Of a stretch of DNA of 64,000 nucleotides, positions 1-64,000 are shown piece after piece (position 1 is the first letter of the stretch; every line of letters starts with the position of its first letter). A model generated the notes under the pieces. The model saw only the letters and a program-made list of their open reading frames with translations. It was not told the DNA's origin and ran no database searches. The stretch is taken from the NCBI GenBank assembly GCA_943736015.1, contig OX031072.1, positions 11,001,501 to 11,065,500 on the forward strand, read 5' to 3'. The position numbers and the translations under genes were made by a program. This DNA comes from Tridacna crocea (Eukaryota > Mollusca > Bivalvia > Cardiida > Cardiidae).

Positions 1-152
1 TTTTCAAATTTTGCTCCTTTCAAAGCCTTGAGAGAATGTTACATTATCAGTAGATTGCATCGATTATGTCGTTCGCGCGTAAAGAAGCATGATGACGTCA
101 TATCTGTGCTGGTAAGAATAGACGGAGTTTCCGATAGCGTCACGACCATATC

Positions 153-566
153 CAAGGGTGACAACCTACGACATAGGAATAGCCACTATTTTGTGCGCAA
201 AGTGCAGATTAATTACTAAAATTTACTTAGAATACCTACTTCATCTGGTGACGGTAAATATATTTGTCCTATTCGTGAAATCAAAATGTCATGAAACAAT
301 GTTGTAGCTCTAAACACTTCAACACAATTATTCTTGACCGCATTGTCTATTTTTAGATCGCACATGTGTCACCGGCTTCGAAAATTGTGCGGAGGTAATT
401 GCAAAATCAACGAAACTAATGAACAAAATATTGTTGTTAGGTACCATATGCACTGCTTTGTTTGGACAGATCTTCAATAACAATAAAGTACAAGCTGAAA
501 CCTGAGAAAATGGCGGATTTAAAATGTATCCGATGACGTATGCTATGACGTAGGTTGTTACCCCTG
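153..566. mobile_element. 414-bp non-autonomous TIR element, 5-bp duplication
   Basis: The left end CAAGGGTGACAACCTACG and the complement of the right end, CAGGGGTAACAACCTACG, match over 23 bp with three differences. ATATC flanks both sides (148-152 and 567-571). No transposase frame is present. The superfamily is not assigned. Confidence 0.7.
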
Positions 567-734
567 ATATCGTTATTTCACTGCTGAATTTGAAATTTTA
601 TACATTGAACTGTCCACTTTCAATTCTTGATGAGAAATAACTCTGTTGTAGTATTTCTTTAGTTTAATTCAGCGATTTAAAATCGATCGAGAAGAAATAA
701 GTTCTTATAACTTATGCTAATCTCTCTTGATTCT

Positions 735-828
735 GCTCCCAGGAAAGTACACTAGTACCCGGGAATCGACTTGGGACCCTCTTGTTACGAGGCCGACGCT
801 CGACCACGGGCACCTTATTAAGTATTTG
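735..828 (-). mobile_element. SINE head, tRNA-derived (fragment)
   Basis: On the minus strand, a tRNA-like stretch has an A-box-like GTGGTCGAGCGTCGG and a B-box-like TCGATTCCCGG. It resembles the head of the SINE at 12632 and lacks acceptor-stem pairing. Confidence 0.5.
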
Positions 829-962
829 CCAGTGTTTTAGAAGAAGAATTTGATTTATTGCAAATTAGGACTTTACAACAATGTTGGAACTTGGGACCTT
901 GGAACTTGGAAGTACTGCGGACACACGGGTAGATGATCGAATGATGAGACTAGAGAACTATC

Positions 963-1110
963 CTTAGCCTGCTAAGCGCGACTCACTGACCTTTTGCAGA
1001 AAGTTTAGACAAGATCAACAAGATCATACCACACAGAACATGCAGTCTGATTTTAGATCTACTCTGTCCAATGCGGAGATATATCTAAACTGTTCGAATC
1101 GAAGTATCAA
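963..1110 (-). mobile_element. Family B MITE, degenerate
   Basis: It contains the family B words CTGCTAAGCGCGACTCACTG, CTTTTGCAGA and a decayed palindrome around GAACATGCAGTCTGAT. Both ends are lost. Confidence 0.5.
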
Positions 1111-1590
1111 TGCTTCGCTCAATATTCTTCACAAGCCACTGGAAAGAATAGTAACATGCAGGAGATGAACGAATCCTGTCGCAATAACTATCACCAGCTC
1201 TGGGAACAAATTTACCGAGCTAGCGATTCGCACCAGCGACTTCCCTGTTTCAAACACCATACATTACCGATCGCGCAACCAGGCTCGGTTTCTACTCGAT
1301 GGTTAGACAACTTTCTGCACGGAAAGAAGATTTATATACCAAGAAAGAAGCTAATCTCAGGCCATTTTGTAGAGTGCACGGTTTCAATTAATCACGATTT
1401 CTCTACAGCACAGCTTCATCTTGATTCTCGCTAAAGCACGGCCATAAGCCCTACGATAGAAGTGCTTGTAAACCAGTCTTTAATAGCTCGGGACACGAAC
1501 TTCCGTGATATCTCATTTTCGTATCTATTTTCCTCTCGAACATAATTCCTTTCCGATGATTGATAGATTTACGGGGTTCGTTGCGGTGAA

Positions 1591-1818
1591 TTATCCCTTT
1601 ACAACACTGTTTCCTTTTCACCCTAGGGAAGAAAGTTGTATGAAAATATTGTAGGAAAAAGGAGAAAATGCTGGTTACCAGCATTTTCTCCTTTTTCCTA
1701 CAATATTTTCTAAACCTTTTATCAGGCAAATTAGAGTATTTGAGGCACATTTCATTCCATTTGCATACGATTTTAATACAGACAACCTTGCTGCACTTTT
1801 GTTGTCTAGTAAAGGAGT
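1591..1818 (+). mobile_element. Family A MITE with near-perfect hairpin
   Basis: The hairpin at 1641-1711 pairs GAAAATATTGTAGGAAAAAG with its complement and has the centre GCTGGTTACCAGC. The outer ends (ATCCCTTTAC and GTAAAGGA) are decayed. Confidence 0.7.
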
Positions 1819-1854
1819 ATACTTGACTGGATCAGTACTAGAGATTTAATGGTA

Positions 1855-1925
1855 TCTATGCTATCAAATCTTTCAGAGAGATTTAGATCAAGATCAGACT
1901 GCACAGAAAGCACAATTTGACATCT
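1855..1925. mobile_element. Family B fragment
   Basis: Half of the B palindrome (GATCAAGATCAGACTGCACA) remains without its partner arm. Confidence 0.4.
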
Positions 1926-2162
1926 GATCTGCAGCGTCTGTTTGTTTGGTCAATTCTATAAGAAAAAAACTATTTAGATAGTTATTTTTTAGCCATAGAA
2001 GAAAGGTTAACTTTATATAATTGACTCTGACAGGATGAAGAACTGCAAAAAATAATTGAGCGTTGCTTTGGTAAAAGGAGTCTTCATGCATCTCCGTGAT
2101 TCATTATAACTATCACACCATTACATAGTTACGGATACATAATAGCCATTCCTATTTTGGCC

Positions 2163-2262
2163 AGCTCGCATAGCTCAAGTGGTACATCGTAGGCCTCGTT
2201 AACATCAAGTGTCGGGTCAGTTGAAGGTGTATGTTCGATTCCCACGATGGGTCATCTAAAGT
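2163..2262 (+). mobile_element. SINE head, tRNA-derived
   Basis: A-box-like TAGCTCAAGTGG and B-box-like GTTCGATTCCC are spaced farther apart than in a tRNA gene, and no clover-leaf acceptor stem forms. It is read as a SINE head or tRNA relic. Confidence 0.5.
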
Positions 2263-2285
2263 TGCAGATACGTTCTGATAAGACG

Positions 2286-2519
2286 TTAACCGTTTACTCC
2301 ATAGATAGGCTACTCATTTCTGCGCACTGCTTATAGGAGACTTTGGAAAACATTGTGGCAAAAGGTGAAATTGCTCGTGACGAGCAATTTCACCTTTTGC
2401 CACAATGTTTTCTACACTATCAAAAGGTGACATATACACATAAGAAACAGCTTCATTCTTGCTGTTATTTAGGGTCAATTAGAGATACCATAGAAATGCC
2501 TTATGGGGTAAAGGGTTAA
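2286..2519 (+). mobile_element. Family A variant A3 (GTGACGAGC-type core), full length
   Basis: TTAA lies at both ends. The hairpin core reads GCAAAAGGTGAAATTGCTCG then its complement. The left arm has CTCCATAGATAGGCTACTC and the right arm has CATATACACATAAG. Sister copies start at 18423, 46772 and 53222. Confidence 0.85.
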
Positions 2520-2625
2520 ACCAAGTCCATGTGTGACGGTGAACTCGTAAAAGAACCAGGCATATATAACTTAGGATGAGTTTTGTCCTATATCCCGCAA
2601 TATCCCCCGTAAGAAAACACCAGCC

Positions 2626-2854
2626 TTAACCCATTACCACACAATCCCTACTTTTGACGCCCCTGAGAAAGAAGCCTTTTGAAAACACTGTGGGAAAAGG
2701 AGAAAATGCTGGTAACCAGCATTTTCTCCATTTCCCACAGTGTTTTCTACCCTTCCCAGAACAAATTTCAATTTTTTAGTCACCTATATTTTGCCATCTG
2801 CAAATGCTTTCAATTTGAACCAGTCCAAAATTTTGTCGTGTGGTAAAGAGTTAA
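2626..2854 (+). mobile_element. Family A MITE, full length
   Basis: Left end TTAACCCATTACCACACAAT, right end GTGTGGTAAAGAGTTAA. The stem is GGGAAAAGGAGAAAATGCTG around GGTAACC. This is a good reference copy. TTAA plus CCC ends suggest piggyBac-type mobilisation. Confidence 0.88.
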
Positions 2855-3340
2855 GGGCTCGTCACCCTTATGCACAACCTGTGGCGACGAAAGATAACAA
2901 ATTCAAATACACTTTTTCATAGCTGGCTACTTTTCCACACATAAAATTCCCAAAGTAATGATCAGCTGTTCGACGGGAAATAATCGTGTAAGAGAACAGA
3001 GCGATCGTGCGGGAGGACCCCCGTATAAACTTCAGACAGTAATCTAAAACTGGAAATTCTGTTAGAGTCAGTGAATATCCCAAGAAAATTTTCCACGTAA
3101 TCCGATCAGAAGATTTTCTTAGAATGGCTTCATAAATTGGTGTTTGTATGCCGATATGTGCCCCAATTTGCAAGTCGAGCAATCATCATCATAACACGCT
3201 ATTGTAAGGTATCAGACCCCAAAAAATAAGCCGATGGAATCGATACGTTTTGGACTAGATAGAATTAGCTAACCCTGTACTTGCTAAGTAAATGAAATGA
3301 AACCTTTAAGCCAATTGTAATAAAACCACTTTTTTATCAT

Positions 3341-3535
3341 TTAACTCATTACCAAACGACAAAATTTTAGGCTTGTCCAAATTGAAAGCAGTTGCAGACG
3401 ATAAAATAAAAGTGACTGGAAATTTGAAATTTGTTTTGTGAAGGGCAGAAAACATTGTGGGAAAAGGAGAAAACGCTGGTTAAAGGCTTCCTTCTCAGGG
3501 TCGTCAAAAATAAGGATTGTGTGGTAATAGGTTAA
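3341..3535 (-). mobile_element. Family A MITE with deleted hairpin arm
   Basis: The ends TTAACTCATTACCAAACGAC and GTGTGGTAATAGGTTAA are intact. The sequence jumps from GAAAACGCTGG to AAAGGCTTC, so one stem arm is missing. Confidence 0.8.
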
Positions 3536-3544
3536 AAGGTACAA

Positions 3545-3675
3545 TTTGGAAAAGGAAAATCGCCATATCGGATAGTGTAGATCCAAGATCACACTGCACG
3601 TTCTATGTAGACTGATCTTGATCTACACTGTCCGCTAAAGGTCCTTGAGTCGCACTTAGGAGCCTAATGGTACAT
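3545..3675 (+). mobile_element. Family B MITE, partial
   Basis: The palindrome GATAGTGTAGATCCAAGATC ... GATCTTGATCTACACTGTCC is followed by the B right-end word GAGTCGCACTTAGGAGCC. Confidence 0.7.
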
Positions 3676-3769
3676 AGATTCTCTTGCAAATATTCTAATA
3701 TCAACAGTACTTTTTATAAGGAGATGCACGAACATGATATTTGTGTTTTAAATCCATGGGTTTGCCAAT

Positions 3770-3998
3770 TTAACCCTTTCCCAAACTAGCCCTGATTTTT
3801 ACGTGTCTGCAGTAAAAGTCTTTTGAAAACACTGTGGGAAAAGGAGAAATTGCTCGTAACGAGCAATTTCTCCTTTTCCCACAATGTTTTCTACCCTATC
3901 ATATAGGAAAATCATCTTTTTAGCAACTGTTAATTTGTCATCTGCAAAATGCTTTCAATTTGGTCTGGTCCAAAGTTTGCCATTTGGGAAAGGGTTAA
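3770..3998 (+). mobile_element. Family A variant A2 (CTCGTAACGAG core), full length
   Basis: TTAACCC and GGGTTAA ends are present. The stem is GGGAAAAGGAGAAATTGCTC with its complement. The left arm word GTGTCTGCAGTAAAAGTC is shared with the copies at 31027 and 39556. Confidence 0.85.
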
Positions 3999-4064
3999 AC
4001 CTTTCTGGTTCTGGTCAATTTTATTTTCCTTGCGGTTGAAAATGCGTTGTTAATGAAGAAAGGG

Positions 4065-4150
4065 AGGCAATAAATAAATAGATAAATAAAGATGGATGGA
4101 TGGTATAGATGTAGATATAGATAGATAGACAGATAAGATAGATAGCTGTA
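4065..4150. repeat. Tetranucleotide microsatellite cluster
   Basis: Imperfect AATA, GATG and GATA runs follow one another. Confidence 0.7.
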
Positions 4151-4464
4151 GATAAGGTTCGGGTTGAAGTTTCGAACAGCATTACGAAGATCGTCTTAGG
4201 ACTGCCCCATTCCTAACAAATTGACCGATGGAAATTTGTTGGTCTGATACCTCTATTACGTAATGATTTACATAAGTCAATTGTCTGGAGACCTTTATGA
4301 CTAAAGCGACCTTTATAGAATCACTTCCTTGTTACACGTAATTGAAGGCAAGTAACACCGAACACGATCTAAAGACTGTTTGCCAACCATTCTGTATATC
4401 ATACTGAGTAACATGTAGTGGCACTCTGAGACGTACGTCTCCATAGGGAATCATACCAAGCAAG

Positions 4465-4975
4465 CTAGTTAAAAAAATTTTGGATAAGGGGTAAATGCTG
4501 GTTAGCAGAATTTCCTTTCCATGTTTTCTATCCTTTCATAACGCAAATTCCATCGTTTGAGCCACATTTTATTCCATCTGCAAATGTTTCCAGTATTGAC
4601 AAGTCTGCACTTTTGTCATCTCGTACAGGAATATACTTTATTGAATCCTGTACAACACGAACATTTTTAAGACCTGTCCAAATTGAAATCATTTGTAGAA
4701 AACAATTTCAATGTGACATTATAATGCGATTTTTGTTTAATAGGATAGAAAACATTGTGGGGGAAAAAAAGGAGAAAAAGCTGGTTACCAGCACTTTCTC
4801 CTGTTCCCTTAATGTTTTCAAAGGGCTTCTTCTTCAGGTTTAATGGGATAGAAAACCATGGTTTTTGGGAAAGGAGAAAAAGCTGGTTACCAGCATTTTC
4901 TCCTTTTCCCAAAATGTTTTCAGAAGGCTTCTTCTTCAGGGTCGTTAAATGTCGGCATTGCGTGGTAAAGGTTTA
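4465..4975. mobile_element. Decayed family A copy next to a double-hairpin copy
   Basis: At 4465-4630 lies a decayed copy. At 4665-4975 a reverse copy carries two successive hairpins (about 4749-4820 and 4850-4921), each with GCTGGTTACCAGC. This is an internal duplication of the stem. Confidence 0.7.
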
Positions 4976-5084
4976 ATCAGGACTGGGACTTTTTATGGTA
5001 TCTATGCTAATAAAGTAACTTTTTCCGCAGGCTACCAGCGAAAACGACGGCCTTGGCGGTTGTGATTTATGCCGTCTAGTATTC

Positions 5085-5240
5085 GTCTGGATTATACTGC
5101 AGAATGGTCCTTTGAAATGCATAAAATGTTCTGAGATCAAAATGTTTCGACCTTTGATCAGTCTGCGCGGACTGCACAGGCTGACACGGGTCTATACTTT
5201 TTGTAGATGCTTTTAAACTGGCCACTTTGTCACAAAACAC
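5085..5240. mobile_element. Family D MITE, degenerate
   Basis: The palindrome GATCAGTCTGCGCGGACTGC / GCACAGGCTGACACGG is followed by CTATACTTTTTGTAGATGC, as in other D copies. Confidence 0.55.
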
Positions 5241-5584
5241 GTATTTTTTTCTTTGACCTAGTTGTATATGTTATATATTAGACCTACTGTGTTCAAGGCG
5301 ACCTTGGCAGTGGAAAGATAAAACCCCATTGCCCTTCCAACATCCGGGACTTTGCGTTTTGCAATGTCGACAACACCTTCTAAACAGCAAAAAAATCCCA
5401 AAATTCCTGTTGTTGCCTGATGTTTTTATTACAGCGATATGTACTTTGTTTGCCACAATAAAAATTCCGATGAAAATTTATTTTACATTATCGGACGCTT
5501 TTCCAGACAGTTTTATTGTGGAGGGTCGATAATGACCTCCCGGATTGCATTAATTCATTATCCTCTATTACCACTCGTCACAAC

Positions 5585-5930
5585 TCGGCCGATTCCGTAA
5601 CTATTATCTCCGGCTAGATGGCATTCTGCAATATTGCGCATCTAATTTGGGCATTCTGAGTACCGAAACGTACTACTTTTAAACACAACAACAGTTACTT
5701 TGAATATCAAAATGAAAAAGGTGCAATTCATTCAGCAATGGTCGGCTAGCATGTAACCTATGCATCGGCTATTTATCAAAACAGTTCCTACTTGGGTAAT
5801 AGGCAAATAGCTTTGGTAGACGTCCGACTTTTCCAAGGTAAACAGGAATGGGTGATGCGTCATAATAGACAGCTCGAATCTTCGTTTTAAAATCGTTTTA
5901 AACACAGTAAGTGGAAAAGAACATGTCATT
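5585..5930 (+). mobile_element. Family G dispersed repeat
   Basis: It shares CTAGATGGCATTCT, GGGCATTCTGAGTAC, AACAGTTACTTTGAAT and GTGATGCGTCAT with a copy at 54085-54410 and an inverted copy at 10955-11225. No coding frame is preserved. Confidence 0.65.
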
Positions 5931-5990
5931 TCTTCGGAAGACCCCTCACCTCCCCAAAAATGCTTGACTTTGATTAATGAATTTAATGTC

Positions 5991-6172
5991 TTAACCCTTT
6001 ACCAGACAATTCCTGGCTTTTATGACCCTGACGTAGAGCATTTTCACCTTTTCCCACAAATTTTCTACCCTGCTGAAACAAATTTCAATTTTTGAGTTAC
6101 GTTTATTTAGTCGTCTGCAAAGGCTTTCAATTTGTACCTGTCTAAAATTTTGTCGTTCGCAAAAGAGTCAAG
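5991..6172 (+). mobile_element. Family A MITE, one stem arm lost
   Basis: The left end TTAACCCTTTACCAGACAAT is intact. Only the second hairpin arm remains (CATTTTCACCTTTTCCCACA). The right end is decayed. Confidence 0.65.
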
Positions 6173-6467
6173 ATGTTTCGAAAATAGAAGTGTCTTGAAA
6201 ACAATTTGTCGTTGGTAGATGCTACGGGCCCATTACGAACACCCATCTTTCTGAGAATTCTATGTTATAGAAAAAATCAAACTTTATTCTTCGAAAAAAT
6301 GGGGGCGGCTGGGGAAGTATTGGTAGAGAAACTGCAAAAAGGCTTAGGAAAAGGGATACACTGCCCTCTATGGTAATAGAAACTACATTGATGAAAATAC
6401 TCGTACTGTTAGGCTATGAAACAACCAAACATACAAACATCGGCCTGACACCAAACGATGAGTGGGC

Positions 6468-6818
6468 GTTTAACCTTTTTCCAAACAATCCGAGTTTTAA
6501 ATATTCCAAGGTAGAAGGGTTAACATTTAAGGAAAAGGAGAAAATGCTGACTAGCAACATTTCTTTTTCCTCAACGTTTTCGGCCCTTTCAAAACCAAAT
6601 CAAACTATTTGGGAAAAAAAAACACTTAGCCCTGTACCACACTACATAATTTTAGAATGGTCCAAATTGAAAGCATTTGCAGATGACAAAATAAACGTGG
6701 ACCAAAGGAAGAACTTTGTCTTTGAAAGGCAGAAAATATTTTGGAAATCTCACAATGTTTTCAAACATCTCATCGCGCACGGTCGTTTAAACCCAGGATT
6801 GCGTGCTTATACTGGCTA
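6468..6818. mobile_element. Two decayed family A copies side by side
   Basis: About 6468-6640 is a forward copy with a damaged hairpin (GAGAAAATGCTGACTAGC). About 6645-6815 is a reverse copy with GTCCAAATTGAAAGCATTTG. The 149-codon frame here is chance. Confidence 0.6.
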
Positions 6819-6822
6819 AATT

Positions 6823-7020
6823 GGGTCCGTATTCACCAACCATTTTAAAGAACATTCTTAGTCTTATTCTTCAGAATTTCGTTAGTGTGAAAGTAACAGA
6901 ACTTTTGATTGGCTAAACCATTCGGTTTAGCCAATCAGAAGTTCTGTTACTTTCACAGTTAGAAAATCTTAAAGAGTAAGACAAAGAATGTTCTTAAAAT
7001 GGTTGGTGAATATGGACCCT
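6823..7020. mobile_element. Family J palindromic MITE, full length
   Basis: About 98 bp on each side pair almost perfectly, from GGGTCCGTATTCACCAACC to TGGCTAAACC, with a loop of only a few bases. Single-arm relatives lie at 10233-10335 and 24324-24457. Confidence 0.85.
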
Positions 7021-7460
7021 GGTTGTCTGCTAATAGTTTCAGATCAGATCATTCTAAAATTGTGTCGGCTGGGAAAGAGTTTGAAAAAAAAAGTCATACC
7101 CACGTGATATGCATTATGATAATGACCAGGGCAAGCGATGTGAAAAGGAACACATGGCGCGTGACACAACTTTATAAAACATTTATACCTATGGATGACA
7201 AATAGCTAAACAAAGCACACAGCAGTCCCACAGTGACATCTGTTTATCGACGGATAAAAGACAAATAAGGCTACTAAAATGCAATAAAACAGCATCTCTG
7301 TAATGAAACACAAAGGGTTAATTTCTTTTAATCGCCATGTCGTGTTTTACCTTTGCCACTTGTCCACTTCGACCTTTCTTACTCTCTCTCTCTCACACAC
7401 AGGCATAAAAGTATAGGCCCTAAGGCAAGCTCTGGCACGAAGGATGTTGAAAAATAAGGT

Positions 7461-7735
7461 GCCCGGCTGGATAGCTCAGTGGTTAGCCTATCCGTTTGAG
7501 GGTTCGATACCCAGATTCAGCGTACTTTTTTCCGGCGATTTTTCGCCTCTTATCTCTGATGCATGCGAGGAAAATAGTCAGCGGCTTTGGAAAGAAGTTG
7601 TGTCAGTACTGGTGTGAGAAAGCCAGGAAACACATGGGTGCGTTACTGCGCCATGATATAACCCAAACGTTTAAAATGGCGTTAAACTCCAAAGCACTCC
7701 AAAGTAAACAAACAAAATAAAGTAGACCTTTATTA
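7461..7735 (+). mobile_element. tRNA-derived SINE
   Basis: The head has TAGCTCAGTGGTTAGCC (A box) and GGTTCGATACCC (B box). The body has GGCTTTGGAAAGAAGTTGTG and GAGAAAGCCAGGAAACACA, shared with the copy at 24468, and ends in a CAAACAAAATAAA tail. Confidence 0.8.
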
Positions 7736-9320
7736 TAAAAACCGCACCTCACAACGCAGAGCCAAAAAAATGTACCAATTTTTGTTTTGTGGTATCTGTC
7801 GGAGACAATACCACCATGATTTCTATATTGAATTCTGAAGACCATGTATCGTATTTTGTGCAAAGCCGAAGGAAATAAACCCAATTAAACTAAATTTTTC
7901 TCAGACAAATGAATTTTTCGGTAGCATTCAGATACGTAATTGGAAGTGCCATGTTAAAAACAGTGGGTGAGGCCATCTATCCTGGAAATACTAATTTTTG
8001 CAACAAATATGTTCACTCGCTCATAGTCTTCTATTGGCGCAATGATACAAAATTTGTCTACCGGTCACTTGGTCCTGGGCTTTTTCGTTCCAAGACTAAG
8101 TTCGTCCCATAGCTTGTTTACCCTTTGATTACACTCTACTCCATTTGATTGGGCATGCCTTTTTACATATCGTAATAATTGACTGTAATGTTGGAAATTA
8201 AATTTTAACGACCAAAGATATGTCAAAATCATAGTTTTCAGGTACAAACTTAATTTTGTTCGATATATTCACATGGTTCCTCTCTCTATCCGTCATGTAT
8301 CCAACCGTCAAGGGACGTAAGTCCTGACTTCTCCTAATCACCAAAGGGACGTAGATGTCCGGATGCCCCTTTTCGCGTGTTGCAGGCCATATAATATGCA
8401 TGAAGGAGATGCATTAAGTCCCCTTTTCACATACATGCCTCAAGTAGATTTATCTGTTCGTGCAGAGTCCATACTAGAAATAATGTATTTTATGGATGAC
8501 GCTAACAGACTATTACAGCAGCTGTTAATAGCTGATAGTGGGCTTGCAACGTCTGTGTCAATAACGATAAGTACTCTATCTGTTGCCATGAAAGTGAGGA
8601 AAAATCAAAGTATGGACAATCCTGAGTTGTGATTTCAACCGTGAAGCTTATACACATATAAGACAGGTCTTACTTAATTAAGTTCCATTACTGCTTATTT
8701 TTAGCCAAATTCAACCTATTTTGTCAATATTTTATCAGACTGTTGTCATTCTTGTGGCTCAATGACAAATATTATTACACCATGCGGTTGCGAGATTGCA
8801 TAGATTACGACAGATAGAAAATACAGTTTTGGACTTTTCACTTGTTCAGTCTGGGATATCGCATGATGCTTGTCACGTGAAAGTGTACTACTTTCGCTTT
8901 GGATATACATGCGGCTGGCAAAACATTGGTGTCTATATGCTCTACGCAGATGTCCTGTCACAACAGTCTATTCACATAAACCAAACAGCAATTCACTCGA
9001 AAGAGCGGTGGAATAGTTTTTAAGACGGTAGATCTGTAAACTTCATTTTCTGTGATCTATGATGCCAGCTGAAGTCCCTATTTCCATCTGAGGATTAATT
9101 TCATGAATGGCGTAGATAACTGCTCTAGATATCTTTCGTTTACTTTTTAATCGTGTTTAAAAAAACACGTTTTACTGCCAGCGACTGACGCCAATGTCGC
9201 CAGTACAAAAATAAAGATTGAAATCATCAAAATAATTTCCATACTTCGGTAATTCTATGAGTCAAATGTAAATTGCATTTTAACATCCACATTTTAATTT
9301 GCCCTGTAATGAGATACAAA
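7736..9320. other. Mostly unassigned sequence
   Basis: No supported exon. At 8350-8450 there are end fragments of families C (GATGCCCCTTTTCGCGTG) and D (GCATTAAGTCCCC) placed in tandem. The rest looks unique. Confidence 0.5.
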
Positions 9321-9324
9321 TTTC

Positions 9325-9540
9325 ATCTAATGAATCGAGGACTGTAAGCGTACTTTCAGACTTGTCTGAAAGACACCTAAAATGACCTCACATAAGACAT
9401 CACAGAATGCCCATCTCAAACGTATGTAAGATAAGAATATTTGCATTGCTTGTACCACACGAAACACAAAGGTTTCAACATATGTCATACTCTGTGAAAG
9501 GTAGTTTGACTGTATTTGAAAAAAGTATCGATTCATATCA
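9325..9540 (-). repeat. Dispersed repeat, two-copy family
   Basis: The minus-strand translation shares FLSYIRL and CDVLCEVIL with FLPYTRL and CDVIFDVIL at 30242-30451, so the two stretches are related. No domain is recognised. It may be the tail of an old transposon. Confidence 0.5.
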
Positions 9541-9605
9541 GCCTGTGCAGTCCCAAGAGACTGACATGGGCCAAAAAACTTTGCTTTTTATGAGTTTCCT
9601 GCACG
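9505..9605. mobile_element. Family D MITE fragment
   Basis: AAAAAGTATCGATTCATATC and CAGCCTGTGCAGTCCC are followed by GACTGACATGGGCC, a decayed D palindrome. Confidence 0.5.
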
Positions 9606-10232
9606 TGCATTATTCAGTCTGCTGCCACACAAAATAGTGTTTCTGAATGAAAAACCATGTGACAACTTGCTTTGTACAATGGAGACCTCCCTGATGGAGC
9701 TTCCCTCTTTTCTCTAGAACACACCTCATAGCATAAAACAAAAAGACGACGGGTTAGGGATAAATATAAAGGGAACAATCGAAACCCCAATAAATGCTTG
9801 TCAAACGTATTCATATCTAATAACTTATCGTACTTACTTAAGGTAACAGATGGTCAAGCTAAATTAGAGTGACTTGATTCATGATTTCTTTTCCCTTTGC
9901 AACTTACGCGATGCTGTCTGTGATCCATGGCTTTTTAAAATGACCAGATTCATGTGATAGAATTAATATTTACTGGAAATTCAAAACTTAATCAGCTCGT
10001 TTACCAAGTGACAAATTTTATGCTTGTGCAAACCGAGACAACTAAGTAAATGTTGCAGCTATTCAATATTGTTGAGTTTGTCTATAAAGACACATCTTTA
10101 CCCGTTTTCAGGCAGTTTTAGCATCTCATTTTTACATATCTCATCCTTAATTAAATGAAACTATTATAATTCTTGTATCGTTATGCCAAGAATTTGCTAA
10201 ATTTAAAAAAAAAAAACAAAAAAAACTCGATT

Positions 10233-10335
10233 TCAGATTAGCCAAACTAACTCATTCTGGACATCTCAAATTATGTTTACTCTCAAAGTTTTGAATAAGA
10301 CAGGGAATGTTATTTCCAAGAAATGGTGAATACTG
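10233..10335 (+). mobile_element. Family J single arm
   Basis: It matches the right arm of 6823-7020, from AGATTAGCCAAACTAA to GGTGAATACTGGCTCTG, diverged. The left arm is missing. Confidence 0.5.
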
Positions 10336-10954
10336 GCTCTGAACTGGGACACAGCCTTTTAACACTTATCTAGCTAAATAAATAACATAAAACTTTCAAT
10401 CGATAGGAAAACCCAGATATTGCCATATAAACAGAATGTGCAGTCTGATTTTGATCTAGTTTGTTAGCAAGAGGTCAGTGATTTGCGCTCAGCAGCTTAT
10501 AGATTAATAGCTATCACGGAATGCCTCTCCAATCCACTATATGTAGTTTCATACAGATAAAAATATTTCTTCCAATTTCCAATATTTGGCGCTACACTAT
10601 CTAAGACGGCCTATTTAGGTCCCATTGTCGAGGCATCGCACTCCAATTACAGAAAACAGTCAAATGAAGTGTTCTTAATGTCGGCAAAGTGGCCTTCAAT
10701 TGAATTTAGATGGTCACCTCTCATGTGTTATAACCATTAGCGGATGGGCTCGTTTTCGAACGAGCTCTCTGATTGTGTTTATTTTTAGTGGTTGGCTTTT
10801 TTGCTCTTGCTTCGTTTGTTTGTCAGTTTGTTTGAACGATATTTCATGCCGCCTTGACAATGATGTTACTGCGATAGTTCACTTATTCATGTCTTTCTTT
10901 GGTAGCATCAGTACTTGATTGCGGTAATCAATATCTTGTCCAATGACTATTCTT

Positions 10955-11225
10955 CGCGCATGTCATATTCTTCGAAGACTCGACTTGTCTGCTATGACGC
11001 ATCACCCACCCCATACACTAGAGAAAAGTAGGGATTATACCGAAACTATTATCTAAGTCTGTAGGGGACTATTTGAATAAACAGCCGGTGCATAGGTTAT
11101 ATGCTAGCTAATCCCAGCTTGATGAATCGTACCAGGTAGGTTTTATTGAGTTTGTAATATAAAGTAACTGTTGTCATTTTCGAAAAATAGTCCGTTTTTG
11201 TACCCAGAATTGGATACAATAATAA
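10955..11225 (-). mobile_element. Family G dispersed repeat, inverted
   Basis: It carries ATGACGCATCACCCA, GCATAGGTTATATGCTAGC and AAAGTAACTGTTG, the reverse complement of words in 5585-5930. Confidence 0.6.
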
Positions 11226-11469
11226 AAGCAGAAGTGATATTTCTTTTGCCAATAGTTTAGGGGCTGGGAAGAAATGTGTGGATAAAATGGGTGTCAGACC
11301 CTCATGAGAGAAAAAAAAATCGAAGTCCAGTTCAAAATCGAACGATTTTATTCAAATTTATACAGCCCATCAGGTTTCAGATATAGAATTCAAAAGACTT
11401 TATAGTAAATTGATACCGTTTGAATGAAAAACCATTTAACGTTAGACCTACACAATGATTATACATTTG

Positions 11470-11640
11470 AATAGTGCTGTGAAAAAAGGGGTCTTAATGC
11501 ATTTGCAAAAAGTATCGAACCATGTCAGCCTGCGCAGTCCGCGCATCCTGACATGGGTCGAAACGTTTAGCTATCTTTCAAAGTTCGCATGTAAAAGGAC
11601 CATTGTACCTCATGATTGAGTGAAATGGATCCGTATTGCA
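11470..11640 (+). mobile_element. Family D MITE
   Basis: GTCTTAATGCATTTGC, AAAAGTATCGAACCATG and the palindrome GTCAGCCTGCGCAGTCCGC are followed by TGACATGGGTCGAAACG. Confidence 0.7.
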
Positions 11641-12034
11641 CAACGACTTCTCTTGCAATACGAAAATGCATTAAACCCCTTTCCTTTAGGGTCGCCCATT
11701 TTATTTATTTTTTTATAAATTCAAGATAAAAGTACGGCTTTTCTCATTCTAATAGGTTTCAATATACTAAAAAATTGCTTCCCTTTAAAGCACGCCCTTA
11801 AAATATAAAAACAAATCGGTCTAGGTTTTAGTCCAGTGACTACAAAATTTATATGAGCTTTTCTAACGATAGAAACACCTTAAGATAATATTTTTCCAAG
11901 TGTATTAGAGAGAAAGTATCAGCGTGATAAATAGTTTAGTGTTAAAATCGAAGATCATCGACACATTCTTGGCATTTAATAGTGATATTTGGTGTCAATT
12001 AAATCATTAAAATTTAGCCTAAAAACAAACCAAA

Positions 12035-12119
12035 GGATTCTCCTTTTTTGCCGACAATGTTTTCAAAAGTATCCGTCCTCAGGGTCGCTAAAAGTTGGGA
12101 CTGTATAGTAAAAGATTAA
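12035..12119 (-). mobile_element. Family A half copy
   Basis: Only the part from the second stem arm (TTCTCCTTTTTTGCCGACAA) to the degraded TTAA end remains. Confidence 0.55.
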
Positions 12120-12271
12120 ACATCAGTCCGTGTAGATAAATGAATCAGATTGAAATGTCTGTGAAGTTCAATTATGCTCTATGATGTCTTTAAAGATCAT
12201 CTCGTTTTCAGGCAGTTTCGGCTCTATGGCCCGAACTCTCGTATCAAAAGACAGAAACTTCCGAGATTGGC

Positions 12272-12477
12272 CGAGGACTGGTCCAAATTGAAAGCATTTG
12301 CAGACGACAAAATAAATGGGACTGTAGAATCGAAATTTGATTTTGGAAGAGTAGAAAACATTGTGAGAAAAGGAGAAAATGCTGGTTACCAGTATTTTCT
12401 CCTTTTCCCACAATGTTTTTTCTATATGCTTCTTTCTCAGGGTCGTCAAAAGTAGGGATTGTTTGGTAACTGATTAA
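12272..12477 (-). mobile_element. Family A MITE
   Basis: It contains GTCCAAATTGAAAGCATTTG and the hairpin GAGAAAATGCTGGTTACCAG with its partner, and ends TTTGGTAACTGATTAA. The other TTAA is lost. Confidence 0.8.
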
Positions 12478-12631
12478 CTCATTTCATCCACCTAAGCAAT
12501 CAATGTTGTCGTATCCAGGTTTCAATGAGAAAAAAATCTCATGTGTTTTTTTCTGTATCTTAAGCCGTAAATGCTCGTAACTTATCTATATTTTACAAAG
12601 CTGAATAATTCTACAAACTTTTAAGTCTTAA

Positions 12632-12870
12632 AAGAGTGGTGTCCGTGGTCGTGAGGTAGAGCGTCGGCCTCATAACCTATAGGTCTTGAATTCGATACCC
12701 GGGAGCGGGTGCCATATTTGGGATTTTTCATTGGCCCGCACATTCGGCGCCAGTACAGGTGTAGTTCCCAAAAAACAGAATCGAGAGGGATTAGTATAGT
12801 ATATAAGTCTTAAGAACTTGTTTCTCAATCGATGTACACGTATCTGTAAGCAAAAAAAAAAGAACCTTAA
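12632..12870 (+). mobile_element. tRNA-derived SINE
   Basis: The head has GTGGTCGTGAGGTAGAGCG and GAATTCGATACCCGGG (B box). An AT-rich body ends near an A-rich run at 12849. A relative lies inverted at 735. Confidence 0.65.
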
Positions 12871-13105
12871 ATTTGCCTTTTGGCATCCGTTAGGGGAAAT
12901 CCCTCCTGTTGTATTCACTGATTAATTAGATTTTTCTTTTTATTAGCATATGGCATCAAACGTCATTAATCACGTGTTATCTTGTCTATCTAGCGATGTT
13001 GTGACCGTTGTTTCATCAATATATAACACTGTCCGTCACCCATAAACCACATACAGGGCTGCAACCTAATCATTTATTGGTAACACAGAAAGACCAGATT
13101 CCGAA

Positions 13106-13316
13106 TTAACCCCTACACTGCTAAGCGCAAGTCACTGACCTTTTGCGGTCAGTATAGATCAAGATCAGACTGCACAAAACGTGCAGTCAGATCTTGGATC
13201 TACACTGTCCGATTAGGAGATACTATTCCCCGAAACATAACTTTTAAATAACAATATTTGGGTTTTACCATCGAATTGAAAATTTTAGTTTTGTTGTTTA
13301 GCAGGATAAGGGTTAA
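13106..13316 (-). mobile_element. Family B MITE, full length
   Basis: TTAA lies at both ends. The palindrome is built on GATCAAGATCAGACTGCACA. CTGCTAAGCGCAAGTCACTG lies near one end and GTTTAGCAGGATAAGGG at the other. This is a good reference copy. Confidence 0.85.
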
Positions 13317-13357
13317 ACTACTGGAAATCCAAGTAAGCTTTCTCGATGTACGCACAG

Positions 13358-13500
13358 AATTAACCCCAAGGCTGCTTAGCGCTATCCCAGAACGTGCGGT
13401 CTGATCTTAGATATACACTGCGCCGAAACTTTTCGTTTATGGTCAATTTCTGTATGTTCAAGGACGAGTTTACCTTATGGTGAAGTCGATTGTTTAAAAA
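13358..13500 (-). mobile_element. Family B MITE, damaged
   Basis: The left end TTAACCCCAAGGCTGCTTAG is followed by a partial palindrome (GAACGTGCGGTCTGATCTTA). The right part is decayed. Confidence 0.6.
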
Positions 13501-14080
13501 AAATGGCTCTCATGTAGCCATAGTTTTGTGATTACTTGCTTGGTACCATGGACACTCACTAACTCCTCTTTTAGCTAGAGTATTGCTTATTTGCAAATAC
13601 GATATGACATCCCTAACTGAGTATTCAACCTGCCGTTAACAGCGAACCTTAAAAGACCAACGGGCCACTTTTGAAAGCAATTTGGCAAAACAGAGAAAAT
13701 GCAAGTAAATAGTATTAAATCTCGCTTTCATGTTAATTGTCCGTATTTTACAACGATGGTTTTGCGGCAAATGAACTTAAGAAAGTAATGAGCAAACCAT
13801 CATTCAATTAGTCACGTGATTAAGAAAAAGTACCGTAGAGATACTGTTTACTTTTTCCAAATTTACTCCGGGCTATCTTTCTTTTATATAATTATCTACT
13901 GCTGTTCTCCGTAAACTAGTTTAAATGAAGCAATTATTCACTTAGCAAATGTTACCATTCGTTCTATCTTCTGCAAACACGATTAAATCAGGACAATTAA
14001 CTATTTTCGGAGGTTTTGTCCTCAAAATTTAAATTGCAGGAGAAGCTTTACGGTGCCACTGTTACTATAACAACCGAATA
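13501..14080. other. No feature seen
   Basis: AT-rich sequence with no exon, repeat family or RNA gene that I can support. Confidence 0.5.
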
Positions 14081-14083
14081 CTA

Positions 14084-14136
14084 TGGCATTAATATTGTTA
14101 GAAAAACTATGGCATTAATATTGTTAGAAAACTTAG
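14084..14136. repeat. 26-bp perfect tandem duplication
   Basis: Two adjacent copies of ACTATGGCATTAATATTG plus TTAGAAAA. Confidence 0.9.
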
Positions 14137-14261
14137 TGTTAAATTAATTGAGATGAACTTTTGAGTCCGTCAAAAAAAGACCACATATTTTTAATAACAG
14201 TTTCTAAGAATCTTGAAATTCTGCATTCTTTCATAAATGGAAAAAAATGAACGGTTTAGAT

Positions 14262-14448
14262 TTAACCCTCGGGCTACTAAACACGACTAATTGATCTCTT
14301 GCAGACAGTGTAGATCAAGATCAGATTGCACGGAATGTCCAGTCTGATCTTGATGTTTTCACCCAAAAATTACCGTTGAAAAAGCAAACTTTTGACTTTT
14401 ACTATCAATTCAAAAGTTTCCTTTCATTTATTTAGTAGGGTAAAGGTA
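14262..14448 (-). mobile_element. Family B MITE
   Basis: TTAACCCTCGGGCTACTAA opens it. The hairpin GATCAAGATCAGATTGCACG pairs with its partner. TTTAGTAGGGTAAAGG closes it. Confidence 0.75.
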
Positions 14449-14729
14449 AAAGTCAGACTACGTTCTCTGCCTATAACTGTCCTGTCGAACACAAGTACAG
14501 ACTCGGTATTACTCTCCACTTAGATAGTGGCTAATTCTATGTGGCTGTATAGAGTAGAAGGTTCAATACGAACCTTTGCCCAAGCAATACAGTTTGGCTG
14601 CTATGTGTATGTAAATTACATATTTTCAGAAAAGCATTTCCCTGATTAAAATTGAAAACATTCTGTTCAGTCTAATCTTGGCCAACACTGTCAAAATACG
14701 TAGATTAGACAACTATTACCATGTTCAGA

Positions 14730-14945
14730 GTTATTAACAGTTTTTCTGCTAAATAAGTGAAACTAAACGATCAAGTCGATGTTAAAAACCAATTTTTGAC
14801 TACTTCAAAGGTCATTTTTGGGGAAAGATATCTCCCCATCGGGCAGTGTAGATCCAAGATCAGACTGCACGTTCTGTGCAGTCTGATCTTGATCTACGCT
14901 GTCCGCAAATAGGTCCTTCAGTCGCGTTTGGCAAGCCTAAGGGTA
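14730..14945 (+). mobile_element. Family B MITE
   Basis: It carries CTGCTAAATAAGTGAAAC, GGGCAGTGTAGATCCAAGAT with its complement, then CAGTCGCGTTTGG and CTAAGGGTAAA. Confidence 0.8.
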
Positions 14946-15431
14946 AATAGATTTCCTGCTGGGCATCGTGAAAATTGAGTTGTCATGTTTCCCAAATCAA
15001 ATGAAAATTTATGCGAACGACAGTTGAATTAAATGACTCAAGAGAGGGCAATTACGATACTAGTAAAGTGGTGTTTACTGTAGAATTTCATGGTATTTTA
15101 TGACGGCCTACTTCAAATTTGTCAAACTTGTCCCAAGAATTTTTCGTCGTTGTATTTTTTGAGAAATTAACTTCTGCAGGGAACTCCCATCAAACCCCCC
15201 CCCCCACACACACACACACTTATCATATCCCCCATGTTTTAAATCTACCTAACAACTTCGGAAAAATATTGTAATATTAGGGGAAAATTCCTCGTTTAAA
15301 GCAAAATCGTTTGTTCATAAAGGGTGTTTAGATATTTTCATAATAGTAAATCTGTGAGAATTCCATTTTGAATGTCCGTATTTCACTAGAAAAGTGTTTT
15401 AAATCGTTTGGCCTTCTTTCGTGGTGCCACC

Positions 15432-15755
15432 GGGCCCCGATAGCTCAGTCGGCAGCCTTCAAGACCAGAGAACAAGGGGTCACTACCTCGATTCCTGGCT
15501 CGACCAATATCTCTCATAGGATCAATAGTAGTCATTGTGACAGGACTAGTTTTTCTCTCACCGTTGACCATTCTTTTTTTCGACGAAGGTACAGTTATGT
15601 GTGAAACAGCTGCTGGCTTGGAAAGAATATTGTACGGAGTACCGGTAAAAGGAACTCCAGAAAGCCATAGATAGCTCCAAGGCCGCCGCGATATAGCCAA
15701 AATTGTGTTGAAAACGGCATTGCACAACCAATCAATCAACTTTAGTGGTTTGGGG
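15432..15755 (+). mobile_element. tRNA-derived SINE
   Basis: The A box is TAGCTCAGTCGGCAGCC and a diverged B box is TCGATTCCTGGC. The body has GGCTTGGAAAGAA and AGTACCGG, like 7461 and 24468. The tail is CCAATCAATCAA. The 124-codon minus-strand frame is chance. Confidence 0.75.
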
Positions 15756-16002
15756 TTCAATGAGGGGACGAGAAAATATAAAGAGTACGATCTTTACAGT
15801 GTGTCGCCGAATGGGACAGATAATTCCTAACTATGTAATGGAATAAGTAAAGGCTTCGATTACTAAGAGGATCGATTCTTTATGAAAAGAAAAAAAATGT
15901 CATTATATGAACCACTGCATGTAGTATCATTTAATAGGCATTGATGGCTAGGACAGTTTCCTGTTACCCCCTACCTCGCCGAAACGCATGATACCAGTCA
16001 TG

Positions 16003-16247
16003 CTCTCAGTGAAAAGGGGATTTAATGCATTTACAAAAAGTATCGACGCAGTCAGCGCAGGCTGACCTGGACAGAAACGTTTTGCTATCGGTAAATTTTC
16101 TGTATTTCTGAGGACAAGTGTTCTTCGTGGTTAAGTAGGTTCTTTCACAAAACGGACAGCAATATTTGGGGTTTTACTATCGAAATTGAGCATTTTACCA
16201 TCGAATTGAACATTTTACTTTAGTAGTTTCGAGGGATAAGGGTAAAG
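16003..16247. mobile_element. Family D fragment joined to a family B right half
   Basis: GTGAAAAGGGGATTTAATGC and AAAAAGTATCGACGCAGTC (D) give way at about 16140 to B-type TATTTGGGGTTTTACTATCG and GATAAGGGTAAAG. The fusion ends just before the GPCR exon's splice donor. Confidence 0.55.
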
Positions 16248-16253
16248 ACTTAC

Positions 16254-17018
16254 TGTGTACGGGAGATGATTCAGTAAGAAGGCAAGCACAACGAAGGCCA
16301 ACACAAAGCGGCTGAGATCCCAAGCAAAGTTCAGGCGGTGGTACCTCTCTGTGACGTAACTGGTCACCTGACCTGGTATATCCGCTCGACTATCCGGAAT
16401 GTGAAAGCGACTTGTGTTGTATTTAGTCTTTGCTATCCTTTTCATATGTTTGATTAGGAATGTGGCATCCGTGGCACAGATTATCGAGACAAGCATGGAG
16501 GCGATATTGGCAATGATGAAAAACAATCCAAATCCTGTCCCTAAATTGAAAGACAGAAACTTGCATGTTTGGTCCTGGTTGTACGATCTGTCCGCGACGC
16601 CAAGTAGAGGCAGACATCCAAATAAAACAGAGGATACCCAAACAAACACTATGGATATTTTAAGTAACTTCGTTGAAAAATATCCTTTTCTTTCGGCTGA
16701 CATTTTGAGTAGAGTCGACCAATGAATTGTTAGGATGGCTAAGCTTAGCATCTGTGACAATCTGAACGTCAAAAATCCCCAAACATATCCTGTACACAGA
16801 CCGGAAGTCCATTCTTTTCCGAGTACTTCGATAAAAGCAGGAATTGGCAAGACAATGATAGCATTTCCGGCCATCGCAAACATTAATGACATAAGAGTGA
16901 CGTCAGTGCCGTGAAAGAAGGGGAAGTAATGGGCAATCACAACAATAGCAAGGATATCCGTACACAAGGCAAATACAGATAATACTATAAGAGATATTGC
17001 TACACCATAGTCGATCAT
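16254..17018 (-). CDS. Rhodopsin-like GPCR, exon with TM1-TM6
   Basis: The open frame starts at ATG 17018-17016, with an in-frame TAA five codons upstream. It runs 255 codons to HLPYT, where gtaagt at 16253-16248 is a strong phase-0 donor. Six hydrophobic segments are visible: about residues 5-28, 38-60, 77-100, 116-138, 158-185 and 228-250. A Cys in GLCTGY before TM3 and a Cys in DQTCKF in extracellular loop 2 could form the usual class A disulfide. The extracellular N-terminus is only a few residues. The DRY motif expected after TM3 is replaced by HWS, and the second intracellular loop is short. The TM3-TM5 pattern faintly recalls prostanoid receptors, but I do not assign a ligand. TM7 and the C-terminal tail must be in another exon, which I did not find. 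A non-functional copy or a dead exon remains possible, although the frame is fully open. Confidence 0.75.
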
Positions 17019-17264
17019 TTTGCTGACCTTTTAACCTTAATTGTCATGTTTGTTTTATTATTGCCCTCAAAAGTCTGAGTATATCTCAGTGGATGGCAAA
17101 AAGTAGCCTTCAAGATGCACTATAAACTAATGTCGTCGTTGACAAAATAGACTTTTTCGAACTTAAAGCCAAAATTTTGACTGAAAATATGTTTCCATTC
17201 GGAAACCAGGGCAACCAAATTACTCAATTTTGATGTCGTTCTTCACTCGACTCTCGTTAATTAA

Positions 17265-17475
17265 TCCAAAATGCAGTTTGAAATATCCTTCCACATCCGA
17301 AAGTTGCACGTCGAACTCCATTGAATCTGTAACCACTGTTGATCATGGTTTTTGACAAGTGTTGTTTCAGAAATATAGTTTTAAATATCCTTCTGCGCAA
17401 AAAAGTAGCCCGTCAAACTCCATTGCATCTGTTTCCAGTGTTGTTCATGATTTTAAGCGAATATAGTTTAGGTAA
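17265..17475. repeat. Diverged tandem duplication, about 105 bp x2
   Basis: GAAATATCCTTCCACATCC ... TCGAACTCCATTGAATCTG recurs as TTAAATATCCTTCTGCG ... TCAAACTCCATTGCATCTG. It lies a few hundred bases 5' of the GPCR exon. Confidence 0.65.
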
Positions 17476-17844
17476 CCATTGATCTAGATAAAATATGATT
17501 AAACACTTAAGTTTATCACTTTAACTGCCACTGAAAAAGCTTTCAGTATCGAACTAACGTGCTCCGTACAGTAAATCCGCCATCTTTGCCTCTAATATTT
17601 CACAAGCGTGACGCTCCTTGATTATCACTACTCACGAATCGATCTGAATCCCATCCTTCAGGATAGACTGTAATAATATTATATAAAACCTTCCAACTGC
17701 CTTGATAAATGTAACAATTCAACATTCACCCTCCTGGCCTTTAAGAAATCAGGCCTCTTTAATCATTTTCTGTTCCGGTACTGACAATGTCGCCATGGTG
17801 ATTTGTCTGGGTAATCTGAAGAAAAGAATGTAAATAACATTTAA

Positions 17845-18050
17845 TTTAACCCTTTTCCAAACAATTCTCAGTTTACACGACTCTGATAAAGAAGCCTTTT
17901 TTAAAATATTGTGGGAAAAAGAGAAAATGCTGGTAACCAGCATTTTCTCCTTTTCGCACAATTTTTTCAAAACTTCTCTAAACAAGTTACATTTTTTTTT
18001 TCAGTCTTTTTTTTTTTCTGTCTGCAAATGCTTTCAACTTGGACTGACTT
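17845..18050 (+). mobile_element. Family A MITE, right end lost
   Basis: TTAACCCTTTTCCAAACAAT opens it. The hairpin GAGAAAATGCTGGTAACCAG is intact. T-runs disrupt the right arm. Confidence 0.75.
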
Positions 18051-18344
18051 TTACTTTTTTTAAAATTTCATAAAGAGTGTTCAAAGTCCGTCAAATAGAT
18101 GGCGCTTTGGCTCTTTACTACAGTACAAATTTTAGACTTTTAGCCAAACAGGAAGTATTTGTAGAGGAATGGTATAATGTAGCTTAAATGGGCAAAGTTC
18201 TTTCTCCACAATGTTTTCAAAAGCAGTCTACATCAGTGTCCTTTAAACTCGAGAATTGTCTTGCAAAAGCTTAACTCTTTATCATCTGTAGAAGCCCTAT
18301 GAAATGTAGTTCAAATGTAGTTCAAATGTAGTTCACATGGGCAA

Positions 18345-18422
18345 AGTTGTCATAGGTTAAAAAAGGTTGTGGGAAATGGAAAAGATGGTGGTCACCACCA
18401 TTTTATCTTTTGCCATAATATT
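18345..18422. mobile_element. Family A hairpin remnant
   Basis: GGGAAATGGAAAAGATGGTG pairs with CACCATTTTATCTTTTGCC. The flanks are not recognisable. Confidence 0.5.
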
Positions 18423-18651
18423 TTAACCCTTTACTCCATAGATACTCATTTCTACGCATTGCTTGTAGGAGCCTTTGGAAAACATTGTGGCAAAAGGTGA
18501 AATTGCTCGTGACGAGCAATTTCACCTTTTGCCACAATGTTTTCTATTCTATCAAAAGGTGTCATATACACATAAGAAACAGCTTCATCCTTGCTGTTAT
18601 TTAGGGTCAATTAGAGATACCATAGAAATGCCTTATGGGGTAAATGGTTAA
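18423..18651 (+). mobile_element. Family A variant A3, full length
   Basis: TTAA is on both sides, with CTCCATAGATACTCATTTC, the GACGAGC-type hairpin and CTTATGGGGTAAATGGTTAA. It is nearly the same as 2286-2519. Confidence 0.88.
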
Positions 18652-19164
18652 GAAACCTTCTACCTTAGTCGTCAAAACTCGGGATTGAGTTGTAAAGGGT
18701 TAACTCTTTACCGGACGACAAAATTCTAAAAATGTCCTAACTTGGTTCTAACGAGTACCAACAACAAAGGTTTCCAAGAAGAGAAGATATTTTCAGAAAT
18801 TTAGAACATGACAAATCTACTGGGTACCTACGCCATAGGCTTCTGTAAAGAATAAACGCTTTACCAGCTTATTTGGGTGTCTAAAAGTCTACATAATTTC
18901 AGTATCTAGTTGACGTATAAGGTAGATTCAGCCGGACTATAAATAATAAAGTAACGTTTGCTAGAAACTGGCTAGAGGTGTAAAATTGATACAAGACATT
19001 AAATATACATAGCCTGGCTAGAAAACAGAACTGATATGATTGAATTACGCTCTTTGAAAAGGATGTTTAATGCTTCAGCAGAAGGTATCAGTACATTTAC
19101 ATGTACAAAGCTCGTTGTTTTGTTTCACACATCTTTAAAAAGTGTTGGTACATTTACATGTAGG

Positions 19165-19400
19165 GGGATCCCATGTGGGTCAGTGGTTGGGTGTAGGACT
19201 CCTGGCCTGGAGGCCCAGGTTCGAGCAGCCTTATTGGCTCCACTGGGGTTTTTCACAGGAGCGTCCTTGGGCATGACACTTCAGAGCGCCAGCCTAGCAC
19301 TGGTTAAACCTAGGAAAACAGTAATATGGGAGCTATCGCCGTGAGAGAAATACTGTAATATTGAAAGCGGTGCAAAGCACCATTTAAACTAACAAATATT
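19165..19400 (+). mobile_element. tRNA-derived SINE-like element
   Basis: GTGGGTCAGTGGTTGGGTG resembles an A box and AGGTTCGAGC a B box. It is GC-richer than its surroundings. No copy of the body is seen elsewhere in the window. Confidence 0.5.
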
Positions 19401-19669
19401 TACTTGTAGTATATTGGTTCTGAGTTAGAATTTCAGCTTCGCAATGGCTCCCAACGTGCCCTGATTGAAAGCCATTGCAACAAAATTTAAATCGGCTGTT
19501 CTCTCGCCACCTTTCATCCCGTTCAAGTAGAAAAGTAGCAAGTGGCTTGTAAACCATATTATGTATTGCATATACTATTGCAAGCAGCAAACGGGATAGA
19601 CCGTTTAGTTGCGATGACAAAAACTACAATACGGTTAAAAATCACTTTGACTCGTTTCATTGAACCTAA

Positions 19670-19745
19670 TGAAGGAGACTTTGTTGTAAAAGGAGAAAAT
19701 GCTGGTACAAGCAACGTTGTTTTCAAAACTCTTTTAACTGTAAAT
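19670..19745. mobile_element. Family A remnant
   Basis: TAAAAGGAGAAAATGCTGGT and a short TTGTTTTCAAAACTC are left. Confidence 0.4.
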
Positions 19746-19844
19746 TTCTTATCGTTCTAATCAGATTAAATTTCTCGTTGGCCAAATCCAACAGTACGTT
19801 TAACTCTAGAATTTTGCCGTCTGTTTAGCACCAAAACAGACCAT

Positions 19845-20036
19845 CAAACTGACGAAACTTTCAAGCTGATAGTAAAAACCAGAAAAATTCCATTTCAGAT
19901 TTATTTTTTGGAGAAAAGCTATACACGTATCAATATCGGGCAGTGTAGATCCAAGATCAGACTGCACGATCTGTGCAGTCTGATCTTGATCTACACTGTC
20001 CGCAAAAGGTCAGCGAGTCGCGCTGGGCAGCCATGG
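19845..20036 (+). mobile_element. Family B MITE
   Basis: GAAACTTTCAAGCTGATAG leads to a long palindrome with the arm GGGCAGTGTAGATCCAAGAT, then GTCAGCGAGTCGCGCTGGGC. Confidence 0.8.
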
Positions 20037-21090
20037 TAACGAATGATCCTAAATTTTTGGCAACTTGTAAAGACTTAAACACCAAAACTAAGAAACAATC
20101 AAACAAAACAATCAAACAAAGACCTAGGTAGACATATTCAACATGTTACCTGTACACTTCCCAACACCTACATATACATCCAAGAATTGATTTTTCCATT
20201 CACTGTTGTTAATAAGCTATGAAAACCATTAATACTAAATACTCAAACCAGCAGCGAAGCCGCTTTTACACTCTATTTCTATATAATAACACACTCCAAA
20301 TCAACAAACAGTAACACATGAACACATCTGCCTTATTCAAAGTTTACAAATTGTATGATAATAATATTGCAGCAGAAAGACTAGAATGTAAAAATTTTCA
20401 ATATTTACGGAGCATCCCGACTGAGTGATCGATCACTCACTGTCTTTATGTCTATTTTCTTTTATAGCAACCATTGTAACCATGGTAATGCTATGCAGAT
20501 TTGCGGTAAAATGATTGGTTTTTGTGATAAACATGATATTTAACAAGATTTTTGAGTGGATCTGCATGTCTAACATTTTACTGTACGAATCGGTATTTTA
20601 CGATCACAGTGAAGATGTAATTTTGAAAACATTGTGCAATGCTAGTAGAGGGAGAGAGAGAGACAAGTACAGGGAGTAAGTAAGAGTGAGTGAGAAAGAA
20701 AGAGAGAGAGTCGGATGGAAAGACGAATGGACGGATAGGCAGACAGACAAACAGATAAACAGAGACTGACTCTATGAGATACTGTAACGTTCTTTTTTCT
20801 TCTCTTTAGTCATTTCCCCCTTTATTCTATGAAAAAACAAACGACTCAATTTTGGTACTTTTCTGAAGGGTTCTATCACTAAGTATTAGAAAATTCTATC
20901 TGCCAGTATAACAAAGTCTATACCAGGCTCTATTATGTGCAACTTAGCATATTTCAAATGGAACACATGACAGATAGTTTTTTCCCTTACAAAACTGACA
21001 CGTGACCATAAGCGGATTTTCGTCAGAAAAAAAGAGGCTTTAGTTTACTAATTATCTTTAAATTAGATGAATGTGAACTGTGTGAGACAT
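20037..21090. other. Unassigned; GA-rich microsatellite inside
   Basis: No exon is supported. At 20640-20765 there are imperfect GAGA, GTGA and ACAGAT runs. Confidence 0.5.
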
Positions 21091-21273
21091 CGTTGTAAAA
21101 TGGGGACGGCTAACATTAGTTATGGTTTAATCGTTGAAAACGGTCGAAAAACATTGTGACGAAACGAAAACATGTTCTCAACGAGGAATTTCTCCTTTCC
21201 TCACATCGTTTTTTAAATTAGTATGTTGTAAGACGGAAGTGTCGTTCTCGGGAAGTTCAGTGTATTTCAACTT

Positions 21274-21442
21274 TAAACCTTTACTACACTTCCCAAAGTT
21301 TAAACAGGCCTTTAGAAAGTATTGTGGGAAAAGAAGAAAATACTGGTAACCAGCATTTTCTTCTTTTCTCAGAATGTTTTCTACTCTGTCAAAGAGCTTC
21401 TACTGATTCGTACCACTTTCAGATTTGTCGTTTGCAGATAAT
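21274..21442 (+). mobile_element. Family A MITE, damaged
   Basis: The hairpin GGGAAAAGAAGAAAATACTG / CCAGCATTTTCTTCTTTTCTC is flanked by CTTTACTACAC and a shortened right arm. An older A2-like hairpin relic lies at 21135-21215. Confidence 0.65.
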
Positions 21443-21679
21443 ATCACCCGGTGAAAAATGAACTGAAAGGTCCTAAACAATTCTTAGACTGCAACTTGAA
21501 ACTTAAAAAAAAAACAATTATAGTAGGACACAATCATAGCCATTCTTCGGCGAAAATTAACATAATTTCAGTTGGAGCTATGTGCAAAAGAAATTGTCAT
21601 TCGAGAAACAACAAAAGAAAATGAAATATTAAAAATAGGTTCTAAATTACCAATTTGATATCAAAATCTGGATATGACA

Positions 21680-21812
21680 TGATTAAAGTGGGTACGAAAT
21701 GGTCGAAGTGAGTACGAAATGACCGAAATAAAAAATAATTGATGGATACTAAATGACCAAAATTGTACGACATGGCGTTGCTACGAAATTACCTAGTTAC
21801 GAAATGACTTGA
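21680..21812. repeat. Irregular TACGAAATGACC-type repeats
   Basis: TACGAAATG-like words recur at least five times in 130 bp with uneven spacing. Confidence 0.55.
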
Positions 21813-22002
21813 AGCCGAGTAAACAGTATGGCTGCCTCCTTATATACTTTTCAAAACCGAATAAAAATATAGTGCTGTCGCTTATGCGGTGCCACAATAA
21901 ATGTAACAATTTTTCTTAAAATAGAAATCGATCTAGTATCTGATTGGCTGATATGTTCTGTCTCCACCAACCAGGTGGTTCATTTCAGACAATCTTTAAC
22001 CC

Positions 22003-22154
22003 TTATCCCGCTTAATAAGTAAAATGCAACCTATAACCTGATAGTCCTCATCGGACAGTGTAGATCAACAATCATACTGCACATTTTATGCAGTCTGATC
22101 TTAAGGTCAGTGCCAAAGGTCAGTGGGCCCCGTTAAGCAGCCTGGGGGTTAAGA
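22003..22154 (+). mobile_element. Family B MITE, shortened
   Basis: The ends TTAACCCTTATCCCGCTTAA and GCAGCCTGGGGGTTAA are intact. The hairpin is decayed and the middle is about 50 bp shorter than in other copies. Confidence 0.75.
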
Positions 22155-22599
22155 ATGAGCAATGAAAACGGTCTCTGCTTAGTAAAAGACTACTCTTGAC
22201 CTTATTTACATCTCGGGCTTTGAAGCCTCATCATGAAAGTGAAATATAACCTAGAAGGTTGATGAATTTCACTGGAGCTGGTAACACCATGTTTTGATTG
22301 ATGGACAGCTTGCATGCCGGGTAAATGACCATCTAAATCCTGTCAATAACCTGTGCATATGTCAATTACATCAAGTTATCGAATTTATCGAAAGTAACAT
22401 ATCGTTTCATTTCCACAGCTATTCAATAATATTCACAAGAATACATTCGGGTTTTTTTTGCATGGAAGTTTAATCAAATTAGTTCTTTAATTATTTACAA
22501 AATGGAGAGCGGGATAGAGGCAGTATACTAACGTCAAGTCTCGCGAGAGTTCTTCACTGACACGAGGTTTGAAAAGTAATACCGAGAATTTGCCCGCAT

Positions 22600-22806
22600 A
22601 TGTTCTTTCAACGCAACTGGCGAAAATAGAGGCTGTTTCAGATAGCATATATCCAGGATCAGACTGCACAGAACGTGCAGCCTGATCTTTGATCTATGCC
22701 ATCTGCAAGTTTAGTTAACGCTGTCAGAGAAATCTTATTATTAGGTTCAGTAGACTGTATTTTAAGCTTTCAAAAGGGGTGCAGTTTATTTTTGGCACCG
22801 AAGGAG
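22600..22806 (-). mobile_element. Family B MITE, degenerate
   Basis: A palindrome around GACTGCACAGAACGTGCAG is recognisable. The end near 22807 abuts the next B copy. Confidence 0.55.
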
Positions 22807-23018
22807 TTAACTCTTATCCTCCTAAATAACTAAAATTATTTTTTTAATTTGATATCAATAAGCCAAATATTGCTGTTTCAAACTCATGGTTTGGGAACTA
22901 ATACCTCCTTATCGGACAGTGTAGATCAAAGATCAGACTGCACGTTTTGTGCAGTCTGATCTTGATCTACACTGTCCGCAGAAGGTCAGCGAGTCGCGCT
23001 TAACAGCCAAAGTGTTAA
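22807..23018 (+). mobile_element. Family B MITE, full length
   Basis: It has TTAACTCTTATCCTCCTAAA at the left and GTGTTAA at the right. The palindrome arm CGGACAGTGTAGATCAAAGA is paired. CAGCGAGTCGCGCTTAACAG follows. Confidence 0.88.
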
Positions 23019-23024
23019 CTAACT

Positions 23025-23232
23025 TACCCTTTACCCACTAAATGACTTGCATGAAACTTTTCAGCCAATTGTTAAAAAACCAATATTGATGCTTCACCTT
23101 TAAGTGAGAAATATATCTCTTTAACGGACAGTGTCGATCAAGATTAGACTGCACGTTCCATGCAGTCTAATCTTGATCGACATTAGCCGCAAAAGTACAT
23201 TAAGTCTAGTTTAGAAGCCTACGGGTTACGCA
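23025..23232 (+). mobile_element. Family B MITE
   Basis: It directly follows the previous copy. The palindrome GACAGTGTCGATCAAGATTA pairs with TAATCTTGATCGACATTAGC. The TTAA ends have mutated. Confidence 0.8.
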
Positions 23233-23899
23233 ATTCTCTGTATGAAATGTACTGTTCTCTATGTTTTCCTTGGTGTGGCTGACATCTTGGTTATGTAAAT
23301 TCTACAAACAAATTTTTGGGGGAAAAAATGATAAAATATGGCATGTTTGTGAGATAAAATTTTCCAGGGCAACTGTACTGGAACACGTGTCCGCGAGACA
23401 TTTTGTATCAGCTGCGCCTACCATATCGGTTTTGATGACGAAATTGAAATGAGGAAAAGGGGGCCATATTTATCATTATTCTGCCAATCATAAACATGAT
23501 CTTAATCTTCGGAAAGTGCAGATCGAGACCAGCCAAAGCATACATGTATATACACCTTGTATTTGCAGTGTGATCTACGTCTATATTTCATGGTTCTCAA
23601 TCAGTGGTGTCGGTAATTCAGTACAATGGAACACGGATGTTTGATTTTATTTTTTTCATTTCTTAAACACCTTTTATCGTTTTCCTTTTTATCTCCTTGA
23701 TGAAGGTAACATGATAATCATGAAAAAACAATTGGCTAAGCCGATTTCGTGGAAGTGTCCGCAGGAAAACCGCTGCATGGTGTAAGATGATCACTGGTGA
23801 TAGCATCACAGCAATGAGTAGTTGAGGTGCAGTCGTGATACGAGTGAAACATTGTATTTTAAAATGGCTTAAACACCAGACCATCATTTAATGCATTGT

Positions 23900-24000
23900 C
23901 CAGAAGAAAAAAAGGGTTTGAAAACATAGTGAGAAAATGGTGGTAACAAACATTTTTCTCTTTCATCACGATGTTTTCTAGTTTTCCAAAGGCCTGTCCA
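23900..24000. mobile_element. Family A hairpin remnant
   Basis: TTGAAAACATAGTGAGAAAA pairs with a later TTTTTCTCTTTCATCACGAT around a decayed centre. Confidence 0.5.
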
Positions 24001-24089
24001 ATCAAAGACACCATTATTTTTTTTCGATTTATTGTATGCTGAATGCTTTTGGTTTTTACCAGCCCAGTGTTCGTAATCACAAATCATTC

Positions 24090-24302
24090 TTAACCCTTTA
24101 CCACGCAATCCCTACTTTTGACGACCCTGAGAAAGAAGCCTTTAGAAAACATTTTGAGAAAAGGAGAAAATGCTGCTAACCAGCAATTTCTCACAACATT
24201 TACTACTCTTTACAAAACAAATGCAAATTTTCAGTCTTTGTCATTTTGTCGTCTTGCTTTCGATTTGGGCAAATCTAAAATTTTGTCGTTTGGTAATGAG
24301 AA
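24090..24302 (+). mobile_element. Family A MITE, second stem arm shortened
   Basis: The left end TTAACCCTTTACCACGCAAT is intact. GAGAAAATGCTGCTAACCAG is followed by a shortened complement. The right end TTTGGTAATGAG has lost its TTAA. Confidence 0.8.
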
Positions 24303-24323
24303 AAGACAGTTCTTTTACCTTGT

Positions 24324-24457
24324 TGTCCAAGATTTTCTACATATGAACCTAAATAGTTTTGCCAATCAGAAGTTGTATTACTTTTTAGATTTCGAGAATT
24401 CTGGAGATTAAGACTGAGAACATTCTTGAGAATGGTCGGTGAATATCAACCCAGTTT
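24324..24457 (+). mobile_element. Family J single arm
   Basis: CCAATCAGAAGTTGTATTAC through GGTCGGTGAATATCAACCC matches the right arm of 6823-7020. The left arm is mostly gone. Confidence 0.55.
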
Positions 24458-24467
24458 GCAGTATGAT

Positions 24468-24735
24468 TGCCTCTAGGATGGCTCAGTGGTGAGCGTGTTG
24501 GACTCATGATCTTGTGGTTGTGTGTTCGATACCCGGTTGAGGCCAACTTTCTTTCCGGCGTATTTTCGCCTCTCACCTCTGCTGAAGCATGTGAGAAAAG
24601 TAGTCGGTGGCTTTGGAAAGAAAGTTGTGTTAGTACCGGTGTGAGAAAGCCAGGAAACACATGTGCGTCACCGACCGCCTTGATATGACCTGATATGGCG
24701 TTAAACCCCCATACAACCAACCAAGCCTCGAGGAT
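24468..24735 (+). mobile_element. tRNA-derived SINE
   Basis: The A box is TGGCTCAGTGGTGAGCG and the B box TGTTCGATACCCGG. The body GGCTTTGGAAAGAAAGTTG and GAAAGCCAGGAAACACATG is shared with 7461. The tail is CAACCAACCAA. Confidence 0.85.
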
Positions 24736-25540
24736 GGCAAAATGGCCTGACAAATGATAGTTGTGTTCAGATATTGATAAAAACAGATAGAAAAAGATTT
24801 ATTTGACCCTAATAATATCACATGTACCTAATTCAAAACACCCAATTCAACGTAGTTGTATTAAACATTACCGCCATGTGATTCGGTACCAATTACGAGA
24901 GTGAAAAAAATAACAGCTACACCGCTTAAAATCCGCGGGTTAATTTCGGGAAATCGAATTACAGCCTGATTAAAGCTTAATTTTTCATTCGATAATTGGA
25001 AACGTATCCATTTTCCCGTTTATGGAATCTATTTTATATGATTATGAAGATTAAATTGACATTCAATGGTGGCGAAAAAATACAATGAAAGTCGAAGGTC
25101 AGTTGTAAATAACAACATTTTTTCGCGTCGGTTTTTATAATTCAGATACATAGAAAATGCCTACTTCAGATAATGATAATGACTGTATGATTTATTTTGA
25201 TATTTACAAGTGACATAACAATTTTTTTTTTCTTATTACTTTAAACGGGTAAAACGATTTTAAAATTTGACTCAATAAGTAACTATTCACACGAAAAGTC
25301 CTTCAGATTAGCTGTTCGATTAAGTGGCGAAACGATTGCTTAGTAATTTAGTCGAATTGTTTATTCTTTAGTTAATACATCAGGTGACCTACGATGAAAA
25401 AAAAAAATGGTAACCGGGAACATAGCGGCTTGATCAATTTAGATATTTTTACATTTTATTCAGGTCACAAAGAAAACATTTGTATGCCTAATGGAAATTC
25501 CGTTCACTTTCTCCTACTGTTTTATTACGTCTAGATTTAT
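24736..25540. other. No feature seen
   Basis: Very AT-rich and without a supportable exon or repeat family. Confidence 0.5.
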
Positions 25541-25542
25541 TT

Positions 25543-25768
25543 CTTAACCTTTTACTATAATATACTAAGCTGCAACAATCTTTAGGGAAGAACCTTTCAA
25601 AAAACTTGTGGGAAAAGGAGAAAATGATGTTTATCAGCATTTTCTCCATTTCCTAAAATCTTTTCCACCCATTCAAAGAAAATCCAACCATCTGAGCCAC
25701 ATACGAACTGTCATCTGAAAATGCTCTGGGTAATGACAGGTCCAACGCATTCTCGTTTGGCAAAGGCC
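25543..25768 (+). mobile_element. Family A MITE, diverged
   Basis: The hairpin arm GGGAAAAGGAGAAAATGATG pairs imperfectly. The left end TTAACCTTTTACTA and the right end TCGTTTGGCAAAGG are recognisable. Confidence 0.7.
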
Positions 25769-26969
25769 TGGCGAGTCCAAAGAAAATTTTAATCATTTGT
25801 CAAGGCAGCAATAGATGATTGGTGAATGTGCAGTCTGATTTTGGATCGACATTGTCCAAAATAGGACCTTTGAAATTGAGATAATCCGATTCTTCCGCTC
25901 CCTCGACTAATATATATATATACAATACATTTATTTGTCACTCTGAAGTTTCAGAGCACTAATTTCGTTACGAATTCCATGCACAATTTCAATCTCGAAA
26001 TCTATTGGAAAAAACCTAAAATAAACTAATCTGCGAGCTTACAACAAATCATTCTCCAATAATCTTCTGGGAGTTTTGTCTTCTTTCTAGCTTTCTGTCG
26101 GCATTTTTATGACTTTTTGACTTTTCTTTTGTCTTTCGTTGTCTTTGTTTATCAACAGGTTTTTATAAAATTGCCTTGTTTATGTTTTTGTGAGTGCTTT
26201 TGTGTATCATTTGACATTTAACGAGACGATTTTCTTTTTTTTTATAATTCACGTAGTCCAAATTTAAGGCGAATGTTTCGACATTTCGAGTGTGGCTTAA
26301 ATAGTGCACTTGTCTTAAAAAAGGGCAGAAAACAATGTTGGAAAATAGACCCATAAAATTTTTGAAAAACTCCCCAGAATCATAAATAGCGGGATTACTT
26401 GGTGAAGGGTTAATAGTGCTTTATTTCTGATGTATGTGACTTATCTGCTGCGGTCGACTTGAAAAGTTTATGCCGCCGGGCTAAATCATGATCAGACTGC
26501 ACATAGCTTGCAGTTTGATCTTTGATATACATGTACGCTAACCACTACCTCAAAATGTTTATCTATTACAAAATTAGTCTGCAGTTTTGATGAAAATTCA
26601 CTGTTAGGCTTTTAAAACTATGAATTCATACTGCTAGCAGAAAACAGTAATGCGCTGAAACAATGCTTCCTTAAACCTGTTTGTAGCTAGATGAATGACT
26701 TTCTTTTTTCTAGGTTTTCCGTCATTATCCAATCTAATTGCCCCCTATTTCTATTCATACTCATCGCCTTCCGAAACAATGTCATAGCAGATGACCCTGA
26801 GAATATTCTTGCAAAATGAAAATTATGAAAGTTTTATTATTATTTTCTTGTTTTATTTTGTATTATATTTTATTTATTTTATTATTTCTTTAAACACATA
26901 AAAGCTTCTGAATTCCTTATGGAGTTAATTGGCAAAATTGTTGTCAACACTCGCTGCCCTTTAATTAGT

Positions 26970-27690
26970 GATTGATTCCAATACTGTCAAACCTTTGATC
27001 AGTTTTTCTGTTTGAATACTTTCTCCTACGCTTGATTCATGTTTGATTTTAATAATCTCAGATCTTTGTTCATAAGCGTTTAGTCCTTTGATTGTTTACT
27101 GATTTGATAACTATTTCTTTGATAAATGATTCTAGTAATGTCACCCTTAATTGATTATTCAATGCTCTTGGCTTTTGAGTCGTAATTGATCTCTATATCG
27201 TCAGCCCTTTGATTCGAATACCGATTTCACTACTGTCAGACCTTTGATTTGATGATTAATTCAATACTGTCAGCCCTTTGATTCAATACATCAAGACCTT
27301 CAGTTCTTTGATTCGATGCTGCGTTCAATACTGTCAGCCCTTTGATTCAATGGCTGATTCAGTACTATCAGCCCTTTGCTTCAATGCTTGATTCAATATT
27401 GTCAGTCCTTTGATTCAATGTTTGATTCAATGTTTGAATCAATACTGTTAGTCCTTTTATTGAATGGCTGATTCAATACTGTCAGCTCTTTGATTCAATG
27501 ACTGATGTAATACTGTCGGCCCTTTGAGTCAATGAATGATTTATAACTATCAGTCCTTTGATTCAATTGTTGATTCAATACTGGCAGCTGTTTGATTCAA
27601 TGGTTGATTCAATTTTCTTATTCCTGTGATCCAATCGTTGCTTCAATATTGTCAGCCCTTTGATTCGATAATTGATTTTTAAAAAGTCAG
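26970..27690. repeat. Minisatellite of TTTGATTCAATG / ATACTGTCAG units
   Basis: About 18 imperfect copies of a roughly 34-40 bp unit alternate TTTGATTCAATGGTTGATTC with AATACTGTCAGCCC. Spacing and sequence drift across the array, so it looks old. Confidence 0.85.
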
Positions 27691-27869
27691 TTTATATTAT
27701 ATTCTGTAATTCGTGTGAAATCAAAAGATGCCAAATTATTTTAGATTAAAGTTTTATTTCACTTATTCAGAAGGATAAGGGGTAAAAAGTTCGAAATTTA
27801 TGAGATGAAAAATTTAGATCTCAGTACTTAAAATACCTTTACTGATGGCAAAATAAATGTTTCTCAAAT

Positions 27870-27990
27870 ACAATATCCATCTGTTAAAGTTCAGAAAACA
27901 TTATAGGAAAAAGGAGAAAATTCTGGTTACCAGCATTTTCTCCATTTTTCTATATTGTTTTCAAAGGCCCCTTTGCGCTGGTAGTGGCAA
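27870..27990 (-). mobile_element. Family A MITE, partial
   Basis: The hairpin AGAAAATTCTGGTTACCAG with partner arms GAAAACATTATAGG and CTATATTGTTTTC is present without recognisable ends. Confidence 0.6.
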
Positions 27991-28345
27991 TTAAAAAAGG
28001 TCTCTTCAGCTGGGGATCGCCATGGGGACAGTTTATTAATGTGCTGAAATGTCAAAAGTCATACAATACATGTATTCATCTATTGAATCCTTCTATGGCA
28101 GACATTATAAAAGTTGTATTTTCTGTGTGAATTAACCGGCTGACCGCGCATGAATACACCGGCTTTTGTTCTTTGAAGTGCTGCATGCGCGAGATTTACC
28201 CTAATAAACAAACAAACACAAACACACATCTTTCCTAAAAACCTCTTCTACGTGGCATGCCGATAAAAAAGAAGGACACTTTTCAAGTCAAGGCCAATAT
28301 TTTGCTTGTTTGTCGTTTAGTGCCATTCGCAACAGTATTTCAGTT

Positions 28346-28424
28346 ATATCGTGGGTTTACTTCAAAAACCTCGTAACTTGAAACAAGCTGGAGTTAGGAG
28401 GTTTTTTAAGTAAACCCACGATAT
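28346..28424. mobile_element. Family E short palindromic MITE
   Basis: ATATCGTGGGTTTACTTC pairs with the complement at the other end, 79 bp apart. CAAAAACCTCGTAACT adds inner pairing. A second copy lies at 50211-50280. Confidence 0.8.
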
Positions 28425-28514
28425 CATGAAGGTCAGGGCACCTGTCCATCTACCTCATGCTTTCTTCGTGTTTTCTGTCCACCCAGTTTTCTGAGGAAAG
28501 GCTATTTAATTCAT

Positions 28515-28612
28515 CTACAAAACCTATCGATCCACCTCAGCCTCCACAGTCCGCACAGGCTGACATTGGGAGGAAGCTTTGCATGATAAAACATGCGTTT
28601 ATGTACGCATTT
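28515..28612. mobile_element. Family D fragment
   Basis: CAGTCCGCACAGGCTGACAT follows a decayed left arm. It abuts the next family A copy. Confidence 0.5.
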
Positions 28613-28615
28613 TCA

Positions 28616-28833
28616 TTAACCCTATACCAAACGATCCCTGGTTTTTTACGACAGTGAGATAGAAGCCTTTTGAACACATTGTGGGAAAAGGAGAAAATGC
28701 AGGTAACCATGATGTTTTCCAGCCTGCTGGAAACATATTTCGAATTCACATATTTTAAGTTACGATTATTTTGTCGTCTGCAAGTGCTTTGAATTTGGAT
28801 CAGTCTAAAATTTTGTCGTTTGGTAAAGGTTAA
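28616..28833 (+). mobile_element. Family A MITE with partly deleted hairpin
   Basis: TTAACCCTATACCAAACGAT and TTTGGTAAAGGTTAA are intact ends. After GAGAAAATGCAGGTAACCA the second stem arm is missing. Confidence 0.8.
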
Positions 28834-28879
28834 AAGATTTATTGCTCTCACAGATGCATTGATGAACAGAATCTTGAGG

Positions 28880-28882
28880 TTT

Positions 28883-28913
<31 letters not shown>

Positions 28914-28930
28914 GGGGGGTGGAGGGGTTG
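28880..28930. repeat. T-run followed by a long G-run
   Basis: About 12 T are followed by about 28 G and a G-rich tail. The true length is uncertain because such runs are hard to sequence. Confidence 0.85.
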
Positions 28931-28964
28931 ACAATTGAAATAAGTCCTTCCGTCACAAAAAAAA

Positions 28965-29150
28965 AATCAATTGCTTTCACGCCCTGAGGAAGAGGACATT
29001 TGAACAACCCTGTAAAAGCAGGTAAACCACCATTTGCTACTTTTCCCACAATTTTTAAGCCCTTTAAAGACAAATTTCATCATTTCAGCGACATCTAACC
29101 CTTACAATCGTTGAAAGGGTCTCGAATTTTGTCATTTTGGTAAAGTGTAA
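28965..29150 (+). mobile_element. Family A remnant
   Basis: CGCCCTGAGGAAGAGGAC, CTTTTCCCACAATTTTT and AATTTTGTCATTTTGGTAAA are in the family order, without a stem. Confidence 0.5.
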
Positions 29151-29365
29151 AACTATTGTTATGTCAAAACTTATTGGTGCAGAACAAATCCTATAAAATC
29201 AAAGTAAATAAAACATATTCAACAGCTGATGAGTCATCATTGATGGGAAAATGAGATTTGATACAACCTTGAATGAGACAGTAAAAAATAAATGCTTCTT
29301 TTTTATCGTGTCACCCCTTTCGAAAAAGCCATTCAATATTTGACCTATGAGACACTATTTTAATT

Positions 29366-29587
29366 CTTAACCAAACGACAAACTTTTAGTCTGGTCCAAA
29401 TTTAAAGCATTTGCAGAGGACAAAATGAATGTGACTAAAAAATTGAAATTTATTTTAGAAGGGAAGAAAACATTGTAGGCAAAGGAGAAAATGCTGGTTA
29501 CCAGCATTTTCTCCTTTTCCCACAATGTTTTCAAAAGGCTTCTATCTCAGGGTCGTAAAAACCACGGATTGTTTGGAAAAGGGTTAT
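29366..29587 (-). mobile_element. Family A MITE
   Basis: TTAACCAAACGACAAAC opens it. The hairpin GAGAAAATGCTGGTTACCAG pairs fully. TTTGGAAAAGGGTTAT ends it. Confidence 0.82.
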
Positions 29588-30011
29588 ACTCGCAGCAATT
29601 CTTCAGAGTGTCTGCTATTTGCATGTATCGAAACCTGTACGGCAGGCTGTCGTTATTTTTTTCTTTAAACAGCTTGCGGCTTACCAAATGCCTCGGATCC
29701 TTGACTACTAATTCGCGTAGATGATACTAGAAAACATTTTGTTAAAACCTTTCCGTGCCTTGGGCGAAAGTAGTGAACATGTCGATAGTCTGATCGTCCA
29801 CTTTCTTAGTTCATCCTAAAAGATATAATCTTGAACACAGAAAGCCGGATCAAACACTGGGCTGCAAGTGCTTTTTTGGTTAAAATCCGTAGTCAAAAGT
29901 GGGACGTAAGAATGGTGTCTTGTCCATTTTGTTTGACTTTCCTTATTGATAGGTAACAACTTGTCCAAGTTTGAAATAAATATCTTCAGTAATAAGAGAT
30001 AGAGTCTATAT

Positions 30012-30170
30012 AGGATCTGACATGACTGGGCTTTTGAGATAAGATTTTATTAAATGAATCAAGGGAAATGTTAGCCTATACCTATTAAGCGAGCCTTTGG
30101 CGAGCTTAATAACATTTTTCCGTGTCGAGTAATAAAATTTTATCTCAGACTTCCACGAATGTCAGATTCT
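30012..30170. mobile_element. Family I palindromic MITE, 159 bp
   Basis: AGGATCTGACATGACTGGGC and GAGATAAGATTTTATTA pair with the complementary right arm. The centre TTAAGCGAGCC / GGCGAGCTTAA is itself paired. One copy is seen. Confidence 0.75.
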
Positions 30171-30241
30171 TTTTATCACATAAAGGCATTTCACAAAATA
30201 TAGATGAAATGATGCAAAAACATTCATAAATGCACTCGCAA

Positions 30242-30460
30242 TTATATCCATAAGACCCATTCACTTCTATGTAATACGTACAAAATGACGTCAAAAATGA
30301 CGTCACACAAAAATGACATCAAACGTGTATAAGGTAAGAAAATTCGTAATGGGTATATTACACTGAAAACAAGGGAGGTTATGTGATAAAACGTTATTAC
30401 AAAATGTAACAGGTTTTGTTTGACGATGACGATCCAAGGGCTACGATACACGTAGTTTTC
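30242..30460 (-). repeat. Dispersed repeat, relative of 9325-9540
   Basis: It has ATGACGTCAAAAATGACGTC near one end and minus-strand peptide words FLPYTRL and CDVIFDVIL. Confidence 0.5.
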
Positions 30461-30489
30461 TTTTTATGAAAACAGCCGAGTAAAAAGTT

Positions 30490-30690
30490 GAGCCTCGGTA
30501 CTTTGTACATTATAATGTTAAGCCGTGAGGTTGATTTGACTTTGGATATGCAAATATTTTATAATGAAAAAAAAAAAGTATCGACAAACTGCGCATGCTG
30601 ACATAGGTTGGTAGGCTACATTTTTCATATGCACTACACCCTCTTTCATACATTTAGCACCGAAAGAGTAAACTGAAAGGTGCCCGCATG
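30490..30690. mobile_element. Family D MITE, degenerate
   Basis: AAAAAGTATCGACAAACTGC and GCGCATGCTGACATAGG keep part of the D palindrome. Confidence 0.45.
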
Positions 30691-31026
30691 TTAAGGCATA
30701 ATCAAGTATACAGCAAGTATGAGGCATTTTATTCTTGTATATCTAGCTTTCAAAAACATAAAAGAGTTTGACTTCAAAACATGTAAATTTATAATTGGTT
30801 TTAAATGTTCTCTTGTTTGATTATTTCATTCCACTTTACAATACTTCTGATAGAGTGTCAACAATTTGCACGGACATTGTCGTTGCAAATTCAGACTTAT
30901 CTATGCTGAAATCTCTGGAGAAATAACAGAAATTGTGGCCCATCATAAGACTTCACGTTCTGTGCAAATCTGTAATTTGCAATTTCATGCAAAAATGAAA
31001 ACATTACAAAAAGGAATGGCAGGGTA

Positions 31027-31254
31027 TTAACCCTTTCTCAAACGACAAATTTTGGACTCTTCCAAACCGAAAGAGTTTGCAGACGCACAATTTTAGATTT
31101 TGAGAAGATGGCAGAACATTCTCAAAAAGGGTAGAAAACACTGTGGGAAAAGAAGAAATTGCTCGTTACGAGCAATTTCTCCTTTTCCCACAGTGTTTTC
31201 AAAAGACTTTTACTGCAGATACGTAAAAATCAGAGCTTGTTTGGGAAACGGTTG
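31027..31254 (-). mobile_element. Family A variant A2
   Basis: TTAACCCTTTCTCAAACGAC, the stem GAAGAAATTGCTCGTTACGA with its complement, and GATACGTAAAAATCAGAGC. It is near-identical in plan to 39556-39783. Confidence 0.85.
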
Positions 31255-31259
31255 GCATG

Positions 31260-32215
31260 TTGTGTAGTAATGTTTACTAGTATTTTCCAAGTCATCGTTC
31301 ATATATGAAGTATCAGAATGTCTTATACAGTCTGATCTAAACTTGTCAGCGAGATGACTTTAAGTCATTATAAAGCAAAACATTACGCAAGAAACAAATA
31401 GGTGCCTTGATAAAATGAGTACAAAGGTTAATTTCACAGCTCATCGCACACTGATGTAATGTGAGAGAGGCGACATTTGGCAGTAACAAATCAGATCCTT
31501 ATACTTTTGAATATGATAAAATCTTTTGCTAAATCTCTTTTAATACCGGTCAGAAACCTAAAATAGCCTGTTATGGTGAAAGCTCCTACAGGACAAAGGT
31601 TCAACACTTACTTTTTGGGAATATCTACTTTGTTTGTTTGTTTATTTTCAATCAATGAAGGCAGATAATCGTTAGTAACGTGATTTTAAAAAAAAATCTT
31701 TCCACGATTCACGTAGAAGAAGTCGTTCAGATCGACTTATAAGGCATATTAAGCTATTTCCTCGTGAATATCAGACTCAGGAGAAAATTATGTTTTAAAA
31801 CTAGAACAAGAGTTACCAATTGCAAAGTGACTCCCCAATTATTTACTTTTGATCTATATTGTGACTTTACATGTAGGAATACGTATGGTGGTATACTACC
31901 AGTAGGCCCTATATATAGCTGAAATTTCTCCCAGTGTTTTGACATTTCAGATGCACTAGATTTCCCAAGTGGTCACAATTCAGTTTTTGTAGAAAATAAA
32001 AAAACATATTTTTGAGTGTTGCTTACTTTTTCAACGCCTGTTCAATTTCTGGTTCCAATTGCGCCTCATTTTCATTGTTTATCCCAATGATTATCTACTG
32101 AACAATCGGGACCAAAGATACAGACTGCACGTTAACAGTACAAGAACTTTTACAGAGTATCTCTTTGACGTAGCACACCACTATTTAAGCCATGCTTCGG
32201 TATAAGGTGACTTAA
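31260..32215. other. No feature seen
   Basis: AT-rich sequence. The only odd items are short poly-A runs and a faint B-family word near 32120. Confidence 0.45.
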
Positions 32216-32218
32216 GAT

Positions 32219-32552
32219 AGTAAACCCCTAATACCTCTAGTGCTGCATTGCATAAAATTTTCTTGATAGTTGATATATACATGTATAATACTTATGCACG
32301 GACCAGAAATTTCTTTATGCCTATCTTGAAATTATTTGTAGGTACTTTTGTTAGTTTTCAGAAAAGGGGGGTGATTACTATCTCTCTTTGTAATGAAAAT
32401 ATAAAGTTTTAGATTTATAAACGATAATTCTAGAAAAAACAAAAATGAAAAAGTGGCTTGGTTAAAGCAGTACAATAAAACTCTTCATTAATCATAGCAA
32501 ATTTTGTAGGATAATATTATTGTGGAAATAGCTGTTTTCTATTAGGGGTTAA
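32219..32552 (+). mobile_element. Family F TIR element, copy 1
   Basis: It matches 40460-40805 end to end, including CTTGATAGTTGAT, CCAGAAATT, CAGAAAAGGGGGGT and GATAATATT. The end words TAAACCCCTAATA and TATTAGGGGTTAA are complementary. Confidence 0.78.
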
Positions 32553-32772
32553 TGCATTTTCATGACACATAGTACCATGTACGTAATCATATACAAGTAT
32601 GAAACTGTAATACCCATCCTTTTTCACAACCGACTTAATCACGACATAAACTGGTCCTTCGACATACAAAAAATGACTGATAGCGAGGTTTCGGCTCAGA
32701 TCAGCCTGCGCGGACTGCACAGGCTGAACTGGGTCGATACTTTTCGTAAATGCATTAAGTACCCTTTACACG
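32548..32772 (+). mobile_element. Family D MITE
   Basis: GGTTAATGCATTTTC leads to the palindrome GATCAGCCTGCGCGGACTGC / GCACAGGCTGAACTGG and CGATACTTTTCGTAAATGC. It abuts or overlaps the right end of family F copy 1. Confidence 0.7.
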
Positions 32773-32994
32773 TGGCATGGCAAATATTTTGCTTGCTATG
32801 TCAACAAATTTCCGATAGATCGCACTCTGTCTCTTTTTATCATATACATGTATCCTTTGCTTGATATTGAATGGCAACTTTCCATTCATGGTCTATGCTG
32901 CAGCGTAAATCCAAGATCAGATACCCTGTAAAAGTTCTTCTAAAAGTGAAAGGGGAATAGATCTATGTTTTTCATTTGGGGATACCGAATACGA

Positions 32995-33100
32995 AAGGGT
33001 GGAAAACATTGTTGGAAAAGGAGAAAGTACTAGTTCAGGCATTTCATCCTTTTCTCATTATGTTTTCAAGAGGCCTCGTCTTCAGGTCTTCAGGGTTGAG
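32995..33100. mobile_element. Family A remnant
   Basis: AAAACATTGTTGGAAAAGG and CATTTCATCCTTTTCTC remain as damaged stem arms. Confidence 0.5.
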
Positions 33101-33409
33101 TTTTGACAAGAATGAATAATTTGTGCGAAGTATTGTAGAAATAATAACGATAATGACACATTTGCAATGGCTAAAAAAAGTCGATCATTACGCCAAAATC
33201 TTGATAAACTATGCAGCGAAATTCGCAGATAATATGCATAATTTGTCTTATCCACATAATTAGCGGACTACCTTAGTAATCTTCCCCCACCCTCCCCCGT
33301 CCCCTGCCAATGGATTCGCTTATCCAGACAAATTTTTTTGAAGAGTGTGGATCAAGATCAGGTCTAGTCTTGGTAAACATTCTACGATACGCAATGAAGT
33401 TTTGAAGGC

Positions 33410-33642
33410 TTAACCCTTTTCTCCATAGATACTCATTATGACGTATAAACAAAAGACAGCTTTTGAAAACATTGTGGGAAAAGGAGAAATTGCCCATAAC
33501 GAGCAATTTCTCCTTTTCCCACAATGTTTTCCACTCAATCAGATATTTGTATCATCATTTGTCCATATTTTTGACATCATATCTTTATTTGTTGCTGAAA
33601 TGGAAGAGCCTCAAATTGGCATATGATCAGGTAAAGGGTTAA
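33410..33642 (+). mobile_element. Family A mosaic: A3-type left end, A2-type stem
   Basis: TTAACCCTTTTCTCCATAG and ATACTCATT are A3 left-end words, but the stem GGGAAAAGGAGAAATTGC is A2. The right arm GATATTTGTATCATCATTTG is shared only with 46128-46315. TTAA is at both ends. Confidence 0.85.
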
Positions 33643-33676
33643 AGCGTCCTTATACTTATTACTATCAAAGAGTGTA

Positions 33677-33907
33677 TATAACCCATTACCACACAATTCC
33701 TACTTGTGACGACCCTGACAAAGAAGCCTATAGAAAACATTGTGGGAAAAGGAGAAAATGCTGGTAACCAGCATTTTCTCCTTTTCCCACAATGTTTTCT
33801 ACCCTTCACAAAATAAATTTCAAATTTTTGGTCACTTTTATTTTGTCATCTGCAAATGCTTTCGATTTGGACAAGCCAAAAAAGTTTGTCGTTTGGTAAT
33901 GAGTTAA
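33677..33907 (+). mobile_element. Family A MITE, full length
   Basis: ATAACCCATTACCACACAAT and TTTGGTAATGAGTTAA are the ends. The perfect stem GGGAAAAGGAGAAAATGCTG is centred on GTAAC. Confidence 0.88.
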
Positions 33908-33909
33908 AA

Positions 33910-34955
33910 GAAGTGTTGCTGTCGTCGACTTGCTGTTTTTGATGAAGAAAAAGCTTGTGTGAGTGTTGAAATGTCTGCTTTGCCACAAAACCCTAGGTAT
34001 AAAGCTGTAGCTATAATGAGGGCCATTTTTCAGTTATTTCCCTTGATTATTCTCCAGTACTACATTGGTCCTGATAAGAGGATTACTTTGATTTTATCCT
34101 TGATTTCTTTGCACTGAACCGCTATGTTCTTGAGATAATACCGCAAGCAAATGAAGTTAGATTGTTTTACAAATGAATGTATCGGTAGTTCCTGATGATT
34201 AAAAACCGAATTTGAATTGAATTACATGCCGGTCTTACACAAACAAAATAATCATTCTTATATTTATCGCGACATCCCCAAGGGAACCAAGGATAAAAAC
34301 AAAGGCATACAGGTAAAAGGACCAATCTGTTCTTTGGATACCTTTAGTGTTTATCTGGTAAGGGAGATAATTTAATTTCCAAGAATGGCTCCCATTCTAA
34401 AACTCTGTCATCTGGTTGAGCCATAACTCCTGGCCAGACAAAAAATTATAGACTTGAACCAATTTATTTTTAAAAGCAGTAGAAATTAAACCGAACTTTT
34501 TATTTCTAAGCAAACCAGATCAACTAAGTCTTTTATTATCCAATCAGTATCTGATAAAATTTTGTGCCAAAACCTGCCTAGACATTCTTAAGCTAAGGTC
34601 ATTTTCTGTCCGTAAATAACAATATTTCTTATCTCCATGTTTTTTTTTTACCTCTACAAGATTCAGCTGCTGATTTATAACAAATATCCCAGGATAGTAT
34701 CCGAGCGATCCGATGACTACAACACGAAACTAGCCATAAACTGTAGTTTTTAAATACGTTTTAAAAATTATGTTTTATGGTAAAATCCGCAACTGAATTT
34801 TACCACTTATGTAGAATATGTAGAATATTTTATGCATTGTTTTTATGATAGTCTCTTATAATTCTATATAGAATGGTCATGTACATGTACTTCCATGTCT
34901 TTTATATCAGCTGTAAATATTGTTGTACATGAATGAGACTTTAATAAAGATTATT
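33910..34955. other. No feature seen
   Basis: No exon or repeat is supported. ACATGTACATGTAC words near 34880 are common in low-complexity bivalve DNA. Confidence 0.45.
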
Positions 34956-34959
34956 ATTA

Positions 34960-35233
34960 CCAAGTTGAAAGCAATTTAGGATGACAAATAAAAAGTAATC
35001 TCGAATCATGGTACAATTTGTCTCTGAAAGGATAGAAAACATTGTGGGCAATAAAGGAGAAAATGCTGATTACTAGCATTTTCTCCTTTTTCCCACAATC
35101 TTTTCAAACGCAAAAAACATTGAGGGAAAAAGGAGAAAATGCTGGTAACCAGCATTTTCTCCTTTTTCCACAATCTTTTCAAAAGCCCTCTTCCGAAAGG
35201 TTATGAAATCACGTGATTGTTTGGTACAGGGCT
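34960..35233 (-). mobile_element. Family A MITE with two successive hairpins
   Basis: Hairpins at about 35034-35105 and 35115-35182 both contain GGAGAAAATGCTG and its complement, with different centres (GATTACTAGC and GGTAACC). The flanks are family A. Confidence 0.75.
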
Positions 35234-35390
35234 AATGAAGGGTTTCCGTGTCGATGCACGGGTCACAACAATTCTAATCCGTGGATGAGGTATAATCCCA
35301 AAATTAAGGAATTCCGTCTCCATCCGGGGGTTACAAGAATTTTAGTTCCAACTGAATTCGTTGGATGAAGCATAACCCCAAATGTTGCTA
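35232..35390. repeat. Diverged tandem duplication
   Basis: GCACGGGTCACAACAATTCT ... GTGGATGAGGTATAATCCCA recurs as CCGGGGGTTACAAGAATTTT ... TTGGATGAAGCATAACCCCA. Confidence 0.6.
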
Positions 35391-35725
35391 AAAAGGAATC
35401 AATTAATTTAACTGATCAACAACACGTGCCAAATAGCTTTTGGAAATAGACAATGGATGATTCATCGCATGCGGACCCCGGACGCCGCAAATTAAACACC
35501 CTGGAGTATCGTTATCAATTATAAATTCATATTTTCCTGATGCAGAATGGTCATTTACCAGATGTTCTGGAATTTGTCATGCTTAAGTAGTTTTCTATTG
35601 GCTTAGGGTCGCATTGCCAACGAGGTCATCCATTACCATCAAAGGCTAACCCAAGAAAAATATTATTAAAGGCCCGCTGACAGCAAAAAGTAAACAATGC
35701 AGGAGTCAGAATGCAGGCAAATTCC

Positions 35726-35951
35726 ACCGTTTCCGAAACAATCCCTGGTTTTTACGACTCTGAGATAGAAACCTTTTGAAAACATTGTGGGAAAAGGAGA
35801 AAATGCTGGTAACCAGCATTTTCTCCTTTTCTCACAATGTTTTCTGTTCCACTGGAAACAAATTTCAGTATATGAGTTTCGTTTAGTTTGTCGTCTGCAA
35901 GTGCTCTGGATTTGGACCAGTGTAAAATGTTTGTCGTTTGGTAAAGGGTTA
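35726..35951 (+). mobile_element. Family A MITE
   Basis: TTTCCGAAACAATCCCTGG, the perfect stem GGGAAAAGGAGAAAATGCTG, GTCGTCTGCAAGTGC and TTTGGTAAAGGGTTAT. Confidence 0.82.
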
Positions 35952-36029
35952 TAGTTTATATCATTGTACAGTATGAAAAGTATATGTGCCTGGCAATTTG
36001 TTACAATACGATCTGTCAAGGTCAAAGTC

Positions 36030-37360
36030 ACTGCATCAGAAATGAATTTAGAATTACAACTTGCAGATTTAAAAATAAAGACAATCTAAATTTCAAACAT
36101 AAACCATATGAAAAATAATTCATCTGTATTTAAGGACCCAGCTTCGGGAAAAAAAAACTATTAAAGATAATTATCCGTGAATCAAAATGAAGGTAAAAAT
36201 CTAAAGCGCACAATTCAAAAGTATGAAAGTTCTTATGTGTTCGACAATGTGTTTGTTACAGCAGGCACTTTCGAAGTTATAGTCGCTGAAAAAAAATATC
36301 AAAGTACTTTACTGAGGGGGATAATGGTAGAAATCTGCTTGCAAGTAGGTTTCAACACCTATCCTACTAATACACTAAAATGAAATTTTCAATTTGAATG
36401 TTTAAAGATACAACAAATATTGCTATTTCAAAGTTAGGAGTTAAAGTTACCTAGATATATAGAGATGATCATAAAATAAGGCTTATCAAGGTCCTAGCTA
36501 ACGAATAGTAACCGATGGAAATATAGGTGAAATATATTTGGGAAAGTAAAAAGATTTAGCAATTATTTTGCTTGTAATTTTCAAATATTCTAAATTGACT
36601 ACATGTTAATAACACGCCAGCACGCAACCTGATTATTGCAAAAATGTCATCGATTTTAATTCCCTCCATAACATAGACAGCACCAGAAGTCTTTTTTGGA
36701 CAGAAGATCAGATTGTACGTTCAGAGTAGTCTGATGTCTAAACCACACTCTCCAGTGTTTTATTTTTTTTCTAGATTATGAACGAATCATCTGTTGATAT
36801 TGTGGCAGAACTGTATTTGTAGCAAATGAGAAAATATTATTTACTTATTCACTAGTGAAATAGTTTAAAGTCTTCAATTCACCACTTTGGCTTGGATAGA
36901 AAAAGGGTACTTCAAAAGAAAAGAAACAACCAGCATTCAAACGCTTTGCTGGGAGAGAGAGAGAGAGGGGGGGGGGTGGAGGGATAGAGAGACATGTCAG
37001 ACAGACAGACCATTATCATCCAACCATCGCCTGAGAAAGTAGACAGCGTGAAAGCCGAGTTATTTGCGAATACCATAAGTAAATTGAAACAAAATTGTTG
37101 TATATTATAAAACAGTGACCTAAACGCTAGACAAGATAAATTGATTTCCGTTTGTCACTTCAAACCAATTACCATAATTTCAGCACGAAAAATTGAAAAA
37201 CAAAATGGGACATAATTTCCACGGGGTATATAATTTATAAACTGTGTTTTTTCTCGTATGTGGAAAGGCTGAATCAACCTTTTAAATTTTAAATCGAGAA
37301 CTAAGTTCCACATAGTACAATTTCAAGATTTTTTCTTCGGAAATACTTCGGAACGCAGAC
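36030..37360. other. Mostly unassigned; short GA/G-rich run
   Basis: A GAGAGAGAGAGGGGGGGGG stretch lies at 36953-36976. A decayed family B palindrome is visible near 36700-36760. No exon is supported. Confidence 0.45.
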
Positions 37361-37457
37361 AATGTGGATCAAAGATTAGACTCTGCATTTTGTTCAGTCT
37401 GACCATCATCTATATTGACCGCAATGACATTTAAAGTTCTGGAAAGCAGAAGAACGG

Positions 37458-37895
37458 TTAACCCTTGTCCTGATAACTGAGTGAACTCAAACTTTCAAGT
37501 TGATAGTAAAGGCCAATCTCTCCCATTTCAAACGTTTTTATTTTAAGACAAATATATCCGTACTGGACAGAGTAGATACGATATCAGACTGTGATAAGTT
37601 CTGTGCAGTCTTATCTTAACCCACTACCACACAATCCCTACTTTTGACGCCCCTGAGAAAGAAGCCTTTTGAAAACACTGTTGGAAAAGGAGAAAATGCT
37701 GGTAACCAGCATTTTCTCCTTTTCCCACAGTGTTTTCTACCCTTCCCAGAACAAATTTCCATTTTCCAGTCACCTTTATTTTGTTGTCTGCAAATGCTTT
37801 CAATTTGGACTAGTCTAAAATTTTCTCATGTGGTAATGGGTTAACTTACATGTACACTGTCTGCAAAAAGTCTCGTTAAGCAGCCTAGGGCTTAA
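37458..37895 (+). mobile_element. Family B MITE split by a family A insertion
   Basis: The left end TTAACCCTTGTCCTGATAAC and GTGCAGTCTTATCTTAA are continued after the insert by CTTACATGTACACTGTCTGC and GCAGCCTAGGGCTTAA. The gap is exactly family A 37616-37844. Confidence 0.82.
37616..37844 (+). mobile_element. Family A MITE, full length, nested in family B
   Basis: TTAACCCACTACCACACAAT and TGTGGTAATGGGTTAA are the ends, and the stem is intact. Removing it with one TTAA restores the B palindrome. Confidence 0.9.
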
Positions 37896-38163
37896 GCTTC
37901 GTTTAGCAGCTTAAGATTAAGAGTTAAGATTTTCCTTGAAACTCTAGAGATTTTAGAACCCTGAAAAAAGAGTTGAAACAAATTTGGGAAAAGAGATATG
38001 CGGGTAACCAGCATGTCAGCATTTTCCCCACAAGGCTCTAACCCTTACAAGTCAATTTACTCTGTAAAAGCAAAAATCAAGTTGTTGTTTGCAAATGTTC
38101 TCAATTTTGAAGAATAAGAAATGATGTTATCTGTAAATGATGTAATCCCCAAGACTACTCTAT

Positions 38164-38392
38164 TTAACCCTTCACCACACAATGACGACTTTTAACGCCC
38201 ATGATAGAGAAAGCTTTTGAAAACATTGTGGGAAAAGGAGAAAATGCTGGTTACCAGCATTTTCTCCTTTTCCCACAATGTTTTCTACCCTATCAAAGAA
38301 AAAACAATTGATATGTTTGGCATTCAAACTGTCATCAGCAAATGCTTTCAATTCAGACTGGTATAAAATTTTGCTGTGTGGTAAAGAGTTAA
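38164..38392 (+). mobile_element. Family A MITE, full length
   Basis: TTAACCCTTCACCACACAAT and TGTGGTAAAGAGTTAA are the ends. The perfect stem is centred on GGTTACC. Confidence 0.88.
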
Positions 38393-38461
38393 ATAAATTC
38401 AACGAATCATGTACATGTAGTAACAATTGAATGTGTATAATAAAAGTAATAGAATGGCGGT

Positions 38462-38560
38462 CTGTGAAAAGGGGGCTTAATGTAGATGTGAAAAGTATCG
38501 ACTCGGGTAAGCCTGCACAATTCGCAAATTCCCAAAGTATGGCTCAGTTATTTTACAATT
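38462..38560 (+). mobile_element. Family D fragment
   Basis: GTGAAAAGGGGGCTTAATG, GAAAAGTATCGACTCGGG and TAAGCCTGCACAATTCGCA. Only the left half is recognisable. Confidence 0.55.
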
Positions 38561-38815
38561 TCAAAAAAAGAATTAAACTTTGGTGTACGAATACCAATCA
38601 GTATTACGTAACCAATAGAAATGCTTGTTGTTCCCCAAACCTTTACTTACGTACGTATAGCTCTAGACGAAATAATCCTTAGTTTGAACGACTCTTTGAA
38701 AGAATGCTTTGGAAAACATTCAGGAGTCAGCTTTCTGTCATATGTCATATTCCCGTAAAGAATTTTACCCTACCAAAGGTAACTCCATACCGTAGTGAGC
38801 CATAGTAACCCTTAT

Positions 38816-39262
38816 CCTGCCAAATAACTCTTATCCTTCTGAAAACCCTTATCCTGCCAAAGAGCTCTTATCCTTCTGAAAAACCTTATCCTGCCAAAGA
38901 GCTCTTATCCTTCTTGAAACGATTATCCTGCCAAATAACTCTTATCCTTCTGAAAACGATTATCCTGCCAAAGAGCTCAAATAACTATTATCCTGCCAAA
39001 TAACTCTTATCCTTCTGAAAACCCTTATCCTGCCAAAGAGCTCATCCTTCTGAAAACCCTTATCCTGCCAAATAACTCTTATCCTTCTGAAAACGATTAT
39101 CCTGCCAAAGAGCTCTTATCCTTCTGAAAACCCTTATCCTGCCAAATAACTCTCATCCTTCTGAAAACGATTATCCTGCCAAATAACTCTTATCCTTCGG
39201 AAAACCCTTATCCTGCCAAAGAACTCTTATCCTTCTGAAATTCCTTATCCTGCCAAATAACT
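38816..39262 (+). repeat. 37-bp minisatellite derived from family B terminus
   Basis: About 12 copies of CCTTATCCTGCCAAATAACT + CTTATCCTTCTGAAAAC. Two forms, AAATAACTC and AAAGAGCTC, tend to alternate, suggesting a 74-bp higher-order unit. Base CTTATCCTGCCAAATAACT is the family B end. Confidence 0.92.
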
Positions 39263-39479
39263 GAAATGAAACTTTCAAGTCGACAGTAAAAACTCGAATT
39301 TTGTTAGATCTAGAATTATACCAAAGATATTTTTGTTTTTGAAAAATATTTCCCTATCGGACAATGTACATGTAAATCCAAAGATCCAAGAGCAGACTGC
39401 ATTCTGTGGAGTCTGATCTTGATCTATACTGTCCACAAATTTATGCTCCATGAGTCGCTCTTAGCACCCTTATGGTTAA
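38816..39479 (+). mobile_element. Family B MITE whose 5' end is expanded into a minisatellite
   Basis: The left end TAACCCTTATCCTGCCAAAT is followed by a 37-bp tandem array up to about 39260. Then ordinary B sequence resumes: GAAATGAAACTTTCAAGTCG, the palindrome, GAGTCGCTCTTAGCACC and a TTAA end. Confidence 0.78.
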
Positions 39480-39555
39480 ATTAGCCGATGGTTGAATTAA
39501 CTGTCTGCAATACTTTCAGTTTGGACAAGTCTACATCATAGCCGTCTGGTATAGA

Positions 39556-39783
39556 TTAACCCTTTCCCAAACGACAAATTTTAGACTCTTCCAAACTCAA
39601 AGAGTTTGCTGATGGCAATTTCAAATTTGATAAAAATGGCTGAAAGTTCTCCAAATAGGTAGAAAACACTGTGGGAAAAGAAGAAATTGCTCGTTACGAG
39701 CAATTTCTCCTTTTCCCACAGTGTTTTCAAAAGAGTAGTACTGCAGACACGTAAAAACAAGGGCTTGTTTTGGAAAGGGATAA
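39556..39783 (-). mobile_element. Family A variant A2, full length
   Basis: TTAACCCTTTCCCAAACGAC opens it. The stem GAAGAAATTGCTCGTTACGA pairs. GACACGTAAAAACAAGGGC and GGAAAGGGATAA end it. Confidence 0.86.
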
Positions 39784-40082
39784 GTGAATAATGGAGACAA
39801 ATGGTAACATGATTTATTTGACGTCACATAGAATTGATTTCTGAATGTCTCTCATCCATCGATGTTGGTGATAAATAAATCTCTACAATTACTTTAAAAA
39901 AGTATAGAGTGGTTGGCATAATGCGACGACAAAATAACGAGTCGAAAATAAGTGAGAATATTTTCTTCCTTCCATGCTAGATCTCAAAATAGATCTATAA
40001 CATTTATACAAAGGGCAAAGGTGGAGAGGAAATCAGAAAACAAAACTAATATAGGTTAAATGTATTCTTTTCCCCATAGTGT

Positions 40083-40084
<2 letters not shown>

Positions 40085-40116
<32 letters not shown>

Positions 40117-40165
40117 CAACCACCATGATGATGACGATGATGATTATTATTATCATTGCGTTTTC
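40085..40165. repeat. CAT/GAT trinucleotide inverted microsatellite
   Basis: About ten CAT units are followed by a GATGATGACGATGATGATT run, so the region can fold on itself. Confidence 0.85.
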
Positions 40166-40226
40166 AGTTTATTATCTTTATTATTCTAATTTTCATATTA
40201 CCGTGTTACTGTGATTATTTTAGCAC

Positions 40227-40455
40227 TTAACCCATTACCACACAAGAAAAATTTAGATTGGTCCAAATTGAAAGCATTTGCAGACGACAAAATAAAGGTG
40301 ACTGAAAAATTGAAATTTGTTCTGGAAAGATTAGAAAACACTGTGGGAAATGGAGAAAATGCTGGTTACCAGCATTTTCTCCTTTTCCCACAGTGTTTTC
40401 AAAAGGCTTCTTTCTCAGAGGCGTCAAAAGTAGGGATTGTGTGGTAATGGGTTAA
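40227..40455 (-). mobile_element. Family A MITE, full length
   Basis: TTAACCCATTACCACACAAG and TGTGGTAATGGGTTAA are the ends, with a complete stem. It abuts the family F element. Confidence 0.9.
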
Positions 40456-40459
40456 GGTT

Positions 40460-40805
40460 GTAGACCCGTAACACCTCTAGTGCAACATGGAATAAAATTT
40501 CTTGATAGTTGATGAATAGAATTATACAGATATAATACTGTTGCACATTTTAACCGACCAGAAATTCCTTTGATGTCTATCTTGAAATCATTTGTTGATA
40601 CTTTAGTTAATTTCCAGAAAAGGGGGGTAATTATTATCTTCCTTTGTAATGAAAACATAGTGGTTTCAGATATAAATGATATTTCTAAGAAGGAAAAAAG
40701 GAAAAAATGGCTCGATTAAAGTAGTACAATGATACCCATTTTTAACCATAGCGAATTTTTTGGATAATATTTTAGTGGAAATAGATTTTTTCTGTTACGG
40801 GTCCA
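40460..40805 (+). mobile_element. Family F TIR element, copy 2
   Basis: The left GTAGACCCGTAACA and right TGTTACGGGTCCAC are complementary with one mismatch. The interior matches 32219-32552 throughout. No coding frame is conserved. Confidence 0.8.
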
Positions 40806-41393
40806 CCAGTCTAACTTGAGGATTTTTACAGAATTCATTCCCGTGTGTTACTTGTGCTTTGTATCACAATCATTTGTACCAACCTAGCTGTGTTACTGTG
40901 GTAGATTTTCGTATTTCACACGATAAAATGTCTCCAACTTAACAAAAAAGACCAGATTAAGATGCCCAGATAACTGGCTATCGTAGAACCTGCACAGTTA
41001 ATACCTATGATTATCGCTGCACGATACCTCGTAATAATCCTTTCAGTGCAAAATAGAAGATAACAATTTTCGACAACTTTTGCGAACGGTATAGATTCAA
41101 GCTCAGACTTCACAGAACGTGCAGCCTGTCTGTTGTTTTTTGGGTTTTTTTTTTCAAGTTTGTGAGATAAATATTTTTGTTTCAATGGATTCCATTTTTT
41201 TTTTCTATAGAGCATTCGAAAGAGATCGAGTTTAAATTTCTGCCCTTGAAAGAGTTTTCGATATACATTGTACTTACTCAGGTACTGCCATACTGTAGGC
41301 TGACCTAGTCTAGATTGTGTCAAGATACTCGGACTTTGACTCATTAAGAGACAAGTATACTGCGCGGCGCTACGCTAAGGAGGGGGAGGGATA

Positions 41394-41490
41394 AACCCGT
41401 TTCCAACAATGCCTGGCTTTTACGACCCTGTGATAGAAACATTTTGAAAACATTATGGGAAAAGGAGAAAATGCTGGTAACAAGCGAAGA
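41394..41490 (+). mobile_element. Family A MITE, truncated at hairpin
   Basis: CCGTTTCCAACAATGCC through GAGAAAATGCTGGTAACAAG ends where family C begins. Confidence 0.7.
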
Positions 41491-41698
41491 AGGGCATTCA
41501 GACAATTGCGTAAAATGCCGTCTCGGATTAGCTTACGCAGTCCGTGTAGGCTAATCTGAGACGTCACTTTACGATTACATTAGATTTTGTTCTTTAGTAG
41601 ACTTGCGCAAAATAGAAAATTACATAAAAAGTGTTGTTTCGGATTAGCCTGCGCGGACTGCGACACTTTACGCAAATGTCTGAATGCTACCTTTCACT
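41491..41698. mobile_element. Family C MITE, two-hairpin design
   Basis: GGGCATTCAGACAATTGCG and ACGCAAATGTCTGAATGC are the inverted ends. Inside lie GATTAGCTTACGCAGTCCG with a partner, and a second GATTAGCCTGCGCGGACTG. Confidence 0.8.
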
Positions 41699-42042
41699 TG
41701 TGATATTGTACTTTTTTCAGTAAACGAAAATTCTGAAAAACCGAAATTTCAGAGACAATCTTTGTCCAACATTACGTACACAGTATATTGGACACTACAC
41801 TACCCCAATGAATGATGCTATCGGTTATTAGAAAAAACTGGGTTTTTATTGAACCATAATTACAATGACTTCTTGCTCAGTTCAATGCATCAGGAAGAAA
41901 CATTAAACGCCCATTTTTCCAGAGTGTAACTCATTTACGAATTACACTCTTTTCAATCAATGAACGATCTGAAACAACGGGCACAGTGTATCAACTTCAA
42001 ACAAAGCAGCATAGGGTCTGACATTCAGAGGAAAAGTTCCCT

Positions 42043-42254
42043 CCTTATCCCTTTAAACCTAAGGTTACTAAGCTCGACTTTAGGACCCTTTGCACACAGG
42101 GTAGATCAAGATCAGACTGCACAAATGTGCAGTCTTATCTTGGATCTACCCTGTCCACAAAGGAGATACTTTTCCCCACAACATAACTTTTACCTTACCC
42201 TATTTGGCTTATGGCTTTTCAGCTTGAAAATTTTACTTAATTTATGATAAGCGT
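42043..42254 (-). mobile_element. Family B MITE
   Basis: CCTTATCCCTTTAAACCTAA, the palindrome GGTAGATCAAGATCAGACTG / CAGTCTTATCTTGGATCTACC, and GATAAGCGTTAA at the end. Confidence 0.8.
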
Positions 42255-43430
42255 TAATTATGCACTCATAACCTCTTGTCCTTTACAGTATGTGCTCTGT
42301 TTCTTTTGTAAGGACAACCTCTTGAAAAATAATCTTAAATGTAAACTCTTTAATTTGAAACGTTTAAAGTAAATATCTTTGGCCATCCGTGTTGAGGACT
42401 AATCAAGTTTTAGAGACAGAAAAATGGGGACCTTAAGGATATTTTGTTGTAAACGAATTTTGCCTATTGATATACAAAACACGTACTCTAATCCTCAAAT
42501 TTTTGTAACTTTAAGAGACTAATTTCAATAGCTCTTTAAGAAAGGTATGTGTTAAAACAAATTTTATCCACCTTCACAGGCCAAATCCGATCAAGGGGTC
42601 ATAGGAGGATGGGGTTGGGGGTGTGGATGTGTCCTCCCTTCCCGTACACCAGTGCACAGGTAGGAAACTTCATATCAGGGCCAATGACTCTGACGATGAA
42701 ATATTGTGTTGGTCTTCCGGTTCCAGTAGTATGGGCTGAAAAACGCCTGAAAACAGGACTTCAAGCTTGCCATTCTTTGTACATAAGTGCTCTTATGTCT
42801 TTGAATTTTGAAAATAGGAGATTGGCATGACCAAGATCATTCTTGACTCAAGACCATTCGGCTGATGAAAAGCTACATAACAATATTTTCAAAATTCAGA
42901 TTGCCTAATGTTAGATATCATTTTTCAGCTGTGATAGTATAAATCCTTTTTTTTTTCCCAGAAATTCTGTTACGTTCTATCAAATAAATGTGTACCATAA
43001 TGGCATAACTTGTGGATTGAAGGATATCAACGGAAATACAGAGCGTATATCTTATACAAGTAACCAACATTAACTAAGATTTTGTAAGGAAGTCCTAATC
43101 CATCGGTGCTGATCGACACATTCATAGCCAGTCCACATATTCAGAGCCAGTCCACATACAGCCTTTGTTTATTTACGTCATTATTCAAGTTTGAGTTATT
43201 TCTGATCAGTTCTTTACCAGCAGTGAATAGAAAAGTTCAACACAATAATTCAAAGACATAAGAACACATGGTAGAAAGAATGACAAGCTTTCCTTTTTTT
43301 TCCAGTTGTCTTTTGACTCAATATTCTCGGAATCGGAATACCAACACAACATTTTAATTATCAGAGCCTTGGCTCTGAATACGAAGTTTCCTACCCGTGA
43401 GCGTGTGCATATTCTTTATCGCTTTACAAG
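42255..43430. other. Unassigned sequence with a weak exon-like stretch
   Basis: At 42581-42659 a stretch lies between CAG and CAGGTAGG and is GC-richer than its surroundings, but no domain is recognised in any frame. At 43125-43170 a roughly 20-bp CAGTCCACAT-type unit repeats twice. The rest is plain AT-rich DNA. Confidence 0.4.
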
Positions 43431-43439
43431 ACGTTATAC

Positions 43440-43625
43440 TAAAGACTTGTCAAAACTGAAAGCATTTGCAGACGAGGAATAAAATATTCCTCAAAAATGT
43501 GGGAGAACTATCTTGAAAGGAAGAAAATATACTAGGGAAAAAGTAAAACAAAAAACAACCTGCTGCCCACATTGTTTTCAAGAGTTTTCTTTTTGGTCAG
43601 AGTCATCAAAGAAAGAAATATAACC
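43440..43625 (-). mobile_element. Family A remnant
   Basis: TGTCAAAACTGAAAGCATTT, GCAGACGAGG and CCCACATTGTTTTC are in family order. The stem is destroyed. Confidence 0.5.
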
Positions 43626-43639
43626 TTTCTAAGGGGCTA

Positions 43640-45495
43640 GCGGATGAGTTTGATGATCTCTCTGATCGAAATACCTTCCTTATTGATTAGCTAGATTGAT
43701 GAAACAGTCTGAATCAGGAATCGTCCATTATTAATTATGTATTGTTTGGTTAACAACAGAGAACTACGTTACTGAATGTCACGTTGTTTGTGTCATCCTG
43801 AAAACCTTGATATCAATTAAATGTCACGCCTTTTAACTTACCAAAAGTATCTGTCATTCTTCACCGGATGACGAAACGGGTCGTTGAGTTATATAGGGGA
43901 AAATATGAGGAAGATCGTCCGATAATGAAAGTCCCTGATTTTAATTAAATCAGTCGATGTATGGCACATCAGCCACCGCACATTTTGTCGCTCCCATCGC
44001 CGACGCTCCTCCCTTACCTACAGATATTAGGCTGTAGTTTATCATGCCATCGCGAATTGCGCACACTGACCATGCAAGTTGACACTTCTCGCTTTAATGG
44101 CATTTTCTGTATGAAAAGTGGTCATTATACCTTATTATAAATCAACTTAAACTAACTTGCATTATCGTTTATCTGTTTTCATCTAACTGATTTACAGAAT
44201 TCCCAGATGGTCTCTTTTCGAGTGATGGGTCACAATTTTTTTCACTGCCTTTGCACAATAATTTCTGTTTTATTCCCGGAGAAAAGATTTGATGTCGGTC
44301 ATCGCTTTTGTCTCATTTTCCTTTCGCTGGTTACTTCGTGAAACAAATTTGCAACAGACGAGTTTAAAAAGTCCCTGTAAAACATGGGGAGCCTAATCAA
44401 CATAAACTTCGAATAAAACTCGAATTCATATGTAAACATTTTGGCATCGGAACACTTGCTTATTATGTCATGTATTTGGTCTGATCTTGATGCAACATGT
44501 ACGCAAAGTGACCAATTTACAGAAACTATTTGAAGAGAAAAAGGTTAAAAGAAATCATTTACTGCTATAGAGGCGCTAATTAAAGCGAGCAGAAAACGTT
44601 GAAAAGGTCGAAGGGTCAGTTGTTTGAAGCAAAAAACGATCGATGCTATCGGATAGACCTTGTGAATGTGGGTATATAAATAACAACTAAGTGAAAATAA
44701 AAACAAACCTTTCTCGTTAATTATTCATATGTAAGCAATCTTCATTCTAAACTAGACTGTGTCACACTTCTTATCGGCAGTGAATGTGACTGTAAACACG
44801 CTTGAATCAAGATGTACGACAAACATCATGGAAACAAAATAGTCAGCCACTGTTTATAGTTTCTTTGTCTATCCAGAGGCTTAATGCGTTGTTAAGATGA
44901 AATCAGCTTAATTTCAAAGGCAGAGCATTCAACTGGAGCAAGATAAATTGCTCTTCTATAATAAAGCAGGAAGAAACAAATGAACACAGATATGGAGAAG
45001 GTGTGTTCTAGCATTTTCGACATCAACTGTGCCAAGCAGTTGGTCACAACCGGCAAAATTATGAGGTGGGGTGTTCTTTTATCGATACAGTCATGGAAAA
45101 AACTGGGGCATGCGCAGCAGACTTTGGCATCAAAAATAAATGATGGACTTAAACGTGTAACAGGGTTGTTTCTCAACCTTTTAGGGGCTGTGTTTATCAC
45201 TGACTAGTGCGTAAGTTATGCAAGCCGAACCACGCACAGCTAGATGAATCGTGCCCAGCAGTAATTTATTGAAGGTACTATCAACTTGTTTATTTTGAAA
45301 TTCACTGTATCGATTGCCGTCTGGAAAAGTAGTGCAGTTCTGTACGCAGGATGCCAAAAATCAGATGAACATCAATATTGATATATATTTTAAAAAAAAG
45401 CCAACTAGCGGAAGATATTAAAGATTAAAAGTAAAGTTTATCCCTAGTAATGCATTAATGGAATAGGAGCGTTTACGGTAACAATATACACAATA
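43640..45495. other. No gene seen; one decayed family D palindrome
   Basis: Near 44030-44115 GCGCACACTGACCATGC hints at family D. Opposite-strand frames at 44892-45207 overlap each other and show no domain. Confidence 0.45.
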
Positions 45496-45499
45496 ACTC

Positions 45500-45605
45500 A
45501 GGGAGTTCTGGAAACGAGCGTTCATTTTGAAGTTAGTAGTTGCGTAATTCGTGAGTTCTGGAAACGGACGTTTATTTTGAAGTTAGTACTTGCGTAATTC
45601 CTGCG
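45500..45605. repeat. 53-bp tandem duplication
   Basis: GAGTTCTGGAAACGAGCGTT ... TTGCGTAATTC is followed at once by a second copy with a few changes. Confidence 0.88.
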
Positions 45606-45682
45606 TAACCTTCGATAGTAGAATCATGGCATTTTCAAAGATAAAAGATGTAGTACCTCTTGTAAAGCGTCAAAAGAAAATT

Positions 45683-45902
45683 GACCCTTTACCACACAGT
45701 TCCGAGTTTATAAGCGACCCAAAGGAGTAAAGCTCTTGAAAGATTGTTGGAAAAGGATAAAATGCTGGTAACCAGCATTTTCTCCTTCTCCTACAATATT
45801 TTCTTCACTTTCAATAATAAATCTAATTATTTGAGAGCCACATTCAATGATTAAAGCTTTTAACTTGAACAAATCTAAAATTTTGTGGTTCAGTAAAGAG
45901 TT
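45683..45902 (+). mobile_element. Family A MITE
   Basis: ACCCTTTACCACACAGTTCC, the stem GGATAAAATGCTGGTAACCA with a partner, and GTGGTTCAGTAAAGAG. The TTAA ends have mutated. Confidence 0.78.
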
Positions 45903-46127
45903 CGGGGATCTGTGTCACAGAGTGTACAGTATTGTTATCACGTGTACATGAACCTCCCGGAAAAAAAGGATTGAAACATAACATGTCAATTAAAGTAATC
46001 TTGTTCCGCGTCAAAATAACTACAAACTGTCGTTTTCAAATACTATTTCGCAACTGTTAATGCAAAAAGAAAAAACGTTGAAGAACAGAAATTTATATAC
46101 TGGGCAAGAATCGTGATATCTCCCTTT

Positions 46128-46315
46128 AACCCTTTACTCCAAGACGATACTCATTTTGACTCATTTCGTAACGAGCAATTTCTCCTTTTTCCACTATGTT
46201 TTCCACTTAATCAGATATTTGTATCCTCATTTGTCCATATTTTTGACATCATATTTCATTTGCTGCTGAAATGAAAGAGTCTTAAATTGGCATGGATCTA
46301 TTAGGTAAAGGGTTA
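46128..46315 (+). mobile_element. Family A mosaic copy with deleted stem arm
   Basis: TTAACCCTTTACTCCAAGAC, ATACTCATTTTGAC, then only the second arm CGTAACGAGCAATTTCTCC. The right arm matches 33410-33642 (GATATTTGTATCCTCATTTG). Confidence 0.78.
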
Positions 46316-46601
46316 TTAAAACGCTCTGATCTAGGAATCAGTGAATCCTCCACGCTCAGTAGAACGTGTAACTAGTTCCGGAAAAACGCTTTCATTAACA
46401 CTTTCAATTCATTCTGGAGAACTGCAAGAAGCAAAAAGCCATTTTTTTCCTGCTGGCATTAAAACCGTTAACATTTGTTATATAATTTTACACAGCCAGG
46501 AAAAAAAAAAGACTGAAATGATGCAATTAACGAATGTTTTCGAAAGCTATCGTAGGACATTTGGCACATCTACATTTTGTCCTGCAATACTGAAGCGAAA
46601 A

Positions 46602-47022
46602 ATGGCATTCGGACAGTTTCCTAAAGTGTCGTCTCGGATCAGCCTGCGCAGGTTAATCCGAGACGGCACTTTACGACTAGATTTTGTCCAATATTAGACG
46701 CGTAAAGCAGAAAATGACATGAAAACGGAAAGTGTCGTTTCGAACGTGCGCAGGCTGATCCGAGTCACACGTTAAACCTTTACTCCATAGATACTCATTT
46801 CTATGCATTGCTTGTAGGATCCTTTGGAAAACATTGTGGCAAAAGGTGAAAATGCTCGTCACGAGCAATTTCACCTTTTGCCACAATGTTTTCTATGCTA
46901 TCAAAAGGTATCATATACACATAAGAAATGGCTTCATCCTTGCTATTATTTATTGTCAATTAGAGATACCATATGGGGTTAAGGGTTAAGCAAGTTTCGA
47001 ATTGCCCTTTATTGCGTGTTTT
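46602..47022. mobile_element. Family C MITE split by an A3 insertion
   Basis: GGCATTCGGACAGTTTCC and the first palindrome lead to GTGCGCAGGCTGATCCGAG. After the A3 element the C end resumes as GCAAGTTTCGAATTGCCC. Confidence 0.72.
46772..46989 (+). mobile_element. Family A variant A3, nested in family C
   Basis: TTAAACCTTTACTCCATAG and GGGGTTAAGGGTTAA are the ends. The hairpin GTGAAAATGCTCGTCACGAG pairs with its partner. Confidence 0.86.
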
Positions 47023-47397
47023 TTCAGGTCATTTGATAGATCAAGCTTCTGGAGAAAAGGAGTGAACAAGCTCAAGTAAACTAGCAACATTTACTGGAAG
47101 TTTTTTGTTCGGTTGCTGTGTCACTAAGGATGATATAAGCTGAACATCGACAAAAATGTATTGACCCTTTATGCAAGATTCACAGCAAACTCTTTTTTTT
47201 TCCAAGAAACATGGATATTCAGCTGTAAGCTATTCTTTTTCAAAATATCTATAAATATTGGACACTATGTGTTTGTAGGGGGTTAATCGTCGTTTACAAC
47301 ATGATTTCAGTTGAACCTGTATGTATTATGATTTTCTCCCCAAATTCAATGGGGCAATGCCCCAGAATCCCCACCCTGGCAGAATACAGATTCTTTG

Positions 47398-47627
47398 TTA
47401 ACCCGTTACCAGGCGGTAAAATTTTAGAACTATCCAAATTGAAAGCATTTGCAGATGACAATTTCAAAGTGGCTCAAATGATGCAATTTTGCTTTGATAG
47501 GGTAGAAAATTTTGTGGGAAAATGAGAAAATGCTGGTTACCAACATTTTCTCCTTTTTCCACCATGTTTTCGAATGGCTTCTTCTTCAGAAGTCGTTAAA
47601 AATAGTCATTTTGTGGTAAAAGTTTAA
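47398..47627 (-). mobile_element. Family A MITE, full length
   Basis: TTAACCCGTTACCAGGCGG and TGTGGTAAAAGTTTAA are the ends. The stem ATGAGAAAATGCTGGTTACC has minor mismatches. Confidence 0.85.
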
Positions 47628-47868
47628 ATCGTTGACAATTTCCATCAATCTTTGAACCAGGATTTTTCTTTATCTTCATTAATGTCTTAAAGGCGTAAAA
47701 AATGATACTATTTAACTAACTGGGATTCTTTAATATCCTTTGTAGGTCTTTGTTTAAGTTACAGTCAATGTGAAATAGAAATTTTTCACAGAGATTTTTT
47801 TTTTGTTTTAATTCCTGGTCTCACGGTACAACTTTTATGCTTCTTGAACAACTCGTAACTACAACTAT

Positions 47869-48319
47869 CACGGCGGGGAATCACGTGACACAACAACAAC
47901 AACAATGACCGTTATTTGAAAAAAATCCCCGACTTCAGGTAAGAAAATCTTCAATAATTCCGTTAATACATGACCGATTGGAATTTGGTTTGAAGCAGAG
48001 AAGGCGGAAGGACTCCAGGGATTTGCTTGATGTGTTAGATTTTTTAAACAACACCTGATAAAAAAGTTATTGACGAGCAAACAAATTATCTAGGGTAAAA
48101 AATGTGTTTGCTCGTCAATAACTTTTTTATCAGGTGTTGTTTAAAAAATCTAACACATCAAGCAAATCCCCGGAGTCCTTCCGCCTTCTCTGCTTCAAAC
48201 CAAATTCCAATCGGTCATGTATTAACGGAATTATTGAAGATTTTCTTACCTGAAGTTGGGGAATTTTTTCAAATAACGGTCATTGTTGTTGTTGTTGTGT
48301 CACGTGATTCCCCGCCGTG
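47869..48319. mobile_element. 451-bp foldback element, nearly identical arms
   Basis: CACGGCGGGGAATCACGTGA at the left and its complement at the right begin arms of about 215 bp that differ at only a handful of sites, around a loop of about 20 bp near 48084-48103. AACTAT flanks both sides (47863-47868 and 48320-48325). The two 70-72 codon frames on opposite strands are the same sequence read from each arm. No transposase is present. Confidence 0.92.
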
Positions 48320-48407
48320 AACTATGTGACGCTGTCACGTCACAATAAAGAGACCATTCCTGTGCATCGTAATTTGATATGCATTCTAAACAGCTTGTAT
48401 ACAACAA

Positions 48408-48635
48408 TTAACCCCTTACCGCACAATGCCACCTTTTGACGCCCAGGGAAAGAAGCCTTTTGAAAACATTGTGGAAAAAGGAGAAAATGCTGGTAACCAG
48501 CATTTTCTCCTTTTCCCACCATGTTTTCTGTCCTATCAAAGAAAAGTTGCACCATATGAGCCACATTGAAATATATGTCTGCAAATGCTTTCAGTTTGGA
48601 CAAGGCTGAAATTTTGTCGTCTGGTAAAGGGTTAA
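48408..48635 (+). mobile_element. Family A MITE, full length
   Basis: TTAACCCCTTACCGCACAAT and TCTGGTAAAGGGTTAA are the ends, with an intact stem around GGTAACC. Confidence 0.88.
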
Positions 48636-48799
48636 TGTAGTATTTAATTTCATGACCAAAAACGTATTTTTCTTCCGAAACCCATAACTGAGTAGAGAGT
48701 CCTGTTACTTCGATAACTCATTCAGATTCAAGAATTCCACTCTGTTACCCTGTTATAAGAGTACATTCCCATTGTTTTTGTGGAGGACTATTGTGATAG

Positions 48800-48905
48800 A
48801 CAAGTCTCACATAGCGGAAGGTGTAGAGCCAAGATCAAACTGCTGATGTCCAGCCTGATCTTGATCAAGAGCCAGTTCAGTCGTCAATGGTAATGAAAGA
48901 GTTAA
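48800..48905 (-). mobile_element. Family B remnant
   Basis: GGTGTAGAGCCAAGATCAAA and CAGCCTGATCTTGATC are the decayed palindrome arms. Confidence 0.5.
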
Positions 48906-49029
48906 CCCTTCACTGAACTTCCATATTTTTATGTAAAGTACACTACATGAACGTAAGCAAATTAACTTTCAGTCGCGTTTAAATGTATTCTCCTACAGCT
49001 TTGCGAGAGAAGGCAGCAATATATCCCGA

Positions 49030-49238
49030 TTCATACGACCCAGAGGTAGATCTATAATCCTTTTGAAAGCATTGTAGGAAAAGGAGAAAATGCTGCTAAA
49101 CAGCATTTTCTCCTTTTCCCACAATCTTCCCTACCCTGTCAAATACAGAATCCACCATTTTAGCTACGTTTGAAATGTTGTTTACGAATGCTGTCAATTT
49201 GAACAAGTGTCTATTTCTGATTTGTGGTAAAGATTTAA
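49030..49238 (+). mobile_element. Family A MITE, left end decayed
   Basis: ACGACCCAGAGGTAGATC, the stem GGAAAAGGAGAAAATGCTGC with its complement, and TTGTGGTAAAGATTTAA. Confidence 0.75.
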
Positions 49239-49256
49239 CCCCCCCCCCCCCCCCCA
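49239..49256. repeat. C homopolymer run
   Basis: About 17 C between two family A copies, probably grown from the CCC of a TTAACCC end. Confidence 0.8.
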
Positions 49257-49440
49257 ATTTACCGCACAATTTCGAGTTTAAACGGCCCAGAGAAAGAAAG
49301 CCTTTTAAAAGCATTGTCGGATGAGAAGAAAGGATCAGGAACACGGCAAGATCTCTTCTCTCCCACAGCGTTTTCCCATTTTCGAAAACAGTTTTCAACA
49401 TTTGTCGTTCCAAACGTTTGTCGCTCTATAAAGGGTAAAA
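49257..49440 (+). mobile_element. Family A MITE with decayed hairpin
   Basis: TTTACCGCACAATTTCGAG, GCCCAGAGAAAGAAAGCC and TCTATAAAGGGTAAAA. The stem is replaced by unrelated sequence. Confidence 0.6.
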
Positions 49441-49871
49441 GATGAAGACCTATGATTTTGCGAAAATTTCTTCCTTCGTCAGAAATTGTTTCGAAAATGT
49501 TTATGTCTAAACTTTTATCTTCTAGCAACCATCCCATAAATGTTACGTCACAAGTACTGCGCCATTTCCTTTCATGACGGTGAAACATACATGAATTACG
49601 TGAACCACAGGAAGTTGGCACAGGTGTTCGGTCAGCAAGACACCTGCACCTGGAGGCTGGCGGAAAATTTTGCTATGTGCAGCGCACCTAGATTTTCCAA
49701 CACATTGCATGTAACAAACCACTGTTTAGTAAAGCTTTCCTTATAGATCTGATTTAATCAGTGTTGGTCTATAAAGTTACTGTCAGTCAGAAAGTTTGTT
49801 TTGTTTCCACCTGAACTACGAAAACTAGTAATTTGATGGAGGTTAATGGAAACGTGAAATGCATTTATGTT

Positions 49872-50075
49872 ACGTGCCCCTATATGGCTACTTTTCGCAG
49901 ACTTATCCGAGACGCCATTTTACGACTACATCAGATTTTGTGCCACAGCAAACTTGCACAAAACAGAAAAATACTGAAAGGATCGTTTCGGATTAACCTG
50001 CGCGGACTGCGCAGGCTGATCCGACACAAGCATTACGCAATTTATGTCCGACTGCCCCTTTATACGTGTCGCATG
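49872..50075. mobile_element. Family C MITE
   Basis: GAGACGCCATTTTACGACTA, AGATTTTGTGCCACAGC and GATTAACCTGCGCGGACTGC with its partner GCAGGCTGATCCGAC. Confidence 0.72.
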
Positions 50076-50210
50076 ACAACCTTAGGAAAGCAGATCTGTA
50101 ACAAATCCTTAGATTCAAGAATTTATTCCCCACAAACAAATGTTTAAATCGTTTTGTTTTCAAAACTGCTAAAGAGTGAATATGTCTTAGCAAAATTTTA
50201 TACAGCCTTA

Positions 50211-50280
50211 GGTTTACTTCAAAAAACCTCGTAACTACAGCTTGTAACAAGCTATAGTTACGAGGTTTTCGAAGTAAACC
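50211..50280. mobile_element. Family E short palindromic MITE
   Basis: GGTTTACTTCAAAAAACCTC and its complement form a 70-bp hairpin with a paired centre AGCTTG / CAAGCT. It is a copy of 28346-28424. Confidence 0.82.
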
Positions 50281-50934
50281 AACGCTATATGAAGACGAGA
50301 AATAGCAGTACTTACTCTTGTAATAGTTCAAACTATTGCTTCGTACAGATGTCAGGTCGAGTGATTAGGATTTGTCCCAAAGCTTGATCCAAATTAAAAG
50401 AAAAGTAATAAAAAAAATGCTGCTGACTCAAATATGGTCATGATTAGAACTTTCTAAATAAAGGATCAACAAAGAAAGATTTTGAAAGAAATCTGGGTTT
50501 AAGAAAAAACAAACACTGAGAACTTGGAACTTAAAGACAAACAATATATGTACTTACAAAATAAAGTGTATTCTCAAATTTCCCTCTATTTCGAATACAA
50601 AACACGTTAGAACACCTTAAAATCCATTGATTGAATATTTTCCCAATAATTTGTCATCGTAACAATACGGTCGCGTGGGTTATTTTTAGATCGACAAAAT
50701 TGGTACAAAATCCTCCAGTCTCACTCGACCACGTGTTTTGCACAGGTAAATTCCAATCCTTTTCGTTTTCGAATGTATTCGATAAAAATTGATTTTTTTT
50801 AAATCTTTATTCCTTTGCAAAGTTAATTTGATAATTTTTTATTGATACCATGATGCATGTAGGATTTGATGATAGCTGCAAGAGTTTGCACATGATCGTT
50901 TTTTCTTCGAGAAATTACATCACACAAGCCCTGT

Positions 50935-51060
50935 GTAAAGGAAGGCTTACTGCATTCGCAAAAGATATCGCCCCACGTCAGCCTGCGCAGTCCGCTCGTG
51001 CTGAACTGGACAAAACTTTTTGCTTTTGATAAACTCTCTACATGTCAAAAGACCAGCTTA
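50935..51060 (+). mobile_element. Family D fragment
   Basis: GCATTCGCAAAAGATATCGC, GTCAGCCTGCGCAGTCCGC and GCTGAACTGGACAAAAC. Confidence 0.6.
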
Positions 51061-51074
51061 CCATATGATTCAGT

Positions 51075-51270
51075 GTACAAAAAAGAATTTGACTTTCAAA
51101 AGAGCTTATCTTCTCAAGAGAAGAAAACGCTGCGGGAAAATGAGAAAATGCTGGTAATATGCATTTTGGAAAATTATTACCAGCATTTTCTCCTTTTCCC
51201 ATAATGTTCTCAAAAGCAGCTAGTCTACCTTAGGGTCACTAAGGCAAGTGGCTGTTTGGTAAATGTTATT
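51075..51270 (-). mobile_element. Family A MITE with enlarged loop
   Basis: GGGAAAATGAGAAAATGCTG and CCAGCATTTTCTCCTTTTCCC are separated by about 25 extra bases, so the stem now has a true loop. Confidence 0.7.
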
Positions 51271-51316
51271 TCTCATAATAATAACTCAGTCACTACATAA
51301 TTGGCATGAAACACAC

Positions 51317-51562
51317 GAAAAGGGGGCATTCGGACATTTGCGTTTGGTGTCGTTCAGATCAGCCTACGCAGTCCGAGCAGACTGATCCGAGACTACACTT
51401 TCCGATCGTGTGTTATTTTCTATTTCACGCTAGTCTACTGTAAGACAAAATCTAATGTTGACGTAAAGTGTCGTCTTGGATTACCCTGCGCGGATTGCGC
51501 AGTCTAATTCGAGACGACATGTAGTTTACGCATATGTCCGAATGCCCCTTTTCACGTGTTGA
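51317..51562. mobile_element. Family C MITE, best full copy
   Basis: GAAAAGGGGGCATTCGGACA and TGTCCGAATGCCCCTTTTC are the inverted ends. Two inner palindromes, GCCTACGCAGTCCGAGCAG and CCTGCGCGGATTGCGCAG, flank CTAGTCTACTGTAAGAC. Confidence 0.85.
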
Positions 51563-51564
51563 AT

Positions 51565-52490
51565 GCCATATGGGATATGAAAAAGTTCTATCTCTCAGTT
51601 CTGCTGGAGTAAATTCGCTAATTACGACAGGGTTTAAAGGAAAAAAACACCTGTATAGAATCGATAATATCGATTCATATCGCTGTCGTCTTACACTGTT
51701 ATGTTTCCGGTGACATGAACAGGGCTTATTACAGATGAATGATGGTTACCGGAAAATGGTGGCGCCCTCTGAAATTGTGTATTTTATGATGAATTTCTGG
51801 GATGTAGGCCCCTCCAGGGTCGGCAGAAGATTTTCATTTGCGGAAAATGGGATATCATTGGTGTATTGTAGCATATTTCTGCCACGAGATAGCTATCATG
51901 ATGATTTTTTTTAAAATATCACGATAAATCAAAGTTTCCTGGAAATAAATTTGATCGAGATAGTGAAAAGTTTCCGGAAAGAAAAACAATCATGTTAAAC
52001 TTAATATTTTAATGCAAAAAAAAAAAAATCTCAATCGTGCACGAAGCTTACATTCGACTGATTATTGTGAAAGTCCTCTCTATTGCTCGATATCTATAAA
52101 TAGAAATATCATTTGGATGCACTCGGTAGTTTTTGGCGTCAAAAGATTGCAGTAAGTAAACATTCCAGCTCAACTGATAAATTTTGACAAGCCTCAAAAT
52201 GAACGGAAGTCCGTAAAATCACAAAGACGAATCAAATCCCTCCTACGAACAATTTAAAAGCCATTCAGGGAAAAGGAGAACTCATAAGGTTGTAGACGAA
52301 GATATTCCGAAACCGTATCTAATTTTAGACACCGTGAATCTCAATTATTGGTGCGACAGAAAAGAAAATCATCATAATAGTTAAGATTACCGCGATATTT
52401 TTTATCGCTAAACGCTTCATTATCCGGATATTATTTCCAAGAAACTTTGTTTTATCACGATAATTCTCATAACGCAACAGTATACTAAGT
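51565..52490. other. No feature seen
   Basis: AT-rich sequence with repeated TTTGCGGAAA, ATCACGATAA and GATATCGAT-like words but no clear ends or exon. Similar TTTGCGGAAA words recur at 53790-53820. Confidence 0.4.
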
Positions 52491-52496
52491 GGGTGT

Positions 52497-52725
52497 TTAA
52501 CACATTACCACACAGCAGATTTTTAGACCTATCCAAATTGAAAGCATTTGCGGACGACAATTTCAGAGTGGCTGAAATTGTGCAATTTTGCTTTGATAGG
52601 GTAGAAAACTTTGTGGGAAAAGGAGAAAATGCTGGTTACCAGCATTTTCTTCTTTTCCCACGATGTTTTTTAAAGGCTTCTTTCTCAGGGGTGTTAAAAA
52701 CCGTCATTGTGTGGTAAAGAGTTAA
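52497..52725 (-). mobile_element. Family A MITE, full length
   Basis: TTAACACATTACCACACAGC and TGTGGTAAAGAGTTAA are the ends, with an intact stem around GGTTACC. Confidence 0.88.
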
Positions 52726-52796
52726 ATGTATTTGAATTAATATCGTACTATTTAAACCCATGGAAATTATTGTGAAGAAGACAATCTGTCGTTGTA

Positions 52797-52940
52797 GGGT
52801 CGGTCCAAGAGTTAGTCGCTGACAGAGAAACTAATTTCAAAATTAGGACAAAAACCTGCCAGGTAGCTGTGTCTTTTGTTACTTTTTGCCTAATTCTAAA
52901 ATTATTTTTTTCTGCCAGAAACTAACATATGGCCCGACCA
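52797..52940. mobile_element. Family K inverted-repeat element
   Basis: GGTCGGTCCAAGAGTTAGTC and CAAAATTAGGACAAAAA pair with the right-hand GCCTAATTCTAAAATTA and GGCCCGACC. About 50 bp on each side are complementary with mismatches. Confidence 0.65.
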
Positions 52941-52997
52941 CATGGTAACAGACTGTCTCCACGATATTTTCCATACTTTTTAAAAAAATTGTATGAT

Positions 52998-53225
52998 TTA
53001 ACCCATTACCACACAATCCCTACTTTTGACGACCCGGAGAAAGAAGCCTTTAGAAAACATTGTGGGAAAAGGAGAAAATGCTGGTAACCAACATTTTCTC
53101 CTTTTCCCACAATGTTTTCTACCTTTCACAAAACAAATTCAAATTTTCAATCACTTTTATTTTGTTGTCTGCAAATGCTTTTGATTTTGATAAGTCTAAA
53201 ATATTGTTGTTTGGTAATGGGTTAA
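52998..53225 (+). mobile_element. Family A MITE, full length
   Basis: TTAACCCATTACCACACAAT opens it. The stem is near-perfect. TTTGGTAATGGGTTAA closes it on a TTAA shared with the next element. Confidence 0.9.
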
Positions 53226-53445
53226 CCCTTTACTCCATAGATACTCATTTCTACGCCTCGCTTGTAGGAACTTTTGAAAAAAAAACATTGAGGCAAAAGG
53301 TGAAAAGGTGAACTTTCACCGTTTGTCACAATGGTTTCTATGCTATCAAAAGGTGTCATATACACATAAGAAATGGCTTCATCCTTACTTTTATTTAGGG
53401 TCAAGTAGATATGCAATAGAAATGCCTTATGGGGTAAAGGGTTAA
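53222..53445 (+). mobile_element. Family A variant A3, hairpin shortened
   Basis: TTAACCCTTTACTCCATAG and CTTATGGGGTAAAGGGTTAA are the ends. AGGTGAAAAGGTGAACTTTC shows that the stem centre has been rebuilt or deleted. Confidence 0.85.
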
Positions 53446-53490
53446 GTGTACCATGACACCTGCTTTGATATTCTGGCCTTTACTAGGCCT

Positions 53491-53717
53491 TTAACCCATT
53501 ATCAAACGACAATTTTTTAGACTGGTCCAAATTGAAAGCATTTGCAGACGACAAAATAGAAGTGACTGAAGATTTGAAATTTTTTGTGAAGGGTAGAAAA
53601 CATTGTGTGAAAAGGAGAAAATGCTGGTTACCAGCATTTTCTCCTTTTCCCACAATGTTTTCTAAAGGCTTCTTTCTCAGGGGCTTCAAAAGTAGGGATT
53701 GTGTGGTAATGGGTTAA
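53491..53717 (-). mobile_element. Family A MITE, full length
   Basis: TTAACCCATTATCAAACGAC and TGTGGTAATGGGTTAA are the ends, with an intact stem around GGTTACC. Confidence 0.9.
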
Positions 53718-54084
53718 ATTGTCGCAATAGCTATCTCGCGTCGCGACAGAAACATGCAAACATATTTAGGAATGTTTTTCCTGCATTTGCGGAAAGAAAA
53801 AGTAATTTTCGTTTGCGGAAATAATTTATAAACCGTTTACGGAAGTTTTGGAAACAAGATATCATCAAAATCGTCGTCTGATATCGCTTTCAGTATGGAA
53901 GAGTCTAAAATGTGTCTTTTTCAGAAAGGTCTGCCCGTCATTGTACCAACAAATTAGTACTTGTAATCCAGTTATTGAATAAGATATGACCAGCAAGTAC
54001 GCCTGACCGAGCTTCTGTCCTCTTGTGTTATTTTTTCTACATCGATTTTTTAATAACATTTTTATACGTGCTATGCTTCGGCAA

Positions 54085-54410
54085 AAGCATTATCTCCCGC
54101 TAGATGGCATTCTATAAATACTCATCTATCTGATATGGGCATCCTGGGTACAGAACCGAACCACTTTCCTACGCGACAACCGTTACTTTGAATTTAAAAC
54201 AAAAACAAGGTTTACCCAATAAACTATGATCACCTGTTTAGAGAAATCTGTTCCAGGTCTCATTTCTACTCAAACGTATTGATACGTAAAAGCTATTTTC
54301 AACATTGCTACTTTATAGAGCGTACAGTCAGCCCGCTTTCGGGGCTAGTAGTGATGCGTCATATAAGACAGTCGAATCTTCGAAGAATATGACATGCGCA
54401 GACAACGTCG
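54085..54410 (+). mobile_element. Family G dispersed repeat
   Basis: CGCTAGATGGCATTCTATAA, GGGCATCCTGGGTAC, AACCGTTACTTTGAAT and GTGATGCGTCATATAAG match 5585-5930. Confidence 0.7.
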
Positions 54411-54612
54411 GCAAAAGGTGGATTGATGCATCTCCGTGATCTATGGTGTAAAGGAAACCATCGTATACTTCTGGATCCATAATGTTCACTTTTTGTAACG
54501 AAAGACTTAATCATGAGGTTGACTGGTCCCTGGACATGCAGGAAATTTACCAGTAGCGAAAAGTATCGACCCAGGTCAGCCTGCTTAATCCGACCATGGC
54601 TCACATATGAAT
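54411..54612 (+). mobile_element. Family D MITE, partial
   Basis: GATGCATCTCCGTGATCTAT and GTAACGAAAGACTTAATC lead to GCGAAAAGTATCGACCCAGG and TCAGCCTGCTTAATCCG. Confidence 0.6.
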
Positions 54613-55060
54613 TCGTCTAATTGTACAAAGGTTTTATTTTTTTTTGACGGGATTTAACCTCTTTGCGTTTCCTTAGATTCATCCGTATCGCGGTATTTTG
54701 CGCTTTTCCCCACCCCCCACACACACACCACGCCAACATTTCTCTGAGACTCTGAAATAAAAGGTGTGTTTCTGGTATTGATTGTAACTGCATTAAAAAA
54801 ATATATATAAAGCCAGAATTGATCTCTTTTTTGACTGAAGTTGAACAGCAAAGAGACTCAGATTTCGGTTGAGATACTATTTCTTCTCTTCTCACATAGG
54901 CCAATGGACACGTATTTTTCAAAGAAATAAAACATTTTTTTCGTAGAAATAAAGAAAAAGAATTTCTGTGGTTGACATCGGAATATCAGAAGAAAGCCAA
55001 AGAATGTGTTCTTCTTACTTGTTCAAATGTGGCCAGCAAGTAACGGTGTCGAGGCGAAAT
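54613..55060. other. No gene seen
   Basis: T- and C-rich runs occur near 54640 and 54708-54730 (CCACCCCCCACACACACAC). Minus-strand frames here overlap one another and carry no domain. Confidence 0.45.
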
Positions 55061-55069
55061 TATTCAAGG

Positions 55070-55360
55070 GAAGTAACCCCTATAAACATTTTGGAACTAA
55101 GCCAGTTATTTCCCTTATTGTGTTGACACCCTATAGGCTGCTTATCTGGCGAACGATTCAAAGACCTTTTGCGGACAGCGTAGATCAAGATCAGACTGCA
55201 CAGAACATGCAGTATGGTCTTCTATCTACACCGCCCGATAATAAGGCGTTTGTTCTTTTTTTCTTTTTTCGAAAGAAAAACTTTGAAACAACTAAACTTG
55301 GCTTCTTATGGTCAGCTTTAGAGTTTTATTTCATTTATTTTAGCAGATAAAGGTTTAACA
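55070..55360 (-). mobile_element. Family B MITE
   Basis: GCGTAGATCAAGATCAGACT and CATGCAGTATGGTCTTCTAT form the palindrome. TTTTGCGGACAGC precedes it and TTTAGCAGATAAAGG ends it. Confidence 0.7.
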
Positions 55361-55695
55361 TTTTGCTCTCTCCACAGAGTTGATCAGACACAGCTAAATT
55401 TCATTCATCATTCAATACGGAAATGATACAGGAAATGTATATAAAAGACTCACACATAGAAAAAAAAAAGACAATAATAGCAAGTGGATCACATGATTTA
55501 CGTCACCTGTAGACGATCGATCCAACATTGCAAACCGTGCAATTCTTTCGCATGTGGCATCGGTTTTCAAAAGCTGAATGCTGCAAGGGAGAAAACGAGT
55601 AAGGTAGATATGGCTTCTAATTTTTCTGTTGTGTTTAGATGAAATGTTTTCTCACAAATGTACGCGAAAAGAGACTGAATTTTTAATAAAAAGTT

Positions 55696-56031
55696 TTATA
55701 AATTTTCTTCGGCTGGAGAATAAAGAAACATCCCAGAAAAGGTCGCAAGTTTCAAAGTTTTCTTGCCCTTAGGATGGCCTCCTTTCGTCACTTTTACACA
55801 GGCTCTGTCGCCGGCCAGTAGCTTCAGTAAAAATGTGCTGCGTTTCTGAGTGGTCATCAGATGTTGTGTTTTCATATTCGCAATATTTTGGCTATTGACG
55901 AATAATTCCAAGGATGGGCTATTGTTTTGATCGTCGTGACCACTGGAAGTTGTCAGCAAATATATTCCTGTGTATTTACATGTATAATATCCTGTTGAGA
56001 GGTTGTATGATTCGCCAGTATTTGAGAGGAC
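55696..56031 (-). CDS. C1q-domain gene, last exon
   Basis: The minus-strand acceptor cttcctcag ends at 56032. The exon begins with GTC (Val), encodes 111 residues and stops at 55696-55698. It contains NTGESYNLSTGYYTC, GIYLLTTSSG, AGDRACVKV and TFSGMFLYSP, the conserved strands of the C-terminal two thirds of a C1q domain. Confidence 0.85.
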   Translation of the reverse strand, partial: VLSNTGESYNLSTGYYTCKYTGIYLLTTSSGHDDQNNSPSLELFVNSQNIANMKTQHLMTTQKRSTFLLKLLAGDRACVKVTKGGHPKGKKTLKLATFSGMFLYSPAEENL

Positions 56032-57221
56032 CTGAGGAAGAAAAACAAGAAATATCTTCGAAAAAGAAAAGGATTGATGACATAAATCAAATTTGCACGC
56101 AAATAGGCAGGGGCCTTTTAGAATAAACACGTATAGACCTTTTGATCAATCGCAACTTTTTGTTTATTCGGTTTTTTATCAGTACCAAAAAGTAGGCCGG
56201 TACATTCAGTTTTGCTGAATAGTGCGTCAGTCAATAGGTACCTTGAGACAGAGTACCATGTCTTGCTGAGACAGTGTACCATGTCTCAGTGGGACAGTGT
56301 ACCATATGTCTCAGTTGTACAGTGAACCATGTCTCTTTTAGATAGTATACCATGTCTCATTTGGACAGTGTACCATGTCTCGATGGGAGTATGTACCATG
56401 TCACTCTGAGACAGTGTACCATCTCTCATTGGGACAGTGTACCATGTCTCGGTAGGATCGTATATCGTGTCTCGCTGAGACGGTGTACTATGTCTCGGTG
56501 AGACAGTGTACCATGTCTCGATGGGACAGGGTACCATGTCTCGGTGGCACCGTGTACCTTGTCTCGCTGAGACCGTGAACCATGTCTCGGTGAGACAGTG
56601 TAGGTGGACATGTCTCGATGAGATAGCGTACCACATGACAAAACTTTAGACTTGTGCAATCTGAAAACACGGTCAGAAGACAATATATACGAGCCATGCT
56701 CTGACATAAAAAGACTTAATGCATCCCTATAATGCATTATGTCAATCAAATATGCCACAATTATATAACATAATAATATAACATGGACGGAAAAGCTACA
56801 AATACGACGTAATAAACAATGCAGATGAAATCAAATCAATAATACAAGAGATAGATTTTGAACACAGTGAAACAAAAAATACAAACAGAGTGCATGTTTG
56901 CTACCTTACCCCAGTTCAGATCATATGATAGGCCTAATATTTTGAAAAAGTAAAAACAAATGATAAATAAAAAATAAATTAACCAATGAACGAACGCACT
57001 GGCGATTGAGTGGATGGGTGGTTGGATGAGTGGATGGCTTGGTGAGTGGATGCTTGCTGAATGAATGAATGAATGAATGAATGAATGAATGCGCGTACAA
57101 ACCAATGAACGAATGAATGAATACCTCGTTAAACATTACAATATCATCTTTCTTTACTTCTATATTTTCCGACAAAAACACCAGAAAACTGTCCATATTT
57201 CCAACAAACTCTTCCACAAAG
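55696..57221 (-). CDS. C1q-domain protein, two 3'-terminal exons
   Basis: Exon 57221-57125 (acceptor ending ccag at 57222-57225, less certain) and exon 56031-55696 (acceptor ttcctcag) join in phase 0 to about 144 residues. Together they span one C1q globular domain: FLVFLSENIEVKKDDIVMFN, then VLSNTGESYNLSTGYYTC, KYTGIYLL, GDRACVKV and the closing strand ATFSGMFLYSP, followed by a stop. C1q domains form trimeric jelly-roll heads. In bivalves they are mostly secreted lectin-like recognition proteins of innate immunity, and that role is inferred from the family. The domain itself looks complete, but no signal-peptide or coiled-coil exon was found between 57222 and 58347. It may lie in a short exon I missed, farther away, or be absent. 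The 1093-bp intron contains a 23-bp minisatellite and a TGAA microsatellite. A TNF-like jelly roll is the main alternative. Confidence 0.8.
56236..56636. repeat. 23-bp minisatellite in the C1q intron
   Basis: About 17 copies of ACCATGTCTCGGTGAGACAG + TGT. Each unit holds the self-complementary pair TCTC and GAGA. Because 23 is not a multiple of 3, three units make a 69-base coding cycle, which gives long spurious frames. Confidence 0.92.
56998..57122. repeat. GGAT/GAAT tetranucleotide repeats
   Basis: GGATGGGTGGTTGGATGAG units pass into about nine GAAT units, close to the C1q exon's splice donor. Confidence 0.85.
57125..57221 (-). CDS. C1q-domain gene, penultimate exon
   Basis: The exon encodes SSFVEEFVGNMDSF, then LVFLSENIEV and KKDDIVMFNE, ending on donor GT at 57124-57123 in phase 0, which fits the next exon. 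An in-frame TGA just upstream (about 57229) forces an acceptor nearby. Gatccag at 57222-57228 is the best candidate, although its pyrimidine tract is poor. Confidence 0.65.
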
Positions 57222-57334
57222 CTGGATCATTTCTAATGAATGATTCTAGCTCTCATGCATCAATGGATACCTCGCTAATATACTATGGGGAAAAAAAAGT
57301 CTTGAATCATACATGTATATGGCCTTTAAATAAC

Positions 57335-57378
57335 ATTCGAAAAGTGTCGTCTCGGATCAGCCTGCGCAGTCCCAGGAC
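57335..57378. mobile_element. Family C fragment
   Basis: AAAGTGTCGTCTCGGATCAG and CCTGCGCAGTCCCAGGA are the start of a C palindrome. Confidence 0.55.
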
Positions 57379-57474
57379 ATGGCTCATTTATTTTCATCAT
57401 TATCGTCATCACTGTGGCTCCTTTGGGGCAAATTTATGAATAATGTAGCGTCTAGTAACTCTGTACAACACGGC

Positions 57475-57594
57475 CAAATTTAGACTTCTCTACGTGGAAA
57501 ATATTTGCAGACGACAAATCAAATGTGGCTCAAAATATGGCCAGAAACATTGTGGAAATAGGGGAAATATTGGTCACCAGCAGTTTCTCTAAAC
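57475..57594 (-). mobile_element. Family A remnant
   Basis: ATTTGCAGACGACAAATC, GTGGCTCAAAATATGG and CATTGTGGAAATAGGGG are in family order. It abuts the next A copy. Confidence 0.55.
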
Positions 57595-57821
57595 CCCGGT
57601 TTACGAAACAATCCCTGGTGTTTACGACCCTAACATAGGAGCTTTTTGAAAACATTGTGGTGAAAGGAGAAAATGCTGGTAACCAGCATTTTCTCCTTTT
57701 CCCACAATGTGTTCTACCCTGCTGGAAACAAATTTTAATTTTTTAGTTAGATTTATTCTGTCGTCTGCAAGTGCTTTCAATTTGCGCCAGTCTAAAGTTT
57801 TGTTGTTTGGGAAAGAGTTAA
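57595..57821 (+). mobile_element. Family A MITE
   Basis: TTTACGAAACAATCCCTGG, the perfect stem GAAAGGAGAAAATGCTGGT, and TTTGGGAAAGAGTTAA. It lies between the C1q and PPIH genes. Confidence 0.82.
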
Positions 57822-58035
57822 AATCCAAAATGATCAAAAGCCCTCTCACCAAAATTAGATTAATTTCGGATTTTTATTTTTTTTTTTTTTTGATCAGGAT
57901 CAGACACAAGAAAACTAAAGATCAGCCATGGGAATTGCAAATTATGATATGTCCTTATTGACTTAAAAAGAATAATGCTGTTGAATAGGACTAGTACCTC
58001 TGAATATATTTAACAACAATGATGGTGATGAGGAA

Positions 58036-58250
58036 GCCTGCTGAATAAGTAAAATAAAACTTTCAAGACGATAGCCTAGCAAAAATCCATGCAATTTTTT
58101 CTACTTCAAAGGTATTTCTTTTTTAGGAAAGATATCTCTTTATCGGACATTGTAGATCCAAAATCAGACTGCACGTTTTGTGCAGTCTGATCTTGATCTA
58201 TACGGCATGCAAAAGATCAGTCAGTCGCTCTGAGCAGCCTAAGGGTAAAA
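58036..58250 (+). mobile_element. Family B MITE just upstream of PPIH
   Basis: CCTGCTGAATAAGTAAAATA, GACATTGTAGATCCAAAATC with its complement, CAGTCAGTCGCTCTGAGCAG and CTAAGGGTAAAA. It ends about 100 bp before the PPIH start codon. Confidence 0.8.
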
Positions 58251-58347
58251 CATCTTTTCACAAAGGATGGGATACTTTATCAGGGCAATTTTTAGTATAG
58301 ACACCGCCGGTTTTCTTTCAGACGCTGAGTGCACGTTTTGGTAAAAA

Positions 58348-58416
58348 ATGACCTCTGTTAGGCCTGCCAATCCTGAAAATCCAGTCGTATTTTTCGATAT
58401 TACAATCGGAAATATT
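58348..58416 (+). CDS. PPIH: PPIH exon 1 (start codon to first donor)
   Basis: ATG at 58348 opens [18 protein letters not shown] and the exon closes on donor gtatgt at 58417, after 23 whole codons (phase 0). The length and the NPVVFFD motif match the first coding exon of animal PPIH genes, so this ATG is the chosen start. No TATA-like promoter is evident upstream. Confidence 0.88.
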
Positions 58417-61400
58417 GTATGTAGTTTTTCATCAAATTATGATTTATAACAGACTTTGTAGACGCATAAAATGGCTTAGGATGTATTGTAACCTAATTCG
58501 GATAAAACTAGTAATCGGACGGACATTCATACATCCAGCCACATCTGAATAGTTGTCTACAAATGAATTCAGTTTTGGCAATTCAAGTACTTGTTGTTTA
58601 GGGTTCCTACACGCCGTCATTATAGATCATTAATATTCCAAAACGATGGCCTTGTTTTATGATTGGAAATGAACATGTTCCAATTTATTAACCGGCAATA
58701 ACCGATGATAAATGTTCAAATTTATGTGAGTAAATATTTAATTATTTTACTTTGACTTTTACACAATTGCTAGTCTTTAATTCATTCACTCTTAGTTACT
58801 GCTCCAGAGAAACCTTTTCATTTAACAAATCTTTTTCGATGTATTTCAGGAAATTGGAAGAATAAAGTTTGAACTCTTTGCTGATACAGTACCAAAAACA
58901 TCTGAAAACTTCAGGTTTGAATTAGTCTAAAATTATTAACCCAGGGTTCGAAATTCCCACATATTTACTTGTAAAATGCAAGCCAGAATTGGAAAATGCA
59001 AGTTGAAATTTCAAGCACTAACTAAAAAATGTGAGTGCAAATTATTGAAGAACAGTTACCGTATGAACTAAATTCCATATGTGAATACAAAAAAAGGGTA
59101 ATTCTTTTCATTCTGAATAAACATCGGTCATGTTGCACTGAGAATACCCTTCGATGGCTGTTGATAATTTTGACATGTCGCCATTGAAACCTCCAGAGTT
59201 ATTGTTTGTTATCCGAGTTTGGTGAGGCAAGTGCTTTCGTCTGCACTCACAGCTGATACTGAGGTTTTGCATTTTTGATACGGAAAAATGGTAGGCGAAT
59301 TCAATCTCTGAGCATAAAGCAAAAATATATATCAATCTGTCATGAAAAGTTAATTATTATGCACAGATAGCAATGGGAAGCAAGTTGGCAGACCGTGGTG
59401 GACTCGTTAAACCAGTTATCGGACACGCAGATATTCAGATGTGATACGTCCGTATTTCATGTACAAATTCCTCCACCATTGTAAGTTTTGTAGAAATTTA
59501 ACTTGGTTTTAGTACAGAAATTCAACTGGAATTCAAATGATTGTTAAATTAGGGTTTTAATATCAATCAGCATTCCTTTTTTGTTCGGTTGTTGTCTCAG
59601 TTTACAGTTTACATAATAGAACAGAATTGAACAGTTTGTACCTACCATTCTTTCTTTGCAATTGATACTAGGCAAGCTGAGCTTTAAAAAATGTGAGTTC
59701 AATATTAATTTTGCAAGTGGAAATAAAAGCTACTTGCTAAAATTTGCAAGTGGATAAAAAAAATGAAATTCGAACCCTGTAACCATTCTGGTTAAATCGA
59801 TACACTGTCCAGTATTTTGTCCTCTTTTCTCTTTTCTCTTTGTACTTCAGATTTTTCATCTACTCACTCTGCAACAATGTCTGTATTGTATACAATCGGT
59901 ATTTACTCTTATTGTATTTGTGCGTCAACAGTGACGCGCTGTTGAAAGAAAATGTAGGTAATTTTCACAAAAATCATGTGTTGAGGACAACCCAAAATAG
60001 ACTAGTATTTTGCATTTATACATTTCCTAAATATCAGCTCTTGAAGCAGTACAACCAGATTAATCATTACCTATGTGGACAATGTCAATCAAGATTAAAT
60101 TGCATTGTTGATCTAAGTTGTTCGCTTCTTTGCCCTATGTTTTGATTATAATAGCTGTGGAATTGCAATATATCCGTATCTGTAGTATGGACTAAAACTA
60201 TCTATTAACCCATTACCACACGAGAAAAATTTAGACTGGTCCAAATTGAAAGCGTTTACAGACAACAAAATGAAAGTGACTGAAAAATGGAAATTTGCTC
60301 TGGGAAGGGTAGAAAACACTGTGGGAAAAGGAGAAAATGCTGGTTACCAGCATTTTCTCCTTTTCCCACAGGGTTTTCAAAAGGCTTCTTTCTCAGGGGC
60401 GTCAAAAGTAGGGATTGAGCGGTAATGGGTTAAATGATGACATGGATAGTTTTGTCTATTTCTTTAGCAAGGGTTGACTATAGATACCAAATGACAAATT
60501 CTAGATTCTTTCAAGCTTAAAGCATCTGCAGACAACAGTTTTGAAAGTGACATTGATGGACCAAAGTTCTTTGACAGGTTGTGGGAAAGGAGAAAATGCA
60601 GTTTACTAGCATTCTCTCCTTTTCCTACCATATTAACAAAAGCCTTCTGTTTTCGAGTTATTAATACCCAGTATTGTTTGTGAAGGGCTTAACTCTTTAC
60701 CAAATGACAATATTTTAGACAGTTCCAAATTTAGAGCATGTGCAGACGACAAAATAAACGTAACTCAAAAATTGAAATTTGTGTCCGGCAGGGTAGAAAA
60801 GGAGAAAATGCTGGTCTCCAGCACAATGTTTTCAGAAGGCTGCTGTTTAAGGTTCGTAAAAAACAGGGATTGTTTGGGTAAGGGTTAAAAGCAACTAGAA
60901 CTGAACATGCACATATAGTTCTATGGGTTGTCCCTTGGCAACAAAAATATGGGGTTCATTTTGAGTCCCTAGTCAGAAATAATGGGTGTCATTTTGGAAT
61001 TTGTGGGGGTCACATCAAAATGTCATTAGCTTGGACAAAAGCTACTATTAAATTTTGTGAAACTGTGTCTTTTTTGTGTTTCGTATTCACGGTAAATCTT
61101 TGTATACCCTACATATGTATTACTACATGGTGATAGATACATAATTATACCAGAGACTCTCTATATAGAGGGAGCTTACAGCCTAGATGGCACCTTTTTC
61201 ATAAACAGTATGGAGTATGCTTTCTTTTTGCCTGTTTTTAACATGCAAATATACCCTAGCTTCAGACATGCTGTCATATTTCTAAGTAGTTGTAATCTTT
61301 GAAGGGTATCATAATGAACGCTAGTGTTTGATGATGCACAAGGGGTTGGATTTCGAATTTTGTGCAGCCTCTGTCTGATGAAAAAGGTTGTTTTGTTTTG

Positions 61401-64000
61401 TTTTTATCTCCTGAATCGATTATTCAATTGATGAAAATAGCTTGTTGTGGGCCAGATTGAAAAGCCTGTAATGTTTTGCTTTATAGAGAATATCCATTTC
61501 GGGGAAAAATAAACTATTTGCATGAATTAAACTGCCAGTTCCTGTATTTCAACACACAGGCCCCATTCATGCTGCTGTTTTCAATGAATAACGAAGTGTA
61601 TCTCTTTAGCTATATTGTAATTTACAGTTAATCCTCAAATGTGTTGAAATGTGTTTCTTTGTGCTCTTACCAGGACTGGTGTTGTGTAATCTTTGTTGAT
61701 GGGCTAATCTTCCTTGCAGACAGCAAGCATGACGTCTTGACAGAGCCGTATTGTTTTCATTAGAGATTCACTGTTTTAGTTTTGACCCCTTAAAAACGAA
61801 TGAATGCTAGTAAAATTGATACACAGTCCATTGTTTCATCCTATTTTCTCTTTGTACTCCAGATTTTTTATCTATTTGCAATGTAACAGTGTTGGTAGTT
61901 TATACAATCTTTAGTAACTCTTATCATATTTGTCAGTCCACAATGACGCATTGCTGAAAAGATTGCGGGTCATTTTCCTTAAAATGTCTCAAAACGCACA
62001 AAATTGTGAGTCAAGGAAAACCCTAGGTTTTGATATCCTGTTTAGTCTATCATAATCCATTAAGCCAGACATTGTTTTACCAACCAACTTTAAGCTTTTA
62101 TGAATACCTAGGCCTATAGAACAATGTGCATAGAATTTGTTCATAGAATTGGTTCAGAGGGTTCATAGAATTTTTCTATATTAAATTTCAGACAGTTTTG
62201 TACCGGAGAATACAGAAAAGATGGCGTACCTCAGGGATACAAGAATTGCTCATTCCATCGTGTTATTAAAGAGTTCATGGTACAAGGAGGTGATTTTGTC
62301 AGTGTAAGTACTTTTTTCGTGTTTCTAATCATACCAGTGCCAATAGAGGAGAACAGGGGCTTCTGTTGATGGCATAGACCAAGACAAGATTGCACAAAAT
62401 AGACAGAAAGGAAGTAGGAAAGAATCAATTTGGGCTGTACTCAGGATAAATAAGGTTTAACTCATTACCAAACAACAAAATTTTAGGTTTGTCCAAATTA
62501 AAAGCATTTATAGACGACAAAATAGAAGTGACTGAAAATTTGAAATTTGTTTTGTGAAGGGTAGAAAACAGTGTGCGAAAAGGAGAAAATGCTAGTTAAA
62601 CAGGGTTTTAACTCATCACTAAATGACAAAAATTTTAGGTTTGTCTAAATCAAAAGCATTTGCAGAAAAAAAAAATAGAAGTGACTGAAAATTTGAAATT
62701 TGTTTTGTGAAGGGTAGAAAACATTGTGGGAAAAGGAGAAAATGCTGGTTACCAGCATTTTCTCCTTTTCCCACAAAGTTTTCTAAAGGCTTCTTTCTTA
62801 GGGTCATCAAAAGTAGGAATTGTGTGGTAATGGGTTAGAACATCTCTTTAATACACTATACCAAGGAAATTGTTACACAATTATGAATCTATAAAAACCT
62901 TGTAGTCTTTGATTCCTTTGCCTTGCAGAAAATTAACAAGTAGCAAAAAGTTTTGTCCCATTTGGGAACTTCACAGGCTTACAAGAATACATCCTTGTTA
63001 CCGATGCATAAAGCCCCTTGTCAGACTGCTTGTCTCTATTCATTTTACCTTATGGGATAAAGAATTTGTTTTCAGACTCACAAGATTTTTCTGAATGTTC
63101 TCAAATACAATGAAATATGTGGGAAATGACTGTGGTGGGTGCCTGTTACTGTGCTTTTTTTTTGATAGCAAAATGTTGGAGATTTTGGAATAAAAAGTTG
63201 GTGATTGTCTCGATCATGTTGCCTAAGTAAAACACTAAAGGTTGCCAATGGTAGGATTGTAAAAAGTCTTATCATATAGCTATGACTTTTTAAACTCAAG
63301 TACAGTGCATTCACCTTACGCAGATATCTGGAAAAGCGTGTCTGTAAAGTGTCAGATTTGGTTCCCAACATGGTATGAGGATGTGTCCAGGGCATTGAAT
63401 ACATACATGTACATGTTAGTTTTCAGTTGAATTGGTTTAATTTTTGTGCTCTAATATTTATCCAGCATTCATTGAAAAATAAACTTAACTCTTTTCTAAA
63501 TGACAAAATTTTAGACATGTCCAAATTTAAAGCATTTTGCAGACGACAAAATAAAAGTGACTGAAAATTCGAAATTTCTTTTGGGAAGGGAAGAAAATGT
63601 TGTGGGAAATGGAGAAAATGCTGGTCACAAGCATTTTTTCCTTTTTCCACAATCTTTTCAGAAGGCTTCTTTCTCAGGGTCCTTAAATGTCAGGATTGTG
63701 TGGTAAAAGGGTTAATCCTTCATTTTTATAATAAATGACAAGTGATCTCTTCCCCGTGGCTACATATTCAGAGGACAAATAGGGGAAGTAACCCTAATTA
63801 AGTGCCAAGATTTAAGATTAATTACATCCCTTGTTTGTGGTGAACATGGTAATATCATCATATATTTTACAAACGTGCAATCTGAATTGTATGTTGTTGT
63901 TTTATCAGGGTGATGGCACAGGGCTTAACAGTATTTATGGAGGATCTTTTGCCGATGAAAATTTCAAGTTGAAGCACACGGGGCCTGGTATATTATCTAT
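58348..64000 (+). CDS. PPIH: PPIH-type cyclophilin (peptidyl-prolyl cis-trans isomerase H), 5' part, four exons
   Basis: Exons 58348-58416, 58850-58914, 62192-62303 and 63909 to the window edge join in frame to about 112 residues. Cyclophilins catalyse cis-trans isomerisation of prolyl peptide bonds. PPIH is the family member that binds the PRPF3/PRPF4 part of the U4/U6.U5 tri-snRNP in the nucleus, so a role in pre-mRNA splicing is expected from family knowledge. Seen here: the N-terminal NPVVFFD strand, [14 protein letters not shown], and the active-site block [15 protein letters not shown], which keeps the catalytic Arg, Phe, Met and Gln. GDGTG and [14 protein letters not shown] follow. The longer loop [10 protein letters not shown] is typical of PPIH and separates it from cyclophilin A. 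The C-terminal third, with the Trp/His part of the pocket, lies beyond the window. Introns are about 433, 3277 and 1605 bp and all follow GT-AG. Intron 2 is loaded with transposons. Another cyclophilin paralogue is possible but less likely. Confidence 0.93.
58850..58914 (+). CDS. PPIH: PPIH exon 2
   Basis: The acceptor is tatttcag at 58842-58849. The exon encodes [20 protein letters not shown] plus F and the first two bases of an Arg codon, then donor GT at 58915 (phase 2). The junction after exon 1 falls where human PPIH reads GGQ/EVGR. Confidence 0.92.
58942..59779. mobile_element. 838-bp TIR element in PPIH intron 2, 5-bp duplication
   Basis: CAGGGTTCGAAATT at the left and its complement (one mismatch) at the right, with TAACC on both sides (58937-58941 and 59780-59784). 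Subterminal ACTTGTAAAATGCAAG and CTTGCTAAAATTTGCAAG resemble each other. CAGGGTTCGAA ends recall hAT elements, but hAT duplications are normally 8 bp. No transposase is seen. Confidence 0.8.
59790..59990 (+). repeat. Intronic duplication, copy 1
   Basis: GATACACTGTCCAGTATTTT, CTTTGTACTTCAGATTTTTC and AGTGACGCGCTGTTGAAAG match 61810-62010 in order, diverged. Confidence 0.7.
60205..60433 (-). mobile_element. Family A MITE, full length, in PPIH intron 2
   Basis: TTAACCCATTACCACACGAG and GCGGTAATGGGTTAA are the ends, with an intact stem around GGTTACC. Confidence 0.9.
60469..60692 (-). mobile_element. Family A MITE, diverged
   Basis: ACCAAATGACAAATTCTAG, the stem GGAAAGGAGAAAATGCAGTT with a partner, and GTGAAGGGCTTAA. 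Its TTAA end is shared with the next copy. Confidence 0.7.
60689..60888 (-). mobile_element. Family A MITE, stem mostly deleted
   Basis: TTAACTCTTTACCAAATGAC and TTTGGGTAAGGGTTAA are the ends. GAGAAAATGCTGGTCTCCAG is all that is left of the hairpin. Confidence 0.8.
60889..61805. other. PPIH intron 2, no further feature
   Basis: Unique-looking AT-rich intron with no repeat family or RNA gene that I can support. Confidence 0.5.
61810..62010 (+). repeat. Intronic duplication, copy 2
   Basis: GATACACAGTCCATTGTTTC, CTTTGTACTCCAGATTTTTT and AATGACGCATTGCTGAAAAG correspond to 59790-59990. Confidence 0.7.
62192..62303 (+). CDS. PPIH: PPIH exon 3 (active-site exon)
   Basis: The acceptor is aaatttcag, ending at 62191. 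The first base completes the split Arg codon. Then come [17 protein letters not shown] and [17 protein letters not shown], with donor gtaagt at 62304 (phase 0). It carries the catalytic Arg and the PPIH-type loop. Confidence 0.95.
62457..62605 (-). mobile_element. Family A partial copy
   Basis: TTTAACTCATTACCAAACAAC through GAGAAAATGCTAGTTAAACA. It stops at the stem centre, where the next copy starts. Confidence 0.75.
62606..62837 (-). mobile_element. Family A MITE
   Basis: TTTTAACTCATCACTAAATG, a complete stem GGGAAAAGGAGAAAATGCTG, and TGTGGTAATGGGTTAG. Its first half closely repeats the partial copy before it. Confidence 0.85.
63485..63715 (-). mobile_element. Family A MITE, full length, in PPIH intron 3
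   Basis: TTAACTCTTTTCTAAATGAC and TGTGGTAAAAGGGTTAA are the ends. The stem GGGAAATGGAGAAAATGCTG has a few mismatches. Confidence 0.85.
63909..64000 (+). CDS. PPIH: PPIH exon 4, cut by window end
   Basis: The acceptor is ttttatcag, ending at 63908. The exon reads [20 protein letters not shown], then [10 protein letters not shown], and runs off the window in frame. The family expects SMANSGP-like sequence next. Confidence 0.93.

Follow-up and report, generated by a model that had tools for sequence, protein, structure and literature searches.

MITEs of the piggyBac superfamily typically have a TTAA target site and CCC..GGG ends, and the superfamily moves by cut-and-paste. MITEs take up a considerable part of bivalve genomes (PMC10294476, available text). 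A TTAA target is also found in the Kolobok superfamily, the termini of which are defined as RR..YY (PMC9587614, available text). Here we describe a MITE from the giant clam Tridacna crocea, starting from a 64,000-nucleotide stretch of contig OX031072.1 (the window).

Anatomy and abundance of the MITE

The element is 229 bp long and consists of a left part of 55 bp, a 33-bp arm, a single centre base, a second 33-bp arm and a right part of 107 bp, in agreement with the original prediction of an off-centre hairpin stem with nearly no loop between unlike flanks. The termini are TTAACCC ends with 5'-CCC..GGG-3' terminal inverted repeats; the element is short, uniform in length and present in high copy number, as is characteristic of a MITE. 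The arms and centre base form a near-perfect 67-bp palindrome whose position relative to each tip is maintained: of the 54 measurable copies, 43 have exactly 55 bp between arm and left TTAA, and 35 have 107 bp between arm and right TTAA (the TTAA closest to 55/107 bp was chosen; 69 of 123 near-full copies were excluded for want of a clear palindrome or of a TTAA at each end). Letters resembling the terminal inverted repeat within the right arm (CCTTTTCCCACAATG versus CCTTTACCACACAATG) gave p 0.001 in one of five subfamilies and 0.04-0.81 in the others, and those in the left arm p 0.17-0.87 across subfamilies; the right-arm letters are a lead only. The stem core had no matches in either the viral or the prokaryote collections.

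A profile search (E<=1e-3, mutual overlap <35%) identified 70 MITE loci in the window, covering 12,460 bp (19.5%). Near-full copies (<=25 gaps) made up 32 of these, 27 of which had arms with <=3 gaps. The "about 50" TTAA-flanked hairpin copies first proposed are therefore real, and that figure lies between the number of clear copies and the total of 70, which takes in worn copies. TTAACCC occurred 28 times in the window and GGGTTAA 23 times. Quasi-palindromes, defined by pairing of 25 or more of the 32 arm bases, were present at 43 places, compared with none in three base shuffles; by eye, 34 of the 43 share their letters with this stem (one lies between two adjacent copies), and the other nine are different palindromes. 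As had also been suggested, copies enter PPIH, where 62457-62598, 62608-62837 and 63485-63715 lie in one intron; the best match of 62181-62294 is PPIH (E 1.9e-17), and the next PPIH exon is readable by eye at about 63900-63990. The features of the window are as follows.

37616..37844 (+): reference copy, near-full, close to young subfamily (profile search, sequence)
37616..37631 (+): left end of reference copy: TTAA target site, then CCC.. (sequence)
37671..37703 (+): left palindrome arm of reference copy, 33 bp
37704..37704 (+): unpaired single centre base of reference copy (A, canonical orientation)
37705..37737 (+): right palindrome arm of reference copy, 33 bp
37829..37844 (+): right terminal part of reference copy (..GGGTTAA)
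40227..40455 (-): near-full, young subfamily; used as query against the genome
2626..2854 (+): near-full, close to young subfamily
60205..60433 (-): near-full, close to young subfamily
53491..53717 (-): near-full
52998..53225 (+): near-full; right TTAA common to copy 53222..53445
53222..53445 (+): near-full, TAGATACTC subfamily, stem centre deleted
33679..33907 (+): near-full, perfect stem
48408..48635 (+): near-full
52497..52725 (-): near-full
29360..29586 (-): near-full
38164..38392 (+): near-full, perfect stem, centre base flipped (T not A)
35726..35951 (+): near-full
62608..62837 (-): near-full, PPIH intron
3770..3998 (+): near-full; GCTCGT stem variant, both arms changed
57593..57821 (+): near-full
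63485..63715 (-): near-full, PPIH intron
47398..47627 (-): near-full
31027..31253 (-): near-full, GCTCGT stem variant
39556..39783 (-): near-full, GCTCGT stem variant
24090..24300 (+): near-full, damaged stem
28616..28831 (+): near-full, damaged stem
49025..49238 (+): near-full
18423..18651 (+): near-full, TAGATACTC subfamily, perfect stem, centre G
2286..2519 (+): near-full, TAGATACTC subfamily, perfect stem, centre G
46772..46989 (+): near-full, TAGATACTC subfamily, centre C (flipped)
45682..45902 (+): near-full
33410..33642 (+): near-full, mixed subfamily features
25544..25766 (+): near-full, diverged
1591..1815 (+): near-full, diverged; arms still perfectly complementary, changes on both
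60485..60692 (-): near-full, diverged
37931..38139 (+): near-full, diverged
62457..62598 (-): partial, PPIH intron
12276..12477 (-): partial, good stem
17846..18047 (+): partial, good stem
21273..21445 (+): partial, stem present
27809..27981 (-): partial, stem present
34959..35235 (-): two adjoining partial copies (34959-35110, 35112-35235)
4462..4976 (.): three partial copies clustered together (4462-4629, 4645-4839, 4839-4976)

The window is not unusual, the remaining genome being almost as rich in the MITE: 20 stretches, chosen at round coordinates on contigs C1-C16 of the same 1.05-Gb genome, contained 187 loci (16.3% of 200 kb), and a search of control sequences gave no matches. If the stretches are representative, we estimate ~1 million copies genome-wide (range 0.66-1.30 million), filling about a sixth of the genome (11-22%).

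Insertion site and candidate autonomous partner

In an empty-site search of 67 joined junctions, that of one copy (L016:3976-4204) matched, with an uninterrupted empty site at two places, L026:4804-4966 (95.7%) and L021:8980-8818 (95.1%), across all 164 query letters. For this one copy, TTAA is single in the empty site, as in a piggyBac-superfamily target site. A Kolobok origin was rejected on the termini, which are CC..GG rather than RR..YY. The TTAA target, the CCC..GGG ends, the empty site and the matching ends of a resident piggyBac with near-identical copies all favour the piggyBac-type source put forward in the original prediction.

That resident element, F8, came from a PF13843 search with at least 118 matches (116 of 196 candidates scored), of which 25 had no internal stop (open frames of 474-668 residues); surroundings were inspected at 23 of the at least 118 loci and gave complete ends for four families only. 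F8 is about 7.2 kb long. Identity between two F8 copies ends at GTGGTAATGAG (reverse complement TTAACTCATTACCAC) with TTAA; GTGGTAATGAG is present in all five F8 copies, and TTAA then follows in four. At the other end, four of the five copies carry TTAACCCATTACC..CAAT......TTTTGACGCCCCT without any deviation, next to unlike flanking DNA. The left end of the MITE matches the first 42 bp of F8 at 32 positions (23-31 for the five cluster consensuses), compared with 14-22 of 42 for eight other piggyBac tips, including the right tip of F8 (one comparison spanned 37). The right end matches well over the first 15 bases only (19/42 against the right tip of F8, 24/42 against the left). F8 encodes a DDE_Tnp_1_7 transposase, and the MITE has its ends in common with it to this degree; the earlier proposal had been to look for a transposase gene with matching ends.

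The left end of F8 carries four TTTTGACGCC-type repeats, 35 bp apart. The left 42 bp of the MITE cover the first, and where F8 has the other three the MITE has its palindrome. In the F8 ends as read (~130 bp on the left, 80 bp on the right), no such palindrome was seen, so the F8 transposase can perhaps work without one. A cysteine-rich region of F8 resembled zf-Tnp_2 weakly (E 0.053, below cut-off). F3, F9b and F12 were rejected as partners, having complete ends that nevertheless match the MITE at only 16-22/42, and for every other family at the 23 loci at least one end could not be located. F3 carries palindromes near both tips, which prompted the idea of the stem as a binding site. The MITE seems to borrow its transposase from a larger transposon with recent activity; the matching ends make F8, or a close relative, the likely autonomous partner. 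A closer partner may exist, since the 23 loci are only part of the at least 118 and complete ends were obtained for four families only.

Conservation of the stem and its flanks

Among 27 window copies (5 of the 32 near-full copies were left out), the mean pairwise difference was 0.113 and 0.115 in the arms, 0.377 and 0.406 in the flanks and 0.215 in each end, confirming that the stem is better conserved than the flanks. For clusters and trees, we left out 10 of the 123 near-full copies (>6 stem gaps). On the tree, the stem had 0.69 changes per column on internal branches and the flanks 3.82, compared with 6.24 and 10.25 on terminal branches; the internal/terminal counts were 43/387 for the stem and 443/1189 for the flanks (Fisher p 2e-15). 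When a single flank served to build the tree, the values were 0.319 and 0.310 for the flank left out of it, compared with 0.122 and 0.126 for the stem (p ~1e-8 and ~1e-9). The stem/flank ratio was 0.63-0.73 on short terminal branches and 0.61 on all terminal branches. It is mainly on spreading lineages that the stem has been conserved.

Young copies were taken as the best 39 full-length matches besides the query (40 of 1880 candidates scored; not a random sample). Private changes were seen at 14 of their 2573 stem sites and, CpG sites aside, at 30 of 4835 sites in the flanks (p 0.75). Shared changes occupied 2 stem cells and 60 flank cells; by distinct variants there were 1 and 14 shared changes, respectively (p 0.085 versus private ones). 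Each of the 16 arm substitutions affected one arm only; the young copies also had one gap and one change of the centre base. In a cluster of 41 copies, the private rate was 0.0144 in the stem and 0.0176 in the flank. In four small clusters (10, 9, 6 and 4 copies), the per-site rates were 0.045, 0.013, 0.022 and 0.016 in the stem and 0.064, 0.047, 0.053 and 0.045 in the flanks. In such thin samples, "private" changes include source changes. Since private stem changes were rarer in these four clusters and the terminal ratio is below 1, constraint or conversion may also act on resident copies. Of the causes originally suggested, selection tied to mobilisation fits a constraint that is strong on spreading lineages and weak on resident copies, with the four small clusters partly against it; gene conversion finds no support in the young copies, with their one-sided substitutions, as it would also erase private changes.

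Why is the palindrome kept?

The palindrome is most likely a cis-acting requirement for, or enhancer of, transposition. The MITE would insert at TTAA and move by cut-and-paste with the transposase of F8 or a close relative. Both arms may be bound by the transposase, helping to bring the two ends together, possibly via paired C-terminal zinc-binding domains by analogy with piggyBac and piggyBat. A copy with a damaged palindrome would be mobilised less, so spreading lineages would have intact palindromes and resident copies would decay more freely. We give a probability of about 0.57 to the whole reading, from sequence comparison, of a 229-bp non-autonomous piggyBac MITE that uses the transposase of F8 or a relative and has its palindrome kept by selection on jumping copies. 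A more specific history is tentative, and we would put it somewhat below even odds: the palindrome, absent from the parent's ends, would have arisen inside the MITE as a cis transposition enhancer, in the position held in the parent by three of its four subterminal repeats (perhaps repressive, like the third site of piggyBat), with selection among selfish copies, rather than on the host, keeping the arms matched and driving the spread to ~1 million copies.

The shape of the DNA, rather than bound letters, might matter instead, if the palindrome extrudes as a hairpin or cruciform while DNA is being replicated and, by favouring excision or repair of the gap, raises copy number. Five stem pair positions differ between cluster consensuses, all five changed on both arms and still paired, and four of these symmetric fixed changes are swaps (e.g. 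G-C to C-G) without a wobble intermediate. On the tree, the centre base, too, turns to its complement (A>T/T>A 9, G>C/C>G 3) more often than to other bases (6). However, the letters are conserved as well: only those 5 of 33 pairs differ, whilst flanks differ by up to 0.61, and pure pairing would permit more symmetric drift, although double changes are slow. We therefore consider shape unlikely as the explanation. Repair of one arm from the other by template switching, a described mechanism (PMC8794818, available text), could by itself keep the stem perfect without selection. This would suit the diverged copy 1591-1815, with its perfect, doubly changed arms, and the 18 paired versus 15 unpaired double changes on terminal branches. 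Unbiased repair would nevertheless leave the substitution rate unlowered, yet the internal-branch stem rate is about one fifth of that in the flank, and no arm substitution in the young copies was symmetric; we disfavour this mechanism as decidedly improbable.

Ectopic gene conversion among so many copies would homogenise the stem, and three clusters do have an identical stem consensus though their flanks differ by 12-24%; the lower private stem rate in the four small clusters points the same way. We disfavour it too, and regard it as improbable, because private changes in the young set are about equally frequent in stem and flank, the rates in the cluster of 41 are nearly equal and variability climbs sharply at the stem edges. 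The idea that the transcript yields small RNAs useful to host or element draws on the RNA fold of copy 37616-37844 (-83.5 kcal/mol, z -9.2 versus shuffles). A host function, however, would constrain resident copies, and the young set has no such constraint; arm mismatches (71 G.T versus 132 A.C) have no G-U excess in the sense reading, and the window has no Rfam match at gathering scores. This makes the small-RNA explanation very improbable indeed.

Literature on piggyBac MITEs of bivalves or molluscs, on MITE families reaching a million copies and on internal palindromes consisted of general papers, none describing this MITE by the title or abstract shown; of four stem or end letter strings searched, one occurs, in the available text of one zebrafish paper. 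For the preferred reading of a transposition element kept by selection on jumping copies, sequence alone goes far towards separating that selection from selection on resident ones, and the 67-bp palindrome and a single resident transposase can be put to the test together. Should the palindrome prove to be an enhancer, it would help to account for the spread of a 229-bp passenger through about one sixth of a 1-Gb animal genome, and as a cis element it would be of interest for piggyBac-type systems.

Comparison with known systems

Rice Stowaway MITEs belong to another superfamily and, to our knowledge, have no central palindrome. They are alike in that a longer terminal sequence restricts excision (as cited in PMC11707139), so a shortened element can jump better. 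The T2-MITE/Kolobok elements of Xenopus are similar in their TTAA target site, long life and many subfamilies (PMC6004289, in part), but Kolobok ends are RR..YY (PMC9587614) where those of this MITE are CC..GG. In the available text of PMC10294476, the bivalve MITEs are not classified further, and no element like this one appears.

The ends of piggyBac (Trichoplusia) and piggyBat (Myotis) also contain palindromic transposase-binding sites, at asymmetric distances from the tips (PMC11707139, available text). There, each palindrome measures about 14-19 bp and forms part of an end, whereas the single 67-bp palindrome of the MITE sits between the ends. The piggyBat motif is present three times, 44 bp apart (PMC11707139), and that of F8 four times, 35 bp apart, with the MITE keeping the first only. 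Other piggyBac-superfamily MITEs, such as mPok of Daphnia, are likewise short non-coding relatives of a piggyBac; as far as the accessible accounts go, an estimated ~1 million copies, 11-22% of the genome and a long central palindrome with conservation on its source lineages set this MITE apart.

Copy number and anatomy of the element

A search of the window for quasi-palindromes in which 25 or more of the 32 arm bases pair gave 43, against none in three shuffles; 34 of the 43 contain the letters of the element's stem. An iterated nucleotide profile returned 133 matches in the window (both strands counted, E up to 0.05); at E ≤ 1e-3 these collapse into 70 loci (12,460 bp), 32 of them near full length. 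Between its TTAA sites the canonical element measures 229 bp, with 55 bp to the left of the palindrome, two 33-bp arms around a single base (A in 90/113 copies), and 107 bp to the right. Among 54 measurable copies, the left spacing beside the stem is exactly 55 bp in 43 and the right exactly 107 bp in 35. In the most distant subfamily just 53/130 flank places match (35 when shuffled), and the spacing is nonetheless kept. Gap openings are equally common in the stem (0.0047 per site) and the flanks (0.0054). At L023:5234-5891, a stretch from the same genome, three copies lie head to tail, with neighbours having bases of one TTAA in common.

The window is 11001501-11065500 on contig C17 of a 1.05-Gb assembly. 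The profile was also run on 20 stretches of 10 kb from 16 other contigs, where 187 loci (84 near full length; 1 to 27 per stretch) cover 32,654 of 200,000 bp; when these stretches were reversed or replaced by first-order Markov versions, there were no profile matches. Extrapolation yields ~0.98 million loci (0.66-1.30 million), or 11-22% of the genome. For a single subfamily, exact matches to its 26-base tip already number 2,205 (reversed control, 0). The 39 best genome matches besides the query, which are not a random sample, show 96-97% identity along the whole element (one starting at the second base); part of the family is therefore young.

We also joined the flanks of 67 copies over one TTAA and sought the junctions elsewhere in the genome. 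For the copy at L016:3976-4204, two uninterrupted matches cross all 164 query letters (95.7% and 95.1%), establishing insertion at TTAA for this copy. Matches to the remaining junctions were partial or weaker, and many look like insertions of copy into copy.

Besides PPIH, the window holds:

27185-27677: tandem array, period 34 (68) bp
38807-39262: tandem array, period 37 bp
56244-56602: tandem array, period 23 bp
16215-17030, minus strand: open frame matching a rhodopsin-type receptor (7tm_1)
55696-56145, minus strand: open frame matching a C1q domain

PPIH, the receptor and the C1q domain indicate an animal genome, and the gene and repeat types suggest a bivalve.

Other, less perfect palindromic repeats are centred at 41541, 46648, 22672, 23157 and 11538, and another lies at L069:325-351; at least some are of one type, TAAAGTGTCGTCTCGGATCAGCCTGCGCAG. 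By eye, one of these repeats (about 41485-41600) splits a copy of the 229-bp element. Palindromes outside the element family occur at 6844-6999 (76-nt arms), 28385, 48094 and 50246.

Conservation of the stem

The original prediction held that the stem often looks better conserved than the flanks, and this was borne out: among 27 window copies the per-site difference is 0.113 and 0.115 in the arms, 0.377 and 0.406 in the flanks and 0.215 in the ends. When 113 copies were clustered on flank sequence, the clusters of 41, 4 and 10 copies shared one identical stem consensus, with flank consensuses 12-24% apart. A tree of 152 copies was inferred from the non-stem parts; with CpG columns excluded from the change rates, its internal branches carry 0.69 changes per column in the stem versus 3.82 in the flanks, and terminal branches 6.24 versus 10.25 (p 2e-15 for the contrast). 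Because the flanks had built this tree, it was repeated from one flank only; the internal/terminal ratio was then 0.319 and 0.310 for the unused flank and 0.122 and 0.126 for the stem. The terminal repeats have ratios of 0.21 and 0.27, and five of six stem segments fall below them at 0.06-0.11; the sixth, the outer left arm, resembles the terminal repeats at 0.22.

In the 39 young copies, private changes per site are near equal (stem 0.0054, non-CpG flank 0.0062) and shared changes are 0.0008 in the stem and 0.0124 in the flank. Counted as distinct variants, the latter are 1 stem versus 14 flank, which is weaker evidence (p 0.085 against private changes, 0.021 per column). The 41-copy cluster has private rates of 0.0144 (stem) and 0.0176 (flanks). 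However, in clusters of 10, 9, 6 and 4 copies the stem private rates (0.045, 0.013, 0.022 and 0.016) are lower than those of the flanks (0.064, 0.047, 0.053 and 0.045), and this, with a stem/flank ratio of 0.63-0.73 on short terminal branches, counts against a clean split between jumping and resting copies. Since private change in thin samples can be unsampled source change, we still read the conservation, from these substitution patterns, as selection mainly on jumping copies with little on resting ones. Selection linked to mobilisation is supported, with the four small clusters partly against it.

The two arms change together. Cluster consensuses differ at five pair positions (3, 8, 13, 20 and 26 from the centre), each changed on both arms, and arm mismatch in the 27 window copies is 0.062 within a copy versus 0.114 between arms of different copies (0.102 within copies in the 113-copy set; the between-copy control belongs to the 27). 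That palindrome shape alone matters seems unlikely to us. Gene conversion alone, which had been put forward as a cause of the conservation, is less probable still, since it has difficulty accounting for how internal branches differ from terminal ones. Template switching alone, a process described in PMC8794818, meets the same difficulty with the branch contrast, and we consider it the least probable of the three. In young copies all 16 arm substitutions (besides one copy with a gap and one with a changed centre) are one-sided, so there is no quick arm-by-arm repair. Of 18 inferred centre-base changes, 12 are to the complementary base, a hint that the palindrome is occasionally inverted.

A candidate autonomous partner

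The PF13843 transposase family has 118 matches in the genome, 25 without an internal stop (open frames of 474-668 residues). Pieces, many with stops, cluster at C8:56.71-56.76 Mb and C13:4.48-4.61 Mb. Inspection of the surroundings of 23 piggyBac loci gave three families with clear end pairs (TTAACCC, then other letters). A further family, F8, exists in several near-identical copies (identity of the compared flanks 100% and 99.9%), and its copy on contig C5 is ~7.2 kb long by coordinates. At one end, two F8 copies cease to be identical after GTGGTAATGAG, which is present in 5/5 copies and followed by TTAA in 4/5. At the opposite end, 4/5 copies carry an exact TTAACCCATTACCGTTCAATAACGCCTTTTGACGCCCC, with unlike flanking DNA in each.

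The left ends of the element and F8 agree ungapped at 32/42 positions, among them CAAT at 17-20 and TTTTGACGCCCCT starting at 27. Five cluster consensuses agree with the F8 left end at 23-31 positions. Eight other tips, one of them the right tip of F8 itself, agree with the element at 14-22 (in one case over 37 letters). Good agreement between the right ends is limited to their first 15 bases. A piggyBac-type source with the same ends had been expected, and F8 answers to this in its left end and in those 15 bases; judged from its ends, it is the likely autonomous partner. F8 contains four slightly varied copies of the block CGCCTTTTGACGCCCC, at 23, 58, 93 and 128 (period exactly 35 bp); the element keeps only the first block of this type, and its stem starts at 56. 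The C-terminal piece of F8 has a cysteine-histidine pattern by eye, with a weak profile match.

Proposed mechanism and comparison with known systems

With the left end shared with F8, the constraint at source level, the arm symmetry and the kept spacing in hand, we propose that F8 or a relative moves the element, and that its palindrome is bound by the transposase, aiding synapsis. This proposal leans on PMC11707139, in which both ends of piggyBac contain 19-bp palindromes that the dimer's two C-terminal domains bind, and piggyBat has repeated internal sites, the third restricting activity. Another resident piggyBac family, F3 (C7:38462639-38463721 and its surroundings, L077 and L078), carries the palindrome CGTCCCCTTTTGGGGACG at both tips, 18 bp long in one case and 20 bp in the second; it lies near one of the tips and some 130 bp away from the opposite one, much like the piggyBac layout in PMC11707139.

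The element belongs to a known superfamily and is unusual in two traits. One is the long internal palindrome, which looks to be kept by selection among jumping copies. The other is abundance: about a million copies is unusual for a single miniature DNA transposon, and is comparable to the copy abundance of human Alu.
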